A stretch of DNA of 64,000 bases from a virus. The position numbers were made by a program, and so were the translations under genes. This document shows positions 1-64,000 of this stretch, piece by piece. The stretch lies in IMG/VR virus record IMGVR_UViG_3300041955_000884, positions 43,198-107,197 of that record; one strand, 5' to 3'. The notes under the pieces were generated by a model. It ran no database searches, was not told where the DNA came from, and saw nothing but the letters and a program-made list of their open reading frames with translations. Each line of letters starts with the position of its first letter. Within the stretch, counting starts at the first letter, position 1.

Positions 1-1410
1 GGTCGCCGTCGCCATCTCGATACGGCTGCGGGTCTGCGCAAGCTTCGACAGCGTGATCGTGCGAAGCTCCGGGTCGCCAGCAGTGCGATTCAGTACGTCC
101 TGCTCGAGCTTCGACCAATCCGGCATGTGCCAGCCGGATGGCGCGGCTTGGCCCTCGCCGCCGCCCCCAACGCGGCGCAGCACGTCACCGACATAGCTGG
201 ACGTGGACTTCCCGGTTGGGTCCTTGAGGTCCTGCTTCCACGGCGTCGGGCTGCCGGCTGGGGCCACATTGTCTGGGCCCGAGAAGTAAGCTACGGCCAC
301 GCGCGCCGGGTCGCCATCGTAGCGCTTCGTATAGTCGGCGGCAATGCGGGCGCCAACGATGGCGTTGTCCGTCGGGTCGTCGATGCGCTCGCCGGGCTTC
401 GCATATTGCTGGAACGTCGCCGGCTGGATTTGGTGGCCGCCGGTTGCTCCGGTGACGCTCGTCCGCGCCGTCGCCGCGCCGCCGCTCTCCTGGCTCCACA
501 GCGCCTTGTCCATCTGGTCGGCGGACACCGGAGGGCCGGTCCAGGTCGTGCCGCCCTCTGTGTAGCCGAGGCCCCGCATGGATTGGCCGAGGGCGGCATC
601 GCCCTCGGCATCCTTCACTGCGGGATGCAGCATTCGCGCGATGGCGTCCGCCGAATTGGCGTCGAGCTGGCCGCGAACGCTATTGTAGAGCGTCAGAGCG
701 GCCTGCGCGCCCCCGCCTTGCGCTTCCGGTGCCAGCATTTTCGCTTGGATGATCTGTGACCAATATTTGCCGAGCTCGGCAGAGACATCAGCCTGGGCCT
801 CCTCGGTTGTCTTGTTCAACCGGAGCGCGTTCATCTCGGCGTGGGCACGCACCTGTAGAGCGTTCTTAGCGAGAAGCACGCCGTCATTCTGCATGAATAC
901 GGATTGGTCGGTGATGTTCTTGTTCGCCGCAGTGTTGGTCTCAATATATGAGCGGTCGAGTTCGGTCGCCGCATGAACGCTGGCGCTCGTCTCGATACGC
1001 TGCCGCAGGAAGCGGGCGTTCTGCATGTAGGCGTTCTGCGTCGCGATGCCGCCGCCGATTTGTTTCGCGCCCGCGTCGATGGTGTCCTGCACGTCCTTGA
1101 TGAACGGGTCGTATCCCTCGTGGGCGGCTTGGCCCTTCAGCGACAGGTAGGCAGCGTACTTCTTGTCGATGGCGGGCCCGACTTGGTTGAACAGCACGCT
1201 CTGCAGGTTGCGGGTGTTGATGTCGTCCTGCATCTGCACGGCGACTTGCGCCAGTTTCCCGCCGGCTTGCTCCTCCGCGCCTCCGAGCTTCTCCTCTGCG
1301 GCGCCAATGCCGCCACCGAACATCGCCGGAGTGACGTTCTCCGAGATGTAGGGCGTCCCCTGGGTAGTCGGGGCAACGTCCGGGACGGGCGTGTACGGCG
1401 GCCGAGCCAC
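1..1410 (-). CDS. Internal virion core protein with lytic transglycosylase domain (3' end outside window)
   Basis: Open reading frame of 470 codons with no stop before the window edge. It starts at GTG 1410, directly after the stop of the upstream core gene. The N-terminal 200 residues are helical and polar. Around residues 260-360 there is a soluble lytic transglycosylase pattern: WSQESGG with the catalytic Glu, GATGGHQIQPATF, then N and VAVAYFSGP. In T7-type phages this domain opens peptidoglycan during DNA ejection (gp16-like). Position after the core protein and tail genes supports that role. The remaining large C-terminal part lies outside the window. Start codon inferred; no strong ribosome site is visible. 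Confidence 0.8.
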   Translation of the reverse strand, partial: MARPPYTPVPDVAPTTQGTPYISENVTPAMFGGGIGAAEEKLGGAEEQAGGKLAQVAVQMQDDINTRNLQSVLFNQVGPAIDKKYAAYLSLKGQAAHEGYDPFIKDVQDTIDAGAKQIGGGIATQNAYMQNARFLRQRIETSASVHAATELDRSYIETNTAANKNITDQSVFMQNDGVLLAKNALQVRAHAEMNALRLNKTTEEAQADVSAELGKYWSQIIQAKMLAPEAQGGGAQAALTLYNSVRGQLDANSADAIARMLHPAVKDAEGDAALGQSMRGLGYTEGGTTWTGPPVSADQMDKALWSQESGGAATARTSVTGATGGHQIQPATFQQYAKPGERIDDPTDNAIVGARIAADYTKRYDGDPARVAVAYFSGPDNVAPAGSPTPWKQDLKDPTGKSTSSYVGDVLRRVGGGGEGQAAPSGWHMPDWSKLEQDVLNRTAGDPELRTITLSKLAQTRSRIEMATAT

Positions 1411-2064
1411 TTACGGTGCGCCCATGATTCCAGCGCCGGAGAAGTCCTGCGCCGGACCGCCGTTAACACGTTGCCATTGGGCGTACTGAGAGCTGACGCC
1501 GGCCGCACCACTCAAGAGCGATGCCGCAGCACCAAGTGCGCCGGTCGTCGGCGCCTGTGCCGCCTCGGCCTCGTACGCCTGCTGCTGCCCGGTGAACTGA
1601 AGCTGCTGCGTCTGGTAGCCGTAGGCGGTTTTTGCCGCGTTGCTTCGGATAGTCAGCGCGTTGAGTTCACCCAGCTCGGCAGCGCTGGAACGCACATCGA
1701 GGGCCGACCCGGTGTTCACGTCGATGTTGCTGGCCGCCTGGGCGGCCTTGATGGCACCGACTTGCCCTTTCGTCTTCAAGCCAGCTTGCTCGACTTGCGC
1801 TTCCCCAGCGGCTCCCGCAAGAGCCGCGTTCTGGCTCGCGAGCGTAGCGTTCTGGGCCGCCACCTGGGCTTGGTAGCTGGCCATCGCGCCAGTGGCTGCT
1901 GCGGAGCGTTCAGCGCCGATGGCGCCGGTGACGCCGCCAAGCGCGGAGGCTGCCATTCCGACGTCAGCGAGAATGCTGGTCGCGCCAATACCGGAGCCGG
2001 CGGCCGACGCTGCGGCAAGAGCAGCGGGAATGCTAGCTGTGGCCAACGGCCGCCTCCCTGCCAA
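1411..2064 (-). CDS. Internal virion core protein (T7 gp14-like)
   Basis: Alanine/glycine-rich helical protein of 211-217 residues, with a hydrophobic N-terminal 60 residues followed by Gln/Ala-rich amphipathic segments. Size, composition and position just upstream of the transglycosylase core protein match the small core proteins (gp14-like) ejected with podovirus DNA. The open frame begins at TTG 2064, but TTG 2046, preceded by GGGAGG, is a better start. The 5' end overlaps the end of the sulfotransferase-like gene. Function assigned from context and composition, not from a conserved motif. Confidence 0.65.
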   Translation of the reverse strand: MAGRRPLATASIPAALAAASAAGSGIGATSILADVGMAASALGGVTGAIGAERSAAATGAMASYQAQVAAQNATLASQNAALAGAAGEAQVEQAGLKTKGQVGAIKAAQAASNIDVNTGSALDVRSSAAELGELNALTIRSNAAKTAYGYQTQQLQFTGQQQAYEAEAAQAPTTGALGAAASLLSGAAGVSSQYAQWQRVNGGPAQDFSGAGIMGAP

Positions 2065-2665
2065 TCAATCCGGCACGCGCAAGGCGCCAGAGTTCGGCCT
2101 TCGCCGCCGCCTTGAAGCGGTCAACAGCCTCCTTATGCCGCTGATAGTAAAGGATGAACGATGTGATGTCCTTCTGGACATTGCGCTGCCGCATGTTCTC
2201 CCAGCGGTCCTTCGGCAGCTTGAGCGGCAAGCAGTGCTCAAAAACGGCGGCGCAGGCATCCCTGCGGTCGAGGTCGGCGTAGTCCACCACGAGCACGCCC
2301 GGCTGCACGGCGAGTTCGTCCAGCGCGCGGCGCTGGCGCTGCATCAGCGCTCGCAGCGTCGGTTCATCGTACGTCGCCACGCCACGGAGGTCGGCGCGCA
2401 TCATCGAAGCCACGACGTCGTCCACGGGCCGGCGAACCACCACGCGCTGCAGCTCAGGGACGTGGTAGCCGAACAGCCGCCAGCCCAGCGCGCACGCGGT
2501 TTCCGCCACGCCGGTCCGCGGCAGCCGCAGGAACCACGCCATCTGCTCGATGGAGCGTGCCCGAATGGCCGTCTCGTGGTGGCACTGCCAGCCGCCGTAC
2601 GTCAGGAAGGCCGACAGCCAAGCCGTCCGGGAACGCGGCAGGGCGAATATCATGAACGGCGCCAT
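2033..2665 (-). CDS. Sulfotransferase-like protein
   Basis: 210 residues. The N-terminus FALPRSRTAWLSAFL resembles the 5'-phosphosulfate loop of PAPS-dependent sulfotransferases, and VVVRRPVDDVVASMM resembles the 3'-phosphate-binding element. The start overlaps the stop of the GNAT gene in TGATG, so the two are translationally coupled. It sits inside the virion module between the GNAT-like internal protein and the core protein. The substrate is unknown. A second sulfotransferase-like gene occurs at 21763-22539. A structural role with a degenerate fold is an alternative. Confidence 0.6.
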   Translation of the reverse strand: MAPFMIFALPRSRTAWLSAFLTYGGWQCHHETAIRARSIEQMAWFLRLPRTGVAETACALGWRLFGYHVPELQRVVVRRPVDDVVASMMRADLRGVATYDEPTLRALMQRQRRALDELAVQPGVLVVDYADLDRRDACAAVFEHCLPLKLPKDRWENMRQRNVQKDITSFILYYQRHKEAVDRFKAAAKAELWRLARAGLIGREAAVGHS

Positions 2666-3123
2666 CAGTGCCTTACCATTCGATATTCCCGGAATAACGT
2701 GCGACTCGGACCGAATGCAAATGGTTCGCCAACCGTGAAGCCGAGCACCTCCAGGAGGCGGACGGCCTTGTGGTAGTCTGCCGAGACGCGGCCGCGAAGT
2801 TCGGGGAAGATCGTCAGCATCACCCGCACCGCGCTGCGGGCCTCGGCCAGGAAGGCGATCTTCGCCCGCTCAATCGGTGGAGCGGTGAGCAGCCAAAGCT
2901 CGCCGACGCGGCCGAGCGGGCAGCCGCCAACGCCGCCGACCGCCGCGATCTCGCCATCCACCACCATCGTGCTGGCCAGCACCGAGTTCCGCCAGGAGCG
3001 CCACAGCGCCCGCCGTGGGCTGATGCCAGCCGCCTCTATCTCCGCAGCGTCGCCGACACGGAGGCGGTCGGCGAGGGCCGAGATGTCGCAGGCGAGCGTG
3101 GGGCGGATGGCGTAGGAAGCCAT
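2665..3123 (-). CDS. GNAT-like internal virion protein (T7 gp13-like)
   Basis: 152 residues from ATG 3123, whose start overlaps the stop of the HNH gene as TGATG; a longer open frame upstream is a shadow of that gene. It has the shape of a GNAT acyltransferase: an N-terminal polar helix region, VVDGEIAAVGGVGG in the central sheet, LWLLTAPPIE, and a C-terminal ADYHKAVRLLEVLGF segment. Podovirus internal virion protein A often looks like this. The location between tail tube B and core proteins fits. Enzymatic activity is uncertain. Confidence 0.7.
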   Translation of the reverse strand: MASYAIRPTLACDISALADRLRVGDAAEIEAAGISPRRALWRSWRNSVLASTMVVDGEIAAVGGVGGCPLGRVGELWLLTAPPIERAKIAFLAEARSAVRVMLTIFPELRGRVSADYHKAVRLLEVLGFTVGEPFAFGPSRTLFREYRMVRH

Positions 3124-3815
3124 CAATCGGCTGCCAGTTTCAAGACCGCAGCCCCTTGCCTGTCTCTCCTGTCGAGGACGCGCCGGAACACATCGAGGAC
3201 GAGGTCGTCCCCGTAGTTCGCGAGCGCTCTGTTCAGAATCCAAATGACCAGGCGGCAGTTGCTCTGCGTGTACGGACCGCCGGGATTGATGCGGTCGATT
3301 GAGGGAGAGAACGGCGACCACCGGCCTTCTCGGCGGAATTCGAGGCCAGACATTTCACAGGTCCCACGCGCAAGACGTTCGTTCATCCACGCTTCGGTGA
3401 GGTCACAGTCTATTCCGGCCTTCCGCGAGCGCTTCTGGACAGCGCGTAGGATATTCCTGCCCCAGTGACGGCTGTAGCTGCGGTTGCAGATGCGCTTGAA
3501 AAAATCTGGATCCTCGGCCAGCTTCTTGGCCTCGTACGCCTCCCGCTTAGCCTTTCCTTCTGGTGATGCGTTCCGGGCGCGCGCGTACTCTGCTCGCTCT
3601 TCCTTGTGCTGGGCCGCCCACTTTCGATTCCTCTCTCGAATCGCATCTGCATTCTTCTCGCGGCTTCGCTTGCTGTACTCCCGCGTCCTCTCGGGACGCT
3701 CGCGCGCCCAGCGGGCGTTTGACTCGCGGCGCTTGTTCCCAGGCTCATGATAAAGCTCGCGGCGGCGCGCTTTCTGAGCTTCCGTGCGCGGTCGGCTAAT
3801 TCGCGGAGTCGCCAT
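3123..3815 (-). CDS. HNH-type homing endonuclease
   Basis: 230 residues from ATG 3815, four bases after the stop of tail tube B. The N-terminal two thirds are very basic with RERNRKW-type repeats (DNA binding). The C-terminal third has C-x-M-S-G-L-E-F followed by SPSIDRINPGGPYTQSNCR, the usual phage HNH-like nuclease core. It separates tail tube B from the GNAT gene and is probably a free-standing intergenic homing endonuclease. It ends in LKLAAD, as does the GIY-YIG protein at 41554. Confidence 0.75.
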   Translation of the reverse strand: MATPRISRPRTEAQKARRRELYHEPGNKRRESNARWARERPERTREYSKRSREKNADAIRERNRKWAAQHKEERAEYARARNASPEGKAKREAYEAKKLAEDPDFFKRICNRSYSRHWGRNILRAVQKRSRKAGIDCDLTEAWMNERLARGTCEMSGLEFRREGRWSPFSPSIDRINPGGPYTQSNCRLVIWILNRALANYGDDLVLDVFRRVLDRRDRQGAAVLKLAAD

Positions 3816-3819
3816 TCTG

Positions 3820-6800
3820 TTACTCGCTGTCAACGTCGTCCCCGAGCCTAATCGAGGTCACAATCGAAAGCAAGTTCAAGGGGATAGGGGCGGTCTGTTG
3901 GACGGCGATCTGACCACCCGGCTGATTCCAGGCATCAACGACATCACTAAAAACGTCTCCGCTAAAAAGTTCGAAGGGTTGCTGCGGGCTGAGGCTGTTC
4001 GGCGGCTGCTGGAGGCCGGAGAGGTTGGTCCAGGGCACGTTCACTTGGCCCGGCTGCGTCGCGGCATCTGGCTGGTTGGCGCCAATCTCGAACGGGAAGC
4101 CGCTGCCGGCCAGCCGCACCACGGCGCTGTCGATGAGCTTGCGGCGCCCCTGGACGGTCGCCGGGCCTGGGATGTCGAGATAGAGCGTCTGGAGCTGGCA
4201 GGTGAAGCCGAGGCCGACGACAACCTGCGAGGCTGGCTGCGGCAGACTCACAGTGCCGTTCACCACCTTCTGCGGCGCTACCACTACGCCATCAGCAAGG
4301 ATGGAGACCTGATTTCCCTCGAGGTGATTGAGGCCATAGACCGTCAGCACCGGGGCAGTGATGGTCCAGCCGCCAGCTCCTACGGGCACGGCGGTGTTCA
4401 GCGGGTCGTTCGGGATGGACGGCGCGGCGTCGCGCGTCACCTCGGCGATGAGGGTGGTCGAGTTCACGAACTGCTGCACGGTCATCGTCCGGCCGTTCAT
4501 GCGGATGACATCGCCCGGTTCGCCCTGGCCTGGGGCGTTGGCGAAGACGGGCGCGGAGGCGGTCACTGTCGTCAACGGCACCGAGTAGATTTCCACCGCG
4601 GCGTTCCCGCCCGCCCCCGTCGGGTCGATGATGTTGAACGCCGGGGTCGAGTAGCCGTTGATGTTCCCCCCGATGGCCGCCGTGGTGACGATTCCGCCGC
4701 TCACGGTCACGGCCGCGATGCACCCGGAGCCAGTGCCGCTGGTGTCCAGCACTTCCGCGTAGGTTCCGGCCGAGTAGTTGGATCCTCCGTAAAGCACATG
4801 CCCAGGCTGGCCGCCCAACTGAAGCGTGAGAACGCCGGAAGCCGAGGACACCGTGAGCGTGGCATTCGGCGAGTTCTGCGGCAGCGACAGCCCGGCGTCC
4901 ACGCACCATGCGTCCTCCTGGTCGAGCCAAAGGCGGTTGTCCATGCGCTCCTGGAAGTAAGCCCACACCGGGTTGCCGTTGTTCTGGATGAGCCGCTGGA
5001 CGATGAAGTAAGGGGCGTTCACCGGCGGCTCGGACACCACGGCAACGGACTGGAACAACCCGTTGGTGTCATGGCGCGTCCAGGCATAAACGTCCTGTTC
5101 CTTGAGGTACGTCAGGCAGAGCAGGGTGCCGTCGTTTCTGACAGCCCAGATGAGCTTGTTCGGCTCCTCCGCCCAGCCCCACTGCACGATGGTGAAGCCG
5201 TCGAACAGATGGTTCGACAGCACCGTCATGTCCGTGCCGGTGTAGATGTTGACGAAGAAGTTGTAGCTCAAGTCTCTGACGATGCTGCCCTTTTCCTGGA
5301 CGTAGATGATGTCGTAGTTGATGGGAATCGGGGGCACCGTCGGCGAGCAGCCGTTGTACGCCTGCGGGTTCGCCACCTGGTCGGCCGGGGTAATCGCAGC
5401 AGAGGTCGCCAACCCGGAGCCGGCGCCGGACACCTGCCACGCGCCGAGGCCAGTGAAGATGACGAGGCCGCCCGGCATGTTCAGCATCCACAACACGCCG
5501 TTGACCTGCTGGCTCCAGGGCGTGCCGATGATGGCGTCGGAATCCACCACGGGGTCCGACACGTCCATGTTCGTGAACGCGCCCGGCTGGCTCATGTAGT
5601 AGGTTTCGGGGTTGTTCAGCGTGGCGGCATAGACGCGCCGCTGCTGGAAATAGGAGACGACGGACGGGAACGTGCCCGTCGCCGGCCCAATGCTGGTCGT
5701 CGCCGAGGCCCCGCTTCCCGAGCCGGTCCCGTCGCTGATGACGACGGCCTCGCCGCCCGTGTAGCCGGCGCCTGCGGTGTCAACGACAATCCACGCAATC
5801 TCACCGAACAGCGCGCCCCCGACGCCGATCACAACGGGCGTGAGGGCGGCATTCTGGCCGATGGGGCTTGTCACTGTTGCTGTCGTCGCCGTGATGCTGT
5901 AGCTCGCATTGCCCGTTGAGGTCACCGCCACCGCCGTCACCGAGGACGTGGCGAATGGGTTGCTGTGCAGCGGCGGTCCCGTCGAGAAGTCCGGCGTCAC
6001 GTTGGTGTCGGCGAAGGAAGGCCCGAAGGCGGTCCCGATGTAACCGAACAGGATGCCGGCCGACGGCGGCGCACCGTAGGTCGCCGGCCCACCATAGAAG
6101 TTGTAGGAACCGGCATTCGCCACCGTGGCGAGGTTCACCGTGATGGTGCCGGCCTGCGTCGAGATGTCCACCGACGCCGCGATGGCCACCGGGGAGGCAA
6201 TGCTTTCCTCCCCCGTCGAGGCATCAATCGCCGTGCCGCAGAAGGAGTAGTAGAAACTCGGCGTCCCCGCCGACGTGTTCACCACGTAGCTGATGGAGGC
6301 CGGCGGCCCGATGGAGGCCACGAACGAAGTCGTCGTCAGCGTCCAGTTCGAGTCCGTGATGCGGGCGAGGTCCATCGGCGGGTATTCGGCCTGCGTCGCC
6401 TGGTTAACGCACGTCAGGGACATTACGTCCGCAGACTGAGCCCACTTCAGGTCGGGAAGGTCCGCAGCCGCGTAGGGCGTGGCGAGCGTGTAGATGCGCT
6501 CGGCTGTCCCGCCCGAGGTGTATGGGCCTTGACCGAGCGTGCTCACCGTCGTCCCGTCGAGCACGTCAACGAGGGTGAACGTGTTCGTCGTCGTGTTCGA
6601 CACCTCGAAGGAGCGGTTGTTGAGCTGCGGAATCCCGCCGATGCCCTGAAGGAACACCTCGTCGCCATTCACGTAGCCGTGGGCAACGTCGGTCACCACC
6701 GACGGGCTGGCCGACGTCACGTTGGTGATGGTCGAAGCGCTCTCGGTGACATAGCCGCCGTTGATGACGAAGCGGAAATAGTTGTCGCCGGCCTCGATGA

Positions 6801-7056
6801 CGATGCCCTGAGTAACACTGAAGTTGAAACTGATGTCGCGCGGCGGCGCAACAGTCAAGGCCGCGCCTTTATTGCCCTGCTTACACTGGCCGACGTAGAG
6901 TGTTCCTGCGCGAGACAGGGCGCCGCCGCGATATGACGCGAAAAAATTTCGCAGCGTGGAACAACCATGAGCGTACTTGGCAAGGTCCGTGCGCCCGTAG
7001 AGCTGGGGCGAGAGCTCGCCGGCATTCAGCGCAGAGCGGAGAGTGGGGAGGCTCAC
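3820..7056 (-). CDS. Tail tubular protein B (T7 gp12-like nozzle)
   Basis: 1078 residues from GTG 7056. The N-terminus (SALNAGELSPQLYGRTDLAKY, then TLRNFFASYRGGALSRAGT) is the signature of podovirus tail tubular protein B. The middle contains Gly/Ser/Thr-rich beta segments. The C-terminus has IDSAVVRLAGSGFPFEIG and a terminal SIVTSIRLGDD, as in other nozzle proteins. It is longer than T7 gp12 (about 790), with extra beta-rich modules near residues 380-450 and 740-800. Tail tube A lies upstream, separated by the antisense methyltransferase. Confidence 0.88.
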   Translation of the reverse strand: MSLPTLRSALNAGELSPQLYGRTDLAKYAHGCSTLRNFFASYRGGALSRAGTLYVGQCKQGNKGAALTVAPPRDISFNFSVTQGIVIEAGDNYFRFVINGGYVTESASTITNVTSASPSVVTDVAHGYVNGDEVFLQGIGGIPQLNNRSFEVSNTTTNTFTLVDVLDGTTVSTLGQGPYTSGGTAERIYTLATPYAAADLPDLKWAQSADVMSLTCVNQATQAEYPPMDLARITDSNWTLTTTSFVASIGPPASISYVVNTSAGTPSFYYSFCGTAIDASTGEESIASPVAIAASVDISTQAGTITVNLATVANAGSYNFYGGPATYGAPPSAGILFGYIGTAFGPSFADTNVTPDFSTGPPLHSNPFATSSVTAVAVTSTGNASYSITATTATVTSPIGQNAALTPVVIGVGGALFGEIAWIVVDTAGAGYTGGEAVVISDGTGSGSGASATTSIGPATGTFPSVVSYFQQRRVYAATLNNPETYYMSQPGAFTNMDVSDPVVDSDAIIGTPWSQQVNGVLWMLNMPGGLVIFTGLGAWQVSGAGSGLATSAAITPADQVANPQAYNGCSPTVPPIPINYDIIYVQEKGSIVRDLSYNFFVNIYTGTDMTVLSNHLFDGFTIVQWGWAEEPNKLIWAVRNDGTLLCLTYLKEQDVYAWTRHDTNGLFQSVAVVSEPPVNAPYFIVQRLIQNNGNPVWAYFQERMDNRLWLDQEDAWCVDAGLSLPQNSPNATLTVSSASGVLTLQLGGQPGHVLYGGSNYSAGTYAEVLDTSGTGSGCIAAVTVSGGIVTTAAIGGNINGYSTPAFNIIDPTGAGGNAAVEIYSVPLTTVTASAPVFANAPGQGEPGDVIRMNGRTMTVQQFVNSTTLIAEVTRDAAPSIPNDPLNTAVPVGAGGWTITAPVLTVYGLNHLEGNQVSILADGVVVAPQKVVNGTVSLPQPASQVVVGLGFTCQLQTLYLDIPGPATVQGRRKLIDSAVVRLAGSGFPFEIGANQPDAATQPGQVNVPWTNLSGLQQPPNSLSPQQPFELFSGDVFSDVVDAWNQPGGQIAVQQTAPIPLNLLSIVTSIRLGDDVDSE

Positions 7057-7061
7057 GCCGC

Positions 7062-7090
7062 TTGCCTCATCGTCGCGCTTCCGGCATAAA
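7062..7090 (+). promoter_or_regulatory. Promoter giving a leaderless methyltransferase mRNA
   Basis: TTGCCT at 7062-7067, a 17-base spacer and CATAAA at 7085-7090, seven bases before the ATG. Transcription would start at or next to the start codon, with no room for a ribosome site. It occupies the 41-base gap between two divergent genes. Confidence 0.5.
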
Positions 7091-7097
7091 TCGCCGC

Positions 7098-8570
7098 ATG
7101 GCCGCTATCGAAATCATCCACGGCGATTGCCTCGCCATCCTGCCGACGCTGCCGGCGGACAGCTTCCACGCCATCGTGACCGACCCTCCCTACGGCTTGG
7201 AGTTTATGGGCCGGGCTTGGGATTCGTTCTCTGACGCGCCGCGCGCCGTGCCTGGAACCGGCGGCCGACAGGCGCCGTTTGCCGTCCACTCGACCGCGAA
7301 CTGGCAGACAGGCGCTGGCTTCTCCAAACCGGGCATCGGTGAGCGCGAGACGCCCTGGCCGTCCTTCACTGGCAGCAACGATGAGTTCGGTGGCGCAAAC
7401 CCGACATGCGCCACCTGCGGCGGCCGAGCGAGGGGCAAGCGGAAGTGTGCTTGTGCCGAACCTGATTGGCGCGTGAAGGGCGCGGCTCCCGACCGCAACT
7501 ACGGGCGACAGCGCCAGATGCAGAATTTCCAGGCGTTCAACGAGGCGTGGGCACGCGAAGGTCTGCGCGTCCTCAAGCCCGGCGCCCACATGCTCGCCTT
7601 CGGCGGCACGCGCACCTATCACCGGCTCGCCTGCGCCATCGAGGACGCCGGGTTCGAGATACGTGACGCGATCATGTGGCACTACGGCTCGGGCTTCCCG
7701 AAATCGCATGATGTCGAACGGTCGATTGCGAAATGCACATGCCAGATGCCGGGCCGGCATTTTGGTCGCGGTTTGCCGCCGCCAGATGAGCGGCAGCCCG
7801 AGGACCACATCTGCCATGTGACTCCGGAGTCGGAGCCGTGGGGCGCCTTCGGCACTGCGCTCAAGCCGGCGACCGAGATTATCTGCGTGGCGCGCAAGCC
7901 GCTCGTCGGCACAGTCGCGGCGAACGTGCTGGCGCACGGATGCGGGGCGTTGAATGTTGACGGGTGCCGCGTGCCAATCGACGCCGACGCCGACGCGTCG
8001 CAGCTCAGGACGATGCAGCGTGGCCAGCGCATTGACGATACCAACGGCCAGACGTGGGGCCTGTCGAAGCTCGCCGCCGACGAGCCGCAAGTGGTGCGCC
8101 CAGATGGCCGCTGGCCCGCCAACCTCATCCACGATGGCAGCGATGAAGTGCTGGCGCTGTTCCCCGAGAGCGACGGTTGCCAGCCGCACGCTGTGAACTC
8201 GCGGAACGAGCAATACGACGGCTGGGGCACAATCACCAACAAGCACGGCGAGACAATCGGATACGAGGGCGCCGGCTCCGCAGCGCGGTTCTTCTATACT
8301 GCCAAGGCCGACAAGCAGGACCGCCTCGGCTCGAAGCATCCCACCGTCAAGCCCGTGGACCTGATGCGCTACCTCGTCCGTCTCATCACGCCGCCCGGCG
8401 GCCGCGTCCTGGACCCATTTGCTGGCAGCGGCACCACTGGCATGGCCGCGCTCGCGGAGGGATTCGACTGCACGCTCATCGAGCGCGAGGCCGAGGCCGT
8501 CGCGGATTGCCGCCGCCGGGTCGCCCACGTTCGCGGGGATGACACGCCGCTGTTCGCTGGGCCGGAGTGA
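7098..8570 (+). CDS. Site-specific DNA methyltransferase (N4-cytosine or N6-adenine)
   Basis: 490 residues, read against all neighbours. The N-terminus MAAIEIIHGDCLAILPTLP leads to the catalytic motif TDPPYGLEF at about residue 32. The SAM-binding motif DPFAGSGTTGMAALAEGF is near the C-terminus, an order typical of beta-class amino-methyltransferases. Between them lies a cysteine-rich insert (CATCGG...KRKCAC, about residues 98-115) and an ICHV/CTC region that may bind zinc. HPTVKPVDLMRYLVRL precedes the SAM motif, as usual. It probably modifies phage DNA at a short site, protecting it from restriction. No restriction partner is visible. Own promoter at 7062-7090. Confidence 0.88.
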   Translation: MAAIEIIHGDCLAILPTLPADSFHAIVTDPPYGLEFMGRAWDSFSDAPRAVPGTGGRQAPFAVHSTANWQTGAGFSKPGIGERETPWPSFTGSNDEFGGANPTCATCGGRARGKRKCACAEPDWRVKGAAPDRNYGRQRQMQNFQAFNEAWAREGLRVLKPGAHMLAFGGTRTYHRLACAIEDAGFEIRDAIMWHYGSGFPKSHDVERSIAKCTCQMPGRHFGRGLPPPDERQPEDHICHVTPESEPWGAFGTALKPATEIICVARKPLVGTVAANVLAHGCGALNVDGCRVPIDADADASQLRTMQRGQRIDDTNGQTWGLSKLAADEPQVVRPDGRWPANLIHDGSDEVLALFPESDGCQPHAVNSRNEQYDGWGTITNKHGETIGYEGAGSAARFFYTAKADKQDRLGSKHPTVKPVDLMRYLVRLITPPGGRVLDPFAGSGTTGMAALAEGFDCTLIEREAEAVADCRRRVAHVRGDDTPLFAGPE

Positions 8571-8578
8571 ATCTTTCA

Positions 8579-9373
8579 TCAGTACCGCAGACCGCAGGGA
8601 TACGTGACGCTGTCCCAGCCGCCGTAGCCGCCATATTGGCCCACCGGCCCGGCATTCCAGGCGTTGTTGTATCCGCTCGTGAAGCGCGCGCGCAGCCAGT
8701 CCGGCGAGTGGTCGATCGACGGAATCCCTTCCGCCCCGTTGGCGACGCGGGCTTGGTCGAGGATGGAGGAGCAGGTGGCGACTTGGGCGTTGTATTGGGC
8801 CTGGTTTCTGGCCAGCGCGTTGATGAAATAGGCAGCCAGGTAGGCGGTCTCGGCGTCGAGGAACAGTTTGTCCCAGGTATCTGGAATCATCGAAAGGTCG
8901 CGGGTATAGACGAGCTGAGCATTCGGTAGGTTGCACAGCAGCACGCGAATCGGATTATTGTTTGCATCTACGTCCGTCCCCGGAATGAACGGAATGCCAG
9001 TCGGCACCGGGGGCACGCGAGCGATGTTCGTCGGCGTGGTCGTCAGCGGAGTGCCTGGCGGTGCCACAGGGATGGTCGGCAGCACGAAGCGGGCCTTCAG
9101 ACAATCTGGTGGATACAAATAACTGAAGAGCCAAGGCTGTGGCGGCGGATTGCTGCTGGCGACGCCGTTGGTGATGGCCTCTTTCCAGACGGTGAGCGTG
9201 ATCTGCGCTCGTGCGAAGTCCCAATTAGCCGCCCTCAAAAGCGCTTGGGTTTTTGGCAAGTAGAACGTGCGGGCAATGATGGCCTGCGCGCTCGTGTCAT
9301 TCGTCAGGCTATTCACGAAAACGCGACTGCCTTGTTCCGCGAGCGCGACGTTTATTACGTCCGTTGGAGTCAC
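8579..9373 (-). CDS. Tail tubular protein A (T7 gp11-like)
   Basis: 264 residues from GTG 9373 in a GTGA overlap with the endonuclease gene. The N-terminus TPTDVINVALAEQGSRVFVNS and the following YLPKTQALLRAANWDFARA are typical of podovirus tail tubular protein A (gatekeeper ring below the portal). A YPPDCLKARF segment follows near residue 87. The C-terminal half (LFLDAETAYLAAYFINALARN) matches the family helical part. Length is close to the family (about 200-260). Confidence 0.88.
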   Translation of the reverse strand: MTPTDVINVALAEQGSRVFVNSLTNDTSAQAIIARTFYLPKTQALLRAANWDFARAQITLTVWKEAITNGVASSNPPPQPWLFSYLYPPDCLKARFVLPTIPVAPPGTPLTTTPTNIARVPPVPTGIPFIPGTDVDANNNPIRVLLCNLPNAQLVYTRDLSMIPDTWDKLFLDAETAYLAAYFINALARNQAQYNAQVATCSSILDQARVANGAEGIPSIDHSPDWLRARFTSGYNNAWNAGPVGQYGGYGGWDSVTYPCGLRY

Positions 9374-10050
9374 GCAGCATTCTCCTTTCGCTTAGCGCGG
9401 TCGAGATACGCTGCCGCAGCACGCAGCAACTCGGCGTCATCGCGAAGAAGTCCGATTCCCGTGTTGCAGCCGCTGCACAGAATTCCTCTGTTCGCACCAG
9501 TCATGTGGTCGTGGTCAACGTGACACTGGCGAGTAGCGACCGAAAGCGGCTGCTGGCAAATCGCGCAGCAGCCCCCTTGTTCGGCGAGCCACGCCGCGAT
9601 TTCGTGCACGCTCATGCCGTACCTGCGCTTACGCGCTGAATCAACCGAGCGCTTGCTCGCCAAGGCGCGGTTGTCGCCCTTATCGCGCCAGCGTGTCATC
9701 GCCTCTCTGTTGCAATCCTTGCAGCGATAGGCGTAGCCAGTCGGAGACTCGGTCAGGCGAGGGAAATCTGACAAGGCCTTCTCGACACGACATACGGTGC
9801 AGACCCGCCGTCCTGTGCGAAAGAGCGCGTGGGCGGCGGCCCTTTTTGCTACGTTCTCCGGCTTTGCTCGGCTTATTCGAGGCTGCCCAGCGCGCCACAT
9901 GCGCATGCACTCGGCTACGCATGCCTTGCACCGCGACGAGTGCCCGAGCGCGCCGTCCTTGGCCGGCGAAAATTCTGTCAACGATCTCCAGACACCGCAG
10001 CGCGAGCAGGCGCGCTTGCCGTCAACGAGAACGACGAATGGCCTCGCCAT
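9370..10050 (-). CDS. Endonuclease VII-like homing endonuclease
   Basis: 226 residues from ATG 10050, with GGAG eleven bases upstream. Two N-terminal CxxC pairs (CSRCGVW..., CKAC) and a second pair (CTVCRVEK..., CKDC) look like zinc ribbons. The C-terminus has CAICQQPL, HVDHDHMTGANRGILCSGCN and a terminal helix, the recombination endonuclease VII core. It lies between a structural gene and tail tube A and overlaps the latter by GTGA. Probably a selfish free-standing nuclease rather than a resolvase essential to the phage, since a second copy occurs at 11801. Confidence 0.8.
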   Translation of the reverse strand: MARPFVVLVDGKRACSRCGVWRSLTEFSPAKDGALGHSSRCKACVAECMRMWRAGQPRISRAKPENVAKRAAAHALFRTGRRVCTVCRVEKALSDFPRLTESPTGYAYRCKDCNREAMTRWRDKGDNRALASKRSVDSARKRRYGMSVHEIAAWLAEQGGCCAICQQPLSVATRQCHVDHDHMTGANRGILCSGCNTGIGLLRDDAELLRAAAAYLDRAKRKENAA

Positions 10051-10166
10051 GGTCGGACGCTCCGAGATGAATGTGAGCGTCATTATAGCGCACAAGCCAT
10101 TGAAACGCCATCGCTTTCAGCCCTGCGCGGGCGCTGGACCGCTGCCGGTATCTGTCCGCAGCGCCA

Positions 10167-10715
10167 TCATGAGGCCCCCGTGAGCGCGAAGATGGAGAAG
10201 TTGGCGTTGTAGACCGTGACCTGGCTCCCGCCCTGCGTGGTGTCCTCGACGCGGAGGTCGTACCTGTCGCCGACAACGGCGCCATCTATGCCCACGATCG
10301 TGCTGGAGACGGCCTTGTTGGCCGTCAGGACATCCGTGGCCACGATGTGGTCCGGGATGGGGCTGTTGTTCTTGAAGATGCCGAACCGGATGCCGTCGGT
10401 GTTGTTGCAGGACCAATTCACCATGCACAGCGTCACGAAGGTGCCGGCGATGTTGACGAGAACGGAACCCGTGGCGAGGCTCGTCACCGCGTTGACCGGC
10501 GCCTGGTCCTGCGTCCAGCCGGCCGTCCATTGGTAATACGCGCTCGCCGTGGTCATCGTCAGCGAAGCGGTGTTCCCGTTGACGGTGATTTCGGCGAAGG
10601 CGAGCGTACCGGCGAGCTTGCCGGCCGTCGCCTGCACTGTGGTCGCGGAAGGCTCGCCAGCCGCTGAAACCGGCACGATGGTGATCAGGTCCTGCGGCTG
10701 CACATCGTACGCCAT
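10167..10715 (-). CDS. Virion structural protein, beta-rich
   Basis: 182 residues rich in Thr, Val, Ala and Gly without charged clusters. The sequence shows alternating beta strands (ITIVPVSAAGE, ASAYYQWTAGW, VLVNIAGTFVTLCMV), which suggests a head decoration or fibre-tip jelly-roll. It follows 10718-11215 after two bases and lies in the head accessory cluster. No family recognised. About 115 bases downstream, before the endonuclease VII gene, hold no clear gene. Confidence 0.65.
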   Translation of the reverse strand: MAYDVQPQDLITIVPVSAAGEPSATTVQATAGKLAGTLAFAEITVNGNTASLTMTTASAYYQWTAGWTQDQAPVNAVTSLATGSVLVNIAGTFVTLCMVNWSCNNTDGIRFGIFKNNSPIPDHIVATDVLTANKAVSSTIVGIDGAVVGDRYDLRVEDTTQGGSQVTVYNANFSIFALTGAS

Positions 10716-10717
10716 GG

Positions 10718-11215
10718 CTACCGCCCATCGGTTTCCATGGTTGGGCGCGCCTCTGCGACGTACTGCGCGAGACCGGCGTCCCAGACGAGGACGGTCCCGT
10801 CGGGCGCGGTGATGCGGAGCAGGTTGCCCGTTGGCTCGGGGCCAAGCGGGATCTCCGGTTCCGTCGCCGGCACGGGCGCGGCCTTATCGAACGCGAAGTA
10901 GACGACGTTGGATGGCTCGTCTGGTTTCGGCTCTGCGGCAGCGCGCTGCGGACGCAGGCTTTCCTCCTCGAGGGCGCGAATCTGCGCCTCGGAACTCTTT
11001 ACGTACTGCGTGACGAAGCTCGGCGTGTTACGGAGCGTCTCGTCGCGGGCCGGTTGCGCTGCGGCGAGCACGGCAGGCGCCGCGGCCTCATCCTCGGCCC
11101 AGACATCGACCATGTGCGCGCCAGGAACGACCTTGTCGCTGCACAGCACCTCGTCGCCGGCCTCGATGAGGCGGCCGTCGTGGAAGCCGCGCTTCGTCCA
11201 GCGGTAGAGCCTCAC
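10718..11215 (-). CDS. Hypothetical virion-cluster protein with RDETxRNTPSFVTQ motif
   Basis: 165 residues. The N-terminus RLYRWTKRGFHDGRLIEAGDE looks like a small beta domain. Residues 58-75 read RDETLRNTPSFVTQYVKS and are followed by a Glu-rich helix. The same 14-residue core occurs in the protein at 14364-15035. The C-terminus GTVLVWDAGLAQYVAE is beta-like. Start overlaps the stop of 11212-11463 by ATGA. No known family recognised; position suggests a head or neck accessory protein. Confidence 0.65.
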   Translation of the reverse strand: MRLYRWTKRGFHDGRLIEAGDEVLCSDKVVPGAHMVDVWAEDEAAAPAVLAAAQPARDETLRNTPSFVTQYVKSSEAQIRALEEESLRPQRAAAEPKPDEPSNVVYFAFDKAAPVPATEPEIPLGPEPTGNLLRITAPDGTVLVWDAGLAQYVAEARPTMETDGR

Positions 11216-11463
11216 TGGCCGGTCTCCATCATCGCTCGGACGTGCCCGACCGGAGACAAAACGAAACCGCCGAGGCGCTCGGCGCCGTACCCAGCCGCGA
11301 TTAGCTCGGCCTTCATCTCGGCTGTCATTACCGGCTGAAGCAGCTTGTTCACACCCATCTGACGCAGCGCGGCGGTCGTGGCGTCGGAAAGCGGCGTCTG
11401 GAGCTTCTGGCGGCTCGCCGGGGCGAGGCGGTCAACGATGAGGGCCGACAGCGCGGAAGGCAT
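11212..11463 (-). CDS. Small hypothetical virion-cluster protein
   Basis: 83 residues, mostly helical (MPSALSALIVDRLAPASRQ...), no cysteines and no membrane segment. Coupled by short overlaps to the genes on both sides (ATGA with the staple-like gene at 11463). Function unknown; head-completion or head-lining roles are possible from position only. Confidence 0.6.
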   Translation of the reverse strand: MPSALSALIVDRLAPASRQKLQTPLSDATTAALRQMGVNKLLQPVMTAEMKAELIAAGYGAERLGGFVLSPVGHVRAMMETGQ

Positions 11464-11801
11464 TACTCCTCCTCGCCGTCGGGCGCTTCCTCAGTGGTCT
11501 CGTCCTCGATACTCAGGTCCGTGATTGCGAGTTCCAGGCATTCCTCGCGGCCGGCACCCGTCGCGTTCTGCTTGATGCCCGTCACTTTGGCGAGGCCGGA
11601 GATATGGATGGTGTCGCCGATGGCCACGTCCTCGTCGAGCTCGATGTTGAGCTTGTCGAGCTCCGTTTCGGTAAGCCGGATGCAGAGGCCGTAGGGGACG
11701 TCAGGCATGGACGAGAGGGCCGGGGGCATCTCGTTTTTCAGCCGCTCCTGCGCCTTCTCGGCGTCAGAACGCTCCATCGAAACCATTTTCCTAAAGGACA
11801 T
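11463..11801 (-). CDS. Capsid staple/stabilising-type protein
   Basis: 112 residues starting MSFRKMVSMERS. It carries VPYGLCIRLTETELDKL, then DVAIGDTIHISGLAKVTGI, and an acidic tail. The pattern YGLxIxL...L..LxIxxDxxxGDxxxxxxxAKVT is familiar from small phage capsid staple or minor capsid proteins found beside podovirus head genes. It probably forms a small OB-like beta barrel on the capsid. Location in the head block fits. The family assignment is from memory and moderate. Confidence 0.6.
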   Translation of the reverse strand: MSFRKMVSMERSDAEKAQERLKNEMPPALSSMPDVPYGLCIRLTETELDKLNIELDEDVAIGDTIHISGLAKVTGIKQNATGAGREECLELAITDLSIEDETTEEAPDGEEE

Positions 11802-12448
11802 CAGCTCACCCCGTCGTGCGAAATGAGATAGGCCTTCGCCGCGTCAAGGAGCGCGACGCTGTCCTGAAGTGCACCGAGGCCGGAGTTGCACTGGCGACAA
11901 AGGATGCCGCGGACCTTTCCCGTCCGGTGGCTGTGATCAACGCATGTGTGGCGCGAGGAGCGCTCAAGGTTGCCTTTGCATACCGCGCATCTGCCGCCCT
12001 GGGCATCAAACAGGGCATGGAAGGCATCTGGCGTAATGCCGTACTTCGCTGTGCGGCGCTTCAACTGGTTGCGTTCAGCATTCTGCTCATTAGCTTCTGC
12101 CGTCCGCGCGGCCGCACAAGGCTTGCATACGTTCAGCCTGCCGAACTTGAAGCCCGCTGACTTGTGATAGTCGGTGAGCGGCTTTTCGATGCGGCACCGG
12201 GTGCAAACCCTGGCTAGCCCGGCAATCTCCGGGGCCTCATCGTCGTGCGTCTCGTACCGGTTGTAACCAGGCCGCGCGGCTCGGCGGTCTTTGCCATATT
12301 TCGCCTCGCACAATCGGCACCACGAACGTAGTCCGCTCTTCGTCCCGGAGGAGCGCGCGAATACCGCGACCGGTAACTCGACGCGGCAATGGCCGCAGAC
12401 CTTCGTCTGCGCGGGGAATTCCAGGACCTGGGCGGTAGCTTGCGACAT
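11801..12448 (-). CDS. Endonuclease VII-like homing endonuclease (second copy)
   Basis: 215 residues. CGHCRVELP and CRLC, then CTRCRIEKPL and CKPC, form two zinc-ribbon-like pairs. The nuclease core reads CAVCKGNL...CVDHSHRTGKVRGILCRQCN, followed by a helix ending ALLDAAKAYLISHDG. Same architecture as the protein at 9370 but divergent. It lies between the His-rich protein gene and the staple-like gene. The stop overlaps the next start by one base. Confidence 0.8.
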   Translation of the reverse strand: MSQATAQVLEFPAQTKVCGHCRVELPVAVFARSSGTKSGLRSWCRLCEAKYGKDRRAARPGYNRYETHDDEAPEIAGLARVCTRCRIEKPLTDYHKSAGFKFGRLNVCKPCAAARTAEANEQNAERNQLKRRTAKYGITPDAFHALFDAQGGRCAVCKGNLERSSRHTCVDHSHRTGKVRGILCRQCNSGLGALQDSVALLDAAKAYLISHDGVS

Positions 12449-12496
12449 GCGCGAAACTATCCTAATTTGGCAAGGACGTCAACGCCTTAGCTGGCG

Positions 12497-13021
12497 TCAG
12501 CCGTTCTTCTCGCGCGGTGGCTCGGTGCCGCCCTTGCCCTCGGGCTTCTCGGTGATGCCTCCGGTCGGGCCCGTGCCGCTCTCGCCGCCGAAGTGGCGCT
12601 CGTGCATTTCGCGATGCTCGCCCTCGTGACGGGTGTGCATCCGCTGCAGCTCCTTGTGGTGGCGCTCGGCCATCGCCTGGTGCGTCTCGTGGTGGTGGCC
12701 AGCCTCGCGCATGGAATGCTCGTGCTGGTGGCGCACGTGCATTTCGTGCCGCTCGTGCGCATGACGGGCGTGCATCTGGTTGCGCTCGTGGGCGTGGTGG
12801 TGGGTCTCAACCCCAGCGGTTCCGGCCATCACATCTCCTTTGGCGTTGCCGCCTTCCTTCATGGTTCCTTCGGCCCGCGGCGGCTTCGCGGCAGCGGCCG
12901 CGGCCTCAGCCTCGTGGCCGGACTTGTTGGTGTCGCCCTCGCCAGCGACGGCCTTTTCCTTGATGCGCGGCGACTTGCCGTAGAGCTTGCCGGCGCCCTT
13001 CTTCGTCTTCTCTTCGGCCAT
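12497..13021 (-). CDS. Histidine-rich repeat protein
   Basis: 174 residues from ATG 13021, overlapping the previous stop. The N-terminal 70 residues are Lys/Ala-rich and include GAGKLYGKSPRIKEK. From about residue 72 the chain is a His/Met/Glu/Arg helix with spaced His, Met and Arg residues (HARHAHERHEMHVRHQHEH and variants) over about 70 residues. It should form a long charged helix with many metal-binding histidines. The tail is Gly/Glu-rich. It lies in the head block. No named family; metal-buffering, membrane-active or head-interior roles are speculative. Confidence 0.7.
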   Translation of the reverse strand: MAEEKTKKGAGKLYGKSPRIKEKAVAGEGDTNKSGHEAEAAAAAAKPPRAEGTMKEGGNAKGDVMAGTAGVETHHHAHERNQMHARHAHERHEMHVRHQHEHSMREAGHHHETHQAMAERHHKELQRMHTRHEGEHREMHERHFGGESGTGPTGGITEKPEGKGGTEPPREKNG

Positions 13022-13362
13022 CAGTCCCTCCCAACCGTCTTCGGACGGTAGAGCTTCGAGGCCCGCGACTTCTCTTTGCTGCCGCCGATGGGCGGCTCCC
13101 CGAGCTCTTTCGCGCGCTTGTTGATCCACGCGCGGGCGGGCCCGGGATTCTTGGCGCGCCCGATATCGTGCTTGGCATTCGCGAGGTCGGAGGCGTTCCT
13201 GATGGGGAAGCGGCCGCCAGGCATCGACTCGCCCTTGGACTCCGCCTCGCGACGGGCATTCGCGCTCACGCTGCCGGATTCGGTCCGGAAGGAGTGCGTG
13301 CCCTCACCCAGACCGTGGGAGTGCTTCTTCACGACGGTGCTCAGCTTGCGCTTCTCAGCCAC
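13021..13362 (-). CDS. Conserved small virion-cluster protein (DUF6582-like)
   Basis: 113 residues. The centre MPGGRFPIRNASDLANAKHD followed by IGRAKNPGPARAWINKRAKELG is a widespread phage/prophage motif, often fused to or beside capsid and head proteins. The C-terminus SRASKLYRPKTVGRD shares SRAxxLY with the next small protein and with the scaffold C-terminus. Overlaps the downstream start at 13021. Confidence 0.7.
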   Translation of the reverse strand: MAEKRKLSTVVKKHSHGLGEGTHSFRTESGSVSANARREAESKGESMPGGRFPIRNASDLANAKHDIGRAKNPGPARAWINKRAKELGEPPIGGSKEKSRASKLYRPKTVGRD

Positions 13363-13552
13363 GGGCGATGCCTTTCGCCTTGTAGAGACGCGATGCGCGG
13401 GACTTCGCTGGCTTCGGCGCCTTGGCCGGCAGCTTGCCGCCCTGGTCCGCGGCCATGAACTCCTTGCCGACGGACGGCGGGATTCCGAGCTTGGACTTCC
13501 CTTCCATCGCGCTGGCCATCGCGGCTCGCTGTGCGGTTGACACCGGAGGCAT
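13355..13552 (-). CDS. Conserved small protein (DUF3008-like)
   Basis: 65 residues from ATG 13552, coupled to the gene upstream by TGATG. The sequence MPPVSTAQRAAMASAMEGKS then LGIPPSVGKEFMAADQGGKLP is the DUF3008-type small helical protein common in alphaproteobacterial phages. The C-terminus SRASRLYKAKGIARG repeats the SRAxxLY motif. The longer open frame listed through it is spurious. Confidence 0.7.
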   Translation of the reverse strand: MPPVSTAQRAAMASAMEGKSKLGIPPSVGKEFMAADQGGKLPAKAPKPAKSRASRLYKAKGIARG

Positions 13553-14352
13553 CAGTTCATCGCATCCACGGTCATGAGGTTGAACGTGCTCGAGGTCGTC
13601 GCCGCCGTGTTGTTGCACGTCACGGAGATGTACAGGGCCGACGTGGTCGTGCCCGTCGTGACGGACGGCGCCGTCATGCCGGAATGCGCCGATCCGGCGA
13701 TGGCGCCGTTCGACGTGACGATCTGCCCCGGGCCGCCCGTGTTGAAGACGTTCCCGGACACGTACCAGCCGCCGCTGTTGCTCGTTGTCGTTCCGGTGTC
13801 GGCCATGACGGTGCCGCCGGAGATGGTGGCCCCGGCGGTCTGTGCATTCGGCGAGAAGAACATCTTCACGCGCTTCGCGGTCGCGTCGGCCGAAAAGCTG
13901 CCCCAAGCCTGGGCCGTGATCATCCGGTTCGTGATATCCAGCGAGTTGGCGGGGATGACGTAGACGGCCACCACGATATCGGCGCCGATGAAGGCGGGAT
14001 TGATGCCCGTAGTGCCCTGGCGGAAGATGTTGCCCGCAGCGCTGGCGACAGCGGCGCCGGAGCCGAACTGCGCGCCCTCCGTGTTCGGGTTCGTGCCGCC
14101 GTTGGCGTAGTCGGCCCCGGTGAATACCCACTTTGCGGCCCCGACGGCATTGTCGTGGCATGTCCACCAGCGCAGCGCGCCGGCAGACGTATTGCACCAC
14201 TGGGAGCCGACCTGGTAGTTCTGGGTGCTGTCGTTGGCGGTCGTCGGGTCCGTCGTCTGGTTAAAGGTGTCCAGGACGAGAACCTCAGCCGCGGTGGGCT
14301 GCGTGCCCGCCGACTGCGGATAGACGATCCTTGCCTGGCCGAGAAGCGCCAT
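13552..14352 (-). CDS. Virion structural protein, Thr/Ala-rich
   Basis: 266 residues of alternating Thr, Ala, Ser, Gly and Asn, with strands such as VVAVYVIPANSLDITNR and ALYISVTCNNTAATTSS. Composition resembles head decoration or fibre proteins. A WWTCHDNAVGAAKWVFTG segment at about residue 60 is like short beta modules seen in phage virion proteins. It lies between two head accessory genes. No family recognised. Confidence 0.65.
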   Translation of the reverse strand: MALLGQARIVYPQSAGTQPTAAEVLVLDTFNQTTDPTTANDSTQNYQVGSQWCNTSAGALRWWTCHDNAVGAAKWVFTGADYANGGTNPNTEGAQFGSGAAVASAAGNIFRQGTTGINPAFIGADIVVAVYVIPANSLDITNRMITAQAWGSFSADATAKRVKMFFSPNAQTAGATISGGTVMADTGTTTSNSGGWYVSGNVFNTGGPGQIVTSNGAIAGSAHSGMTAPSVTTGTTTSALYISVTCNNTAATTSSTFNLMTVDAMN

Positions 14353-14363
14353 TCAATCCGTCC

Positions 14364-15035
14364 TCAGGCCACCCGGCGCTCGCCGGCGGATGGCGACAGC
14401 TCGCCTTCACGCGGTGCGCGCGGTGCGGCGGTCGGCCGGTTTGCTTCGGGCCCAGTCTGCGGTGCGGCAGGCACGGCCATGGCCTTGCGCTGCTTCGGCT
14501 GGCCGCGGCGCTCGGCGGCTTGCGCCTCCGGCAGGTGCGGCATCGCCGGCACGTTGTTCAGTGGCACCGGCATCTTGATTTCCTGCGGGGCCGCATTGGC
14601 CAGCGCCTTGGCGTCTTCCAGAGCGCGGTCGAGAAGCACGCCGCGGTCGGTCATCAGGCCGAGGAATTCGCGGCCGCGAAGGGCGGCGACGTTGCGGGCG
14701 CCGATGGAGAGGCGCTGGAGATGAACCCCCATGGCGCGCTTCGCCGGCTCGTTCTGCGGCACCATCGACGTGTCAGGCTCCTCGGTGTAGTCGAGGGTCA
14801 TGCCGGCCGGGAAGTAGGTGTTGTCGAGGAAAACCGGCTCGTTGAGGAAGTAACGCGGGAGTTCGCCCTGAGGAACGGCGGCAGTGCGCTGCTCCAGCGC
14901 GGCGAGGCGCTGGCGGAGATCCTCGTTCTCGCGAGCGAGGAGTTGCGTCTCGGTGTCCTTCGAGTGCTGCGTCACAAAGCTCGGCGTGTTGCGGGCCGTC
15001 TCGTCGCGCTGGTCTGCGGTCATGTTCAAGGCCAT
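14364..15035 (-). CDS. Hypothetical virion-cluster protein with RDETxRNTPSFVTQ motif and coiled coil
   Basis: 223 residues. Residues 10-23 are RDETARNTPSFVTQ, matching the protein at 10718. A coiled coil follows (DTETQLLARENEDLRQRLAAL). The middle has PRYFLNEPVFLDNTYFPAG and a predicted helical region; the C-terminal 60 residues are Pro/Ala/Arg-rich and probably disordered. It lies just downstream of the cement gene, so a capsid-bound or head-interior role is plausible. Confidence 0.65.
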   Translation of the reverse strand: MALNMTADQRDETARNTPSFVTQHSKDTETQLLARENEDLRQRLAALEQRTAAVPQGELPRYFLNEPVFLDNTYFPAGMTLDYTEEPDTSMVPQNEPAKRAMGVHLQRLSIGARNVAALRGREFLGLMTDRGVLLDRALEDAKALANAAPQEIKMPVPLNNVPAMPHLPEAQAAERRGQPKQRKAMAVPAAPQTGPEANRPTAAPRAPREGELSPSAGERRVA

Positions 15036-15047
15036 GGGTCAGATACC

Positions 15048-15584
15048 TCAGGAGACCGAGAACCCGGCCGCGTATTGGCCGAGTGTGCCAGCGCTTTCCT
15101 CGGCGGCAAGGACGATGCCGGCCAGGACGGTGCCCGTTGACAGGCCGGCCGTGCCCGCGTTCGCCGAGAGAACCATGTTGAGCTGATAGTAGAGCGGAAG
15201 CGCCACGAGCTGCGCCGAGCTCGATGCCGAGCTTACGGGCCGCGACGGGACATCGAAGGTGTACTGCGTGCCCGCTCCCCAGCTCGCCGTGGTGGACGCC
15301 CCGGTCTCGTAGTAGGTCGTCCAGTGGCTGGAGTCCGTCGAGCCCTGGAACTGGACGTTGACGGCGAGGGTAGCCGACGAGGACGTGAACGCAGTCCCGA
15401 CGACCATCCGAACCTGCGGGATTTCCTGGCCCGGGCCGATGCCGAGGTCGCGGGCATTGCCAAGGTTGATGACAGTGCTCGCCGAGCTCGTGGCGAGGCC
15501 CACCATCGTGGCGAACTCGCCCGACGTGAAGGCATAGGTGCCGCTATTGTGCCAGAAGAGCAGCGTGCTGTCGAAAAGTGCCAT
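15048..15584 (-). CDS. Bbp16-like capsid cement protein
   Basis: 178 residues: MALFDSTLLFWHNSGTYAFT then STVINLGNARDLGIGPGQEI, followed by alternating beta strands (TLAVNVQFQGSTDSSHW) and a hydrophobic C-terminal sheet. This is the pattern of the BPP-1 Bbp16 cement protein, a jelly-roll that clamps capsomers. Directly downstream of the capsid gene in transcription order, as in that family. Confidence 0.8.
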   Translation of the reverse strand: MALFDSTLLFWHNSGTYAFTSGEFATMVGLATSSASTVINLGNARDLGIGPGQEIPQVRMVVGTAFTSSSATLAVNVQFQGSTDSSHWTTYYETGASTTASWGAGTQYTFDVPSRPVSSASSSAQLVALPLYYQLNMVLSANAGTAGLSTGTVLAGIVLAAEESAGTLGQYAAGFSVS

Positions 15585-15611
15585 GGGGTGTTCTCTCTCG
15601 CTACTCGGCGT

Positions 15612-16655
15612 TCAGGACAGGGTGCTCTCGGTGGTGAGCAGGGCGTCAACCACGCGGATGGGAATGCCGCGGAATTCCACGACAGGCTGGCCGGCGTACT
15701 CGGTCGGCCGCAGCAGCACGTTCTTGTCACGAATCGCTTGGATATCGAGCGATTCGCGCACGGTGCGGTTGCAGTAGAAGGCCGGATTGATGCCCGGAGC
15801 CGGCTCGTCCGGTGCGTCCGTCTCGATGATGCCGGAGGCCCGCTTCGTCAGTGTCGGGAAGCGGATGACAGCCTTCGACATGAGCAGGAACAGGTCCGGC
15901 GGCGTCGTGCCGAACAGGCCGACTGCAGCCGTGGTCGTGTCGATGTTCGCGATGCGGACGGCGAAGCGCCAGTCCTTCGTCACCAGGCCGGCGTTCCATT
16001 CGAAGTAGCTGGTGTACGCCGGGAACGGGTTGTTGGAAACATCGTAGCCCGGGACGATGTCGCCACGGTCCTCGAAGACGAGGCCTGCCTTCGTGCCCTT
16101 CGGGTAGATGCCGAAGTTGGTTAAGTCGCCCCAGCCGACCATCCAGAGGCTGGCGTTGGACGAGGCCGTGCCACCGGCGTTGATGGTGTTCTGGGCGTTC
16201 GTCGCGTTCGCGGTGCTGATGGTGTTGTAGCGCGGCGAGAAGCCGGTGAACTGGCTCGGCGTGGTGGCTGCGTTGCCGTACCAGAAGGTAGTCGCCATCT
16301 GCTGGCTCATGCCTTCCAGGAAGGCCGAGTCCTCGGTGAGCCGGATCTGCGCCACCTTGCCGCCTAGCTCGGCGACGCGCTTGTCAAGTTGGCTGTAGGC
16401 GGCCAGGAAGCCCAGCGTGTCCACGACCTGCGCGGTGGTCGAACGGGCGTACGGCACGCCAGCGTAGGCGACGCGCCAAGTGCCAGACGGCAGCCCGGTG
16501 CGGACCGTGCTCTTGTGGCCGGTGTCGAGGTTCGACTCTGCCCAGGTCATGTCCTGGAAGAACTCGTTCGCCTGGCTGAGGAGCTCGGCGATGGTGTCGA
16601 TCTCACCGTCGGGGTCGAGCCGGCGTGCGGCGTCCATGAGGGAGAGGAATGCCAT
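15612..16655 (-). CDS. Major capsid protein
   Basis: 347 residues. The N-terminal helix LMDAARRLDPDGEIDTIAEL precedes WRVAYAGVPYARSTTAQV. Other conserved parts are YSQLDKRVAELGGKVAQI, FWYGNAATTPSQFTGFSPRY, GLVFEDRGDIVPGYD and a C-terminal RGIPIRVVDALLTTE. This matches BPP-1-type HK97-fold capsid proteins in length and motif order. The start overlaps the scaffold stop. A stretch around residues 192-215 recurs in an unrelated small protein at 45262-45576 (see findings). Confidence 0.88.
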   Translation of the reverse strand: MAFLSLMDAARRLDPDGEIDTIAELLSQANEFFQDMTWAESNLDTGHKSTVRTGLPSGTWRVAYAGVPYARSTTAQVVDTLGFLAAYSQLDKRVAELGGKVAQIRLTEDSAFLEGMSQQMATTFWYGNAATTPSQFTGFSPRYNTISTANATNAQNTINAGGTASSNASLWMVGWGDLTNFGIYPKGTKAGLVFEDRGDIVPGYDVSNNPFPAYTSYFEWNAGLVTKDWRFAVRIANIDTTTAAVGLFGTTPPDLFLLMSKAVIRFPTLTKRASGIIETDAPDEPAPGINPAFYCNRTVRESLDIQAIRDKNVLLRPTEYAGQPVVEFRGIPIRVVDALLTTESTLS

Positions 16656-17554
16656 CAGGCAGCTCCTTGATTCGTGCCAGTGTTGCGGTAGAGACGCGCG
16701 GCCCTGCTGGCGCCAGGCACGGGCGCGCGCGGCATCATCGGCGTGACGACGCGGGCGGTTTCGGTCAGGCGGCTCGCGGCCCAGTTGACGAAGCGGAGGA
16801 CCTCGAGGTGGTTGCCGGCGCCCGTCATCGTGAAGACATCACGGAGGGCGGAAAGGCGGTCGGGGCCGACCTGGGAACCGTAGAGGTCCATCAGGCCGCC
16901 CATACGGGTGAGGGTGGTCTCTTGGCGGTTGCGGCCGAGCTGCGGGTCGTTGCGGAAGGCTGTCTGCCATTCCTCCTGCGTCCGCTCCCACGTCTCCTTC
17001 TGGAGGCGAGTGAAGCGGTCGGCGTCCTCGCGGGCCTGGGTGACGTAGAGGTCGGCGAGCTTCTGGCGAAGGTCCGCGAAGGCGGCGTGCATCTCGGCCG
17101 GATTGCTGAGGGCGCGAAGCTCCTGCTCAGCCACGAGGTCATCGAAGGCCGTCACCTTCGCGTCGTCGAACTTCACGCCGTCGGGGAGCTTGAGGGCCTC
17201 ATAGACGGGCTTCGCCGGAGGTTCGGGCTTGGCGGCTTCCGCGGGCTTCTCGGCTTCGGCTGGCTTGGCGTCGGCGACTGGCTCCGCAGGCTTCTCGGCG
17301 GCGGGAGCCTCGGCGGGCGCTGGCTCGGCTGGCTTCTCGCCCTGGGCGCCGCTCAGTATGCTCTGTGGCGCCTCAGCGGCCGGCGCGGCTTCAGAAGAAG
17401 CCGCCGGCGCCGCGTCAGCCGCAGGCGCCGGCGCAGGTGCGTCCGCCGTAGGTCCCAGCACAGTGGCAGCGGACGGGGAGGATGGAGCGGCGGCTGGCGC
17501 GGCAGCAGCCGGAGCTACGGGGGCGGCGGAAGCCGCAGCGACTTCGTCAGTCAC
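16655..17554 (-). CDS. Capsid scaffolding protein
   Basis: 299 residues. The first 115 are Ala/Pro/Glu-rich and disordered. Residues 115-260 are strongly helical and charged (FDDLVAEQELRALSNPAEMH, EEWQTAFRNDPQLGRNR, ALRDVFTMTGAGNHLEVL), as in scaffold proteins of this phage group. The C-terminus GASRAARLYRNTGTNQGAA is basic, as expected of a capsid-binding tail, and shares SRAxxLY with two small proteins. Immediately upstream of the capsid gene. Confidence 0.85.
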   Translation of the reverse strand: MTDEVAAASAAPVAPAAAAPAAAPSSPSAATVLGPTADAPAPAPAADAAPAASSEAAPAAEAPQSILSGAQGEKPAEPAPAEAPAAEKPAEPVADAKPAEAEKPAEAAKPEPPAKPVYEALKLPDGVKFDDAKVTAFDDLVAEQELRALSNPAEMHAAFADLRQKLADLYVTQAREDADRFTRLQKETWERTQEEWQTAFRNDPQLGRNRQETTLTRMGGLMDLYGSQVGPDRLSALRDVFTMTGAGNHLEVLRFVNWAASRLTETARVVTPMMPRAPVPGASRAARLYRNTGTNQGAA

Positions 17555-17885
17555 GGTCGTTCTCGCGAACCATGCGGCCGAAATCCTCCGGGTTCACCTT
17601 GGCGAAGCGGCGCATGGCCTGGAGGCCCGCTTCACGCTCGCCAGCGAAAAATCCGTTCTCGTAGTCGGAACCCGACATAGCCACCCGTTGTTCGAAGACA
17701 TGCAGCCGCTGAAGAAAGCCCCAAAGCCATTCACGTCCTCCGGGGGTCCCGAGAAGCGCCTCTTCAACCTGGCGCAGCCGGTCCTCACGAAGGCTGGCTT
17801 CCGCTTTCCGCTTCCGCTCGCCCTCAGGATCGGCGTGGTCGTAATCGCCGGGTTCGGGAGCGCTTGGCAGCGTTGGCTCGGCCAT
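17547..17885 (-). CDS. Bbp19-like domain protein
   Basis: 112 residues from ATG 17885. The core ALLGTPGGREWLWGFLQRLHV then DYENGFFAGEREAGLQAMRR and a terminal DFGRMVRENDRD is the Bbp19-like phage domain found beside portal, scaffold and capsid genes. Role unknown. The first gene of the capsid transcription unit; it overlaps the scaffold start by 8 bases. A Glu/Arg-rich helix spans residues 20-45. Confidence 0.78.
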   Translation of the reverse strand: MAEPTLPSAPEPGDYDHADPEGERKRKAEASLREDRLRQVEEALLGTPGGREWLWGFLQRLHVFEQRVAMSGSDYENGFFAGEREAGLQAMRRFAKVNPEDFGRMVRENDRD

Positions 17886-17957
17886 GGCTGGTAAAAATGT
17901 CCGGCAAATGCCGCAAGAACAAGGATAACCGCGAGTTTCTTGCATTTCTTCGCCCAC

Positions 17958-17986
17958 TTGCGCACGACGGATGAACGCGGCATACT
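17958..17986 (+). promoter_or_regulatory. Promoter of the plus-strand accessory operon (leaderless)
   Basis: TTGCGC (17958-17963), 17-base spacer, CATACT (17981-17986), six bases before ATG 17993. Same layout and similar -10 surroundings (ATACTGCGC) as the HNH promoter at 34097. The start codon would be at the mRNA 5' end. Confidence 0.6.
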
Positions 17987-17992
17987 GCGCGC

Positions 17993-18181
17993 ATGAGTTC
18001 AACCGCATCTCTCGTGTCGAATCGGCTGACGGTGTGCGTGAGCAGCCGACACCGCGAGTTCATCCTGGCCGGAGTTCAGCGCTATCGGCTGAACACGTCG
18101 GAGTACGTCCGGCGGCTACTCGACATCGTCATGGACGAGGTGGAGCGGAACCATGGGCATCTGCCGCAGGTGCCGCGGTGA
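17993..18181 (+). CDS. Small ribbon-helix-helix-like DNA-binding protein
   Basis: 62 residues. RLTVCVSSRHREFILAGVQR then LNTSEYVRRLLDIVMDE fits a ribbon-helix-helix domain: a short strand followed by two helices. First gene of a roughly 11-kb plus-strand operon with its own near-perfect promoter and no ribosome site. It may autoregulate the operon or the divergent capsid unit. Overlaps the next GTG by GTGA. Confidence 0.6.
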   Translation: MSSTASLVSNRLTVCVSSRHREFILAGVQRYRLNTSEYVRRLLDIVMDEVERNHGHLPQVPR

Positions 18182-18675
18182 GCGAGCCGACGGATATGGA
18201 ATTTCGGGCGAGCGGCTACACTGCCGCTGCGAGGCAGTTCCCGCTTTCCGACGCGGCGAAGGAATGGCTGGCGCGCTTTAACGGCGTCGCTGTCGAGCGG
18301 ATGCCAGCGGCATGGCACTACGCACCGAACGAATACATGCGAGCAGAAATGGAATCGCGAGCCGCGGCCCTTGACGAGCGGAATAATCCACGCTATCGGA
18401 CGAGGACAGCACAGAGGATGATGGAAATGCCGCACCTGTTCGCCGGAGAACCGGACGACCGCCAGTCGGAGAGCGCCGAGGCCTCGATGAGCCGTTTCCG
18501 ACCGCGCTACCGCAAACTGACTGACGCGGAAGTCGTGCTCCACGATGAGCTGAAGACGAAGGCGACCGAGCTCGAGGCGCTGTTCGACAAGGTCGCGCCG
18601 GGGCGCTATCGCTCGTTGGCCTACACGGCCCTGGAAGAAGCGATCATGTGGGCCGTGAAGCAGTTGACGGCCTGA
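18178..18675 (+). CDS. Acb2/Tad1-like cyclic-nucleotide sponge (anti-CBASS candidate)
   Basis: 165 residues from GTG 18178. The C-terminal 60 residues read YRKLTDAEVVLHDELKTKA, then LEALFDKV, then RYRSLAYTALEEAIMWAVKQ. This is the helical-hairpin pattern of the Acb2/Tad1 domain (long called DUF7681), whose members bind CBASS or Thoeris signalling nucleotides. The N-terminal 100 residues (SDAAKEWLARFNGVAVER and others) form an extra helical region of unknown role. Expressed as the second gene of the operon, as expected for an early counter-defence gene. Ligand cannot be read from sequence. Confidence 0.62.
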   Translation: MSEPTDMEFRASGYTAAARQFPLSDAAKEWLARFNGVAVERMPAAWHYAPNEYMRAEMESRAAALDERNNPRYRTRTAQRMMEMPHLFAGEPDDRQSESAEASMSRFRPRYRKLTDAEVVLHDELKTKATELEALFDKVAPGRYRSLAYTALEEAIMWAVKQLTA

Positions 18676-18941
18676 TGAGCGATGACTCAGACTACACCGA
18701 CGCCGACCGCAAGCGCGACAATGCCATCGCGGAGAAGGCCTTCGACGCCGCCATCGACGGCGCCGAGGACGAAATCGGCGTCATCTACGCGCTGTTCCAC
18801 TGCTGCCTGGCAGCGCTGACGGAGTGCGAGTGGCCGCTGGACCAGTTGATGCGGGATATCGTGTACCATGCGGATGTCGCCGAGGAGGACCGGGAGGAGC
18901 AAGCGGCGCCGGTCAGCCACCACGAACCGGGGCACGCGTGA
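18675..18941 (+). CDS. Small acidic hypothetical protein
   Basis: 88 residues from ATG 18675 (TGATG overlap). Strongly acidic and helical, with ALFHCCLAALTECEWPLDQL and IVYHADVAEEDREE. No family recognised. Its place after the Acb2-like gene and its acidity would suit a DNA-mimic or inhibitor, but this is only a guess. Confidence 0.55.
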   Translation: MSDDSDYTDADRKRDNAIAEKAFDAAIDGAEDEIGVIYALFHCCLAALTECEWPLDQLMRDIVYHADVAEEDREEQAAPVSHHEPGHA

Positions 18942-19306
18942 TGGGCGATCTCCTCTTGAAGGCCATCGCGGCGTGGAACGACGAATACTTTCGCTGGGAT
19001 TGGGAGTTCAACCAAGGTCGTTCCACATCTGTAGCGATGCGTTTCGATCGACGGGGGAATTATCTCCCCGTGCGTGTCGAGCCTCTGCCGGTTGCGGAAA
19101 ATCAGGACGAAGACGATGCCTTTGCGATCTTCCGCGATGCCAAGGCCGCACGCGCGTTCTTGGCGGCTCTTCGGGAGCCGACTCAGGCGATGCTCGATTC
19201 CTGCTATGGCGTCACGCGCGCGCCGGACGGCAGCGTCGCCGAACTTCTTCCCGAGGCGCTGGTCGCGCAGATATGGCGCGCGATGATTGACAAGGCGCTG
19301 GAATGA
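18941..19306 (+). CDS. Hypothetical protein with REPTQAML...WRAMIDKALE motif
   Basis: 121 residues from ATG 18941 (TGATG overlap). The C-terminus LREPTQAMLDSCYG ... IWRAMIDKALE is a short module common in alphaproteobacterial phages and recurs at 60193-60459. The N-terminus WNDEYFRWDWEFNQGRSTS is not recognised. Function unknown. Confidence 0.6.
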   Translation: MGDLLLKAIAAWNDEYFRWDWEFNQGRSTSVAMRFDRRGNYLPVRVEPLPVAENQDEDDAFAIFRDAKAARAFLAALREPTQAMLDSCYGVTRAPDGSVAELLPEALVAQIWRAMIDKALE

Positions 19307-19344
19307 ACGCCGCCTGAAAAACCAACAAATCCAAGGAGATCCCA

Positions 19345-19581
19345 GTGAAACTGCAATCGGTTAAGGACGTCGCCGAGGTGAAGCTCGAAGGCATCGGGAT
19401 CACCGCGATGTACGAGGACAATACCCTCAAGGAGCTTCGGCTCCGCGATGCGAAGGGTGTCTTCATCATCATCAAGCCTGGCGAGAGCTACAGCCAATGC
19501 CTTCGGGTATTCGTCCCGCAGCCGCCGGAGAAGCTCGCCGACGCGCCCGCGGCAGCCATCCCAGACGAGATGCCGTTCTGA
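19345..19581 (+). CDS. Small conserved hypothetical protein
   Basis: 78 residues from GTG 19345, preceded by a clear AAGGAGAT ribosome site. KLEGIGITAMYEDNTLKEL, then FIIIKPGESYSQCLRVFV, suggests a small beta-rich fold. Phage replication-region proteins of this shape are common, but no function is assigned. Confidence 0.6.
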   Translation: MKLQSVKDVAEVKLEGIGITAMYEDNTLKELRLRDAKGVFIIIKPGESYSQCLRVFVPQPPEKLADAPAAAIPDEMPF

Positions 19582-20483
19582 TGAGCGCCGCCCTCAGAAC
19601 CGGGAACGGGAAGGGAACCCAGCCAATGGCCCCAGCGCAGTTGAAGGCCGTCCCGACCGCCGCAAAGCCGCCGGCTGGTGGCATGATAACGGCCGTGGAA
19701 CTCATCACGCCGGCCCAAGCCGCCGAGTTCCTGAAACTCAACCGCACCAACCGGCCACTGCGGCAGTCGTGGATTCGCGCCCTCGCCGACATCATCGCCC
19801 GCGGTGAATGGAGGGTGACGCACCAGGGCGTGGCCATCACCAAGGAGAACGAACTCCTGGACGGCCAGCACAGGCTTAACGCGATCGTCCTCTGCGGCGT
19901 CTCGGTCGAGATGAACGTGTCCTACGACTGCGACCCAGCGACCTTCCAGGTCATCGATTCGGGCATCAAGCGGACGAGCGCGGATCACCTGCGCGTTTCG
20001 CCGATGACGGCTGCCGTCGCACGTCTGCTGTGGCGGCTGCCGGCGCCGCGGCTTGGCCGGAGCGCGACATCCCAGCAGTTGGCAGAAGTCCTGACATGGG
20101 CGCAGCCGCTCGTCATCGAGCTGCAGGAGATCGCCAGGACAAAGACGACGCGCACGGGGGCGAACGTCCAAATGCCTTTGGCTGTGCACCTCATGGCTGG
20201 CCGCCGGGAGGTCGTCCCGAAGTTCGCTGCCTTCGTGGCGATGGACAAGGACAACATGCCGCCGAGCATCTGGTCCCTGGTCCAGCAGATGACGGACAAG
20301 AAGGCGTCGGCGTCGCGGGACCAATGGGACTTCGCTTGCCGGGTATGGCGAGCGTTCGACCCCACGAACTGGGACCAGAAGCGCGTCATCCTGAAGTCCA
20401 CCGACGTGGCGCTGGACGAGATGAACCGCGTCGTCGAGGCCTATAAGCGGGCGGTGGCGAGCGGGAAGGCGGTGAGGGCGTGA
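19581..20483 (+). CDS. ParB/DGQHR-domain protein
   Basis: 300 residues from ATG 19581. VTHQGVAITKENELLDGQHR followed by LNAIVLCGVSVEM carries the DGQHR motif seen in phage ParB-like and DndB-like proteins; YDCDPATFQVIDSGIKRT follows. The C-terminal 200 residues are helical. Such proteins are often fused to or beside DNA-modification genes. Exact role unknown. Confidence 0.65.
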   Translation: MSAALRTGNGKGTQPMAPAQLKAVPTAAKPPAGGMITAVELITPAQAAEFLKLNRTNRPLRQSWIRALADIIARGEWRVTHQGVAITKENELLDGQHRLNAIVLCGVSVEMNVSYDCDPATFQVIDSGIKRTSADHLRVSPMTAAVARLLWRLPAPRLGRSATSQQLAEVLTWAQPLVIELQEIARTKTTRTGANVQMPLAVHLMAGRREVVPKFAAFVAMDKDNMPPSIWSLVQQMTDKKASASRDQWDFACRVWRAFDPTNWDQKRVILKSTDVALDEMNRVVEAYKRAVASGKAVRA

Positions 20484-20755
20484 GCATGGAAGCAGTTTCG
20501 CCGAACGTCGTCATCCTGACGCGACAGGAACTTCGCGAGATTGAGGACGCGGCGTTTAAGCGTGGTGTCGAGCGCGGTATATTCGAGGCGGCAACGCCTC
20601 ACGTCCGCGTCGCCGGCAACTGCGCGAACTGGAGCAATGGCCTCTGCGAGGCCTGTGGCGTTGCCTGGCAATCGTACGAAGTGGCTGCCGACTTCCGTTG
20701 CACCCGGTTCTTGCCGCGTCCGGCGGTGGCGAGCGGGAAGGCGGGGAGGGCGTGA
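20480..20755 (+). CDS. Cys-containing hypothetical protein
   Basis: 91 residues from GTG 20480 (GTGA overlap). The helical N-terminus VILTRQELREIEDAAFKRG leads to CANWSNGLCEACG, a possible one-metal site with C-x7-C-x2-C spacing. The C-terminus repeats the ASGKAGRA ending of the preceding protein (ASGKAVRA), a small local duplication. Function unknown. Confidence 0.55.
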   Translation: MSMEAVSPNVVILTRQELREIEDAAFKRGVERGIFEAATPHVRVAGNCANWSNGLCEACGVAWQSYEVAADFRCTRFLPRPAVASGKAGRA

Positions 20756-21045
20756 TGGGCGAAGGACTGAAGCGCGCTCGGGCAGCGGCTCGAGCGAGCC
20801 GGAAGGGGCCGAAGCTAACCGCGCCAGAGGACATAGCGGCGCACTTCGGAGCACAAGCTCCGGTCGGCACGCCGTGCCGATACTATCCGGTCCGTCCATG
20901 CCGGGGCGACAACTTCGTCGAAACGCGTATCCGCTCCGCGCCGTGGATCCTGGGGGATGGTTGCGTCGTCGTCGCGGTCGAGGGCTTGACCGGCGGCAAG
21001 AGCATCGAGCACGTCGTTCTTCTGCCGCCGAAGGCGACCACCTGA
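20755..21045 (+). CDS. Hypothetical protein
   Basis: 96 residues from ATG 20755 (TGATG overlap). Basic N-terminus (KRARAAARASRKGPK), then a beta-rich region with TPCRYYPVRPCRGDNFVETR and IRSAPWILGDGCVVVAVEG. KOW/SH3-like small folds have this look. Not recognised. Confidence 0.5.
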   Translation: MGEGLKRARAAARASRKGPKLTAPEDIAAHFGAQAPVGTPCRYYPVRPCRGDNFVETRIRSAPWILGDGCVVVAVEGLTGGKSIEHVVLLPPKATT

Positions 21046-21590
21046 TGGCCGCAAAAGTCCGCCCCGTCCGTGCCGCGACGCCGCCGCCTGGGAACCTCAT
21101 CAGGACCGGCGCCGGCGACACGGGCTACAAGTTCATGGCTGGCTCCATGGGGGCGGCGGCGACAATCGAGGTGCCCCCGACCAAGTTCGAGGCCGCACCG
21201 GAACTGACAGCGGAGCAGATTGCGGAGCGCGAGCGGGCAGCGGGGATTGAGCCGGAAGGCGTGCCGCCGGCGGCAGGCTACGCTCCGCTAGGAAGACCTA
21301 TCGAGGGTCCAGCCAACTGGAACGCTCTCCAGCCGGGGCCAGTCCAGTTTGTCTCATCGCCGCGGCGCGAGGCTGTCACCGACCTTTCCGGCCTGCCGCA
21401 ACGGTTCACCCTCGATGTGGAGTGCAAGGAGAACGGCTGGTGGGTTGTGCGCTCCCCGGCGCTCCATGCCGGCATTTTCGTCGCGCGTGAGGACATCTGC
21501 GATGCCCTCGCTGAAGCTCCCGGAATAATCGCCGAAATTCTGCGCCTGGACGGCGAGCAGCCGGCGAAGCGGCGGAGGGCGAAGAAATGA
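21045..21590 (+). CDS. Protein with C-terminal HicB-like domain
   Basis: 181 residues from ATG 21045. The N-terminal 110 residues are low-complexity and Pro/Ala-rich. Residues 120-170 (RFTLDVECKENGWWVVRSPA then GIFVAREDICDALAEAPGII) resemble a HicB-type antitoxin fold. No HicA partner is adjacent, so a toxin-antitoxin role is not supported; the domain may be a general RNase H-like fold. Confidence 0.5.
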   Translation: MAAKVRPVRAATPPPGNLIRTGAGDTGYKFMAGSMGAAATIEVPPTKFEAAPELTAEQIAERERAAGIEPEGVPPAAGYAPLGRPIEGPANWNALQPGPVQFVSSPRREAVTDLSGLPQRFTLDVECKENGWWVVRSPALHAGIFVAREDICDALAEAPGIIAEILRLDGEQPAKRRRAKK

Positions 21591-21766
21591 TCGCGGCGGG
21601 TGTTCTCTTGACGAGCCTCGCCACTGCGTGCCTGACCAACTGCGCCTGGGGCGCGATCATGGCGGCAGAACGTAAGTCCGAGGGCCTCGCTTGGTTCGCT
21701 GGTGTCAGCGCAGTCGCGGCGGCTGCTTTGGCCATCGGAGCCGCCACTACGCTGGGGCACGCATGA
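21587..21766 (+). CDS. Small membrane protein, two transmembrane segments
   Basis: 59 residues, below common gene-calling cut-offs. It is overlapped by ATGA at both ends. The hydrophobic segments MIAAGVLLTSLATACLTNCA and FAGVSAVAAAALAIGAATT are separated by a polar loop (MAAERKSEG). Could be a membrane anchor for the neighbouring sulfotransferase or an unrelated phage membrane peptide. Confidence 0.6.
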   Translation: MIAAGVLLTSLATACLTNCAWGAIMAAERKSEGLAWFAGVSAVAAAALAIGAATTLGHA

Positions 21767-22539
21767 GCGGCCACGTCATCCTCATCCTCGGCTGCCACAG
21801 ATCGGGCACCAGCTTAGTGGCGCGTTCGATGCGCTGCCTTGGAGGCGACTATGGACGGCGTGCGCTGTGGGCGGCGCCGGATAATCCGGTCGGCTTTTTT
21901 GAAGATCAGGGCGTCCTTAACTTGGACGAGCAAATGCTGCTGGCGCTCGGCTCGCGGTGGGATGACCCAGCGCCGCTGCGTGCCGACTTCGAGAAGACAT
22001 GGCCGTTCCGGTACGCCTTTTTCCCGGACGGCTTGGCGCTTCTGCGGTCGCGGCTCGTCGGCTGCCCGATATTTGTTCTGAAGGAGCCGAGGCTGTGCCG
22101 GCTGCTGCCGTTCTGGCGCGGCGTCCTGGCCGAAGTCGGCTGCCGCGTGTCCGTCGTCCACGTCGTCCGGCATCCCATGGCCGTGATGTCCTCCCTCATG
22201 AGGCGGAACGGCATGCCGCCTGGGAAGGCTTTTATGCTTTGGCTGGCGTACACGAACGAAGCGCGCGCCAACGTCGATCCGGCGTGGGCCTCGGTTTCCG
22301 TCCTCTACGACTACATGGTGCTTTTCCCCAGGTCCATCGTCGAGGACATCGGTGCTGCGCTGGGGCTTGAACCGGACCCGGCAGAGACCAAGCGCTTCGC
22401 CACTGAGTTCGTGGACGATGCGCTGTGGCATGAGGACGCTGACGATGACGACAACCTGCCGCTGGAGGTGCGCGTCGTGTGGGAAAAAGAGCGTGCTGCG
22501 GCCATGCGACCTCTATGCAATAATCCGCAGGCGTGCTAA
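21763..22539 (+). CDS. Sulfotransferase family protein
   Basis: 258 residues from ATG 21763. The N-terminus VILILGCHRSGTSLVARSM is the PAPS 5'-phosphosulfate loop, and SVVHVVRHPMAVMSSLMRR is the 3'-phosphate site. DNPVGFFEDQGVLNLDEQML is typical of bacterial sugar or nodulation sulfotransferases. With the glycosyltransferase, methyltransferases and aminotransferase that follow, it probably sulfates a glycan made or modified by this operon. Acceptor unknown. Confidence 0.8.
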   Translation: MSGHVILILGCHRSGTSLVARSMRCLGGDYGRRALWAAPDNPVGFFEDQGVLNLDEQMLLALGSRWDDPAPLRADFEKTWPFRYAFFPDGLALLRSRLVGCPIFVLKEPRLCRLLPFWRGVLAEVGCRVSVVHVVRHPMAVMSSLMRRNGMPPGKAFMLWLAYTNEARANVDPAWASVSVLYDYMVLFPRSIVEDIGAALGLEPDPAETKRFATEFVDDALWHEDADDDDNLPLEVRVVWEKERAAAMRPLCNNPQAC

Positions 22540-22578
22540 GGGGCGCTGAACCTCAACCCAGCATCGGAAGGCCACGGC

Positions 22579-23019
22579 ATGGGCCACATGACGCCGAAAA
22601 AGAGAGCGGCTCCAGAAACTGCGCACGTGAAGTGCGCAGCTCCAGATGGAGCAGCGGAAACACCACAGGTCGCCACACAAGGAGCGCCGCGCGCTCTCGA
22701 GGAATTCGCTGCGTTCTTTCTCGGCCAAGTGCGGGCCGTCGTCGAATCGGAAAAGCGTGCTGTCAATGCCGAGGCCGAGCTCAACGCGCTGCGCTTGGCA
22801 ATCCGCCATGAACATGACCGCGACTCGGCGGAGGCGTCGGCTGAAGCGACGAGGGCCGCCGACAGCGAATCACGCTGGACGCGCGAGAACAACGCCGTTC
22901 GCCGCGAAATCGACCGTTGGCGCTCCGGCGCGATCACAGCGCAAGAGGCCGTCGAGAAAATCGCCGGCTTTCTCAACGTGCAGGCGACGGTGCCGACGGC
23001 AGCGAGCGCCAAGCAATGA
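22579..23019 (+). CDS. Coiled-coil hypothetical protein
   Basis: 146 residues. Residues 40-110 are a charged coiled coil (VRAVVESEKRAVNAEAELNA). The C-terminus AITAQEAVEKIAGFLNVQA is helical. The stop overlaps the next ATG. Not recognised. Confidence 0.55.
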   Translation: MGHMTPKKRAAPETAHVKCAAPDGAAETPQVATQGAPRALEEFAAFFLGQVRAVVESEKRAVNAEAELNALRLAIRHEHDRDSAEASAEATRAADSESRWTRENNAVRREIDRWRSGAITAQEAVEKIAGFLNVQATVPTAASAKQ

Positions 23020-23219
23020 GCGGTGTCCTCAACGGGCTGCGCTTCGCCACGCCCGACAACGCGGTCGCGCTGAGCGTAGACCGCCTGCTGGATGAGCCCG
23101 GTTACCTGCAGTTCAGCCTGTCCGCCGCCTGCGGTATCTGTACAATGGGTATTGATCTTGATGTAGAGGAGGCTCGGCAGCTTCGCGACCTCCTGACTGC
23201 GTTCATCCAGGCGCCATGA
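23016..23219 (+). CDS. Small hypothetical protein
   Basis: 67 residues from ATG 23016 in an ATGA overlap. LQFSLSAACGICTMGIDLDV then EEARQLRDLLTAFIQ suggests a strand-strand-helix fold with a CxxC that may not be metal-binding. Not recognised. Confidence 0.55.
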   Translation: MSGVLNGLRFATPDNAVALSVDRLLDEPGYLQFSLSAACGICTMGIDLDVEEARQLRDLLTAFIQAP

Positions 23220-24154
23220 ATCTCGAGGTCCGAGTCGCGATGAGCGCGACGCCGAGCTTCGTCAACCGCACGCGGCTGCTGGCGGCGTCGGTACGGGAGT
23301 TCTACCCAGATGCGCTCGTGCGGGCGTTCGTGGGCGCGCGCGCGGAGCGTCCTGCCGAAAAGCTGATGCTTGAGCTTGATGGCGATGACATCCAGGTAGA
23401 GTGGGTCGGCGGCCAGCGATTCGATGCCTGGAGGGGGACGAGGAACGAATACGTCGGCACGATGGCGGCGCGTTACGAACCGATGTTCGAGGCCGACTAC
23501 GTCCTGATGCTGGATGCAGATGTAATCTGCCTCAAGCCATTCGATGAGCTGCTCGACGCGAAGGCGCTGTCCGGCGTCCAGGCTCACATCCCGCCGTTCT
23601 CCAACGATGTCTGGGAGCGGCTTCTCGTGGAAAGCGGGTTGCGGCCATTCTGGGCCAAGGAGCATCAGCACACGGGTTGGCAGGCAATGTTTACCGACCC
23701 GGCGATGCGCTTCGGTCCGCCTTACGCAAACACTGGCGTCTTGTTCGGCCCCGCGACGCTGTTTGAGCGCCTGTGGCCAGCCTACGACGCGGCCCTGACG
23801 CGGCTGCGGTCCCAGATGGACACCTACTTCTTCGAGCAGATTGCGCTCACGCTGGCGGCTGCCGAGGCCGGTGTTCCCCTCAACATCGTCCCGCTCCGCT
23901 ACAATTTCCCGAACCAAGCCGAGTTCGACCGGCTCCATCCCGAGGAATTGGCCGACTGCCGGTTCCTGCACTACCTGCGGACGGATACGGTGGACCGGGA
24001 GTGGGATTTCGAGAGCAGGGCGGCGATGGCGCGGCTCGTGGCGCGGCCAGGGCTGACGGGAAGCAACCTTTTGCTCCAGCGGCGCGTCGGGGAGCTGCTG
24101 GGCCGGGTCTGGCCAGCCGATGGATACACGGCGGAGGACGCGCCTTATGCCTAG
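23216..24154 (+). CDS. Glycosyltransferase (GT-A fold, family 8-like)
   Basis: 312 residues. YVLMLDADVICLKPFDEL holds the DxD-type metal/nucleotide-sugar site, and FGPPYANTGVLFGPATLFE is the acceptor-region motif of GT-A enzymes such as GT8. The N-terminus LEVRVAMSATPSFVNRTRLL is a Rossmann-like start. It probably transfers a hexose or modified sugar to a phage or cell-surface acceptor. Overlaps the preceding gene by ATGA. Confidence 0.75.
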   Translation: MNLEVRVAMSATPSFVNRTRLLAASVREFYPDALVRAFVGARAERPAEKLMLELDGDDIQVEWVGGQRFDAWRGTRNEYVGTMAARYEPMFEADYVLMLDADVICLKPFDELLDAKALSGVQAHIPPFSNDVWERLLVESGLRPFWAKEHQHTGWQAMFTDPAMRFGPPYANTGVLFGPATLFERLWPAYDAALTRLRSQMDTYFFEQIALTLAAAEAGVPLNIVPLRYNFPNQAEFDRLHPEELADCRFLHYLRTDTVDREWDFESRAAMARLVARPGLTGSNLLLQRRVGELLGRVWPADGYTAEDAPYA

Positions 24155-24224
24155 CAACACGGTGGCGCCGGTCCAGCGCGATGTGTTGGCGCCGGCTATC
24201 GCCAGGGCGGCCTGCCGTGGCTGA
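24147..24224 (+). CDS. Possible 25-residue peptide
   Basis: ATG 24147 overlaps the glycosyltransferase stop and its own stop overlaps the next GTG. The short frame bridges the two genes, as in translational coupling. Composition is unremarkable (MPSNTVAPVQRDVLAPAIA...). It may be only a coupling reading frame. Confidence 0.3.
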   Translation: MPSNTVAPVQRDVLAPAIARAACRG

Positions 24225-24429
24225 GGCGCCGTTCAGCCTCCCGACGTGGGAAGCCGTGGACAGCAAGCGAGCGGCCGGCGAGAAGCTGTCGCTTCTGGAG
24301 CAGTTCATCTACGGCAACGAGCCGGCCGGCACGCGCGAGAGCGTTGACGAGTGGCGCGAATCGTTGCGGCTTCTCTTAGAGTGGAACGCCGCAGGGCATC
24401 TGGCGAAGGTCATGCATCGCGATGCCTGA
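24217..24429 (+). CDS. Small hypothetical protein
   Basis: 70 residues from GTG 24217. PFSLPTWEAVDSKRAAGEKL then SVDEWRESLRLLLEWNAAG suggests a helical acceptor-like or regulatory peptide. Overlapped at both ends by neighbouring genes. Not recognised. Confidence 0.5.
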   Translation: MAEAPFSLPTWEAVDSKRAAGEKLSLLEQFIYGNEPAGTRESVDEWRESLRLLLEWNAAGHLAKVMHRDA

Positions 24430-24661
24430 CGTCCCGTTCTGTCGCGACTGTCGGCACGTCCGAGTACGCGGTTTCTCCCACAAGGACTGGTGCTTTGCAA
24501 AATGCGCCGTCGCGCCGCTGGATCCACCAGCAATCGATATTGTGAGCGGAGAGGTAACGGCGCCACTGCTCCGATATTGCGACTTCGCGAGAAGCGATGT
24601 CGACTCGTGCGGGCCGACTGGCCGCTTTTTCGAACCGCGCCAGAAGCCGGCCGATGCCTGA
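24422..24661 (+). CDS. Cysteine-rich small protein
   Basis: 79 residues from ATG 24422. FCRDCRHV, WCFAKCAVAP, LLRYCDFARS and SCGPTGRFFEP provide six cysteines in the spacing of a conserved phage zinc-binding family. Function unknown; probably a structural zinc site. Confidence 0.6.
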   Translation: MPDVPFCRDCRHVRVRGFSHKDWCFAKCAVAPLDPPAIDIVSGEVTAPLLRYCDFARSDVDSCGPTGRFFEPRQKPADA

Positions 24662-26003
24662 CGTTTCGGTCTGGAGCGAGCGGGCGAAGCGCTGGGGCTG
24701 CGGCTGCGTTGACCTGCGGCTGACGCCGGACAGGTTCGATGCTGGCACCAAGATCGAGTGGGATGGCCTCAGCCAGGGGCTTGACCGCGTCGTACCGAGT
24801 GACTTCCACAGCGACAGGCGGCGTATCCTCGATTTCGGCTGTGGCGCTGGGCGGTTCTGCGGCTTCCTCGCGAGCGGCGGCCACCATGATGTCGTCGGAT
24901 ACGATCCCTGCGCCGAACTCATCGCGCTGGCGGAGCCGACGCCGGGCGTGGAGTTTACGACGGAGATGCCGGCTGGGGAATTTGCTCTGGTATGGTGCTT
25001 CGCCGTCCTCGGCGGCCTGACGGATGCGCAGCTCCCCGAGGCGGCCAGCCAAATCGCGGGGGCGCTGGCGCCGAACGGCACGCTGTTCCTGGCAGAGAAT
25101 ACCGACACGACGGCCTATCAGCGCGGGATATGGCGCATCCGGCCAGATGCGCAGTACGCGGAGTGCTTCAAGGCGGTCGGCGTCGGGCTGGCGGCCATCG
25201 GCGTGCACAGCTCCGGCGGCGCCGACACGACGATGTTCTGCGGGAAGCGTACCACGGGGACGATGGAAATCACCATTGACAATCGTGGGGTCAAGCGGCC
25301 GTTTTTCTGCCGCTGCGGGACATCGGACCAGAACGTGATGAACCAGGTGCTTAGATCGCGGGATCTGGACCTGGAGACGCTGAAGCGCTGGCCGGACATC
25401 GAGCGGTGGCTACAGGCGCATCCGAAGCCCCTCATCGTAGATGCCGGGGCGAACGTCGGGGCGGCATCGGTGTGGTTCGCGCTGAAGTACCCGCAGGCGC
25501 GGATTGTCGCCATTGAACCGGAGCCGTCGAACTTCGCCATGTTGGTGAGGAACGTCATGGGCCTCCGGGTCGAAGTATTCGAAACCGCGCTCCAGGGGCG
25601 CCCTGGATACGTCTCGCTGTTTCACCCGACGGGCGATCCCGTCGATGGCATGGGCCACGCCGCCTTCAGGACGCGCCCGGCGGATTCGTCGTTTGATCCG
25701 CGACGCGTCGGCGGTTCCGTCGCGGGAATTACGATGGAGTGGCCGCTTGTGCTTCCTGGCGTGACGCCCTTCATCGCCAAGCTCGACATCGAGGGCGCCG
25801 AGTCGGACGTGTTCTCCGGCGACACCTCGTGGATCAGCCGCTTCCCGGTGCTCATCGTCGAACTGCACGACGGCATCTATCCAGGGGAGCGGCTATCGCA
25901 GTCCTTCCTCAAGGCCGTGGCGCCCCTGGACAGGGACTTCGTGGTGAGGGGGGAACGGGTGTTCTCGATCGCCAATTGGCTGGGGAGAGAGCCGTGCCGA
26001 TAG
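24654..26003 (+). CDS. Fused methyltransferase: class I SAM domain plus FkbM domain
   Basis: 449 residues from ATG 24654. Domain 1 (about 1-195) has ILDFGCGAGRFCGFLA and GYDPCAELI, the SAM-binding motifs of class I methyltransferases. Domain 2 (about 205-449) has LIVDAGANVGAASVWFALKY, VAIEPEPSNFAML and FIAKLDIEGAE, the FkbM family signature for sugar O-methylation. A SAM-methyltransferase/FkbM fusion is unusual and suggests two successive methylations of one glycan. Coupled to the neighbouring genes by overlaps. Confidence 0.78.
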   Translation: MPDVSVWSERAKRWGCGCVDLRLTPDRFDAGTKIEWDGLSQGLDRVVPSDFHSDRRRILDFGCGAGRFCGFLASGGHHDVVGYDPCAELIALAEPTPGVEFTTEMPAGEFALVWCFAVLGGLTDAQLPEAASQIAGALAPNGTLFLAENTDTTAYQRGIWRIRPDAQYAECFKAVGVGLAAIGVHSSGGADTTMFCGKRTTGTMEITIDNRGVKRPFFCRCGTSDQNVMNQVLRSRDLDLETLKRWPDIERWLQAHPKPLIVDAGANVGAASVWFALKYPQARIVAIEPEPSNFAMLVRNVMGLRVEVFETALQGRPGYVSLFHPTGDPVDGMGHAAFRTRPADSSFDPRRVGGSVAGITMEWPLVLPGVTPFIAKLDIEGAESDVFSGDTSWISRFPVLIVELHDGIYPGERLSQSFLKAVAPLDRDFVVRGERVFSIANWLGREPCR

Positions 26004-27118
26004 ACCCAGCCAGGATGCTCCGCAGTCTCTGCGAGGTCCTGAATAGTGACGTCTGGATCGGCGACGGGCCGATGGCGAAGCGCTGCGAGGCGCTCATCCG
26101 CGAGCAGATCGGCGTCCCGCATGCGTACCTGACGCCGTCGTGCACATCGGCGCTGGAGATGGCCTGCGTCCTGGCCGGCATCGGCCACGGCGACGAGGTC
26201 ATCATGCCGAGCTTCGGGTTCTCGTCGGCTGGAAACGCAGTGGTGCTGCGCGGCGGCGTGCCAGTATTCGTGGACGTGAGGCCGGACACGCTGAACATCG
26301 ACGAAACGCTGGTCGAGGGGGCGATCACGCGGAAGACGAAGGCGATTATCGTGGTGCACTACGCCGGGGTCATGTGCGAAATGCCGGCGATCTACGGCGT
26401 CGTTGGTCCGCAGGTGCTCATCATCGAGGATGCTGCGCAGGCCTATCTGTCGCGCTACCAAAACCTTGCCGCTGGCACATGGGGCGACATCAGCGCATTC
26501 AGCTTCCACCAGACGAAGAACATCCGCTGCGGCGAGGGCGGTGCGTTGACGCTTCCAGAGGGAGGGATTGGCGACGAATTCGCAACACGCGCCGAAGTCC
26601 TCCGCGAGAAGGGCACCGACCGCGCCGCCTTCCTCCGCGGCGAGGTCCAGCGCTACACCTGGACGGACGTCGGCTTCTCCGGGGTCGTCAGCGAGTTCCA
26701 GGCGGCGGTGCTGCTGGCGCAGCTCGAGCGGGCGAAGGAAATCACGGAGCGGCGGCTGGCGCTGTGGGACCGCTATCACCACGCCATGACCAACCTCGAC
26801 TACTGGGGCAAGGTGAGGCGCCCAACGGTCCCTCCGCACTGCCAGCACAACGGCCATATCTACCGCATTCTGCTGCCCACGCAAGCCGAGCGCGACCGCA
26901 TTCTCGCTGCACTGAATGCCGACGGGGTGAAGGCAAGTTTCCACTTTCAGGCATTGCACTCCGCTCCCGCAGGATTGCGCTACGGACGCGTTTCTGGTTC
27001 AATGGCCGTCACGGACTCGGTTTGCGGCCGGCTGCTGCGCATGCCGCTTAGCCATGCCACGACGGAGGAAGACGTCGACAGGGCAGTGGACAGGCTGGAG
27101 AAGGCGCTGCGGGGATGA
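25994..27118 (+). CDS. DegT/DnrJ/EryC1-type sugar aminotransferase
   Basis: 374 residues from GTG 25994. HAYLTPSCTSALEMACVLAG and GDEVIMPSFGFSSAGNAVVL are the PLP-sugar aminotransferase N-terminal motifs. IIEDAAQAYLSRY and SAFSFHQTKNIRCGEGGAL contain the PLP-lysine site. The family aminates dTDP- or UDP-keto-sugars. With the FdtA-like cupin at 46844 it could make dTDP-3-amino-sugars (FdtB-like) from host dTDP-4-keto-6-deoxyglucose. Substrate not readable from sequence. Confidence 0.82.
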   Translation: MPIDPARMLRSLCEVLNSDVWIGDGPMAKRCEALIREQIGVPHAYLTPSCTSALEMACVLAGIGHGDEVIMPSFGFSSAGNAVVLRGGVPVFVDVRPDTLNIDETLVEGAITRKTKAIIVVHYAGVMCEMPAIYGVVGPQVLIIEDAAQAYLSRYQNLAAGTWGDISAFSFHQTKNIRCGEGGALTLPEGGIGDEFATRAEVLREKGTDRAAFLRGEVQRYTWTDVGFSGVVSEFQAAVLLAQLERAKEITERRLALWDRYHHAMTNLDYWGKVRRPTVPPHCQHNGHIYRILLPTQAERDRILAALNADGVKASFHFQALHSAPAGLRYGRVSGSMAVTDSVCGRLLRMPLSHATTEEDVDRAVDRLEKALRG

Positions 27119-27642
27119 CACTCTCGGTCCAGCACCAGGCGCTCACTATGGCCGTGACGCAGGACGCGCTCCGGCAGGCGCAGGCCATTTTGGAGCGCGC
27201 TGGTCTGTCGGTCGAGGGCGCCTTCTTCGCCCTGGTCGTCGTGCCGAAGGACGGCGCCATCTTCGAGACGGTCTACTCCTGCATTTGGCCGGACGGACTC
27301 GGCGAGACAGTTGATGCAGCGATAGCGGAGATTATCGCGACGAAGCCAGTTGCGGCCGCAGATGCAAGGAACGCCGCGCAGTGGGCGAGCGCCAGGGCGG
27401 CCGGATGGAAACCTAGCGCCCCGGTACGGCCCGCAGCACCAGAACCAACCGGCACCGAACCGCGAAAAGGCACCGCCGAGGAATTCAGCTTCACGGTGCC
27501 GCCAGCGGCCGCGCCGCAGCCATCGGCCGCTTGGTACTGGCGCCTGCCGTGGTGGGCCGCATCCGCGCTGCTCGGGCTTTTCCTCTTGGCTGGAATTGGC
27601 GTTGCGGCGCTCATCGCTGCGGTCGTTCAGGAGATACCATGA
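27115..27642 (+). CDS. Membrane-anchored hypothetical protein
   Basis: 175 residues from ATG 27115. The N-terminal 90 residues are globular (FFALVVVPKDGAIFETVYS). A Pro/Ala/Thr linker leads to a C-terminal segment WWAASALLGLFLLAGIGVAA that should span the membrane. Tail-anchored, short cytosolic end. Not recognised. Confidence 0.6.
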   Translation: MTLSVQHQALTMAVTQDALRQAQAILERAGLSVEGAFFALVVVPKDGAIFETVYSCIWPDGLGETVDAAIAEIIATKPVAAADARNAAQWASARAAGWKPSAPVRPAAPEPTGTEPRKGTAEEFSFTVPPAAAPQPSAAWYWRLPWWAASALLGLFLLAGIGVAALIAAVVQEIP

Positions 27643-27911
27643 TAACCATGCCGGAACGTGGCCCAGTCAGCGATGTACTCGCGGAGGTGGGCGGCGAAGT
27701 CGTGGACGCCGAGAAGATGTGGCCGCCAATGAACAGCGCGCACGAAGCCTACGCCGTTCTTCTCGAGGAGGTGGACGAACTAAAGGCCCACGTCTGGATG
27801 CACCAGCGGCATCGAGACATGCCAGGCATGCGGAAGGAGGCCATTCAGGTGGCGGCGATGGCCGTCCGCTTCATCCGCGACGTCTGCGACCTGCACCAGG
27901 GCCGGAAATGA
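27639..27911 (+). CDS. MazG-like helical protein
   Basis: 90 residues from ATG 27639 (ATGA overlap). MNSAHEAYAVLLEEVDELKA and MRKEAIQVAAMAVRFIRDV follow the MazG/dUTPase-like all-alpha pyrophosphohydrolase pattern, with EExxE-type metal residues. It may hydrolyse a nucleoside triphosphate or an alarmone. Next to the dATP/dGTP diphosphohydrolase-like gene, so a nucleotide-pool role is likely. Confidence 0.55.
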   Translation: MITMPERGPVSDVLAEVGGEVVDAEKMWPPMNSAHEAYAVLLEEVDELKAHVWMHQRHRDMPGMRKEAIQVAAMAVRFIRDVCDLHQGRK

Positions 27912-28141
27912 GCGACACCGCCAGCACCGTCGCCATCGTGCCCGGGCGCCCGATACCCTGGGAGCTAAAGCAAGCCGCCTACGAGGAAGGACGCCGCGCC
28001 CGTACCGAGAAAATCGGCCCCATTATCAAGGCCTTCCACACCCGCCAGCGCAAGAAGCTCGAAGCCGCCGGCGTGGATATGATGGACCCAGACGCGATTG
28101 CCGAGGCCATGCGGAACATGGTAGAGGACGAGCCGGATTGA
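27908..28141 (+). CDS. Small hypothetical protein
   Basis: 77 residues from ATG 27908. The helical core is YEEGRRARTEKIGPIIKAFH then RKKLEAAGVDMMDPDAIAEA. Overlapped by ATGA at the start and TTGA at the end. Not recognised. Confidence 0.5.
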   Translation: MSDTASTVAIVPGRPIPWELKQAAYEEGRRARTEKIGPIIKAFHTRQRKKLEAAGVDMMDPDAIAEAMRNMVEDEPD

Positions 28142-28575
28142 GCGACACGAAGCCAATGAATCCCAAGGACATCATCGGCAGCGACAAGCTCCCGCTACAT
28201 CTCTGGCCGACCACGGCAACGGCGCTCGGCTGCCTCGCCTTCCTGGATGGCGCCCTCAAGTACGGCCGCAGCAACTTCCGCGTCGTCGGTGTCGGGGCGT
28301 CTATCTACTATGACGCCGCAAAGCGCCATCTCGATGCCTGGTTCGAAGGCGAGGAGGAAGACCCGCAAAGCGGCCTGCCGCACCTCGCCCATGCGTTGGC
28401 CTGTATCGCCATCATGGTTGACGCCGCCGCCGCCGGGAAGCTCAACGATGACCGCATGGCGCCCGGTGGCTACCGTGCCCAGGTCGAGGCGCTGACGCCG
28501 CATGTGGCGCGGCTGAAGGCGCTTCACGCCGGTCATGCGCCGCAACACTACACGATCAAACAGGGGCCGACATGA
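28138..28575 (+). CDS. dATP/dGTP diphosphohydrolase-like protein (MazZ/DUF5664 type)
   Basis: 145 residues from TTG 28138 (TTGA overlap) or 139 from ATG 28156. MNPKDIIGSDKLPLHLWPTT, FLDGALKYGRSNFRVVG, YYDAAKRHLDAWFEGEEED and LPHLAHALACIAIMVDA match the DUF5664 family. Its characterised members (MazZ) hydrolyse dATP/dGTP and help build 2-aminoadenine (Z) DNA. No PurZ or DatZ is in this window, so Z-DNA is not shown. A simple pool-cleaning role is the alternative. Confidence 0.68.
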   Translation: MSDTKPMNPKDIIGSDKLPLHLWPTTATALGCLAFLDGALKYGRSNFRVVGVGASIYYDAAKRHLDAWFEGEEEDPQSGLPHLAHALACIAIMVDAAAAGKLNDDRMAPGGYRAQVEALTPHVARLKALHAGHAPQHYTIKQGPT

Positions 28576-29036
28576 AGCCGAGCGTCTATCTCGCAGGACC
28601 GATTGCCGGGCTGCATTACGATGCCGCGCAGGACTGGCGCAGCGCAGTGCGTGATGCCCTGGCGCCAGAAATTGACGCCTTTTCACCCCTGCGGTCGAAA
28701 GAGTATCTGCGGAAAGAGGGCGTCCTTCGCGACCAATACGCCTATGCGCCGCTTTCCAGCGACCGCGGCATCACGACGCGCGACCATTTCGACTGCCAGC
28801 GGTGCGACATCATCTTCTGCAATCTTCTCGGCGCCAATTCCGTGAGCATCGGGACGGTCATGGAAATCGCGTGGTCCTACTCCTATAGCAAGCCCCTCGT
28901 GCTTCTGATGGAGCCGAGCGGAAACATCCACGACCATCCGATGGTTCGCGAGGCCACAGGCTTCCGCGTCGAGAGCCTTGAACAAGGTGTCGAAATCGCG
29001 CGCGCCGTGCTTCTGCCGCGCCGTCCGGGGGCCTAA
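28572..29036 (+). CDS. Nucleoside 2-deoxyribosyltransferase-like protein
   Basis: 154 residues from ATG 28572. VYLAGPIAGLHYDAAQDWR, DCQRCDIIFCNLLGANSVS and IGTVMEIAWSYSYSKPLVLL match the nucleoside 2-deoxyribosyltransferase fold (YLAGP, CD...L, SxGTxxE). It would exchange or remove bases on deoxynucleosides. Last gene of the plus-strand operon, after two other nucleotide-pool genes. Confidence 0.7.
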   Translation: MKPSVYLAGPIAGLHYDAAQDWRSAVRDALAPEIDAFSPLRSKEYLRKEGVLRDQYAYAPLSSDRGITTRDHFDCQRCDIIFCNLLGANSVSIGTVMEIAWSYSYSKPLVLLMEPSGNIHDHPMVREATGFRVESLEQGVEIARAVLLPRRPGA

Positions 29037-29142
29037 CGGCTCGCTTCCTCTGGATGCCCGTAGACGGGAGGGCCGGTATCGAAGCCGTCTCCGTCCTCGA
29101 CGCGCTTCCGATGCCGAGGCGGCGGCTTCCAGAACCAAGCCG
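29037..29142. other. Convergent intergenic region
   Basis: About 106 bases between convergent genes. No strong terminator hairpin is seen. A possible minus-strand peptide ending at 29033 has coding-like codons but only a CTG start, so it is not annotated. Confidence 0.4.
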
Positions 29143-29520
29143 TCAGAAGCCGCGGCCGAGCGACGCGCAGAGGACACGGTTTCCATACCAACAAGCCCAC
29201 GAAACGCCGGTGGGATTATCCTCCGATGTCCGCGAGAAAGCCGTCACCGGCGCCGGCTCCCAGGCGTCCGGCGCCGTCGGGCCGTAGATGTCTTTGCTGA
29301 TCCACGCCTCGTAACCCGAAGGCGACGTGTCGCTGGGGCGGACGATCGTTGGACGGCAATCGCTTTCGATCCCGCAGCAGGGGAAGCCGGTCGTGTCATG
29401 CCAGGAATGCACCCAGTCGGCGATGGGGCCTGTCGGGCTGACGCCAGGCGGCGGCGCTGCGAAGGCGGGATCTCCGCAGGCGCGGAGCAGGAACAGCAGC
29501 GGCAGCAGCCAGCGCGTCAT
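29143..29520 (-). CDS. Secreted hypothetical protein with signal peptide
   Basis: 125 residues from ATG 29520. MTRWLLPLLFLLRACGDPAF is a signal peptide, perhaps lipoprotein-like (LRAC). The mature part has FPCCGIESDCRPTIVRP, GYEAWISKDIYGPTAPDAWE and VSWACWYGNRVLCASLG. Proteins like this are common in alphaproteobacteria and their phages; function unknown. The start overlaps the stop of the next membrane protein. Confidence 0.65.
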   Translation of the reverse strand: MTRWLLPLLFLLRACGDPAFAAPPPGVSPTGPIADWVHSWHDTTGFPCCGIESDCRPTIVRPSDTSPSGYEAWISKDIYGPTAPDAWEPAPVTAFSRTSEDNPTGVSWACWYGNRVLCASLGRGF

Positions 29521-29678
29521 GGTTTTCCCCCGGTGGGTGCCGGCCAGCTACAGCGCCAGTCACGGCGGTTGCGGAACAGCTTCCAGACTTCAAGCACAAG
29601 GCGCGTCAGGGAGCAACAGAGAATCGGCAGGCAGACGAACAACGCAACGCCGTCGGCCACGCGCTCGCCGACGGTCAC
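29517..29678 (-). CDS. Small membrane protein
   Basis: 53 residues from GTG 29678. VALFVCLPILCCSLTRLVL is a transmembrane segment, followed by a basic tail (RNRRDWRCSW). Overlapped by GTGA at the start and ATGA at the end, so it is tightly coupled to both neighbours. Not recognised. Confidence 0.6.
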   Translation of the reverse strand: MTVGERVADGVALFVCLPILCCSLTRLVLEVWKLFRNRRDWRCSWPAPTGGKP

Positions 29679-29950
29679 TCGTCCTCGTCCGCTCGCTTGA
29701 GAAACACGTCGGACAGCTTCAGCGCGCAACCGCGCTGGAAGTTCACGCTGTCGTCCGGCACTGAGGAGTACTCGAGCTCCTTGTGCGGCGTCTCATAGAC
29801 GAACATGATCTGGGTGGCGCCATCCTTGAGCACCTTCTCGAGGTGGACGCGGGCCTGGACCTCGAACGGGGTCGGCTTCGGGGCACGCTTCGCCCGCGGC
29901 TTCTTCAGCGGCACCACGTTGTCCACGGCGAGCTTCGGACGGTCGTTCAC
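29675..29950 (-). CDS. Hypothetical protein
   Basis: 91 residues from GTG 29950. A basic N-terminus (KKPRAKRAPKPTPFEV) is followed by HLEKVLKDGATQIMFVYETP and SVPDDSVNFQRGCALKLSDV. Composition suggests a small alpha/beta protein. Not recognised. Confidence 0.55.
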   Translation of the reverse strand: MNDRPKLAVDNVVPLKKPRAKRAPKPTPFEVQARVHLEKVLKDGATQIMFVYETPHKELEYSSVPDDSVNFQRGCALKLSDVFLKRADEDE

Positions 29951-30159
29951 GGCTGTTCGCCCCTGTCCTGCATGGCATAGGCCGACGGGCAAGCATCGCA
30001 CCGCAGGCCGCCAGGCAGCGTCCCATAGCTACCATTGCAGCAGTTGTTCCCGCACTTGCCGCAGATGACGACGCGGCCCTGGCAGACGCCGCACCAGTCC
30101 CAATAGTGCGACTGCTCCGGCCGCGTGTCCTGCGGCACGCCATTGCGGAGCCAGGTCAC
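29947..30159 (-). CDS. Zinc-ribbon-like small protein
   Basis: 70 residues from GTG 30159. CGVCQGRVVICGKCGNNCC, then LRCDACPSA, supplies seven or more cysteines in CxxC pairs, like a double zinc ribbon. The gene starts just inside the end of the HNH gene. In the presumed ancestor it would directly follow the phosphoesterase gene. Confidence 0.6.
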   Translation of the reverse strand: MTWLRNGVPQDTRPEQSHYWDWCGVCQGRVVICGKCGNNCCNGSYGTLPGGLRCDACPSAYAMQDRGEQP

Positions 30160-30809
30160 GTCACCCACTCCGCTGGCGCGATAATCTGCACCCGATGCCG
30201 CCCTACCTCGCCGTGTTCCTTGTGCCAAGTGATGGCCAGTTCCTCGTCAAGTGTCGCGTTCTTGCGGCGGTTTTCGATAGCGGGGATGATGCGCAAGTTC
30301 CAGGGAACGTGCAATCCGCAGACCGAACGACCGCGAAGCGGCACGATATGATCGACATCGTGCGGAACACCGCTTTCGGCGGTGACGCGGACGGCGTCCG
30401 CGTAAACCGCAGCGACGCTTCGACGGTCCGCCCATGGCGGCGTGGCGCGCGTCTTCTCGGCATACCGGCGAGCGCAGGCAGCGCGCGAATGTGCTGGATG
30501 GGCCTTTGCCCATGCCCGGTTCTGCGCCCGGTGCCTCTCCGGATCCAGTGCGCGCCGACGCCGAACAGCAGCACGATGCCGCTCAGGGTTCCGCGCCTGC
30601 CATTCTTTCGTCCGCTTGCGATTTGGCCCTGGGTCCGCCGTGCGGCGCGCCAGTTCCTTCAGGTCTGCGCATGCCATGCACGTCCAGTTTGAGACCTGTC
30701 GCTCGGCAATATGACCGTGCTTGCATGGCCTTCCTGTGAAGTACCTCAGCAAGCCAGCAGCCAGGGCATCTTTTCGCGTGACGATCGGGCCGGAGTATTC
30801 GTGCGTCAC
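30156..30809 (-). CDS. HNH endonuclease inserted after the phosphoesterase
   Basis: 217 residues from GTG 30809 (GTGA overlap). CKHGHIAERQVSNWTCMACAD is a zinc motif. A basic linker of NPERHRA-type repeats follows, then HDVDHIVPLRGRSVCGLHVP and WNLRIIPAIENRRKNA, the HNH core. The last 20 residues (ITWHKEHGEVGRHRVQI) copy the C-terminus of the upstream phosphoesterase (ITFHREHGEIGRHRVNI). The duplication fits insertion into the end of that gene. Confidence 0.82.
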   Translation of the reverse strand: MTHEYSGPIVTRKDALAAGLLRYFTGRPCKHGHIAERQVSNWTCMACADLKELARRTADPGPNRKRTKEWQARNPERHRAAVRRRRALDPERHRAQNRAWAKAHPAHSRAACARRYAEKTRATPPWADRRSVAAVYADAVRVTAESGVPHDVDHIVPLRGRSVCGLHVPWNLRIIPAIENRRKNATLDEELAITWHKEHGEVGRHRVQIIAPAEWVT

Positions 30810-32059
30810 GACGCCCTCGGCGTTGTAATGTTCACCCGATGGCGCCCGATCTCGCCGTGTTCCCGGTGAAAGGTGATGGCCGACATTGCCCGGCCTGGTC
30901 GAAAGCGTGCGGCGTTCCAAGCATCTCGCGCGGCCGGCGTCGAAAAGCTCTCGACCCTGACGCCGCCGATCTCATTCGCCGTTTCGTGATGAACATGGCC
31001 GTACAGAAAGTGCCTATGCTCGGTCATGCCCCAGTCCTCTGGGCGATCTGCCGCGAGCATAATGGCCATCTGCGCCGGACGAATCGTGTGCCCGTGAGTG
31101 GCGCCAAGGAGAACACGACCGAATCGATGGTACCACGCGATTCCAGGCTCCTGATGCACGGTAATCCGTTCATTCGAGCTGTAGAATAGGGCCAAGGCCA
31201 CGGTGAGGCTCATGGCGGAGTCAGGATCATGGTTTCCGGGAAGAAATGCAACCTCTACTTCCGCATGCTTCCTGGCTACCATGTCAACAAGAGCAACTGC
31301 CAGCTTTGCGCCAGCGGCGAAGACCCTAGCCCACCTGCCGTCGACGTCAAGGGCATTCCCAGATTGCGGCGTGATGGCCTTCGCATCATTCGCGTGCCAG
31401 TAGTCGCCTAGGCCCAGGATTATTGCCTTCCGACTCGGCCTGGACTGCGCGACAAGGGCGCCTACGCTGTCGACCGCCAAGGCCGCCGCGATCTTCGTGT
31501 CGTAGTCAGCCCCAGTCTCGCGGCCCCACGCAAGCATCCCGAAATGCAGGTCCGGCAGCGGATAGACCGTCAGCAAATCGTCATCCGATTCGTCCGGCGC
31601 TGGGGCGACCGGGGCTTTTCCGTCGAACTCAGCAAAGGCTGCTTTCAGTCCCGCGATGAGCCCGTCGCCGGCGCCTTCGCGGGTCTTGACCCATTTCGCC
31701 AACACGCGGCCATCGGCATCGAGCAGCGCGCTTTCGCCCTTCACTACGTGGCCAGCCGGAGCCTCGTATTCGTCGCCAGCCGCGCGCCGCGATTGGATGA
31801 ACTGCCGCGTCAGCTTCCCGAGGTCGTCGTATTGCCCACTGTTGCGGACAATCTCGAACCCTTCAGGGGGCACCGCAATCTCGGGAATGGGCGGGCCGCC
31901 GACCTCGCCACGATAGGCGTTCAGCCTAGCCCGCCGGCATCGCCTCAGAACGCACGAGCGAGTGACCCCCAGCGCCTCGCCAGCCTTCGCATAGGACCCG
32001 TATTCGCGATATGCCGCCACGGCGGCGGCGTTGTCTGCGTCTGACGAACGTGCCGTCAC
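30806..32059 (-). CDS. Metallophosphoesterase with N-terminal helix-turn-helix
   Basis: 417 residues from GTG 32059. The N-terminal 45 residues (YGSYAKAGEALGVTRSCVLR) form a helix-turn-helix. The phosphoesterase core has PLPDLHFGMLAWG, LGLGDYWHAND, VAFLPGNHDPDS and LYGHVHHETA, the D-x-H, GD, GNHD and GHxH metal sites. Similar phage proteins are often annotated as DNA-repair exonuclease-like phosphoesterases. Its C-terminal tail is repeated at the end of the next HNH protein. Confidence 0.82.
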   Translation of the reverse strand: MTARSSDADNAAAVAAYREYGSYAKAGEALGVTRSCVLRRCRRARLNAYRGEVGGPPIPEIAVPPEGFEIVRNSGQYDDLGKLTRQFIQSRRAAGDEYEAPAGHVVKGESALLDADGRVLAKWVKTREGAGDGLIAGLKAAFAEFDGKAPVAPAPDESDDDLLTVYPLPDLHFGMLAWGRETGADYDTKIAAALAVDSVGALVAQSRPSRKAIILGLGDYWHANDAKAITPQSGNALDVDGRWARVFAAGAKLAVALVDMVARKHAEVEVAFLPGNHDPDSAMSLTVALALFYSSNERITVHQEPGIAWYHRFGRVLLGATHGHTIRPAQMAIMLAADRPEDWGMTEHRHFLYGHVHHETANEIGGVRVESFSTPAARDAWNAARFRPGRAMSAITFHREHGEIGRHRVNITTPRAS

Positions 32060-32410
32060 CGGCGCCCCCAGGCAGTTGCGGGCGAGAGTTATTCACAGGG
32101 ACGCGATTCGTTGCAAGTGCCCATTGTGTGACGGCGGAGGGGAGTGCCGGGCTTCCACCGGCCGCCAGCCTTCCGGGCTGTCTGCGACTGCGTGGGACGA
32201 CCACGCTCACAAGGCCATCGCGGCCTGCTTGCCTGCCCACGGGACAAGACCGCCCAGGTTCCGCTCCGGTCTACCCACCGGCCGCTTCATCGGGACGCTC
32301 TTCTGGTCCCCCCACGGTCGGCCTCTCGGCCATCGACGCGTCCCCCGGCTCGGGGAATCGGCAGCGGAAGAATGCCTATAAACGTCGGCTAGCGCAAGCC
32401 CGCAGCGGCT
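32060..32410. other. 350-base stretch without a confident gene
   Basis: Minus-strand reading gives short coupled frames only. One is about 20 residues after a GGGGGA site, one about 23 residues, and one about 52 residues from TTG with CERGRPTQSQTARKAGG. A 116-codon plus-strand frame also crosses it. None has a recognisable motif. It may be a decayed gene or a regulatory region upstream of the phosphoesterase. Confidence 0.4.
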
Positions 32411-33376
32411 TCACGGTGCTCCCGTAACACTAACCGCCTTCGTGCCGAGGAGGCGCCAAGCGCCCTGCCAGAAGGCGCAGAGCTCGAGCAGGTAGTCTCC
32501 CGCTGGCAGCGCGAACACAGCCTCGCCAGCCGTGCCGTACGCCGCGGCGTAGCTGATGCCGCTCACCGGCCTTCCGTTCCAGTAGCCCTTCCCGGCGGCG
32601 TCGAGCACGTTGACGCATGACCAGTCCCCGCCGGTGTCCGTCCAGACGAGCATCAACAGGCCGAGGATAGCGGAGCCGACGGTTATGGTTCCGGTCGGGT
32701 AGCCGAGCGCGGCCCCCACGATGGGATCCAGCGTGGCGAACATCGCCTGAGCCATCAGGTCGTAGCCGGATTGATTCGGATGGATGCCACTCCAGACGTT
32801 GAACATCTCAGAGTAGGACAGATCGGCGTGCCATGCGGCGCCCATCGCCTCCGTCTCGGCGTTGAAGTCAACGAGCGAAAGGCCAGCCGCCTGAGCGGCG
32901 CCGCGAACCATGGCCGCTTTGTCGTCGATGACGGCCGAGGCCCACGACGCATCGACCGCGTTCGGCGTCTCCAGCACGAGGCGCTTGCCAGCGGCCTGCG
33001 TGAGACGGACGATCTCGGCCAGCGGCGCCTGTACAGCCGCCGGCTCGTCGTTCATGCCGAGCGACAGCAGGACGACCGAGGCTGGAGTCGCGGCGACATA
33101 TGCCAGCCAGGAGTTCGCCACGCCGCCGGTGCCATCGAGCCAGTTCTGGAAAGTCGTTCCCGATACCCCGTTGTTGTTGACGACCACCAGCGGCCCGTAT
33201 TTCGCCTGGAGAAGCGCCCCAAGACCAGCCGGTGCTGGCGTCGCCACGACCGAGGAAACCGTGCCGTCGGCGCCGGGGGCCGGACCCGTGCTGGCGCCGT
33301 CGAACGTCAGCCCGAAAACCGTGCTGTCGCCATTGACGTCAACGACGAGGGGACTCGATGCGCTAGATTCGGTCAC
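32411..33376 (-). CDS. SGNH/GDSL-type hydrolase
   Basis: 321 residues from GTG 33376. LVVDVNGDSTVFGLTFDG holds the GDS nucleophile, NNNGVSGTTFQNWL the oxyanion Gly/Asn, LSLGMNDEPAA block III and IHPNQSGYDLMAQAM the Asp/His pair. The C-terminal 90 residues are beta-rich (VVNVLDAAG-like, LPAGDYLLELCAFWQG). Phage SGNH enzymes often deacetylate host surface sugars from a tail spike; here it may also edit the glycans of the accessory cluster. Confidence 0.78.
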   Translation of the reverse strand: MTESSASSPLVVDVNGDSTVFGLTFDGASTGPAPGADGTVSSVVATPAPAGLGALLQAKYGPLVVVNNNGVSGTTFQNWLDGTGGVANSWLAYVAATPASVVLLSLGMNDEPAAVQAPLAEIVRLTQAAGKRLVLETPNAVDASWASAVIDDKAAMVRGAAQAAGLSLVDFNAETEAMGAAWHADLSYSEMFNVWSGIHPNQSGYDLMAQAMFATLDPIVGAALGYPTGTITVGSAILGLLMLVWTDTGGDWSCVNVLDAAGKGYWNGRPVSGISYAAAYGTAGEAVFALPAGDYLLELCAFWQGAWRLLGTKAVSVTGAP

Positions 33377-33978
33377 GGAGCCAACTCCACGTTGTGATAC
33401 AGCCACGAAGCAAAATCCGCGCGTGTCTCGCTGTCAAGGAACTCCAGCCCGGCCCTGAGCAGCTCCGCCGTCGTCGGCTGCCGCGGCGGCTTCAGCGGCC
33501 GCAGGGGGGTGCCCTTCTTGCCGGAGTAGTTCGCTGGCCGGTCACGCTTCTCGACGTTGCACCTCACGCAGCAGCTCAGGATGTTGTCCCACACCGTCTG
33601 GCCGCCAGCCGCCCGCGGGATAACGTGGTCAAACGTCAGATCCTCGCTCTGGAACCGCTCGCCGCAGTACTGGCAGCGGTAGCGGTCCCGGAGGAGGATG
33701 GAGCGGCGACAGAACTTCGGCGCCGCATTGATTGGCGCGTACGACCGGAGCGCCACCACCTTCGGCACATGAATCGTGGTCGACGGCGAGCGGAACACCT
33801 CCGGCCACTCGTCCACGACGGTCACCGTCTCCTTGAAGACGGCGCGGATGGCTTCCTCGGGGCCGATAAGCGAGAGCGGCCAGGTACTTAACGGCCGAAA
33901 GTCGCTGTTCAGCACGAGACAGCGGCGCGCGTGGCGGTCGCGTCTATCAGGCTCAGCAGTGGCGACGGCGGTGCTCAT
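33373..33978 (-). CDS. HNH endonuclease (bacterial McrA-like type)
   Basis: 201 residues. CLVLNSDFRPLSTWPLSLIG, VPKVVALRSYAPINAAPKF, LRDRYRCQYCGERFQSED, LTFDHVIPRAAGGQTVWDNI and CCVRCNVEKRDR give the HNH core with two CxxC pairs. This family is widespread in alphaproteobacteria. First protein gene after the tRNA array in minus direction. Target unknown. Confidence 0.8.
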   Translation of the reverse strand: MSTAVATAEPDRRDRHARRCLVLNSDFRPLSTWPLSLIGPEEAIRAVFKETVTVVDEWPEVFRSPSTTIHVPKVVALRSYAPINAAPKFCRRSILLRDRYRCQYCGERFQSEDLTFDHVIPRAAGGQTVWDNILSCCVRCNVEKRDRPANYSGKKGTPLRPLKPPRQPTTAELLRAGLEFLDSETRADFASWLYHNVELAP

Positions 33979-34018
33979 GCGCGGCCTCAGCGGCGAATAC
34001 GTCCACTATCGCACGGAA

Positions 34019-34093
34019 TGGTGCTCTCGGGCAAGAATCGAACTGCCGTTTACCGCTTACGAGGCGGTAGTCCTGCCACTGAACGACGAGAGC
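34019..34093 (-). tRNA. tRNA-Thr(CGT)
   Basis: Acceptor GCTCTCG/CGAGAGC, discriminator A, encoded CCA. Anticodon loop CTCGTAA. Canonical TTCGATT T-loop and normal D-arm. Confidence 0.88.
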
Positions 34094-34096
34094 GTA

Positions 34097-34125
34097 TTGA
34101 GCCGGTTAACTGGCTGCGTTATACT
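34097..34125 (+). promoter_or_regulatory. Promoter of tRNA-array HNH gene (leaderless)
   Basis: TTGAGC (34097-34102), 17 bases, TATACT (34120-34125), then six bases to ATG 34132. Same architecture as the promoter at 17958. Confidence 0.62.
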
Positions 34126-34131
34126 GCGCCT

Positions 34132-34575
34132 ATGCCCCACCGCACCAAAGAAGAAAATGTCGCTGGCGTCCTAGCATGGCGGCGCCGCGCGAAGCTGCGA
34201 CTTATCGAGGCGTTCGGTGGCGGCTGCGGCATATGCGGATATAACCGCTGCGCCGCTAACATGGCGTTCCATCATCTTGATCCGTCTCAGAAGGGCGTCG
34301 GATTTGGAAGCGCTCAGTCTCGCTCCTGGGCGAAAGTGATACACGAGGTCAGAAAGTGCGTGATGCTGTGCCACAACTGCCACGGCGAATATCATGCCGG
34401 CCTTATCACTGACCTTTCCGCTTGCCCGCGCTTCGATGAAACGTGCGCCACCTACAGCACCCGACCAACGAAAGGGAAGACGCGGAGAACTGGAGGATTG
34501 GGAGGGAATCGAACCCGTCCTATGACGCAGATTAAGAGCCTGCCGGCCTCACCAGAGTGCCAACCAATCCGCTAG
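34132..34575 (+). CDS. HNH endonuclease embedded in the tRNA array
   Basis: 147 residues, the only plus-strand gene in the array. CGICGYNRCAANMAFHHLDP then EVRKCVMLCHNCHGEYHAG is a compact HNH core. It has its own promoter and no ribosome site. The last 25 codons run antisense through tRNA-Lys(CTT); the conserved domain ends before that. Probably a homing endonuclease that uses tRNA genes as a safe site. Confidence 0.72.
   Translation: MPHRTKEENVAGVLAWRRRAKLRLIEAFGGGCGICGYNRCAANMAFHHLDPSQKGVGFGSAQSRSWAKVIHEVRKCVMLCHNCHGEYHAGLITDLSACPRFDETCATYSTRPTKGKTRRTGGLGGNRTRPMTQIKSLPASPECQPIR
34491..34570 (-). tRNA. tRNA-Lys(CTT)
   Basis: Acceptor GGATTGG/CCAATCC, discriminator T, CCA encoded. Anticodon loop CTCTTAA, T-loop TTCGATT. 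Its antisense encodes the HNH C-terminus. Confidence 0.85.
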
Positions 34576-34652
34576 TGGTGCATGTCCCGAGATTCGAACT
34601 CGGCCTGTGCGGGATTTGAAGCCGCCGCCTCCTGCCTCTGGGCTAGACATGC
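34576..34652 (-). tRNA. tRNA, anticodon probably CAA
   Basis: Acceptor GCATGTC/GACATGC, discriminator A, CCA encoded, T-loop TTCGAAT. The anticodon arm GCGGC-TTCAAAT-CCCGC has a C31:C39 mismatch. A 7-base loop gives CAA (Leu codon TTG), but the variable loop is short, unlike Leu tRNAs. Reading one base earlier would give TCA. Confidence 0.6.
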
Positions 34653-34656
34653 GAAC

Positions 34657-34728
34657 TGGCCTCGCCGCCCGGATTCGAACCGGGAAGCCCAACCTTCGGA
34701 GGGTCGGGTGCAGTCCATTGCCGGCGAG
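34657..34728 (-). tRNA. tRNA-Arg(CCG)
   Basis: Acceptor CTCGCCG/CGGCGAG, discriminator G, CCA encoded, anticodon loop CTCCGAA, T-loop TTCGAAT. The D-arm is reduced (GCA...TGC). Confidence 0.78.
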
Positions 34729-34732
34729 AAAC

Positions 34733-34803
34733 TGGTGCCCCGTGCAGGGATTCAACCTGCCGTCTTTGGCTTAGAACGCCTAGGCCGTCGCAGCGGACGG
34801 GGC
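34733..34803 (-). tRNA. tRNA-Arg(TCT)
   Basis: Acceptor GCCCCGT/ACGGGGC, discriminator A, CCA encoded, anticodon loop GTTCTAA with one stem mismatch. T-loop TTGAATC lacks the usual C56. Short D-arm. Confidence 0.72.
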
Positions 34804-34808
34804 GAGCA

Positions 34809-34881
34809 TGGACCTCCCGGGACGAATCGGACGCCCTCATCGAGTTTCGTAGACTCAAGTCCGCAATCCAGCGGCGGGAGG
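34809..34881 (-). tRNA. tRNA-Arg(ACG)
   Basis: Acceptor CCTCCCG/CGGGAGG, discriminator T, CCA encoded, anticodon loop CTACGAA, T-loop TCCGATT. Confidence 0.78.
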
Positions 34882-34885
34882 AATT

Positions 34886-34960
34886 TGGGGGCGCGTGCGG
34901 GGGTCGAACCCGCCTCTCTCGGGTGAAGGCCGAGGCATCTCGCCGGAAATGTAACGCGCC
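34886..34960 (-). tRNA. tRNA-Glu(TTC) with C33
   Basis: Acceptor GGCGCGT/ACGCGCC, CCA encoded, anticodon stem CTCGG/CCGAG. Loop CCTTCAC puts C at position 33 instead of the near-universal T. T-loop TTCGACC. Confidence 0.75.
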
Positions 34961-34965
34961 GAAGT

Positions 34966-35040
34966 TGGTGGAGCTGACCGAAGTCGAATCGGTGTTACGA
35001 GACTGCCAGCCTCGCGTCCTTGCCACTGAACGACAGCCCC
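34966..35040 (-). tRNA. tRNA-Ala(GGC)
   Basis: Acceptor GGGGCTG/CAGCTCC, discriminator A, CCA encoded, anticodon loop CTGGCAG, T-loop TTCGACT. Confidence 0.85.
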
Positions 35041-35115
35041 GAAGCTGTGGTCGGCGTTTGATGCCTATATCCGCCGACACGCCCCATACATGGCAAGGGC
35101 GGCGCCTCGTCAAAC

Positions 35116-35190
35116 TGGTGAAGGGCGTTGGAATCGAACCAACCGTCTCCGCCATGTCAAGGCGGTGCTCATCCGATAAGCTGGCCCTCC
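35116..35190 (-). tRNA. tRNA-Val(GAC)
   Basis: Acceptor GGAGGGC/GCCCTTC, discriminator A, CCA encoded, anticodon arm CCGCC-TTGACAT-GGCGG, canonical T-arm. Confidence 0.85.
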
Positions 35191-35191
35191 G

Positions 35192-35262
35192 TACCTCGCC
35201 GTCGAATCGAACGACGGTATCCGCGGTGTGAACGCGGCGCCCTGCCATTGAGCGAGCGAGGC
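35192..35262 (-). tRNA. tRNA-Val(CAC)
   Basis: Acceptor GCCTCGC/GCGAGGT, anticodon arm CCGCG-TTCACAC-CGCGG, T-arm CGTCG-TTCGATT-CGACG. The only clear tRNA here without an encoded CCA. Confidence 0.82.
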
Positions 35263-35266
35263 AAAG

Positions 35267-35341
35267 TGGTCGGGGATGCAGGAATTGAACCTGCGTCGCC
35301 GCCTTCCAAGGGCGGAACCTGGGCCACTAGGCTAATCCCCG
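35267..35341 (-). tRNA. tRNA-Pro(TGG)
   Basis: Acceptor CGGGGAT/ATCCCCG, discriminator A, CCA encoded, anticodon arm CCGCC-CTTGGAA-GGCGG, T-loop TTCAATT. Confidence 0.88.
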
Positions 35342-35345
35342 TAGA

Positions 35346-35416
35346 TGGCGCCCCCGGCTGAAATCGAATCAGCATTCCTTGGCTTAGGAAGCCAGGGCCG
35401 CTCCATCGGCGGGGGC
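35346..35416 (-). tRNA. tRNA-Arg(CCT)
   Basis: Acceptor GCCCCCG/CGGGGGC, discriminator G, CCA encoded, anticodon loop TTCCTAA, T-loop TTCGATT, short D-arm as in Arg(CCG). Confidence 0.78.
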
Positions 35417-35420
35417 AATC

Positions 35421-35498
35421 TGGTCAGCGTGCGGTGATTCGAACACCGGCTCTCGTGCGCCCGAGGCACGCGCTTTGGCCTGGCTAAGCTACACGCTG
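35421..35498 (-). tRNA. tRNA-Pro(CGG)
   Basis: Acceptor CAGCGTG/CACGCTG, discriminator A, CCA encoded, anticodon arm CGTGC-CTCGGGC-GCACG, T-loop TTCGAAT. Confidence 0.85.
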
Positions 35499-35505
35499 TC
35501 GAAGC

Positions 35506-35581
35506 TGGCGCCCCAGACGGGTTCCGACCCCGCCAACATCGGCTTGACAAGCCGAGACCCCCGCCAGGGAGAATCTGGGGC
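35506..35581 (-). tRNA. tRNA-Asp(GTC), altered T-loop
   Basis: Acceptor GCCCCAG/CTGGGGC, discriminator G (Asp identity), CCA encoded, anticodon loop TTGTCAA. T-loop is GTCGGAA and the D-arm is CCC-TGGC-GGG. Confidence 0.78.
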
Positions 35582-35585
35582 AATC

Positions 35586-35667
35586 TGGAGGACGGCGGAG
35601 GTGACGATCCCCTTGCGGCCGGATTAAAGGTCCGGTCCAGCGCCTCGCTGGTATACGCTCGCCGTCC
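35586..35667 (-). tRNA. tRNA-Lys(TTT) with C33, altered T-loop
   Basis: Acceptor GGACGGC/GCCGTCC, discriminator T, CCA encoded, anticodon arm CCGGA-CCTTTAA-TCCGG with C33. T-loop ATCGTCA; D-arm is a tight hairpin CCAGCG-AGG-CGCTGG. Confidence 0.7.
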
Positions 35668-35672
35668 GAAAG

Positions 35673-35747
35673 TGGTTGCCGCACGCGGTACTGCCCCGCG
35701 AGCCTCTCGCTTATCGGGCGAGCGCACGACTTTCATGCTCTACGGCA
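35673..35747 (-). tRNA. tRNA-Ile(GAT) with C33, altered T-loop
   Basis: Acceptor TGCCGTA/TGCGGCA, discriminator A, CCA encoded, anticodon arm CTCGC-CCGATAA-GCGAG with C33. T-arm CGCGG-GGCAGTA-CCGCG. Confidence 0.75.
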
Positions 35748-35748
35748 A

Positions 35749-35833
35749 TGGTGAGTTGGTGTGGTGCTGCCCCACGCGCCCGAAGGCGAAGGATTTACAG
35801 TCCTCCTGCCGGAGCTGCCGGCTTTACCAACCC
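35749..35833 (-). tRNA. tRNA-Tyr(GTA), altered T-loop
   Basis: Acceptor GGGTTGG/CCAACTC, discriminator A, CCA encoded, anticodon loop CTGTAAA, long variable arm CGCC-TTCG-GGCG as expected for Tyr. T-loop GGCAGCA. Confidence 0.78.
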
Positions 35834-35839
35834 GTGAAC

Positions 35840-35910
35840 TGGAGCCGCGTCTCGGTGTTGCGCCGAGCCTCCGTCCATACCAAGGACGGGTGCAGACTGC
35901 TGCGCGCGGC
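35840..35910 (-). tRNA. tRNA-Thr(GGT), altered D- and T-arms
   Basis: Acceptor GCCGCGC/ACGCGGC, CCA encoded, anticodon arm CGTCC-TTGGTAT-GGACG. D-arm GCAG-CAGT-CTGC has a 4-base loop without GG. T-arm CTCGG-CGCAACA-CCGAG. Confidence 0.72.
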
Positions 35911-35913
35911 AGA

Positions 35914-36001
35914 TGGTGGAAGGCCCCGAGCACGATTCGGACACCTTTCGGTGCGCACGGTTTAGCAGACCGGCCCCGCAACCTTACGGGCTGTGCCTTC
36001 C
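35914..36001 (-). tRNA. tRNA-Ser(GCT), altered T-loop
   Basis: Acceptor GGAAGGC/GCCTTCC, discriminator A, CCA encoded, anticodon arm CCGGT-CTGCTAA-ACCGT, long variable arm, T-loop ATCGTGC. Confidence 0.75.
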
Positions 36002-36007
36002 AGAAAG

Positions 36008-36097
36008 TGGCGGACGGCGGCTAGTGCTGCCCTGCAAACCCGTTGGGGTCTCATCGGTTTTCGAGGCCGAGCCGCAGACTGCTGCGGGTCACCGTCC
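36008..36097 (-). tRNA. tRNA-Ser(CGA), altered D-arm
   Basis: Acceptor GGACGGT/GCCGTCC, discriminator G, CCA encoded, anticodon loop CTCGAAA, long variable region. D-arm CGCAG-CAGT-CTGCG, the same tetraloop as Thr(GGT). T-arm not well formed. Confidence 0.68.
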
Positions 36098-36209
36098 ATG
36101 TGCGCTCCAGCGCACTGTATCGCGGCTAATGTGCTCTTGAGAGCCGATTTTGCGGGCGCCGCATTCGCTGCGGTCGTTCAAGACTGGAGGCGGAGGCCAG
36201 CCCCCATAG
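36098..36209. other. Structured spacer in tRNA array
   Basis: Contains a perfect hairpin GTGCGC-TGGA-GCGCAC just upstream of tRNA-Ser(CGA) and a second nested stem (TCTTGA...TCAAGA enclosing CCGC...GCGG). No tRNA could be folded by eye. May be a processing element or a decayed tRNA. Confidence 0.35.
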
Positions 36210-36297
36210 TGGCGGAGAGCGGGCGCGCACGATGCCCATGCCTTGCGGCACCAGCCGGGTTCAAACCGGCGGTCGGAACCTTCCGACTTCACTCTCC
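36210..36297 (-). tRNA. tRNA-Ser(TGA), altered D- and T-arms
   Basis: Acceptor GGAGAGT/GCTCTCC, discriminator G, CCA encoded, anticodon arm GCCGG-TTTGAAC-CCGGC, variable arm TGCC-GCAA-GGCA. D-arm GTCGG-AAGGTT-CCGAC; T-loop begins ATCGTGC. Confidence 0.75.
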
Positions 36298-36301
36298 GTA
36301 A

Positions 36302-36389
36302 TGGCGGGCGGCGGGCGCAGTCGAAGCCCTGGCCTTTCGGCCTCATCGCGCTTCCAACGCGAGCCGGCGACCCCGCCGGTTCACCGCCC
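36302..36389 (-). tRNA. tRNA-Ser(GGA)
   Basis: Acceptor GGGCGGT/GCCGCCC, discriminator G, CCA encoded, anticodon arm TCGCG-TTGGAAG-CGCGA, long variable arm. D-arm CCGGC-GGGGTC-GCCGG; T-loop TTCGACT plus two bases. Confidence 0.75.
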
Positions 36390-36393
36390 AAAC

Positions 36394-36478
36394 TGGTAGC
36401 CCACGAAGGAGTTGCACCCTCACGCCGCGATGGCACGAGTTCCTAAGACTCGCGTGTCTGCTGTTCCACCAGTGGGCC
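36394..36478 (-). tRNA. tRNA-Leu(TAG)
   Basis: Acceptor GGCCCAC/GTGGGCT, discriminator A, CCA encoded, anticodon arm CGAGT-CTTAGGA-ACTCG, long variable arm, T-loop TGCAACT. Confidence 0.82.
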
Positions 36479-36483
36479 TAACT

Positions 36484-36567
36484 TGGTACGCCCGGGGAGA
36501 GTTGCACTCCCACGTCATGCGACACAACGCCCTCAACGTTGCGCGTCTGCTGTTCCGCCACGGGCGC
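36484..36567 (-). tRNA. tRNA-Leu(GAG)
   Basis: Acceptor GCGCCCG/CGGGCGT, discriminator A, CCA encoded, anticodon arm CAACG-TTGAGGG-CGTTG, long variable arm, T-loop TGCAACT. Ends one base from the HNH stop. Confidence 0.82.
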
Positions 36568-36568
36568 T

Positions 36569-37078
36569 CTATTTCGGTGCTGGCCAAATGTCGGCCAGGG
36601 TCGGACGACGCTCGCCGAGGACGAGCGACAGCCTGGATTTCGAGTGCGCTGGCGCTAGGCGGTCGAGCCGTTGCGCAGGCTGGGGCACATTGGCCAACGT
36701 CGCCTCCGAGATCGGCTCGGCATATTGGCCAATCTTGTGCAGGCCCCAGGACGCCGCGACGTGGAATTCGGGCTTGCGGGAGCCAGACGGACCCGGCTTC
36801 GCCACTGCTCTGACGCACGCCACCGCGCCCCAGCAGTGGCCGCAGGCGGCGCGGAGGTTGTTGCAGTGCCCGCAGACGAGGTGGTGCATTCTCGTGCCCG
36901 TGGGATACTCGTAGCGCCTCGTGCGCGGCAGGATGTGGTCCCGCGTGGCGCTCCGCTTGGCGTGGCCCTCGGGCAGCATCGGGTCGCCGCACTGGGGGCA
37001 GCAGACGGTCTCGCCCATCGCCTTCGCGAGGTCGAACAGGAGCAGCTTCCTCTTCGTGAAGCCCTGCGGCGCGCTCAT
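36569..37078 (-). CDS. HNH-like endonuclease in the tRNA array
   Basis: 169 residues from ATG 37078. CCPQCGDPMLPEGHAKR, RDHILPRTRRYEYPTG and HLVCGHCNNLRAACGHCWG form a zinc-bound HNH core. The C-terminal 80 residues are variable. It lies exactly between two Leu tRNAs, one base from Leu(GAG). A TTGCCT-16-TAGGCT promoter ends six bases before the ATG, so the mRNA may be leaderless. Confidence 0.72.
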   Translation of the reverse strand: MSAPQGFTKRKLLLFDLAKAMGETVCCPQCGDPMLPEGHAKRSATRDHILPRTRRYEYPTGTRMHHLVCGHCNNLRAACGHCWGAVACVRAVAKPGPSGSRKPEFHVAASWGLHKIGQYAEPISEATLANVPQPAQRLDRLAPAHSKSRLSLVLGERRPTLADIWPAPK

Positions 37079-37084
37079 GGCGGA

Positions 37085-37112
37085 AGCCTACCACGCTCGG
37101 CGCCGGAGGCAA
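37085..37112 (-). promoter_or_regulatory. Possible leaderless promoter of HNH gene
   Basis: On the minus strand TTGCCT (37112-37107), 16 bases, TAGGCT (37090-37085), then six bases to the ATG. The -10 is weak; supported by matching spacing at four other genes. Confidence 0.35.
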
Positions 37113-37116
37113 GATG

Positions 37117-37200
37117 TGGTGCCGGCGGCAGGCATCGAACCTGCACGCTGCGCGCGGCCCGGTTTAAGCGGGCTGGGTCTACCGATTCCCCCACGCCGGC
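37117..37200 (-). tRNA. tRNA-Leu(TAA)
   Basis: Acceptor GCCGGCG/CGCCGGC, discriminator A, CCA encoded, anticodon arm GCCCG-CTTAAAC-CGGGC, long variable arm, T-loop TTCGATG. Confidence 0.86.
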
Positions 37201-37203
37201 GAT

Positions 37204-37278
37204 TGGTGGCGCTAGGGGGATTTGAACCCGCCCTTTCCCGGTTGAGAGCCGAGCGGCCTGCCAATAGCCGATAGCGCC
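37204..37278 (-). tRNA. tRNA-Glu(CTC)
   Basis: Acceptor GGCGCTA/TAGCGCC, discriminator A, CCA encoded, anticodon arm CTCGG-CTCTCAA-CCGGG, T-loop TTCAAAT. Confidence 0.84.
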
Positions 37279-37282
37279 GAAA

Positions 37283-37357
37283 TGGAAGCGGGTGCCCGAC
37301 TCGAACGAGCGTGAAGGAGGTCAAAGCTCCCCGTCCTGGCCGCTGAACGAACCCGCC
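37283..37357 (-). tRNA. tRNA-Gln(TTG)
   Basis: Acceptor GGCGGGT/ACCCGCT, discriminator T, CCA encoded, anticodon arm GGGAG-CTTTGAC-CTCCT, T-loop TTCGAGT. Confidence 0.84.
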
Positions 37358-37363
37358 GCGATT

Positions 37364-37467
37364 GGTAGGCGATGACGGTGCCGACCCGTCTCGAACGCCG
37401 CCAGTGCGTAAGGGACCGTCGCCCCCTGGGCCGTCGCCCGCGTTCTGCCCAGCCGGGGCAATCGCCT
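37364..37467 (-). tRNA. tRNA-like gene with about 36 extra bases in the anticodon loop
   Basis: Acceptor AGGCGAT/ATCGCCT, discriminator A, CCA encoded. The D-arm GCCC-CGGCT-GGGC is identical to Gln(CTG), and the T-arm is GACGG-GTCGGCA-CCGTC. GAACG and CGTTC can pair as an anticodon stem but enclose about 43 bases instead of 7, with GGGCGACGG occurring twice. Either an intron-like insertion or a decayed tRNA. Isotype unreadable. Confidence 0.5.
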
Positions 37468-37505
37468 GCCGAGTTTCTAGCACGTCACATCCGATACCGC
37501 AATAG

Positions 37506-37580
37506 TGGAAGCCGACCAAGGTGTCGAGCCTTGCCCGACGAGCTTCAGAGGCTCGCGTGCCCAGCCGGGGCGATCGGCCG
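37506..37580 (-). tRNA. tRNA-Gln(CTG), altered D- and T-arms
   Basis: Acceptor GGCCGAT/GTCGGCT, discriminator T, CCA encoded, anticodon arm CGAGC-CTCTGAA-GCTCG. D-arm GCCC-CGGCT-GGGC, T-arm CAAGG-CTCGACA-CCTTG. Confidence 0.78.
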
Positions 37581-37583
37581 AAT

Positions 37584-37661
37584 GGTGCTCCTGGCCGCGA
37601 TTCGAACGGGCGACCCCCGGGATACAAAGCCGGTGCTCTGGCCAGACTGAGCTACAGGAGC
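37584..37661 (-). tRNA. tRNA-Thr(TGT)
   Basis: Acceptor GCTCCTG/CAGGAGC, discriminator A, CCA encoded, normal D-arm and TTCGAAT T-loop. Anticodon arm CCGGC-TTTGTAT-CCCGG has the C31:C39 mismatch seen at 34576. Confidence 0.78.
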
Positions 37662-37662
37662 T

Positions 37663-37739
37663 TGGGGTGACATGCCGGTACCGCCCCGGCCCAAACTGGG
37701 CTCACAACCCAGCGCAATCGCTTGCCTGCCCATGTCACC
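37663..37739 (-). tRNA. tRNA-His(GTG), altered T-loop
   Basis: Acceptor GTGACAT/ATGTCAC preceded by an extra G, discriminator C (His identity), CCA encoded, anticodon arm CTGGG-TTGTGAG-CCCAG. T-arm GCCGG-GGCGGTA-CCGGC; D region can form GCAA-GCGA-TTGC. Confidence 0.8.
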
Positions 37740-38133
37740 ATACGCAATCCATCCCGTCGCATCTATGCTCGCCTCGGTGTTACCCGTGGCTAGCCGTATC
37801 GCACGGCGAACGGGAGCCGGGGCTACCGTCTGTTTCAACGGTGTCGCCGGAGAGGTTTCGAGCCGGCATCGCTATGCTACGGCGGCATCGAAGACGGCTT
37901 GCCGCCGGCGGAGGGGTTAATCCCGCGCATCACCACCCTGGGTCGGGCTCCGCAATCCCCTGATGACTTAGCCGCTTCGCCGCCGGTTCCATGCCCAGCG
38001 CCGCTCGAAAGCTCCCTGCGGGCTAGCCTCGGCGCGCATCCGAAGCCAAGCTGGGCCAGCCTTAGAACCACCGCAGCGCTGGCCCGTCGCCCGCGTGGAA
38101 GGCTTCGCGTCTGTCCGCGATGCCGCAGGAAGG
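37740..38133. other. 394-base gap in tRNA array, possibly decayed tRNAs
   Basis: No tRNA could be folded with confidence. It holds several paired elements: GCCGTA...TACGGC flanking about 80 bases, GCCGG...CCGGC near 37850-37866, and an 8-bp stem GGGCCAGC/GCTGGCCC at 38053-38085. Spacing resembles two or three degenerated tRNA genes. A covariance search is needed to decide. Confidence 0.35.
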
Positions 38134-38209
38134 TGGAGAAGCGCCACAGAGTCGAACTGCGTGATGCGGGGTTGCAATCCGCCACCCAAGGCCGTCGGGT
38201 TCGCGCTTC
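38134..38209 (-). tRNA. tRNA-Cys(GCA)
   Basis: Acceptor GAAGCGC/GCGCTTC, discriminator T (Cys identity), CCA encoded, anticodon loop TTGCAAC with an A31:C39 mismatch, T-loop TTCGACT. Confidence 0.8.
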
Positions 38210-38214
38210 AATCT

Positions 38215-38288
38215 TGGCAGGGGCGTGAGGAATTGGACCCCATCTAGCTGGGTTGGAGCCAGCCGTGCTGCCGTAACACTTCGCCCCC
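38215..38288 (-). tRNA. tRNA-Trp(CCA)
   Basis: Acceptor GGGGGCG/CGCCCCT, discriminator G (Trp identity), CCA encoded, anticodon arm GCTGG-CTCCAAC-CCAGC, T-loop TCCAATT. Confidence 0.82.
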
Positions 38289-38292
38289 AAGT

Positions 38293-38367
38293 TGGCTCCA
38301 GAGGCAGGACTTGAACCTGCAACCTCACGGTTAACGGCCGTTTGCTCAGCCATTGAGCTACTCTGGA
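38293..38367 (-). tRNA. tRNA-Asn(GTT) with C33
   Basis: Acceptor TCCAGAG/CTCTGGA, discriminator G (Asn identity), CCA encoded, anticodon arm AACGG-CCGTTAA-CCGTG with C33, canonical D- and T-arms. Confidence 0.82.
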
Positions 38368-38373
38368 AAACTC

Positions 38374-38402
38374 GTCTGGCGCTCGGCCCTCTCGGGCCAG
38401 AC
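38374..38402 (-). terminator. Hairpin with short T-run between Gly(TCC) and Asn(GTT)
   Basis: Stem GTCTGGC/GCCAGAC with a 15-base loop, followed on the minus strand by GAGTTTT and then tRNA-Asn. A weak terminator or a processing stem. Confidence 0.3.
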
Positions 38403-38486
38403 TTTCCGGGCTACCCACCAGCGCGTTGCCATGGCTCGCTGGCCTCTATCCGTTATGGACTCGGGGTGACCGAGTCACGCCATGCT

Positions 38487-45269: not shown

Positions 45270-45576
45270 TCGGGAAGTCCATGTCGAGCGGCTCGCCGGC
45301 CTTATCTTTGATGCTGTCTGGATTGTAACCGGCGGCACGGATCGCCTTGCTGTCCTCCTCCCATCGCACACGCGCTTTCGCGGTGCTGGAGCCAGCCACA
45401 GCCGCCCACTCGGTCTGCACGTAGAGCGGCTTGCCATCGAGTTCCATGTACACAGTGTACGCCCTGAATGGCCTCCCATCAGCATCGTAGCCCGGCACGA
45501 TGTCACCGCGATCCTCGAACAGGAACGGGACGCGCTCGTCCGGCGCGTCAGCGCGCGCTATTGTCCACTCGGTCAT
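45262..45576 (-). CDS. Small protein carrying a major-capsid-protein motif
   Basis: 104 residues from ATG 45576 with an AAAGGAAAG site. Residues 18-45 (FEDRGDIVPGYDADGRPFRA, YTVYMELDG) align with FEDRGDIVPGYDVSNNPFPA and YTSYFEWNA of the major capsid protein, also at the DNA level. The rest (QTEWAAVAG, VRWEEDSKAIRAAGYNPDS) does not. Either a capsid-gene fragment built into another protein or a shared fold element. Confidence 0.7.
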   Translation of the reverse strand: MTEWTIARADAPDERVPFLFEDRGDIVPGYDADGRPFRAYTVYMELDGKPLYVQTEWAAVAGSSTAKARVRWEEDSKAIRAAGYNPDSIKDKAGEPLDMDFPNA

Positions 45577-45749
45577 TTTCTTTCCTTTACCTTGGCCCGT
45601 TCGAAGAGTCGGCACCAGGCATTCGGTTGTATCGGCCCGACAACCAACTCGCAGGACCGCGGTGGCCGCCAGTGCTGGCAGACGGAGCAGTGGCGCACGG
45701 GCGAGCCTCGTCCGTAGTGTACTTGGGACTTTCGGAGCTTCTTGGTCAT
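45573..45749 (-). CDS. HiPIP-like small cysteine protein
   Basis: 58 residues, missed by a 60-residue cut-off. [20 protein letters not shown], then [20 protein letters not shown], follows the CxxC...SCxLVxGxIxPxxWCxLxE pattern of high-potential iron-sulfur-like or small zinc proteins common in alphaproteobacterial phages. ATGA overlaps at both ends. Metal type not determinable. Confidence 0.65.
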
Positions 45750-46561
45750 CCGAAGAACGTCACGCCAAGCGGGACGACGACCAGCGGCGACCGGCGACGG
45801 GCCAGCTCCGCGCGCAACTCCGATTCCGAGAAGCCGCCGACGTATGTCCGCTTGCGCTGATTTGCGGCTTGTTCCCTAGCCGTTGCCCAACGCACATTGT
45901 GAGGCTCATAGTTGCCGTCAACGTCGATCCGATCAAGCGAATGACGCTTGCTGGGACGGGGACCAGTATCCGAGAGAAAAGCCTCGAAGTCGTTTTCCCA
46001 CCTGTCGCAGACCTGGATACCACGGCCGCCGTAGTTGACGTACTCCTTTGTCTTTGGGTTCCGACACCGGCTGAGCATCGTCCGCCAGATGCCGTACTCG
46101 CTCATCGAGGACTTGCCGTGCGTGCGCCGCAAGGCGCCAATCTTTTCGACGTTAAGGCAGCCACAAGATCGCGTCGTGCCTGCCCGAAGGTTCATTTGCG
46201 CGACCTGCTTTTCCGCTCCACAATCGCAGCGGACGCCCCACGACCTCTGCGGTCCGACGCCAGAAGGACCGTTCACAACCATAAGGCGACCGAAGCGATC
46301 TCCGATGTGCACGACCGGGCAACGCTGGAGAGCCGTAAATTCCGCCTTGCGGCAACCGCACGACTTCGACCTGCCGCTCTGCAGGACCCCGATTTCGACG
46401 GAGCGCTCCTTCCCGCACACGCAGCGAACGGAGCACGCGGGCGCTGCGTCTCCATAGGGATTCGGCGCGTCCTCCAGAATGACCGTCCAGTAACCGAAAG
46501 CGTCACCGACCGCTGGCCGTGGACGACTCGACTTAGACCAGCCTTTGACGCCCTTTGGCAT
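45746..46561 (-). CDS. HNH/AP2-type homing endonuclease
   Basis: 271 residues. Two N-terminal zinc-ribbon-like repeats ([16 protein letters not shown]...SCGC and [16 protein letters not shown]...SCGC) precede [40 protein letters not shown] and [20 protein letters not shown], the common phage HNH with AP2-like contacts. It separates a hypothetical gene from the HiPIP-like gene. Confidence 0.82.
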
Positions 46562-46851
46562 CAGCCGCCGCCCTCAATGCGCTCCGGGCCCCCCGTTTCC
46601 TGGAACACTTCCGTCGCCACATGGCGGCTTAGGTTGTCCTGGACGAACGTCGGCATCAGCGAACGGCCAACTGGCCCGAATTGCGTCAGGTACGCAGTCA
46701 CAGCATCGCCGCGTTCATTCCAGGTCACCAAGGCGAACCCGGCAAGTCGCTCGTCGTGCTGCTCGATCCCGTACTTCACGCTTCGGCCAAGACACCGCCG
46801 CACCTGGGCCAGCCGCTCCTTCGCCGGCTTAATCTCCCGGATTTCAGCCAC
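46561..46851 (-). CDS. Hypothetical protein
   Basis: 96 residues from GTG 46851. [40 protein letters not shown] and [20 protein letters not shown] suggest a small alpha/beta protein. Overlaps the FdtA-like gene end by 8 bases. Not recognised. Confidence 0.55.
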
Positions 46852-47308
46852 TGTCGCAGAGTTCCGGCTGGCGGCGGCGTAGGATGACCCAACGCTGCTC
46901 GTCAAGATGAACCGCTGGCTCGGCCACTGCCGCGTCGAAGACATCACGCTCCGCGATCTCGTCTTCCGGTTCGCAAGGCCGCGACGCCAGGATGAGGGCC
47001 GTTCCGCCGCCGGGTTCGCCCCAAGCGTAATCCAGCCACGTCATCGGCGGCACGTAGAGCGCCTCGCCAGGAATGAAGCTGAACCTGTCGCGGCGACCGC
47101 CGGTGTCGCAGTTCACGAGCAGGGCGTTGACGGCGGGCACGAGCAACAGGTGGCAGAGGCGGTAGGCGCGGGCACCAGCCCAGATGTAGGCCCGCGGCGC
47201 GCTCACGGTGAGGCAGCGCACGGCCTCGAACGGGATCGGGTCTAGCGTCGCCAGCGTGGTGCAGCCGTCCAGCTTACGCTCTGGAACGAATTTCAGGAGG
47301 CGGGTCAT
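46844..47308 (-). CDS. FdtA/QdtA-like sugar-ketoisomerase cupin
   Basis: 154 residues from ATG 47308. IPFEAVRCLTVSAPRAYIWA, GARAYRLCHLLLVPAVNAL and EALYVPPMTWLDYAW, then LILASRPCEPEDEIAERDVF, follow the dTDP-6-deoxy-3,4-keto-hexulose isomerase pattern. The usual HAHK catalytic patch reads ARAYRLCH, so one key His may be missing. If active it would feed the aminotransferase at 25994. Confidence 0.62.
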   Translation of the reverse strand: MTRLLKFVPERKLDGCTTLATLDPIPFEAVRCLTVSAPRAYIWAGARAYRLCHLLLVPAVNALLVNCDTGGRRDRFSFIPGEALYVPPMTWLDYAWGEPGGGTALILASRPCEPEDEIAERDVFDAAVAEPAVHLDEQRWVILRRRQPELCDSG

Positions 47309-47637
47309 ACGCCGGGCTCCGCGTTGCATGTAACGGCGCCGCTACCGTCGGGCACATTGATAGTCGCCATTTCGGCGAGATAGCGGTCTACCGCTGTCCG
47401 CAACGCATTGAGGTACTCGCCACACGGCGCCAGATCGCCATCGAACTCGGCCGCGCACTTGCTGTAGGCCACGGCGCTGCCGACGACGGGGACCATCGCA
47501 TTGAAAATGCGGCCCTTTCGCTTCAGATCGGCGTTCTCCTGGCGCAGCCGTTTGGCGTCGGACGCCTGGATGCCCCACGCCTCGCGCAGGTGCGCGACGT
47601 CACGGAAGCCAGCGAGTGGGTTCGGGATGTCGGTCAT
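47305..47637 (-). CDS. Hypothetical protein next to portal
   Basis: 110 residues from ATG 47637. IPNPLAGFRDVAHLREAWGI then a basic helix (SDAKRLRQENADLKRKGRIF) and a helical C-terminus (EYLNALRTAVDRYLAEMA). Overlapped by ATGA at both ends. Function unknown. Confidence 0.55.
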   Translation of the reverse strand: MTDIPNPLAGFRDVAHLREAWGIQASDAKRLRQENADLKRKGRIFNAMVPVVGSAVAYSKCAAEFDGDLAPCGEYLNALRTAVDRYLAEMATINVPDGSGAVTCNAEPGV

Positions 47638-49538
47638 GAAGCACCCGCTGGTTGCGCGCCACCACCGACGGTCGAGCCGAACCCTGTTAGAGCAGAAAGG
47701 GCACTCTGGCCACCCCCGATGTCTGCCTGCCCCAGCGTCTGCGCCGTATTCGCGGCGTGCTGGGCGGCGATCATCGCCTGGGCGGCCTGCTGCTGCTTTG
47801 CCCTGGCGGCGGCGAGTGCCTTGACCTGGTCTGGGCTGCGGATGATTTTCTTCGGGATGAACAGCACATCGGACATCTCGCGACCCCATTCGACGACGTC
47901 CCAGAGGTCAGCAATTTCCGCATGGAGCTGTTGCTGCGCATTCATCTGGTTCGCGAACTCGGTGAGCGATGCCGACATCGAGGCCTTCGAGGCCAGCGCG
48001 AGAACGCCGACGTACTCGACCCCGAGGGGGACGCCGATAAGCGAGCGCGGCAGCGGCGGCAGGAGGTTTTTCCGGTTCGCAATGGAGAACACACGGCGGA
48101 TGGCCGGACCGAGGCCCTCATTCTGGAGGCGCTCGACGACGGGACCGAGGATTTGCAGCTTCTCCTGGTTCCTAGCCGCCACCTCGTAGGCGGTCATGTC
48201 CTTCTTCGTTTGCTCCAACATAGCGAAGAGGTCGTTAAAGAATCCCTCCCTGGTCCGGTTCTGGATCATCAGGATGGTGTCGGCGAACTCCCTGATTTCC
48301 GGGTTCACGGTATAGGCTGGCCGCATGCCGACGTCAGCGGAGAGCTTCGGAACGTAGGTCAGCTTGCCCGGCAGCACGCTCGCCGGCTCGTTCTTCATCT
48401 CGATGCTAGCCAGCATCGGCGGCCGGACCATCTTCTCCTGGGCCTCGGCCATGCGGCTCGTCATCACCTGGAGCTGCAGGATGTCCGGCAGCACGTCCAT
48501 GCCGACGCTGCGGCCATAGGCGTCATTGGACGTGACGGACCAGCGGGGGCAGATGAAGGGCGGCTCATGGAAGCCGGAGAGGGCCAGCGGCCACTCGTTG
48601 GAGGCGCCCCAGACCCAGTAGGCCTCCCGCCAAGCGAAGCCGCCTGGGACGACGCCCTCGGCATCGTCCATGCCGGGGGCATTGATGGGGCTGTTCGGCT
48701 CAATGATGTGCGCCACCAGCCGCTCGACCTCGAGGGCGCCGCCTTTCTGGCGCCACATCGCCTGGACCTCGGGCGGGCAGTTCTCCAGTTCGAACATCTC
48801 CACCATGGCCGCGATGGTCATGACGAAGAGCCGGCTGAAGACGCCGACGCGGTTGCCGGATGACGAGGACAGCAGATACTCCCCGCAGCACGGGGTATAA
48901 CAGCGGATGAGGTCCTGGGCGTCCTCGTAGATGAGCATCGGCCCCGTGCCGAAGATGACCAAATCCTCAAACATCTGAGCGGCTTCGTCGTAGAAGTTCG
49001 AGCGCGCCATGATGGTATGCAACCGGTCCTCGACCTCTTCGAACCACTCGATGGCGTCCGGCGGGGCTTCGGAGCGGTCGGCCAGGGCGGGCTTGAGCTT
49101 GAACCATTGCCGCGACGGCGACATTTCGTTCGACATGATGCCAGCGGCGCAACGCCGGGCAGCGTAGGTTCCTGTCGGGTCGACGATATTCTGGTTGATC
49201 GGCATGCCGCGGATCATGGTGTTGGGCGTCGGCATGGCGGTGTTGATGAAGATACCGCGACGGGGCTGGATGTAGGCCTCAAGAAGCTGGTAGTGCATCA
49301 TCCAGGACTGGCGCCACGAGCGTTGTAAATTCACCCGCGCTTCTGAGTGATGCCGGATGACGGCCCAGTTGCTATTCGTCCCTTGGGGAGCGCGTTTTTG
49401 CTTTGGTTCCGCTGGCGTCGCCGCAAGCCGAGCGGCACTTGCACCCGCGTAAGAAAGACTCGGCCGCTTGCGTTCGGCCCGTTTTGGGCCAGGGGCCTGC
49501 GCGCGTGCCGCGCCATAGCCGACATTCGTGTCGGACAT
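47634..49538 (-). CDS. Portal (head-tail connector) protein
   Basis: 634 residues. SWRQSWMMHYQLLEAYIQPR, RRCAAGIMSNEMSPSRQWFK, QMFEDLVIFGTGPMLIYED, YWVWGASNEWPLALSGFHEP and PRWSVTSNDAYGRSVGMDVL are podovirus portal blocks; MLEQTKKDMTAYEVAARNQE and a Gln/Ala-rich C-terminus follow. It forms the dodecameric DNA gate. The first nine residues MSDTNVGYG are shared with the HNH protein upstream. Confidence 0.88.
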   Translation of the reverse strand: MSDTNVGYGAARAQAPGPKRAERKRPSLSYAGASAARLAATPAEPKQKRAPQGTNSNWAVIRHHSEARVNLQRSWRQSWMMHYQLLEAYIQPRRGIFINTAMPTPNTMIRGMPINQNIVDPTGTYAARRCAAGIMSNEMSPSRQWFKLKPALADRSEAPPDAIEWFEEVEDRLHTIMARSNFYDEAAQMFEDLVIFGTGPMLIYEDAQDLIRCYTPCCGEYLLSSSSGNRVGVFSRLFVMTIAAMVEMFELENCPPEVQAMWRQKGGALEVERLVAHIIEPNSPINAPGMDDAEGVVPGGFAWREAYWVWGASNEWPLALSGFHEPPFICPRWSVTSNDAYGRSVGMDVLPDILQLQVMTSRMAEAQEKMVRPPMLASIEMKNEPASVLPGKLTYVPKLSADVGMRPAYTVNPEIREFADTILMIQNRTREGFFNDLFAMLEQTKKDMTAYEVAARNQEKLQILGPVVERLQNEGLGPAIRRVFSIANRKNLLPPLPRSLIGVPLGVEYVGVLALASKASMSASLTEFANQMNAQQQLHAEIADLWDVVEWGREMSDVLFIPKKIIRSPDQVKALAAARAKQQQAAQAMIAAQHAANTAQTLGQADIGGGQSALSALTGFGSTVGGGAQPAGAS

Positions 49539-50185
49539 CAGCAGGCCCCCCAGAACATCTCAATCGGGAAGTGCGGTTCGTTCCACGGCTTTGCGGGAGC
49601 TTCCCATCGCCGCTTTGCGGTCGCGGTCGCTGCGGCGCGGCGGGAGTTTTCCGCTTGCGTGATCCACTCGCAGTTGCCAGGTTCGTAATTGCCCCAGGCA
49701 TTGCGGCGTTCGATGCTCAAGTCGTCAGCATAACCATGCGAAAGCGCCCACGCCCGAAAAGTGAGGAAATCGCGCCATTCCTCGCAAACGCTGATTCCTT
49801 TCGTCCGATAGCAGGCCATCGGGTCGCCCGCTGGGCCGCAGCGCTCGCGGATAGACGCCCATATACGCCAGAGCCTGTTCTTCGAGCCTCGCTCGACGCC
49901 AACAAAGTCGCCATGCGTGGTCTTCGCCCTCGCTTGTCTCGCACCGGAGCAGGCGCGGCACCCGGGCGTCTTTGTCTGCTTTAGCCGATACGTCGCGAGG
50001 GTGACTTCCCCGCCGCAGTCGCAGGCACAGCGCCACTTCGTCGTTTGGCGCGGCTCGGCGATGCGCTCCTGAATGACAAGACGCCCGAAGCGCGCCCCGA
50101 CCTCGACGCCCAATTCGGCTATAATCGGCGCCGGCAGATCGCGGCGCTGGCGTGCGACGCCGTAGCCGACGTTGGTGTCGCTCAT
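49538..50185 (-). CDS. HNH endonuclease with a portal-like N-terminus
   Basis: 215 residues from ATG 50185. Residues 1-12 (MSDTNVGYGVAR) copy the portal start (MSDTNVGYGAAR). Then GARFGRLVIQERIAEPRQTT, CACDCGGEVTLATYRLKQTK, TPGCRACS, RLWRIWASIRERCG, SVCEEWRDFLTFRAWALSHG and SIERRNAWGNYEPGNCEWIT form the zinc-ribbon plus HNH type. Inserted at the portal start and overlapping it as TGATG. Confidence 0.82.
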   Translation of the reverse strand: MSDTNVGYGVARQRRDLPAPIIAELGVEVGARFGRLVIQERIAEPRQTTKWRCACDCGGEVTLATYRLKQTKTPGCRACSGARQARAKTTHGDFVGVERGSKNRLWRIWASIRERCGPAGDPMACYRTKGISVCEEWRDFLTFRAWALSHGYADDLSIERRNAWGNYEPGNCEWITQAENSRRAAATATAKRRWEAPAKPWNEPHFPIEMFWGAC

Positions 50186-50448
50186 GCGGCTGGTTTCCTT
50201 TCCACGACGCGGAGGGGCGCCGGCTCCTTGGGGCCGAACGGCTTCTTCGTCATCAGGCTGCCCTGGGCGATGTAGGACTCGAAAAACACGCAGAGCGAGA
50301 ACAGGTGCGGAATGGGCTGCAGCTCCGGCCTCGCGGCGATAACCTTTGCGGCGCACTCGCACGCGGTGGTCCTGGCGGCGAACGCATCCCCTTCGGTGGC
50401 CCACTCATCGTGCGCGCGGCGCTTCCGGCGCACTACCCGCTCGCTCAT
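50182..50448 (-). CDS. Hypothetical protein
   Basis: 88 residues from ATG 50448. Basic start (SERVVRRKRRAHDEWATEG), then CECAAKVIAARPELQPIPHL and FSLCVFFESYIAQGSLMTKK. In the ancestor it would directly precede the portal. Not recognised. Confidence 0.6.
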   Translation of the reverse strand: MSERVVRRKRRAHDEWATEGDAFAARTTACECAAKVIAARPELQPIPHLFSLCVFFESYIAQGSLMTKKPFGPKEPAPLRVVERKPAA

Positions 50449-50498
50449 GCTGCGGCTCCGTCGAATGCGAGAAGGGGCATTCCCACGAAGCGCAGCAT
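50445..50498 (-). CDS. Possible 17-residue coupling peptide
   Basis: MLRFVGMPLLAFDGAAA, with ATG overlapping the previous stop (TGATG) and its stop overlapping the next ATG. Both overlaps suggest it is translated, at least as a bridge. Confidence 0.35.
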   Translation of the reverse strand: MLRFVGMPLLAFDGAAA

Positions 50499-50599
50499 CA
50501 GCGCGTCGCCCACGCGCGGAAGCGGCCCGGCTCGCTGTGGCAGCCGACGCTAAGGGCGAGCGCAGAAACGGAGCTGAGAAGGCGGCGGCGGTAGGACAT
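50498..50599 (-). CDS. Short lipoprotein-like peptide
   Basis: 33 residues: MSYRRRLLSSVSALALSVGC then HSEPGRFRAWATR. Positive N-region, hydrophobic core and a lipobox-like LSVGC. Small phage outer-membrane spanins look like this, but no inner-membrane partner is identified. Confidence 0.45.
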   Translation of the reverse strand: MSYRRRLLSSVSALALSVGCHSEPGRFRAWATR

Positions 50600-50681
50600 G
50601 GAGGCGGCGCAATCCTGGCGTCAGGTTGCGCGGCCGGGTCCTCCGTGCCGCAGTGGGGCGGAGAGTAGGCGGAACGATGGG

Positions 50682-51017
50682 CTAAATCAAGCGGGCGTTC
50701 CAGTCCGGCGGCGGCATCCAGTGCGTGACCGGCCGAAGTTCGTCGGCGCACCAGCCGGCATCAGGGTGCCAGGAGCATGCGGTCTGGAAGGACGGCAGAC
50801 CTTCGTACTCGGCCACGTAGACCCAGACCGGGCGATCGAGCGGGGCTGTGTCGATTGGCCGCCAAGTCCAATCCTGCCGTGCGCCATCCAGGCCGTGAAA
50901 CGCCTTAAACTCGCGTAGGGTGGCGCCGACGGATAGGACCGGAGGCGCCATGACAGCCGGAGCACAGAGGGCGGCGGCGAGGCCAGCGAGAAGGCCGCGG
51001 CGGTTAAGCATCGACAC
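50682..51017 (-). CDS. Exported hypothetical protein (Tat/Sec-like signal)
   Basis: 111 residues from GTG 51017 (or ATG 51011). NRRGLLAGLAAALCAPAVMA is a twin-arginine-like signal. The mature part (DWTWRPIDTAPLDRPVWVYV, CSWHPDAGWCADELRPVTHW) is a small beta domain widespread in alphaproteobacterial phages. Function unknown. About 80 bases downstream before the lipoprotein hold nothing obvious. Confidence 0.6.
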   Translation of the reverse strand: MSMLNRRGLLAGLAAALCAPAVMAPPVLSVGATLREFKAFHGLDGARQDWTWRPIDTAPLDRPVWVYVAEYEGLPSFQTACSWHPDAGWCADELRPVTHWMPPPDWNARLI

Positions 51018-51402
51018 GGTTTCCTGGGGCGCCCCTGGCGGAAAAGCGCGCGTGGGAAGCGCGAAGCGCGGAGTCTCGGACGTATTCCTCTGCGTTCCCG
51101 AAGCGAAGGCCGGGTTGCCTGCTGCTGTTGTCGTACCAGCCGCCGGCCGTAAGCCATTCGTACTGGACGCTCATCGAAGTATCATAAAAGGGATCGCCGC
51201 CGTCCCAATAGCGGTAAAGCCTACTGACAACGCCAAGTTGAACGCCGGTATCCAGGTCGAAAAGCTCATCGCCGACCCTGTACCTCGCGTAGTCGGCCAT
51301 GTGAGCGTCCATCCAGGCCTTGCGCTTCGTGAGCGCGGCCCCTACGTCGGCGTTGAGCGCGGCGAGTTCTGCGGAAAGCTGCTCAAGGTCGACCATCGGC
51401 AT
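51004..51402 (-). CDS. Hypothetical protein
   Basis: 132 residues from ATG 51402 (or 51396). A helical start (DLEQLSAELAALNADVGAAL) then YRVGDELFDLDTGVQLGVVS, RLYRYWDGGDPFYDTSMSVQ and YEWLTAGGWYDNSSRQPGLR, a beta-rich fold. Not recognised. Confidence 0.6.
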   Translation of the reverse strand: MPMVDLEQLSAELAALNADVGAALTKRKAWMDAHMADYARYRVGDELFDLDTGVQLGVVSRLYRYWDGGDPFYDTSMSVQYEWLTAGGWYDNSSRQPGLRFGNAEEYVRDSALRASHARFSARGAPGNRVDA

Positions 51403-51562
51403 CCTTCGGCGCGAACTCTGCGCGCCACGCTTCGAGGGACCGGCGCCAAGCGTCGCAGTCGGCAAGCCAGCGCTCTAGCGCCGCGTCGGCGATGGCGTCC
51501 GCCAGCCATGCCCGCTTGGCGGCGCGGTCGCGAGCGCGGGCGGCTATCGTGCGGCGGGGCAT
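51383..51562 (-). CDS. Small basic helical protein
   Basis: 59 residues, below a 60-residue cut-off. MPRRTIAARARDRAAKRAWL, ADAIADAALERWLADCDAW and RRSLEAWRAEFAPKDADGRP. Start overlaps the previous stop (TGATG), and its end overlaps the next gene by 20 bases. Not recognised. Confidence 0.6.
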   Translation of the reverse strand: MPRRTIAARARDRAAKRAWLADAIADAALERWLADCDAWRRSLEAWRAEFAPKDADGRP

Positions 51563-51906
51563 CAGCGCACCAGCGCATGGGTTGCCACGAAGGCCTGGGC
51601 ATGGACGAGCGCCGTCCTGGCCTCGTCGACGAGGTCGGTCGGACGCGTCCCGGTCCAGCGATGAACAGCGGCGGCGGCCTTGACGCGGCGGACGGCGACG
51701 CGGCGGTCAGCTCGGCCGGCTGCGCGCCGCGTGTGAGCTGGCTCCCGCTTGAGCCTGGCCAGCCGCCGCGCTTCCCGCGCAATCCGCCGCTTCCGGTTCT
51801 TCTCGCGCTGGCCGCGGTCGCGGTAGGCTTTGCACCGCGCGCTGTTCCGGCCGAGCTTGCGGCCCTTGGCCTTCGCTTTCTTCGGGCCGGCGATGGCCTC
51901 AGCCAC
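51562..51906 (-). CDS. Basic hypothetical protein
   Basis: 114 residues from GTG 51906. Very basic (KKAKAKGRKLGRNSARCKAY, REKNRKRRIAREARRLARLK); the C-terminus is helical. A nucleic-acid-binding role is likely from charge alone. Overlaps neighbours at both ends. Confidence 0.55.
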   Translation of the reverse strand: MAEAIAGPKKAKAKGRKLGRNSARCKAYRDRGQREKNRKRRIAREARRLARLKREPAHTRRAAGRADRRVAVRRVKAAAAVHRWTGTRPTDLVDEARTALVHAQAFVATHALVR

Positions 51907-52246
51907 GGCGCGGCTCCCTGCCTTCCAGCTCAGCGATGCGGTCGTAGCAGCGCTCAAGCTCGCCCTGGAAGGAGCGGCGCTCGTGGTAAGCGGCGTTGGC
52001 CTCGTGGGCGCGGCAATAGGCGGCGACGCGGGCAGCGAATGCAGCCTCCATGTGCTCCCAGAGGTCGAGCGATAGCTTCGGCGGCTGCCCGCTCCGCACC
52101 TCGGCCTCCAGCAGCCTCGCAAGCTGGCGGAAGAGCAGCCGGAACTCCAACCGCATGCGGTCCTCGCCGGGCAGGCGCTCCATCATCTCGCAGGCTGTCT
52201 CGCGGGGACGTGGCGTCGGCAATGGAGGCGCGAGGCCGACTGTCAT
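51899..52246 (-). CDS. Helical hypothetical protein
   Basis: 115 residues from ATG 52246. RLEFRLLFRQLARLLEAEVR, SLDLWEHMEAAFAARVAAYC and a terminal coiled coil (RSFQGELERCYDRIAELEG). Not recognised. Confidence 0.58.
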   Translation of the reverse strand: MTVGLAPPLPTPRPRETACEMMERLPGEDRMRLEFRLLFRQLARLLEAEVRSGQPPKLSLDLWEHMEAAFAARVAAYCRAHEANAAYHERRSFQGELERCYDRIAELEGREPRRG

Positions 52247-52452
52247 CGCTTCGCCTCCTCGTCGTCGGTGAATGTCTGGGCGAGTTCGACCATCCGCGCC
52301 TTCCCAGCCCGGTAGCGGTAGACGACAGTGCCGTAGAACTCCGGCGGCATCGCAGGGGCCTGGCGCAGCATGTCGCGCGGTCGAGTCGCGATGGCGCGAT
52401 GGACGGCGTCGGGAGCAGGAAGCGTGGAGCGAGGCTGAACGAGGTCGGGCAC
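52243..52452 (-). CDS. Small hypothetical protein
   Basis: 69 residues from ATG 52452. PRDMLRQAPAMPPEFYGTVV then YRYRAGKARMVELAQTFTDD. ATGA overlap with the next gene. Not recognised. Confidence 0.55.
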   Translation of the reverse strand: MPDLVQPRSTLPAPDAVHRAIATRPRDMLRQAPAMPPEFYGTVVYRYRAGKARMVELAQTFTDDEEAKR

Positions 52453-52483
52453 GGCGCGCGGTTCCTCCGCTATGCGAATCGGC

Positions 52484-52726
52484 TCAGCCGAGAAGGCTGC
52501 GCGCCGCTGTAGTCGGTTGGTTCGCTCCGGTCAAGCCGCTGGGGCCGCCGACATTCGTAAGCGTCCCGCCCATGGCAGCGCCGGCGGCAGCGGCGGCCAT
52601 CGCACGCTGGTTGTTCCCGGCCATCGAGACAGCGGGGTTTGCCATCGTCGGAGGCGTCGCGGCTGGCGGCGCGGGCGGAATCGCAGGCGTTGCGGGAATG
52701 CTTGGACTGCTAAATAATGCCCCGAT
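52484..52726 (-). CDS. Conserved phage protein ending in LLG, with an ATC start
   Basis: 80 residues if started at ATC 52726, six bases after AGGAGG. GALFSSPSIPATPAIPPAP, a proline linker, NPAVSMAGNNQRAMAAAAAG and a terminal TAARSLLG match a small phage protein family that normally begins MGxLFG and ends TLLG. No ATG, GTG or TTG exists in frame before residue 27 (ATG at MANPAV). Either a rare ATC initiation or a damaged start. Confidence 0.6.
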   Translation of the reverse strand: MGALFSSPSIPATPAIPPAPPAATPPTMANPAVSMAGNNQRAMAAAAAGAAMGGTLTNVGGPSGLTGANQPTTAARSLLG

Positions 52727-52765
52727 GTCACACCTCCTGATACCGAGTATCGTTTTTAGAGACTA

Positions 52766-53431
52766 TCACAGAAGCAACTCCAGCCGTTTACCTTTTACGA
52801 TATTCTGCTTTGCAGGTAGCGGCCTCAGATTCGGAAGCCCCCAGCACGCTTTGAACTCGTCGCTCTCGGCGCTATCGAACGAGAAAGATGCTACCGGCCT
52901 GATATGGTCAACATGCCAGAATTTCCCGTAGTTGTGCCACGTCATTTTTCCAACGAACTGGCGCTCAAGGTGCCGGCGAAGATCGCCAATGTCGTAGCCG
53001 GTAAGCGTCTTCCATGCTCTACCGTTCTTCGTGCCGCACAGGAGCTGGTTGATGTAGCCAGAGATCGCACGGTTCAGGCGAAACATCGGGTCTTGCCGAC
53101 GCCGCTCACGCTGGTATTGGTTGCGTGCTACCTTGCGCTCCGGCCGTTCACGGTATTCCTTGCACTGCACAAGGATTTCAGGCTTCTTCGCTTCGTAGCG
53201 CGCTTTAGATGCCGCTATCCGGCTTTCGCGATGGTCGGCGTAGTACTGCTTTGCAGCGGCGATCTGCTTGCCCTTCGTGCGCTGGTACCGGCACTTCCGG
53301 CAGACGCCGCGCAGCAGCCCGGTTGGGCGTTTCTCGAAGAAACGGACTGTACAGGGCTTAACCTGGCCGCAAGCTGAGCTCGCCTTCGTGGTGCCTGGAT
53401 GGATATCTCTGGGGAGGAAAGGCCGAGACAG
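52766..53431 (-). CDS. HNH endonuclease with a CTG start
   Basis: 221 residues if started at CTG 53431, five bases after AGGAGG. The 87 codons before the first GTG (53170) are clearly coding: GQVKPCTVRFFEKRPTGLLR, then GVCRKCRYQRTKGKQIAAA with a zinc pair, and ADHRESRIAASKARYEAKKP. The HNH core is KFWHVDHIRPVASFSFDSAE, FKACWGLPNLRPLPAKQNI. Frame lacks ATG/GTG/TTG upstream of 53170. Confidence 0.75.
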   Translation of the reverse strand: MSRPFLPRDIHPGTTKASSACGQVKPCTVRFFEKRPTGLLRGVCRKCRYQRTKGKQIAAAKQYYADHRESRIAASKARYEAKKPEILVQCKEYRERPERKVARNQYQRERRRQDPMFRLNRAISGYINQLLCGTKNGRAWKTLTGYDIGDLRRHLERQFVGKMTWHNYGKFWHVDHIRPVASFSFDSAESDEFKACWGLPNLRPLPAKQNIVKGKRLELLL

Positions 53432-53432
53432 C

Positions 53433-53489
53433 TTAGCCTCCTATCCCGAAAATGAAGCAGAGTACAGCGAAGCCGACGACGATGAGAAC
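53433..53489 (-). pseudogene. Duplicated transmembrane tail without a start
   Basis: Eighteen codons reading VLIVVGFAVLCFIFGIGG, closely similar to the C-terminus of the protein at 53658 (ITVVAFAVLCLIFGLGD), also in DNA. The frame has no start codon upstream. Probably a duplicated gene end left beside the inserted HNH gene. Confidence 0.5.
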
Positions 53490-53499
53490 AGCGCGCCCA

Positions 53500-53655
53500 T
53501 CAGACGGTACTCCACGGAGTTGGCCGCGCCCATGGCCGAGCGACGACCGAATCGCCGGTGACGCCGTGCGCGCGGTAGCCGAGGCGCCACACCCACGGGC
53601 CGGTTGAAAGACCGAGCGCGATGCCCAGGAGACAGCAGAGCAGATCCACGAGCAC
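53500..53655 (-). CDS. Small membrane protein
   Basis: 51 residues from GTG 53655, two bases after the previous stop. VLVDLLCCLLGIALGLSTG is a transmembrane helix; the rest is polar. The TGATG at its end opens a 19-codon frame of unlikely composition. Not recognised. Confidence 0.5.
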   Translation of the reverse strand: MLVDLLCCLLGIALGLSTGPWVWRLGYRAHGVTGDSVVARPWARPTPWSTV

Positions 53656-53657
53656 GG

Positions 53658-53882
53658 TCAGTCTCCGAGGCCGAAGATCAGGCAGAGGACGGCAAAGGCA
53701 ACGACGGTGATGGCAGCGTAGACCGGCGCCTCGGCGGCGTAGTCCCGCCAGTGACATGCCAATCCTCGCTCCTCGCGCGCAAGAATGGCCGCGATGAACG
53801 CGCGCAGGTCGTGGAGCAGAACAGCCTCGGGTTTGGCTCCGTCTCGTACCAGAACGTCACCTTCGTCAGCTTTCCCCCGCAT
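53658..53882 (-). CDS. Tail-anchored small membrane protein
   Basis: 74 residues from ATG 53882. A helical part (EAVLLHDLRAFIAAILAREE) precedes APVYAAITVVAFAVLCLIFG, a membrane segment ending at the stop. It overlaps the zinc-finger frame 53678-54040 over 200 bases, so one of the two frames is probably truncated or joined by a frameshift. Confidence 0.55.
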   Translation of the reverse strand: MRGKADEGDVLVRDGAKPEAVLLHDLRAFIAAILAREERGLACHWRDYAAEAPVYAAITVVAFAVLCLIFGLGD

Positions 53883-54040
53883 ACGCAGAACTCCTGCAGC
53901 GGCGCCTCGGCAGGCTGGCGCCGGCTCTCCTCATACCACGCCTTGCACGCCGCCGAACAGAACCATTCTGCGCCGTCACCGTGGATGGGCAGCAGGGCAC
54001 GCGCGTAGCTCGCGACGCCGCAGTGGCAGTACGTATTCAC
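53678..54040 (-). CDS. Zinc-finger-like protein, 3' part doubtful
   Basis: 120 residues from GTG 54040 (GTGA overlap). YCHCGVASYARALLPIHGDG, WFCSAACKAWYEESRRQP and FCVCGGKLTKVTFWYETEP, then LFCSTTCARSS, give two C-x-C-G...C-x3-C zinc sites. The last 40 residues are low-complexity, and the better coding signal moves to the membrane-protein frame, so a frameshift near 53820 is possible. Confidence 0.5.
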   Translation of the reverse strand: MNTYCHCGVASYARALLPIHGDGAEWFCSAACKAWYEESRRQPAEAPLQEFCVCGGKLTKVTFWYETEPNPRLFCSTTCARSSRPFLRARSEDWHVTGGTTPPRRRSTLPSPSLPLPSSA

Positions 54041-54237
54041 GTCGTGGAGGGGTCCACCGGGGCCGGCGGGCGGGCATTGTCGAGCAGCCATCGCGCAAGT
54101 TCACGCGCCTTATCGAAGGGTACGTGCACCAGGCGGGCACCCGCCGAAATGACGAGTGGCCCGGTGCCAGCGCTGTAGATGCGGGCGCTGATGGCGCCCC
54201 CCTTCTCATCAACGTGGGTCCAGTCCGGGACCATCAT
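54037..54237 (-). CDS. Small hypothetical protein
   Basis: 66 residues from ATG 54237, fixed by an ATGA overlap. TGPLVISAGARLVHVPFDKA then RELARWLLDNARPP. Not recognised. Confidence 0.55.
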   Translation of the reverse strand: MMVPDWTHVDEKGGAISARIYSAGTGPLVISAGARLVHVPFDKARELARWLLDNARPPAPVDPSTT

Positions 54238-54317
54238 GCGCCTTCGCCGCATTCGTGGTGGAAGGGCACCAAGGCCCCCGCAAAGCTGACGACGCCGCAA
54301 TGGCTGTGGGTGTTCAC
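54234..54317 (-). CDS. 27-residue paralogue of the zinc-finger N-terminus
   Basis: MNTHSHCGVVSFAGALVPFH then HECGEGA, matching MNTYCHCGVASYARALLPIH of the protein at 53678. Overlaps both neighbours by GTGA and ATGA, so probably translated. A truncated duplicate or a short regulator. Confidence 0.5.
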   Translation of the reverse strand: MNTHSHCGVVSFAGALVPFHHECGEGA

Positions 54318-54394
54318 GGCCAGAGATAGGCGCAAAGGAACAGGCAGAAGCCGACGCCGCTAGCAACCATCACCCAGAACCAAATGTCGTCCAT
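54314..54394 (-). CDS. 26-residue membrane peptide
   Basis: MDDIWFWVMVASGVGFCLF then LCAYLWP: a single transmembrane helix. GTGA overlap with the next short gene. Too short for automatic calling. Confidence 0.5.
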   Translation of the reverse strand: MDDIWFWVMVASGVGFCLFLCAYLWP

Positions 54395-54399
54395 CGCCG

Positions 54400-54705
54400 T
54401 CAGTCGTCGCCCTGCGGCTCAGGCTCTACATCGCAGGGGGCCTCGGGCGGCAATGGGATGCCAGAGCGCGGCTCGATGCGCTGGGGCCGCATGGCGCCAG
54501 CAGCGGCAGGCATGATGGTGGCCAGACGCTTGGCGCCGGGCGGCACGATGGCCGTTCGCATCGGCGCGCGGACGACTGGAACTGGCTCAATGACGCCGTA
54601 GTTTACCACCATCGGCGGGTGCGCGAGCACCAGCTCGATGGCCAACAGCCGCCTGTCGATGCTCGTCAGCAGGGAGATAACCTGCTGCGCTTCGTCGGAG
54701 TTCAT
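54400..54705 (-). CDS. Hypothetical protein
   Basis: 101 residues from ATG 54705. A helical start (EAQQVISLLTSIDRRLLAIE) is followed by a long Pro/Ala/Arg-rich region. Possibly an oligomerising or linker protein. Not recognised. Confidence 0.55.
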   Translation of the reverse strand: MNSDEAQQVISLLTSIDRRLLAIELVLAHPPMVVNYGVIEPVPVVRAPMRTAIVPPGAKRLATIMPAAAGAMRPQRIEPRSGIPLPPEAPCDVEPEPQGDD

Positions 54706-55019
54706 CGCAGCCTCGTGATGTCAATGAGCGGGTGGCCAGCGGACGCCACGCGGCGAAGTTCCGCGATGGCGTTCTTCGTCTGCTCACACGCGGACCGCGC
54801 ACTGGCCGCTTCCAGCGCGTTGAGCCGGTCGTCGAAGCGCGGATGCTGCGCCTGCTGGCACGCCTCAAGCTCGGCGATGCGCCGCTCCAGACCCCGCGCG
54901 TAGGCCAGAAGTTCGGCGATGGCCACGACGGCATCGAGCAGATGCGCTCGGCCTGGCGTGCCGTCAGCGACGACCCGGGCGATGCGCTTCGACGTGGAGC
55001 CAACAGGCTCGGCGCTCAT
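54702..55019 (-). CDS. Coiled-coil hypothetical protein
   Basis: 105 residues from ATG 55019. A coiled coil (AYARGLERRIAELEACQQAQ, RLNALEAASARSACEQTKNA) forms most of the chain. Coupled to its neighbours by ATGA overlaps. Shares the AIAELLxxxRxLExRxAxLE pattern with the next protein. Confidence 0.55.
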   Translation of the reverse strand: MSAEPVGSTSKRIARVVADGTPGRAHLLDAVVAIAELLAYARGLERRIAELEACQQAQHPRFDDRLNALEAASARSACEQTKNAIAELRRVASAGHPLIDITRLR

Positions 55020-55201
55020 GGCTGCACAATGCGCTCTAGTCTTGCCATCCGCTCCTCCAGCGCCCGCACCGCAAGCAGCAGCTCCGCGATGGCCGAGAGG
55101 CGGTCGAAGCGGTCCGGGAACCTGTCCGTGGTGCCCCCGCTCGACCATGCCACCGCAGCCTCGGCGTTCGGGCAGGGGAACTCGGCGACCGTCACGGCCA
55201 T
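55016..55201 (-). CDS. Small coiled-coil protein
   Basis: 61 residues from ATG 55201 or 59 from GTG 55195. SAIAELLLAVRALEERMARL repeats the helix pattern of the protein at 54702, a likely tandem duplication. Not recognised. Confidence 0.5.
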   Translation of the reverse strand: MAVTVAEFPCPNAEAAVAWSSGGTTDRFPDRFDRLSAIAELLLAVRALEERMARLERIVQP

Positions 55202-55317
55202 CCCTCCCAGTCGTCGTCAATGGCGTCGGAGCCGATGAACGACAGACCGCCGAAGAGACAGCCGAGCGCGACGGCGCCGACAGCGCCGACGAGCACGAAT
55301 TGGAGCCAGATCGGCAT
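55192..55317 (-). CDS. Small membrane protein
   Basis: 41 residues: MPIWLQFVLVGAVGAVALGC, then LFGGLSFIGSDAIDDDWEGW. One transmembrane helix and an acidic tail. TGATG with the upstream gene and overlap with the next. Confidence 0.55.
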   Translation of the reverse strand: MPIWLQFVLVGAVGAVALGCLFGGLSFIGSDAIDDDWEGWP

Positions 55318-55586
55318 CAGATCAGCGACTCGATTTCGTCCATCGCCTCGCGGGCACGCGTAAGGCCGGTATTGGTATGCTGGAATGCCGACTCGAGCGT
55401 GTCCGGCGCTGGACCAATCTTCCTGTCTTCGACGGCGCGCGGCGGCGTCTGGCGCAGGCGGTCGAGCAGAGCATCCAATCTCGCGGCCAAGCGGTGAGCA
55501 TCCGACGCGATTTCACGAGCAACGAACTGTAGGCGCGGTTCCTGCGAGTCGCTCTTCGCGGCGCCGGCTTGTCCTTCGTAGGCCAT
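55317..55586 (-). CDS. Helical hypothetical protein
   Basis: 89 residues from ATG 55586. FVAREIASDAHRLAARLDAL and LESAFQHTNTGLTRAREAMD are amphipathic helices. Not recognised. Confidence 0.55.
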   Translation of the reverse strand: MAYEGQAGAAKSDSQEPRLQFVAREIASDAHRLAARLDALLDRLRQTPPRAVEDRKIGPAPDTLESAFQHTNTGLTRAREAMDEIESLI

Positions 55587-55605
55587 TCTCGTTCTCCTTG
55601 CTGGG

Positions 55606-56004
55606 TTAGGTCTGGCCGCCGGGCGGAGCGGCGATGAACTCGGACGTGGTCACCAGGAACAGGTCAGCCGGCGCGCCCTCGACCCTGATGCGGATGACAC
55701 GCCATTCGCGGTGCTCGGGGTCGCGTTTCGTGCTGCCAACCGCTTCGACGGGGGTGAACATCGTGTCCTCGGCGACGCCGCAGGTGTTGTTCTGGGCCTG
55801 CATGTAGGCGTTGATCTCGGCCCTGTCGCCGGCCGCCGCGAGGTCGCGGAGATGCCCAGCGTCCGCTTGGGCAGCGCATGCCACGACGGTGCCGTGGTAG
55901 CTCTTGCCAGCCTCCAGCGGTGTACCGGCGGCGTGGGCGACGGCAAGCGCCAGGGCGAAGATGAGCGCGGCGATACCCGCGACGAGCAACAGCGGCTGGC
56001 GCAC
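55606..56004 (-). CDS. Exported hypothetical protein
   Basis: 132 residues from GTG 56004. RQPLLLVAGIAALIFALALA then VAHAAG is a signal peptide. The mature part has two Cys (VVACAAQAD, NNTCGVAED) and WRVIRIRVEGAPADLFLVTT. Begins one base after the MarR-like gene. Function unknown. Confidence 0.58.
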   Translation of the reverse strand: MRQPLLLVAGIAALIFALALAVAHAAGTPLEAGKSYHGTVVACAAQADAGHLRDLAAAGDRAEINAYMQAQNNTCGVAEDTMFTPVEAVGSTKRDPEHREWRVIRIRVEGAPADLFLVTTSEFIAAPPGGQT

Positions 56005-56005
56005 G

Positions 56006-56299
56006 TCAGGCCACCATACGCTGAGCGAGCTCAGCGCCCTTCTGGGTGAGGTTGATGAAGACGCTGCGGCCATCATGGGGGTCGGGCGTGCGCTGAGCGA
56101 ACGCGTCGGCAACGAGCCGGTCCACGCCGCGCACGACGCTTGACGCCGGCACGCCAAGGAAGCCAGCCAAGCCGCGAATCGTCCGCGGCGGCGTGCCGTG
56201 CCCGCAATGCACGGCGATGAGCAGCCGCCCGAAGCGGTGCGCAGTCTCATCAAGGCCGATGCTGGCCAGATAGTCGAGAACGTCCGGGTACGCGGCCAC
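56006..56299 (-). CDS. MarR-like winged-helix protein
   Basis: 97 residues from GTG 56299, with GAGGAG six bases upstream. HRFGRLLIAVHCGHGTPPRT, IRGLAGFLGVPASSVVRGVD and RLVADAFAQRTPDPHDGRSV, then FINLTQKGAELAQRMV, is the MarR wing with the D-x-R-D/G-x-R-S-V turn. Probably a transcription regulator within the late unit. Confidence 0.68.
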   Translation of the reverse strand: MAAYPDVLDYLASIGLDETAHRFGRLLIAVHCGHGTPPRTIRGLAGFLGVPASSVVRGVDRLVADAFAQRTPDPHDGRSVFINLTQKGAELAQRMVA

Positions 56300-56444
56300 A
56301 GGCGGCTCCTCGTGTTTCTGTGGAGGCAGCGGCCAGCGCGTTCCCCGATCAGCCGCGCTGTGTTGCACAACCAGCGCCGACCGCCGCTCCAATTCGCCGC
56401 ATACGGCAATGCTGGGCGAGTCGCAAGCGGATTGTTGCGCGGTG
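56300..56444. other. Gap between terminase and MarR-like gene
   Basis: 145 bases. A weak minus-strand promoter-like pair TTGCGA-17-TATGCG lies within. No other feature is clear. Confidence 0.3.
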
Positions 56445-57959
56445 TCAGCGCCCAAGGAATGGCGACGGGCGTCCTGGAAACCATCCTTGCTGCCCTTGGC
56501 CGCCGACCTTGAGACCGCCGGCGACGGCCCTCGCCGCCGCGAACGGATCGTATTCGCTTTCAAGCGTGCCGCGCTTGACCCCGAACGAGGCCAGGGCGGC
56601 GTCCGGCCGGCGCGCGACGGGCTGAGCGAACGTCAGCATTAGCGCGTCGAAGTGGTCCGGCGAGTAGCCCAGCCGCTGCTTCAGCAGCTTCTTCGGCTCA
56701 ATGAGGAACTTGTCACCCTTGAAGCTGTAGGTCGTCTGCGACATGGCCGCCAGCAGCTCCGGCACATCGGGGATACGGCCGCCGCGCTTGACCCACTGCA
56801 CACACTCGAAGGCCATCTCGGCGCGCTTGTTCTCGTAGCGCTGGTCCGCGGCTGCCTCGGCGAAGCCGACGCCGATGGGCGTGTGGCCGAGGCGGATGAG
56901 ATTGTCTATCCACGACGCGCCGTAACCGCCTGTATTGTCCACGAAAACGCCGTCAACGTCCCAGTCAACCCACTTGCGTGCGACCAGTCCGGCGCCCTGG
57001 GTGCCGTCGATGTTGCGGTGCTGCGTCGGGTCGAACGCGACAAGCCCTTGGCGCGGGAAGATGACCGACGAATCGTCGCCCTCGCGCGCCACGTCCACAC
57101 CGAGGACGCGGGCGGCATGGGCGTAGTCGCCTTCGCGGTAGATGCGCGTTGTGGCGTCCCGCAGCTCGTCAATGCCGATGAGCGCGTTCAGCGATGCCGG
57201 CGGGAAGCGGCCGAATACGTTGACCAGCACCCACGGGTTGTCCTTGCCCCACGTGCGGATCTGCTGCCGCGCCCAGTCAATGGACACGCGCGGCGAACGC
57301 TTCGGGTCGTCTGGGTCGCCGTTGACCTCAGACACGTACCAGTCCGCCCGGTCGGTGGTGCAAGCCCGCCACAGCGGCCCATCAAGCCGGGTCGGGTTGC
57401 CGGCCTGGACGATGTGCGCCTCGATGCCGCTGGCGAGTGCCGCCTCCGCAGAGGCCATCACCGCATCGGGTATGTCCCCGCTCTCGTCGAGCAGGAACAG
57501 GATGTAATCGGCGTGCAACCCGGCCAAGGTGGCGCTTTGCTGCGTTCGGTCCGCCGTCTTCGACCAGCTACGGGCGGCCATCCACCACGTCTCAGGATGG
57601 TCGCGGGCCTCGATTCGCGTCTTTTTCCACTCGAACGCGCGCAGCAGGAGTGGCGACTTTCCCTGCCACAATGACATTTCCGTCCACAGGTTGTCCGCAA
57701 GGTTGTCCGCCGAGACCGAGGTAGCAGCGATCTTCGGGTAGGGGCGCGTCAGCAGGAAGTTCCAGCCGAGCCACGCCAGCACCGTGGTCTTGCCGGGCCC
57801 CTTCGATGCCCGCATTGCGATGCGCTGGTGCCGCGGGAATGCCTCCAGCACGTCGTCCTGCCACGTGTCTGGCGTGGCGCCGAACACCTCGCGCACGAAC
57901 TGGCTGGGGTGCTCGCGCCAGCGCGCCAGGGCTTCTACGGCGGCGGTGTCAATGGCCAT
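56445..57959 (-). CDS. Terminase large subunit
   Basis: 504 residues from ATG 57959. Walker A MRASKGPGKTTVLAWLGWNF, Walker B DYILFLLDESGDIPDAVMAS, coupling motif region HIVQAGNPTRLDGP. The nuclease has GVDVAREGDDSSVIFPRQG, GVFVDNTGGYGASW and DHFDALMLTFAQP, the three acidic RNase H sites. Motor that cuts and packages DNA. The Gly-rich C-terminus ends PGRPSPFLGR. Preceded by promoter-like repeat copy 1. Confidence 0.9.
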   Translation of the reverse strand: MAIDTAAVEALARWREHPSQFVREVFGATPDTWQDDVLEAFPRHQRIAMRASKGPGKTTVLAWLGWNFLLTRPYPKIAATSVSADNLADNLWTEMSLWQGKSPLLLRAFEWKKTRIEARDHPETWWMAARSWSKTADRTQQSATLAGLHADYILFLLDESGDIPDAVMASAEAALASGIEAHIVQAGNPTRLDGPLWRACTTDRADWYVSEVNGDPDDPKRSPRVSIDWARQQIRTWGKDNPWVLVNVFGRFPPASLNALIGIDELRDATTRIYREGDYAHAARVLGVDVAREGDDSSVIFPRQGLVAFDPTQHRNIDGTQGAGLVARKWVDWDVDGVFVDNTGGYGASWIDNLIRLGHTPIGVGFAEAAADQRYENKRAEMAFECVQWVKRGGRIPDVPELLAAMSQTTYSFKGDKFLIEPKKLLKQRLGYSPDHFDALMLTFAQPVARRPDAALASFGVKRGTLESEYDPFAAARAVAGGLKVGGQGQQGWFPGRPSPFLGR

Positions 57960-57966
57960 CACCCGC

Positions 57967-57998
57967 CACTAAGCCGCAGAATCAGCGGCTTGTCCAGC
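57967..57998 (-). promoter_or_regulatory. Promoter-like inverted-repeat element, copy 1
   Basis: On the minus strand GCTGGACAAGCCGC, TGATTCT, GCGGCTTAGTG. TGGACA and TTAGTG are 18 bases apart with a 7-bp inverted repeat (AAGCCGC/GCGGCTT) between and across. It ends eight bases before the terminase ATG. Confidence 0.55.
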
Positions 57999-58066
57999 CC
58001 GAGCGTCGGCGGCGAACAAATCGCTTGCGCCGACTCGCGGTGGTGCAGGAAGTGTGGGGCGTTGCC

Positions 58067-58090
58067 GGGGCAGGCTGGGAAGCCTGCCCC
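58067..58090. repeat. Perfect 10-bp inverted repeat upstream of terminase
   Basis: GGGGCAGGCT and AGCCTGCCCC with a GGGA loop, 108 bases before the terminase start. No T-run follows. A packaging, regulatory or attenuator role is possible. The surrounding 57999-58233 also holds a doubled GTGAACGCT and the hairpin GTGGC-TTATAT-GCCAC, and no gene. Confidence 0.55.
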
Positions 58091-58233
58091 GGCGGTGAAC
58101 GCTCAGTGAACGCTGGCGCGCACCAGAGGACCTTGCGGGCCGTCCCCGTGGCTTATATGCCACAGGCGGAACCGTGAGCATCCCGAGGAGTCAATCAGGA
58201 AGTCTACGAAGCGGCTACGCGGCAAGCAGCGGC

Positions 58234-58641
58234 CTAAGACTCCGGTATAGCCGCCCGAGTTGTCGGGCTGGCTGGCGCCGGGTCCGCCATCGCAGCCGCC
58301 TTCGGAGCCTCAGCCAGCACGCGCGGGGCTTCTGGGGCAGCGGGAGGCCGCCCCCGCAGCCATTCGCACGCCAACTTGTAGGTCTCCCTCGCGTGCTGGC
58401 TCATCGCGCCGACGCGCCCGGCGGCGAGGTCGTCCAGCCATTGCGCGGACGGCAGCCTCGCCAGCAACTCCGCCGGCACGCACGGGGCCGGGCGAAGGCG
58501 GCCGGCGATGAGGGCGGCGGCGGCTTGATCCTCGGCGTCGAGTGCGGCCCGGATGCGGCCAGCGTCGGCGTCGTGCATACGGCCACCCTCGTGCAGAACG
58601 AGCAGCGCCTTGGCGACGGCGATGGAGAGCGGGGATGTCAT
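58234..58641 (-). CDS. Helical hypothetical protein
   Basis: 135 residues from ATG 58641. SPLSIAVAKALLVLHEGGRM, DAGRIRAALDAEDQAAAALI and MSQHARETYKLACEWLRGRP; the end is Pro/Ala-rich. Not recognised. Confidence 0.58.
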   Translation of the reverse strand: MTSPLSIAVAKALLVLHEGGRMHDADAGRIRAALDAEDQAAAALIAGRLRPAPCVPAELLARLPSAQWLDDLAAGRVGAMSQHARETYKLACEWLRGRPPAAPEAPRVLAEAPKAAAMADPAPASPTTRAAIPES

Positions 58642-58705
58642 GGGGTTACTCCTAAGACGGTTGGAAATTCATGCCATTCGCGGCGATGGGCAGTCCTCGC
58701 AAACA

Positions 58706-59311
58706 TCAAGCATCGCAAATCCGGCGGCTCGCGCACCCGCACCGCTCCGACGGCGTCGAATACCAGCCGATCTTGTCACACCACCAGCAATGATCGCACA
58801 ATTCATCGCCCGGCACCACGTCGTCGCACTCGGAGCACCATACGGAATCTTGTTCGATACCATGCTCTTCGAGCCAGTCCAACAGATCAACCGCACCATC
58901 GAGTGACCACGGAATCGCGCGCAATCGGCGCGTCTTGTTCAGCCGCCGGATGAGCCGCGTGCGTTTGCCGCGCCATGGCGGCTTGTCCTTGGGATCGACC
59001 AAGCGGCAGGGATGCTCCTTTATGCGGACATCACCGCAGGCATAGTAGATGCCCTCGACCGGGACCGGACTGTTGCCGCCGCCGCTTCCGCTCTTATCGA
59101 AGAGGTAACCATACTTCCGGCTCAGATCGACATCGTAGATGTCGCGCTGGATGCCCGGCTTGCCGCCGAACAGCGTGCATGGCGTGATAACTGTCAGGCT
59201 GAACAATTCCAGCCGACGGCCAGGCATCTTGTGGAACAGGGCGACGATAGCGCGCGCGTTCACGCCCCGGCCTCCCGGGCGCCCATGCCCCGCCTCACCA
59301 TCAAGCGTCAC
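58706..59311 (-). CDS. Zinc-binding hypothetical protein
   Basis: 201 residues from GTG 59311 (GTGA overlap). The N-terminal half is beta-like (VALFHKMPGRRLELFSLTVI, YYACGDVRIKEHPCRLVDPK). The end WCSECDDVVPGDELCDHCWW then CDKIGW and CGC forms a double zinc knuckle. Function unknown. Confidence 0.58.
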   Translation of the reverse strand: MTLDGEAGHGRPGGRGVNARAIVALFHKMPGRRLELFSLTVITPCTLFGGKPGIQRDIYDVDLSRKYGYLFDKSGSGGGNSPVPVEGIYYACGDVRIKEHPCRLVDPKDKPPWRGKRTRLIRRLNKTRRLRAIPWSLDGAVDLLDWLEEHGIEQDSVWCSECDDVVPGDELCDHCWWCDKIGWYSTPSERCGCASRRICDA

Positions 59312-59478
59312 TTTCTCGGCGTGCACGTCCACCGCCAGTTCGAGTAGGCCATTCCATAGCCAAGGAGGGCAAACGCGACGTCTGGCGAGTGATGAGAGAG
59401 GACAATGAACGCCGCCGCAGTGGCAGCTCCTATCACCGTCCCGCACAGCTCTCGCTTGACGTCGCTCATTCCGCTCAT
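59308..59478 (-). CDS. Small membrane protein
   Basis: 56 residues from ATG 59478. ELCGTVIGAATAAAFIVLS and VAFALLGYGMAYSNW are two hydrophobic segments. Overlaps the HTH stop and the next GTG. Short enough to be missed by usual cut-offs. Confidence 0.58.
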   Translation of the reverse strand: MSGMSDVKRELCGTVIGAATAAAFIVLSHHSPDVAFALLGYGMAYSNWRWTCTPRK

Positions 59479-59681
59479 TTCGCTCCCCCTTCATGAATCG
59501 GCGGAGGGTCGAGCCGCGCGGCTATCGCACGGCGCTGCAGCCACTCCTCGATGTCCAGCGGCATCTCCGCGCCAGCGAACCAGCGCCGCACCGTCCGGTC
59601 GTCGGCGCAGAGCTGCCGCGCCAGGCCGCGCTGCGTCCAGCCCAGGGATGTGAGACAGTCGCGGCGCTGGGCGGCGGTCAT
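59475..59681 (-). CDS. Helix-turn-helix regulator
   Basis: 68 residues. MTAAQRRDCLTSLGWTQRGL then ARQLCADDRTVRRWFAGAEM is an XRE-type helix-turn-helix with a typical RTVRRWxAG recognition helix. A candidate repressor for the inverted-repeat elements nearby. Confidence 0.7.
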   Translation of the reverse strand: MTAAQRRDCLTSLGWTQRGLARQLCADDRTVRRWFAGAEMPLDIEEWLQRRAIAARLDPPPIHEGGAK

Positions 59682-59718
59682 CGCAACGCCATTTGTTCGG
59701 CGCGATGCTTAAGCAGCC

Positions 59719-60135
59719 CTATGGTCGGCCAGCGGCGCAGACCAGGACCGTCTGGCCAGCCAGCGGAGCCGGGCCTATCGGACGCCATGCCAGCACCGGC
59801 CGTGCGGCAGCGACAGCGGCCTCGGCGGCAAGCACCAGCCGCGCATCGTACAGCGCCCTTTGCAGGCTTTCCGTCGGGCCGCCGACAGCGTGGATTGTCG
59901 CGCGGCCGCCTAGCTGGGCGTCAATTGCGTCGGCCACACCCTCGGTGATTGCATCCATGCCCGTTGCTTCTTTCCGCTCACGTTCCTCGGCCGCCGCGAT
60001 CAGCTCGAACCAGCACACGCTGCGGCGGCCGAGGAGCGGCACCTCGACGGCTGGATATTCCTGCGCCGCCCATACCCGCAGGATGTTCGACCGCGTCGTG
60101 GTGCACCAAAGCGGCAGGTCTGTGGTGTCAAGCAT
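59719..60135 (-). CDS. Hypothetical protein
   Basis: 138 residues from ATG 60135. WAAQEYPAVEVPLLGRRSVC, WFELIAAAEERERKEATGMD and AVGGPTESLQRALYDARLVL. The start lies seven bases after repeat copy 2. Not recognised. Confidence 0.58.
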   Translation of the reverse strand: MLDTTDLPLWCTTTRSNILRVWAAQEYPAVEVPLLGRRSVCWFELIAAAEERERKEATGMDAITEGVADAIDAQLGGRATIHAVGGPTESLQRALYDARLVLAAEAAVAAARPVLAWRPIGPAPLAGQTVLVCAAGRP

Positions 60136-60141
60136 GCCCGC

Positions 60142-60173
60142 CACTAAGCCCCACAATCAGCGGCTTGTCCAGC
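60142..60173 (-). promoter_or_regulatory. Promoter-like inverted-repeat element, copy 2
   Basis: GCTGGACAAGCCGC, TGATTGT, GGGGCTTAGTG on the minus strand, nearly identical to copy 1. Ends seven bases before ATG 60135. Confidence 0.55.
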
Positions 60174-60192
60174 CCGAGCGTGGGCGCGGCGG

Positions 60193-60459
60193 TCATGGCT
60201 TGAGGGCCGCGTCGACCATGGCCTGCCAGCAGCCGGTGGCCTGGTCGTTGCCGACGCCACGGCCGTTTTTGTTGATTGACCAGTCGCGTGCGCCGTCAAG
60301 CATCGCCTCGGTCGGCTCACGCAGTTCAGCGAGGGCGGCCCGCGCGGCGTCATAGCAGCAGCAATCCGCTGGTAACGAATATCCGCGGTTGGTGCTGCAC
60401 CATTCGCACAAATGCTTGCCCCGAATCGCCCGCGCCACTCGCTCGATGATCTCGTTCAT
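60193..60459 (-). CDS. Hypothetical protein with REPTEAML...WQAMVDAALK module
   Basis: 88 residues from ATG 60459. CEWCSTNRGYSLPADCCC is a Cys cluster; LREPTEAMLDGARDW and CWQAMVDAALKP repeat the module of the protein at 18941. Similar small proteins are common in rhizobial phages. Function unknown. Confidence 0.62.
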   Translation of the reverse strand: MNEIIERVARAIRGKHLCEWCSTNRGYSLPADCCCYDAARAALAELREPTEAMLDGARDWSINKNGRGVGNDQATGCWQAMVDAALKP

Positions 60460-60700
60460 TCCGGTCAACCTCCAACTCCCGCACTAAGCCGCGAATCGAC
60501 GGCTTGTCCAGCGCTGCCCGAGCTCCGATCTCGACCAAGCGAATCTGCCGGAAGTCAAGTGAATTGCGGGCTGTACAGAATGCTCGCCACGTCCTCAAAC
60601 GATCGTTTTGTCATACTTGGTGAGATTGGACAGCGCCCCGCGCATAGCTTCGCAACTTTCTCTAATCCCGCCGACGAGCGCGCGAAAGAAAATTGCGCGC
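60460..60700. other. 241-base gap with regulatory-looking signals
   Basis: Holds repeat copy 3, a perfect 12-base palindrome AAACGATCGTTT (60597-60608), and a 19-codon frame (MTKRSFEDVASILYSPQFT) that stops where a coding-like frame continues in another register. Possibly a frameshifted small gene. Confidence 0.4.
60482..60512 (-). promoter_or_regulatory. Promoter-like inverted-repeat element, copy 3
   Basis: GCTGGACAAGCCG, TCGATTCG, CGGCTTAGTG on the minus strand. TGGACA to TTAGTG spacing is 17. It lies 23 bases before ATG 60459, leaving room for GGAGG. Confidence 0.5.
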
Positions 60701-61231
60701 TTAGCCGCCTGGCTTCCGCACAATCGCCGCAGTGACCAAGTCGCCAAGGCTCACGGTGGCGTTCACGTCCTGCTGGATGCGCTCGCCGTACACCTTGGGC
60801 TTGAGCTTGGCCGCGACCCACTTCCGCGCGTCGACCCGGTTCTTGACGGCATTGTAGTTCTCGGGCGTCGAGGTGTCCGCTAACTCAATGATTTCGCCAG
60901 CCAATTTGTCCGCACTGGCCTCACGCGCACGAACGTACCTATCGCGAAATGCGTCGCCATTTGCGTCGCGTTTTGCAAGCCACCGCATCACTGTCGCGTA
61001 GTCAGGAAGGCCGTCGCTGTCGCAGATTGTGACAAGGCTCTCGCCAAGGCCGAGGCGAAAGCAGATTTCTGTGACGACCTCCTCGCAGTAGATACTCGGG
61101 CGCCCCACGCAGCGCTTCGGGGTTGGCGCAGGAAGCGCGCGCACTTCCGTGAACTCTTTTGGCGTGGCAAAGCCGTCAAGTATCTCCTTGACTTTCCTCG
61201 CATCTCTCGGCGTCGGGCGTCGCTTTGCCAT
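60701..61231 (-). CDS. Terminase small subunit
   Basis: 176 residues from ATG 61231. GRPSIYCEEVVTEICFRLGL then VTICDSDGLPDYATVMRWLA is a helix-turn-helix. FRDRYVRAREASADKLAGEI, NYNAVKNRVDARKWVAAKLK and PKVYGERIQQDV are typical of phage small terminase proteins. It recognises the packaging start. First gene of the late unit, with its own promoter. Confidence 0.82.
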   Translation of the reverse strand: MAKRRPTPRDARKVKEILDGFATPKEFTEVRALPAPTPKRCVGRPSIYCEEVVTEICFRLGLGESLVTICDSDGLPDYATVMRWLAKRDANGDAFRDRYVRAREASADKLAGEIIELADTSTPENYNAVKNRVDARKWVAAKLKPKVYGERIQQDVNATVSLGDLVTAAIVRKPGG

Positions 61232-61238
61232 GGCACTG

Positions 61239-61267
61239 AGAGTAAGGAAGAACGTCGAGTCGCGCAA
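61239..61267 (-). promoter_or_regulatory. Promoter of the terminase unit (leaderless layout)
   Basis: Minus-strand TTGCGC (61267-61262), 17 bases, TACTCT (61244-61239), then seven bases to ATG 61231. Faces away from the promoter at 61284. Confidence 0.42.
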
Positions 61268-61283
61268 GGCCGAAGAAGATTGA

Positions 61284-61313
61284 GCTTGACAACCGCTCCG
61301 CTCGCGGCTTAAT
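61284..61313 (+). promoter_or_regulatory. Strong plus-strand promoter, copy 4 of the element family
   Basis: TTGACA (61284-61289), 18 bases, TAATAT (61308-61313). The spacer carries CCGC...GCGG and the whole unit resembles copies 1-3 (GCTxGACAA ... GCGGCTTA). Drives the 61381 operon. Confidence 0.68.
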
Positions 61314-61380
61314 ATAACTGTCGCGCGGGTAATCCGCGCCGCTGCGTCCTCGGGCGATATCAGGGGCCAGGAGATTGAAC

Positions 61381-61596
61381 ATGCCGGAGTTGTTCACGAC
61401 CATTGTCCGCCACGAATGGCCGGATCGGATGGTCTCCGTCTATCGAGGGCGCGTGCACCACGGGCTGGTGCTGCCGGTGTTATCCGGGGGTGGCTTCGAC
61501 GCCCTGCCATCGGCACCGCTGTGGCCTCGAGTGCCGAACCGGCGCTTCCCGAGCGAATCGACGGCAATCGCTTATCTGGCGGAGGCGACATCATGA
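61381..61596 (+). CDS. Small hypothetical protein
   Basis: 71 residues from ATG 61381 with an AGGAGA site. IVRHEWPDRMVSVYRGRVHH, GLVLPVLSGGGFDALPS and FPSESTAIAYLAEAT. First gene after the strong promoter, so probably early. Not recognised. Confidence 0.58.
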   Translation: MPELFTTIVRHEWPDRMVSVYRGRVHHGLVLPVLSGGGFDALPSAPLWPRVPNRRFPSESTAIAYLAEATS

Positions 61597-61892
61597 GTGC
61601 CCCGCAAATGCTCGGGAACGGCGAGTCCGTGGGCAATCATCCGAGCCGCCTTAGTCCTCAGCAGAAGGAAATGCTTTTGTCGCTGCCGCGCCTCGGCAGG
61701 GAATGGTTGTGCGTTGACCTATGGTCTTCGACAAGCATCGACCGGCTGAAAAGGCTGCGCAACAAGGGACTCGTCGACATCTGGATTGAACATATCGCAT
61801 TCGACGGCATGCACGCTCGGTTGACCGTGGACGGCGATCGGCTGGTGCGCGAAATAGCGCAAGCATGCGAGACCGCGCCAGGGGAGGGCTGA
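61593..61892 (+). CDS. Small winged-helix-like protein
   Basis: 99 residues from ATG 61593 (ATGA overlap). LSPQQKEMLLSLPRLGREWL, SSTSIDRLKRLRNKGLVDIW and HARLTVDGDRLVREIAQACE look like a small winged helix. Probably a regulator; not tied to a named family. Confidence 0.55.
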   Translation: MSAPQMLGNGESVGNHPSRLSPQQKEMLLSLPRLGREWLCVDLWSSTSIDRLKRLRNKGLVDIWIEHIAFDGMHARLTVDGDRLVREIAQACETAPGEG

Positions 61893-61895
61893 GCC

Positions 61896-62207
61896 ATGGC
61901 AACCCTTCAGACCCCCTGGGGCGCGGCTGAGACCGTCGAGGAAGTCGCGCCGGGCATTATCTTCGTGAGCACATGCTCGCACGGCGGCTATCACTTGACG
62001 CGGGAGCTGAACGAGCGCGTCCCGCCGGCTTGGCGGCTGGCCTCGTTCAATCACCGCGCCTTGCAGGGCTGGTACGAGGAGGACGTTGACGCCTGCATGG
62101 TGCCGCTCGCATTCCCCGAGCATTTTCCAGCCCCAGCGCTGCCGAGGGCACAGGCGTGCTTCGACCGCTGCATTGCGCCCAAGCTGGCGAAGGCGAGGGC
62201 GGTGTAA
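61896..62207 (+). CDS. DUF7007-like protein
   Basis: 103 residues. WGAAETVEEVAPGIIFVSTC, SHGGYHLTRELNERVP and WYEEDVDACMVPLAFPEHF match a phage/plasmid family (APGIxFVSTxSHGG, WYEED). Function unsettled. TAATG overlap with the next gene. Confidence 0.68.
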   Translation: MATLQTPWGAAETVEEVAPGIIFVSTCSHGGYHLTRELNERVPPAWRLASFNHRALQGWYEEDVDACMVPLAFPEHFPAPALPRAQACFDRCIAPKLAKARAV

Positions 62208-62545
62208 TGGCCCACGACCAACAGGTGGCTCAGACCATCCTCCAGCAGCTCGGCGGCCGGCGATTCATCGCCATGACCGGGGCCAGCAGCTTCAGCAGCG
62301 GACCGGATTCGCTCGGCTTTCGCGTGCCAACCCGGCTGGCGGGCGGGATCGGCGGCATCGTCATCACGCTCACGCAGATGGACGATTACCGCATCGAGAG
62401 CGTGCGGATGCGCGGCTCAATCGCCAAGGGCGACCTGCGGGCCGAGCGCAAGGTCGAGGCTGAGGGCGTCTACTGCGACAACCTGCAGGAGGCGTTCACC
62501 CGCATCACAGGGTTGGCTACCAGCTTGGGGAGCATGGGACGATGA
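62207..62545 (+). CDS. Conserved hypothetical phage protein
   Basis: 112 residues from ATG 62207. ILQQLGGRRFIAMTGASSF, IVITLTQMDDYRIESVRMRG and CDNLQEAFTRITGLATSL. This small alpha/beta family is common in phage early regions, usually next to DUF7007-like genes. Function unknown. Confidence 0.65.
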   Translation: MAHDQQVAQTILQQLGGRRFIAMTGASSFSSGPDSLGFRVPTRLAGGIGGIVITLTQMDDYRIESVRMRGSIAKGDLRAERKVEAEGVYCDNLQEAFTRITGLATSLGSMGR

Positions 62546-62994
62546 GCACGACATTGCCGACCTTCCGCCTGCGGTCATGGGCCGAGCAGACGCTCTACGA
62601 CGCGCGGGACTATCTCGTGGTGGCCGAGAGCCTTGAGGCGGCCATCGAGAAGCTTGCGGCTGCGGAGCAAGCGGTGGCCGAGGACGGCGGCACGCCGCGG
62701 CGGTTCGGCGGCATTGCCGGGATCGACAGATGGATGAGCGACGACGTCGTGCCGCTTGATCCCGGGGAAATCGTGGGCGGTGAGCACGACATCTGCCAGA
62801 TCGACGAAGCCGGCGATCCTATCCGGCCGCCGCCTGCCCGCCGGCGAGACATGGCTGCGGCCATCCGTTTCGCGTTGGACTGCCTCGACTTCGCCTGCGA
62901 CAGCGACGACAGCTCGGGCGCGCGGGACGAGGCCGTGGAGGATGCCCGGCGGCGGCTGGCCGCTGTGGCTGCGAAGCTGGAGGGACGGTCGTGA
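62542..62994 (+). CDS. Hypothetical protein
   Basis: 150 residues from ATG 62542 (ATGA overlap). YDARDYLVVAESLEAAIEKL, SDDVVPLDPGEIVGGEHDIC and a C-terminal acidic helix (EAVEDARRRLAAVAAKLEG). Not recognised. Confidence 0.58.
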   Translation: MSTTLPTFRLRSWAEQTLYDARDYLVVAESLEAAIEKLAAAEQAVAEDGGTPRRFGGIAGIDRWMSDDVVPLDPGEIVGGEHDICQIDEAGDPIRPPPARRRDMAAAIRFALDCLDFACDSDDSSGARDEAVEDARRRLAAVAAKLEGRS

Positions 62995-63419
62995 GCGACA
63001 TTCATGGACTCATGGGCTGGTGGTACACGACTGGCCCAGGCGCACTTCACCAGGTCGTCGCGTGCCCGCAAGACACTCCATCATGCGTGCTGGTGGAGAA
63101 CGCCGCAGGCCAGCGCTTCTGGGCGCCAACCGAACTGGTCAAGGGAATCGCCACGGCGCCTGAGTCTCGCCTGTTCATCGGTGTCTTCCCTGGCGGCATC
63201 GTCTACGCCGACAGGGCACGCGAGACGTTCGGGGATTACGAGCGGCTGGCGTTCCTGCCATTCGGCACGTTGGAGTTCCAGTGGAGCAAGAACCCATGCC
63301 CGGCTAGCCTCCGCGCGCTGGTCGTGGCCGACGCTGCTGGCGTCCAGGCCCGGCGCGGCGAGGACTTCCAGGTGTCTACCTCCGGGCAGACAGTCAGGCT
63401 TGGGGAGATGGCGGCATGA
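62991..63419 (+). CDS. Hypothetical protein
   Basis: 142 residues from GTG 62991. GQRFWAPTELVKGIATAPES, RLFIGVFPGGIVYADRARET and YERLAFLPFGTLEFQWSKN. Looks like a small beta-rich fold. Not recognised. ATGA overlap with the last gene. Confidence 0.58.
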   Translation: MSDIHGLMGWWYTTGPGALHQVVACPQDTPSCVLVENAAGQRFWAPTELVKGIATAPESRLFIGVFPGGIVYADRARETFGDYERLAFLPFGTLEFQWSKNPCPASLRALVVADAAGVQARRGEDFQVSTSGQTVRLGEMAA

Positions 63420-64000
63420 GCAAGATTTCTGGTTCTCAAAGCCCCGGCACCGCTGGCGGCTCAACGGGCACCGTACTGGCTTGGCACTTCGTCGGCCCCA
63501 TCTTACGGGATGGCCGAGCCGTGCCGGAGGACGGCGTCCTACTGCGTCATCGCGGCAGACTGGTGATGTGCGGAGCCGGCTTACACGCGTCCGAGCGCAT
63601 CATTGACGCTCTTCGCTACGCGCCGGGCGAGACAATCTGCCGTGTGAACTGCGGCGGGCGGATCGAGCGTGACAGGGATAAGCTTGTCTGTAGCGAACGC
63701 ACGATCCTGTGGCGCGTCGATGGGTCGGCGCTGCTTCGCAGATTCGCCTGTTTGTGCGCATTGGATGTGATTCACCTTTCGTCGCCGCCGGCCATAGTCA
63801 GGCGCTACCTCGAAACGCAGGACGAGTCGCTTAGGGAGGCGGCGTGGGAGGCGGCGTGGGCTGCGTCGGAGGCTGCGTCGACTGTGGCGCGGAAGGCGGG
63901 ATGGTATGCGGCGTGGGCTGCGTCGGAGGCTGCGTCGACTGTGGCGCGGAAGGCGGGATGGTATGCGGCGTGGGCTGCGTCGGAGGCAGCGTGGGCTGCG
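63416..64000 (+). CDS. DUF7666-like protein with alanine-rich tandem repeats (3' end outside window)
   Basis: First 195 codons from ATG 63416; the frame is open to the window edge. VLAWHFVGPILRDGRAVPED, LVMCGAGLHASERIIDALRY, ETICRVNCGGRI and VCSERTILWRVDGSALLRRF match the DUF7666 domain. SPPAIVRRYLETQDESLREA then enters a repeat of 19 residues (AAWAASEAASTVARKAGWY) encoded by a 57-bp unit. Function unknown. Confidence 0.7.
   Translation, partial: MSKISGSQSPGTAGGSTGTVLAWHFVGPILRDGRAVPEDGVLLRHRGRLVMCGAGLHASERIIDALRYAPGETICRVNCGGRIERDRDKLVCSERTILWRVDGSALLRRFACLCALDVIHLSSPPAIVRRYLETQDESLREAAWEAAWAASEAASTVARKAGWYAAWAASEAASTVARKAGWYAAWAASEAAWAA
63854..64000 (+). repeat. 57-bp tandem repeat in coding sequence
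   Basis: Units begin at 63854, 63911 and 63968 and are identical at the bases seen until about 63987. In frame (19 codons), so copy number can change without a frameshift. Continues past the window. Confidence 0.85.

Follow-up and report, generated by a model that had tools for sequence, protein, structure and literature searches.

The window analysed here is a stretch of 64,000 nt (positions 43,198-107,197) of record IMGVR_UViG_3300041955_000884, a 107-kb sequence from a large uncultured virus of the epsilon15-like podovirus type; the first 43 kb of the record were annotated in part. No cultured phages with a close DNA relationship to this virus were found. The head module is encoded on the minus strand and retains the ancestral order of portal, two-domain glycosyltransferase, scaffold and capsid. 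The portal gene (47634..49538, PF12236) forms one boundary of the module. At the other end lie the major capsid gene (15612..16655; phrog_212, epsilon15 type) and, preceding it, a conserved gene for a scaffold-like head protein (16655..17554). Between the glycosyltransferase gene at 42.3 kb and scaffold/capsid at 17.6 kb is a slot, about 25 kb long in this virus, that is filled with cargo including 25 tRNAs, an Acb2/Tad1-like protein, a GDSL hydrolase and homing-endonuclease-like genes. The same slot holds a cassette of glycan-related genes at approximately 20.5-27.6 kb. An earlier note on this DNA had described a dispersed pathway, and the glycosyltransferase at 42.3 kb does stand apart; the cassette genes, however, are contiguous on the plus strand and all lie in the one slot. 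A scan of the cassette for promoters and terminators gave signals no commoner than in shuffled sequences. The window also includes a DNA-methyltransferase-like gene at 40342-41043 and a dATP/dGTP diphosphohydrolase-type gene at 28138. The latter suggested a 2-aminoadenine genome, which was rejected on finding no match to the adenylosuccinate-synthase (PurZ) family.

The gene set is real, with each cassette gene having family-level or ortholog support far above chance. One conserved member (21045..21590, plus strand) encodes a protein of about 180 aa that matches no known family and that adjoins the sulfotransferase or the glycosyltransferase in three relatives (L018, L019 and L045). It is followed by a 258-aa sulfotransferase of the Sulfotransfer_3 type (21763..22539, plus strand). 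This protein scores 25.6 bits against PF13469, for which the cut-off is 27, and its ortholog in L019 exceeds the cut-off with 35.7 bits. Identities to the orthologs in L018, L019 and L045 are 54, 44 and 47%, respectively, and the PAPS motifs HRSGTS and RHPxAVxxS do not vary among four orthologs. Sulfotransferases are also the best fold matches of its AlphaFold model (pLDDT 83), and with this help from orthologs, motifs and fold the assignment made earlier holds. Pseudomonas phages Y4 and Y5, whose records are unannotated, match the sulfotransferase and the aminotransferase described below. A second sulfotransferase had been counted as a pathway member at 2033..2665 (minus strand). This weakly sulfotransferase-like P-loop protein matches no Pfam family over the cut-off, its ortholog in L046 reaches only 18 bits, and its gene is tied to an adjacent tail gene; we have left it out of the cassette.

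Two further cassette genes encode transferases, and relatives helped to confirm the first as a glycosyltransferase. The 312-aa glycosyltransferase at 23216..24154 (plus strand), a conserved member of the cassette, matches no Pfam family over the cut-off, GT8 included. Its D100-x-D102 motif is nevertheless invariant among orthologs, and its predicted structure, with a pLDDT of only 70, matches the GT8 enzymes LgtC and glycogenin, LgtC being the top match, consistent with a GT8-like enzyme of GT-A type. The next gene, at 24597..26003 (plus strand), encodes a 468-aa fusion of a SAM methyltransferase (PF13489, 1e-14) to an FkbM methyltransferase (TIGR01444, 66.8 bits against a cut-off of 37.7), as had been proposed. 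Only its N-terminal half is conserved in relatives; the FkbM half is seen in this virus alone.

The stop codon of the fusion is overlapped by a gene for a 374-aa DegT-type aminotransferase (25994..27118, plus strand; PF01041, 284 bits), again as recognized earlier. The PLP-binding lysine is present (K175 in SFHQTKN). The protein passes the NCBIfam WecE equivalog model NF008687 with 435 bits (cut-off 375) and falls below the stricter TIGR02379 subfamily model with 412 bits (cut-off 434.85); its best solved relatives are WecE proteins, with QdtB far behind (117 versus 325 bits). Since it passes the WecE equivalog cut-off, the enzyme should act at C4, and its predicted product is dTDP-4-amino-4,6-dideoxygalactose and not a 3-amino sugar. 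It thus resembles the WecE/RffA branch of enterobacterial common antigen synthesis. That branch, however, belongs to a surface-glycan operon, whereas the phage gene lies in the context of a head module and no WecD-, RmlA- or RmlB-type partner was seen.

The gene adjoining the portal gene (46844..47308, minus strand) encodes a cupin of the FdtA/WxcM family, scoring 31 bits against FdtA with a cut-off of 23. In FdtA, catalysis depends on the strictly conserved His49 and His51 and on His95 (PMC2943079). These residues are Arg, Tyr and Leu in the window's cupin and His, Leu and Ile in its relatives, one of which (L006) matches the structures of FdtA and QdtA. The description of this protein as FdtA-like is therefore correct as to sequence family, but all three catalytic histidines have been lost, and unlike the FdtA/QdtA dTDP-sugar ketoisomerases it is encoded beside a portal gene. 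It is related to FdtA by descent and unlikely to retain ketoisomerase activity.

No NTP-transferase (RmlA), RmlB-type dehydratase or other epimerase family was identified in the 107-kb record, in agreement with the suggestion that the virus relies on host dTDP-4-keto-6-deoxyglucose. An APS kinase was likewise without a match, and synthesis of PAPS by the phage was rejected. The gene families do support the proposal that the phage encodes enzymes for a sugar bearing amino, methyl and sulfo groups.

The remaining enzyme is the two-domain glycosyltransferase (42282..43988, minus strand; 568 aa), in which the proposed two domains were confirmed and are of GT2 and Anp1-like type (PF00535 and PF03452; phrog_14945 and phrog_1574). 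All 16 loci that show both the portal and the capsid gene (about 11 distinct viruses) encode this protein, or the Anp1 domain of it, between the two; these loci were found by using the glycosyltransferase itself. The cultured phage Shamal has no glycosyltransferase at this position. Some relatives carry the glycosyltransferase with no sugar enzymes in the slot. In others the sulfotransferase, GT8-like glycosyltransferase, methyltransferase and 180-aa protein occur together beside the capsid gene (G002 and G013, and in part G014), or the cassette is contiguous with the two-domain glycosyltransferase between portal and capsid (G010). Different sugar enzymes occupy the corresponding region elsewhere: a TylF methyltransferase in G017, and a transketolase, an epimerase and a ColD-like enzyme in L054 and L100, whose DegT-family proteins have His at the position of the PLP lysine. 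In most relatives the tailoring genes and the structural genes lie on opposite strands. Conservation thus links part of the set, in that the sulfotransferase, GT8-like glycosyltransferase and methyltransferase are kept together, but no close relative was seen to carry the aminotransferase or the FkbM half. Scans of viral contigs with the single aminotransferase, methyltransferase and sulfotransferase proteins gave no matches; alignment-based scans did give matches. Sulfotransferase-glycosyltransferase pairs are met again in the structural modules of unrelated phages. Outside the lineage, 10 of 30 sulfotransferase loci had their nearest glycosyltransferase within 1.2 kb on the same strand, a spacing equalled in none of 200,000 random placements, and in L085 the pair lies between neck and major tail genes.

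We interpret the cassette as a glycan-building and tailoring set of the head module whose product is most likely placed on the virion, a reading to which we give somewhat better than even chances. Many relatives encode a sugar-attaching enzyme between portal and capsid, and for this reason decoration of the viral particle itself with sulfated sugars is probable. The families and catalytic motifs of the genes, their synteny and their joint conservation are observed; from these we infer the virion as target, the linkage of the glycan, the substrate of each transferase and the order of steps, as follows. The WecE-type enzyme would aminate host dTDP-4-keto-6-deoxyglucose at C4, giving dTDP-4-amino-4,6-dideoxygalactose. 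The two-domain glycosyltransferase would put sugar on a virion protein; the major capsid protein is a candidate acceptor. The GT8-like enzyme would then extend the glycan, and the methyltransferase-FkbM fusion and the sulfotransferase would cap it, consuming host SAM and PAPS. On this best reading the virion carries a sulfated, methylated and probably 4-amino sugar. The antisense orientation of the tailoring genes is a counterpoint, since their expression may differ in timing from that of the structural genes.

Virion, phage DNA and host surface had all been named as possible targets; the choice has narrowed towards the virion. Phages with O-antigen conversion genes modify the host surface, and the cassette might act on LPS or capsule, for example to exclude other phages, which we regard as unlikely but credible. 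WecE-type enzymes normally serve surface glycans such as enterobacterial common antigen, bacterial surface-glycan loci often hold sulfotransferases, FkbM and GT2 enzymes, and the antisense orientation to late genes also fits. However, the record has no match to the GtrA flippase (PF04138) and the transferases have no TM-like segments, so that a serotype-conversion (gtr) cassette, with its membrane glycosyltransferase, was rejected; moreover, the two-domain glycosyltransferase keeps its place within the head module from one relative to another, and in an unrelated lineage the sulfotransferase-glycosyltransferase pair lies amid head and tail genes.

Hypermodification of phage DNA bases with sugar, in the manner of phage glycosyltransferases acting on hydroxymethylated bases, seems improbable to us. 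Precedents for DNA glycosylation by phages and for a link of sulfotransferases to nucleotide modification are described in PMC12619734 and PMC10829341, and the DNA-methyltransferase-like gene would suit such a role. Yet a thymidylate-synthase-type hydroxymethylase (PF00303) and a TET/JBP dioxygenase (PF12851) had no match in the possibly incomplete record, on which ground phage DNA glycosylation was set aside, and the glycosyltransferase is linked to portal and capsid and not to DNA genes. That the slot is a mere cargo hotspot and the sugar enzymes unrelated passengers would accord with the tRNAs and other cargo that share it; it is marginally less probable still, given the joint retention of four cassette genes in several relatives, the repeated sulfotransferase-glycosyltransferase pairing and the other sugar enzymes of distinct relatives. 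Least credible by far is the 3-amino-sugar route of the earlier note, by way of the cupin: family membership and the structural matches of the L006 relative speak for it, but the catalytic histidines are gone, the aminotransferase is of WecE type (C4) and not FdtB type (C3), and the cupin is retained in relatives where no aminotransferase was found.

Decoration of the virion has parallels. Mycobacteriophages Che8, Corndog and Myrna have glycosylated virions (Freeman et al. 2023, as reported in PMC11256854 and PMC12363180) and, as here, encode glycosyltransferases thought to modify their own structural proteins. Capsid glycans are proven there, whereas here they are deduced from genes; the present virus is an epsilon15-type podovirus with its glycosyltransferase fixed between portal and capsid, and adds a sugar-nucleotide aminotransferase, a sulfotransferase and methyltransferases. 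Clustered sulfotransferase, aminotransferase and glycosyltransferase genes also occur in Megavirinae (Moumouvirus australiensis), where glycosylation clusters for clade-specific sugars are proposed to decorate capsid fibrils (PMC10117803). Those giant viruses of eukaryotes, however, encode entire sugar pathways as well as an APS kinase, whereas this phage must draw on host precursors and host PAPS. Sulfotransfer_3 genes are likewise found in the genomes of marine phages (PMC10580990); no function was proposed there, whereas the linkage to structural-module glycosyltransferases seen here suggests one.

Virion glycosylation by phages is already known, and on the best reading the sulfated and methylated 4-amino version is a new variation of it. 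Synteny offers a testable answer to the role of phage sulfotransferases, namely that they may tailor glycans built by structural-module glycosyltransferases. More tentatively, and with some doubt, several unrelated lineages of tailed phages might sulfate their own virion glycans by means of such a structural-module pair; in this virus the head proteins would then bear a 4-amino-4,6-dideoxy sugar that is both sulfated and methylated. The conserved portal-glycosyltransferase-scaffold-capsid order provides a marker for glycosylated podoviruses and for the differing sugar enzymes of relatives at that place. Sulfated sugars on the particle itself would, if true, be new for bacterial viruses; they would confer a strong negative charge on the particles and could change adsorption, retention in soil, and recognition by enzymes and antibodies.

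As judged from sequence, the virus is a podovirus of the epsilon15/BPP-1 kind, since its portal (47634-49538, minus strand; PF12236, 387 bits), terminase (56445-57959) and major capsid protein (15612-16655, minus; phrog_212) are all of that type. Cultured podoviruses of this type have genomes of about 40 kb, whereas the IMG/VR virus record (107,197 bases, of which the window is bases 43198-107197, with 65% G+C) is far larger; a search of cultured phages found no close DNA relative. The order portal, two-domain glycosyltransferase, scaffold, capsid is retained, with a slot of about 25 kb between glycosyltransferase and scaffold that holds 25 tRNAs, endonucleases and further cargo. It is because of this cargo-filled slot that the sugar pathway appears dispersed.

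The tRNA genes form an array at 34019-39611 (minus), and a GDSL-type acylhydrolase in the slot (32411-33376, minus; PF13472, 1e-15) could be a sugar esterase. Directly past the cassette is a dATP/dGTP diphosphohydrolase N-terminal domain (28138-28575, plus; PF18909, 7e-24), for which the record contains no PurZ partner. The protein at 17971-18675 (plus) has a C-terminal Acb2/Tad1 hairpin domain (PF24729, 8e-15), a family of sponges against CBASS/Thoeris defence. Mutually related endonuclease-like ORFs lie amid structural genes and a GIY-YIG gene adjoins the glycosyltransferase; these (49538-50404, 45746-46561 and 41554-42423, all minus; 8713-9498 in the related locus L018) are likely homing elements. 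The capsid motif EDRGDIVPGYD..PF.AYT.Y.E (capsid residues ~193-220) reappears in small standalone ORFs (45262-45615, minus; 13889-14182, 14182-14745 and 3125-3724 in relative L019), one with two copies, which could be decoration or capsid-mimic proteins. Locus L003 encodes at 10893-19925 (minus; record bases 30893-39925) a 3010-aa DarB-like antirestriction/helicase-methyltransferase-type protein (phrog_10089, 1708 bits).

Every gene named in the earlier note, which had proposed a methylated and sulfated dTDP-3-amino-deoxysugar, is present. The firmest supported are the DegT aminotransferase (25994-27118, plus), the methyltransferase-FkbM fusion (24597-26003, plus) and the 568-aa two-domain glycosyltransferase (GT2 and Anp1-like; 42282-43988, minus). 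The sulfotransferase (21763-22539, plus) falls just under the Pfam cut-off, but the assignment is upheld by its L019 ortholog, which exceeds the cut-off, by PAPS motifs without variation across four orthologs, and by an AlphaFold model (pLDDT 83) with sulfotransferase domains and tyrosylprotein sulfotransferases as top matches. No Pfam families match the 23216-24154 (plus) product; it is predicted to be a GT8-like GT-A enzyme because of an invariant DxD and matches of its moderate model (pLDDT 70) to LgtC, UGGT and glycogenin. The second proposed sulfotransferase (2033-2665) has weak likeness, its ortholog adjoins the same tail gene, and we exclude it from the pathway. A 180-aa protein of no known family is a constant companion of the sulfotransferase or glycosyltransferase (21045-21590, plus; 7348-7881 in L018, 4329-4877 in L019, 1163-1702 in relative L045) and is possibly a fourth cassette component.

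The proposed 3-amino chemistry requires correction to C4. The aminotransferase retains the PLP lysine and exceeds the NCBI equivalog cut-off for dTDP-4-amino-4,6-dideoxygalactose transaminase (435 vs 375 bits), falling slightly under the stricter TIGR02379 subfamily model (412 vs 435); among solved structures it most resembles WecE enzymes, at 325 and 315 bits (QdtB, 117). WecE acts directly at C4 on dTDP-4-keto-6-deoxyglucose, and a ketoisomerase is therefore unnecessary. The cupin (46844-47308) belongs by sequence to the FdtA/WxcM family, its relative in locus L006 matching WxcM (2e-12) and FdtA (1e-6), and it adjoins the portal, as is conserved among the closest relatives. Catalysis by FdtA relies on His49, His51 and His95, and conservation of both His49 and His51 is strict (PMC2943079); the aligned residues are Arg/Tyr/Leu in the window cupin and His/Leu/Ile in its relatives. 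Its isomerase function has, on these residues, probably been lost, and a binding role is possible.

Relatives were retrieved by scans with portal and capsid. Two of them, G002 and G013 (capsid 94% identical), carry the sulfotransferase (54%), GT8-like enzyme (51%), methyltransferase (33%) and 180-aa protein next to the capsid gene, in the same order and orientation as in the window. In G010 (portal 66%) the two-domain glycosyltransferase, methyltransferase, GT8-like enzyme, 180-aa protein and sulfotransferase are contiguous in the portal-capsid interval; G014 has the sulfotransferase and glycosyltransferase, and G007 the methyltransferase and two-domain glycosyltransferase. The WecE-type enzyme and FkbM half occur in the window virus alone among the relatives examined. 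Because the tailoring genes are antisense to structural genes in most relatives, their time of expression may differ; a promoter scan gave no useful outcome.

A sulfotransferase-alignment scan identified 30 more viral loci beyond this lineage. Ten (about 8 distinct viruses) have an Anp1-type domain homolog, the nearest copy always within 1.2 kb of the sulfotransferase and on the same strand; none of 200,000 random placements was as close. Locus L085 carries, on a single strand, capsid, head-tail adaptor, neck, glycosyltransferase, GT2, sulfotransferase, glycosyltransferase and major tail protein, and in L086 the sulfotransferase-glycosyltransferase pair stands ahead of terminase and portal.

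Wherever portal and capsid are both visible (16 loci, about 11 distinct viruses), the two-domain glycosyltransferase or its Anp1 domain sits between them, a count that, the loci having been retrieved via this gene, informs on position and not on frequency. Two annotated phages have a homolog of its C-terminal domain directly past the capsid gene; cultured Pseudomonas phage Shamal has no glycosyltransferase at the portal-capsid position. The region is variously filled: G017 has a TylF-type methyltransferase (PF05711, 342 bits), and L054 one transketolase subunit, an epimerase/dehydratase of the NAD-dependent type and an enzyme of the DegT family, then the two glycosyltransferase domains as separate genes. 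L100 adds to this set a methyltransferase and a GT2-TPR protein. These enzymes adjoin the glycosyltransferase genes (1045-5097 in L054; 16440-20972 in L100), and the set suggests a deoxy or branched sugar; the DegT-family enzyme has His at the PLP lysine position, as in ColD/E1 dehydrases. In G016, L096, L101 and the group L104-L112 the glycosyltransferase is present and the slot is without recognised sugar enzymes.

Virion glycosylation is established for mycobacteriophages Che8, Corndog and Myrna (PMC11256854, PMC12363180). Sulfotransferases of unknown function are on record in marine phages (PMC10580990), and Megavirinae clusters combine sulfotransferase, aminotransferase and glycosyltransferases for capsid fibrils, sulfation being likewise unproven there (PMC10117803). 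In the open literature, partially covered, we found no paper linking a phage sulfotransferase to structural-module glycosyltransferases.

The sugar enzymes might instead act on phage DNA, but the record has no TS-type or TET-type enzymes; conversion of the host surface is opposed by the lack of GtrA and of a membrane transferase, these absences applying to a possibly incomplete record. The best reading of the cassette and glycosyltransferase is a putative virion-glycosylation system, for which families, motifs, synteny and co-conservation are observed, and donor, host PAPS, acceptor and step order inferred. The donor would be host dTDP-4-keto-6-deoxyglucose, because the record contains neither an NTP-transferase nor an epimerase family, be it RmlB-type or another, and sulfate would come from host PAPS, because APS kinase is likewise absent from it; the virion would carry the sugar.
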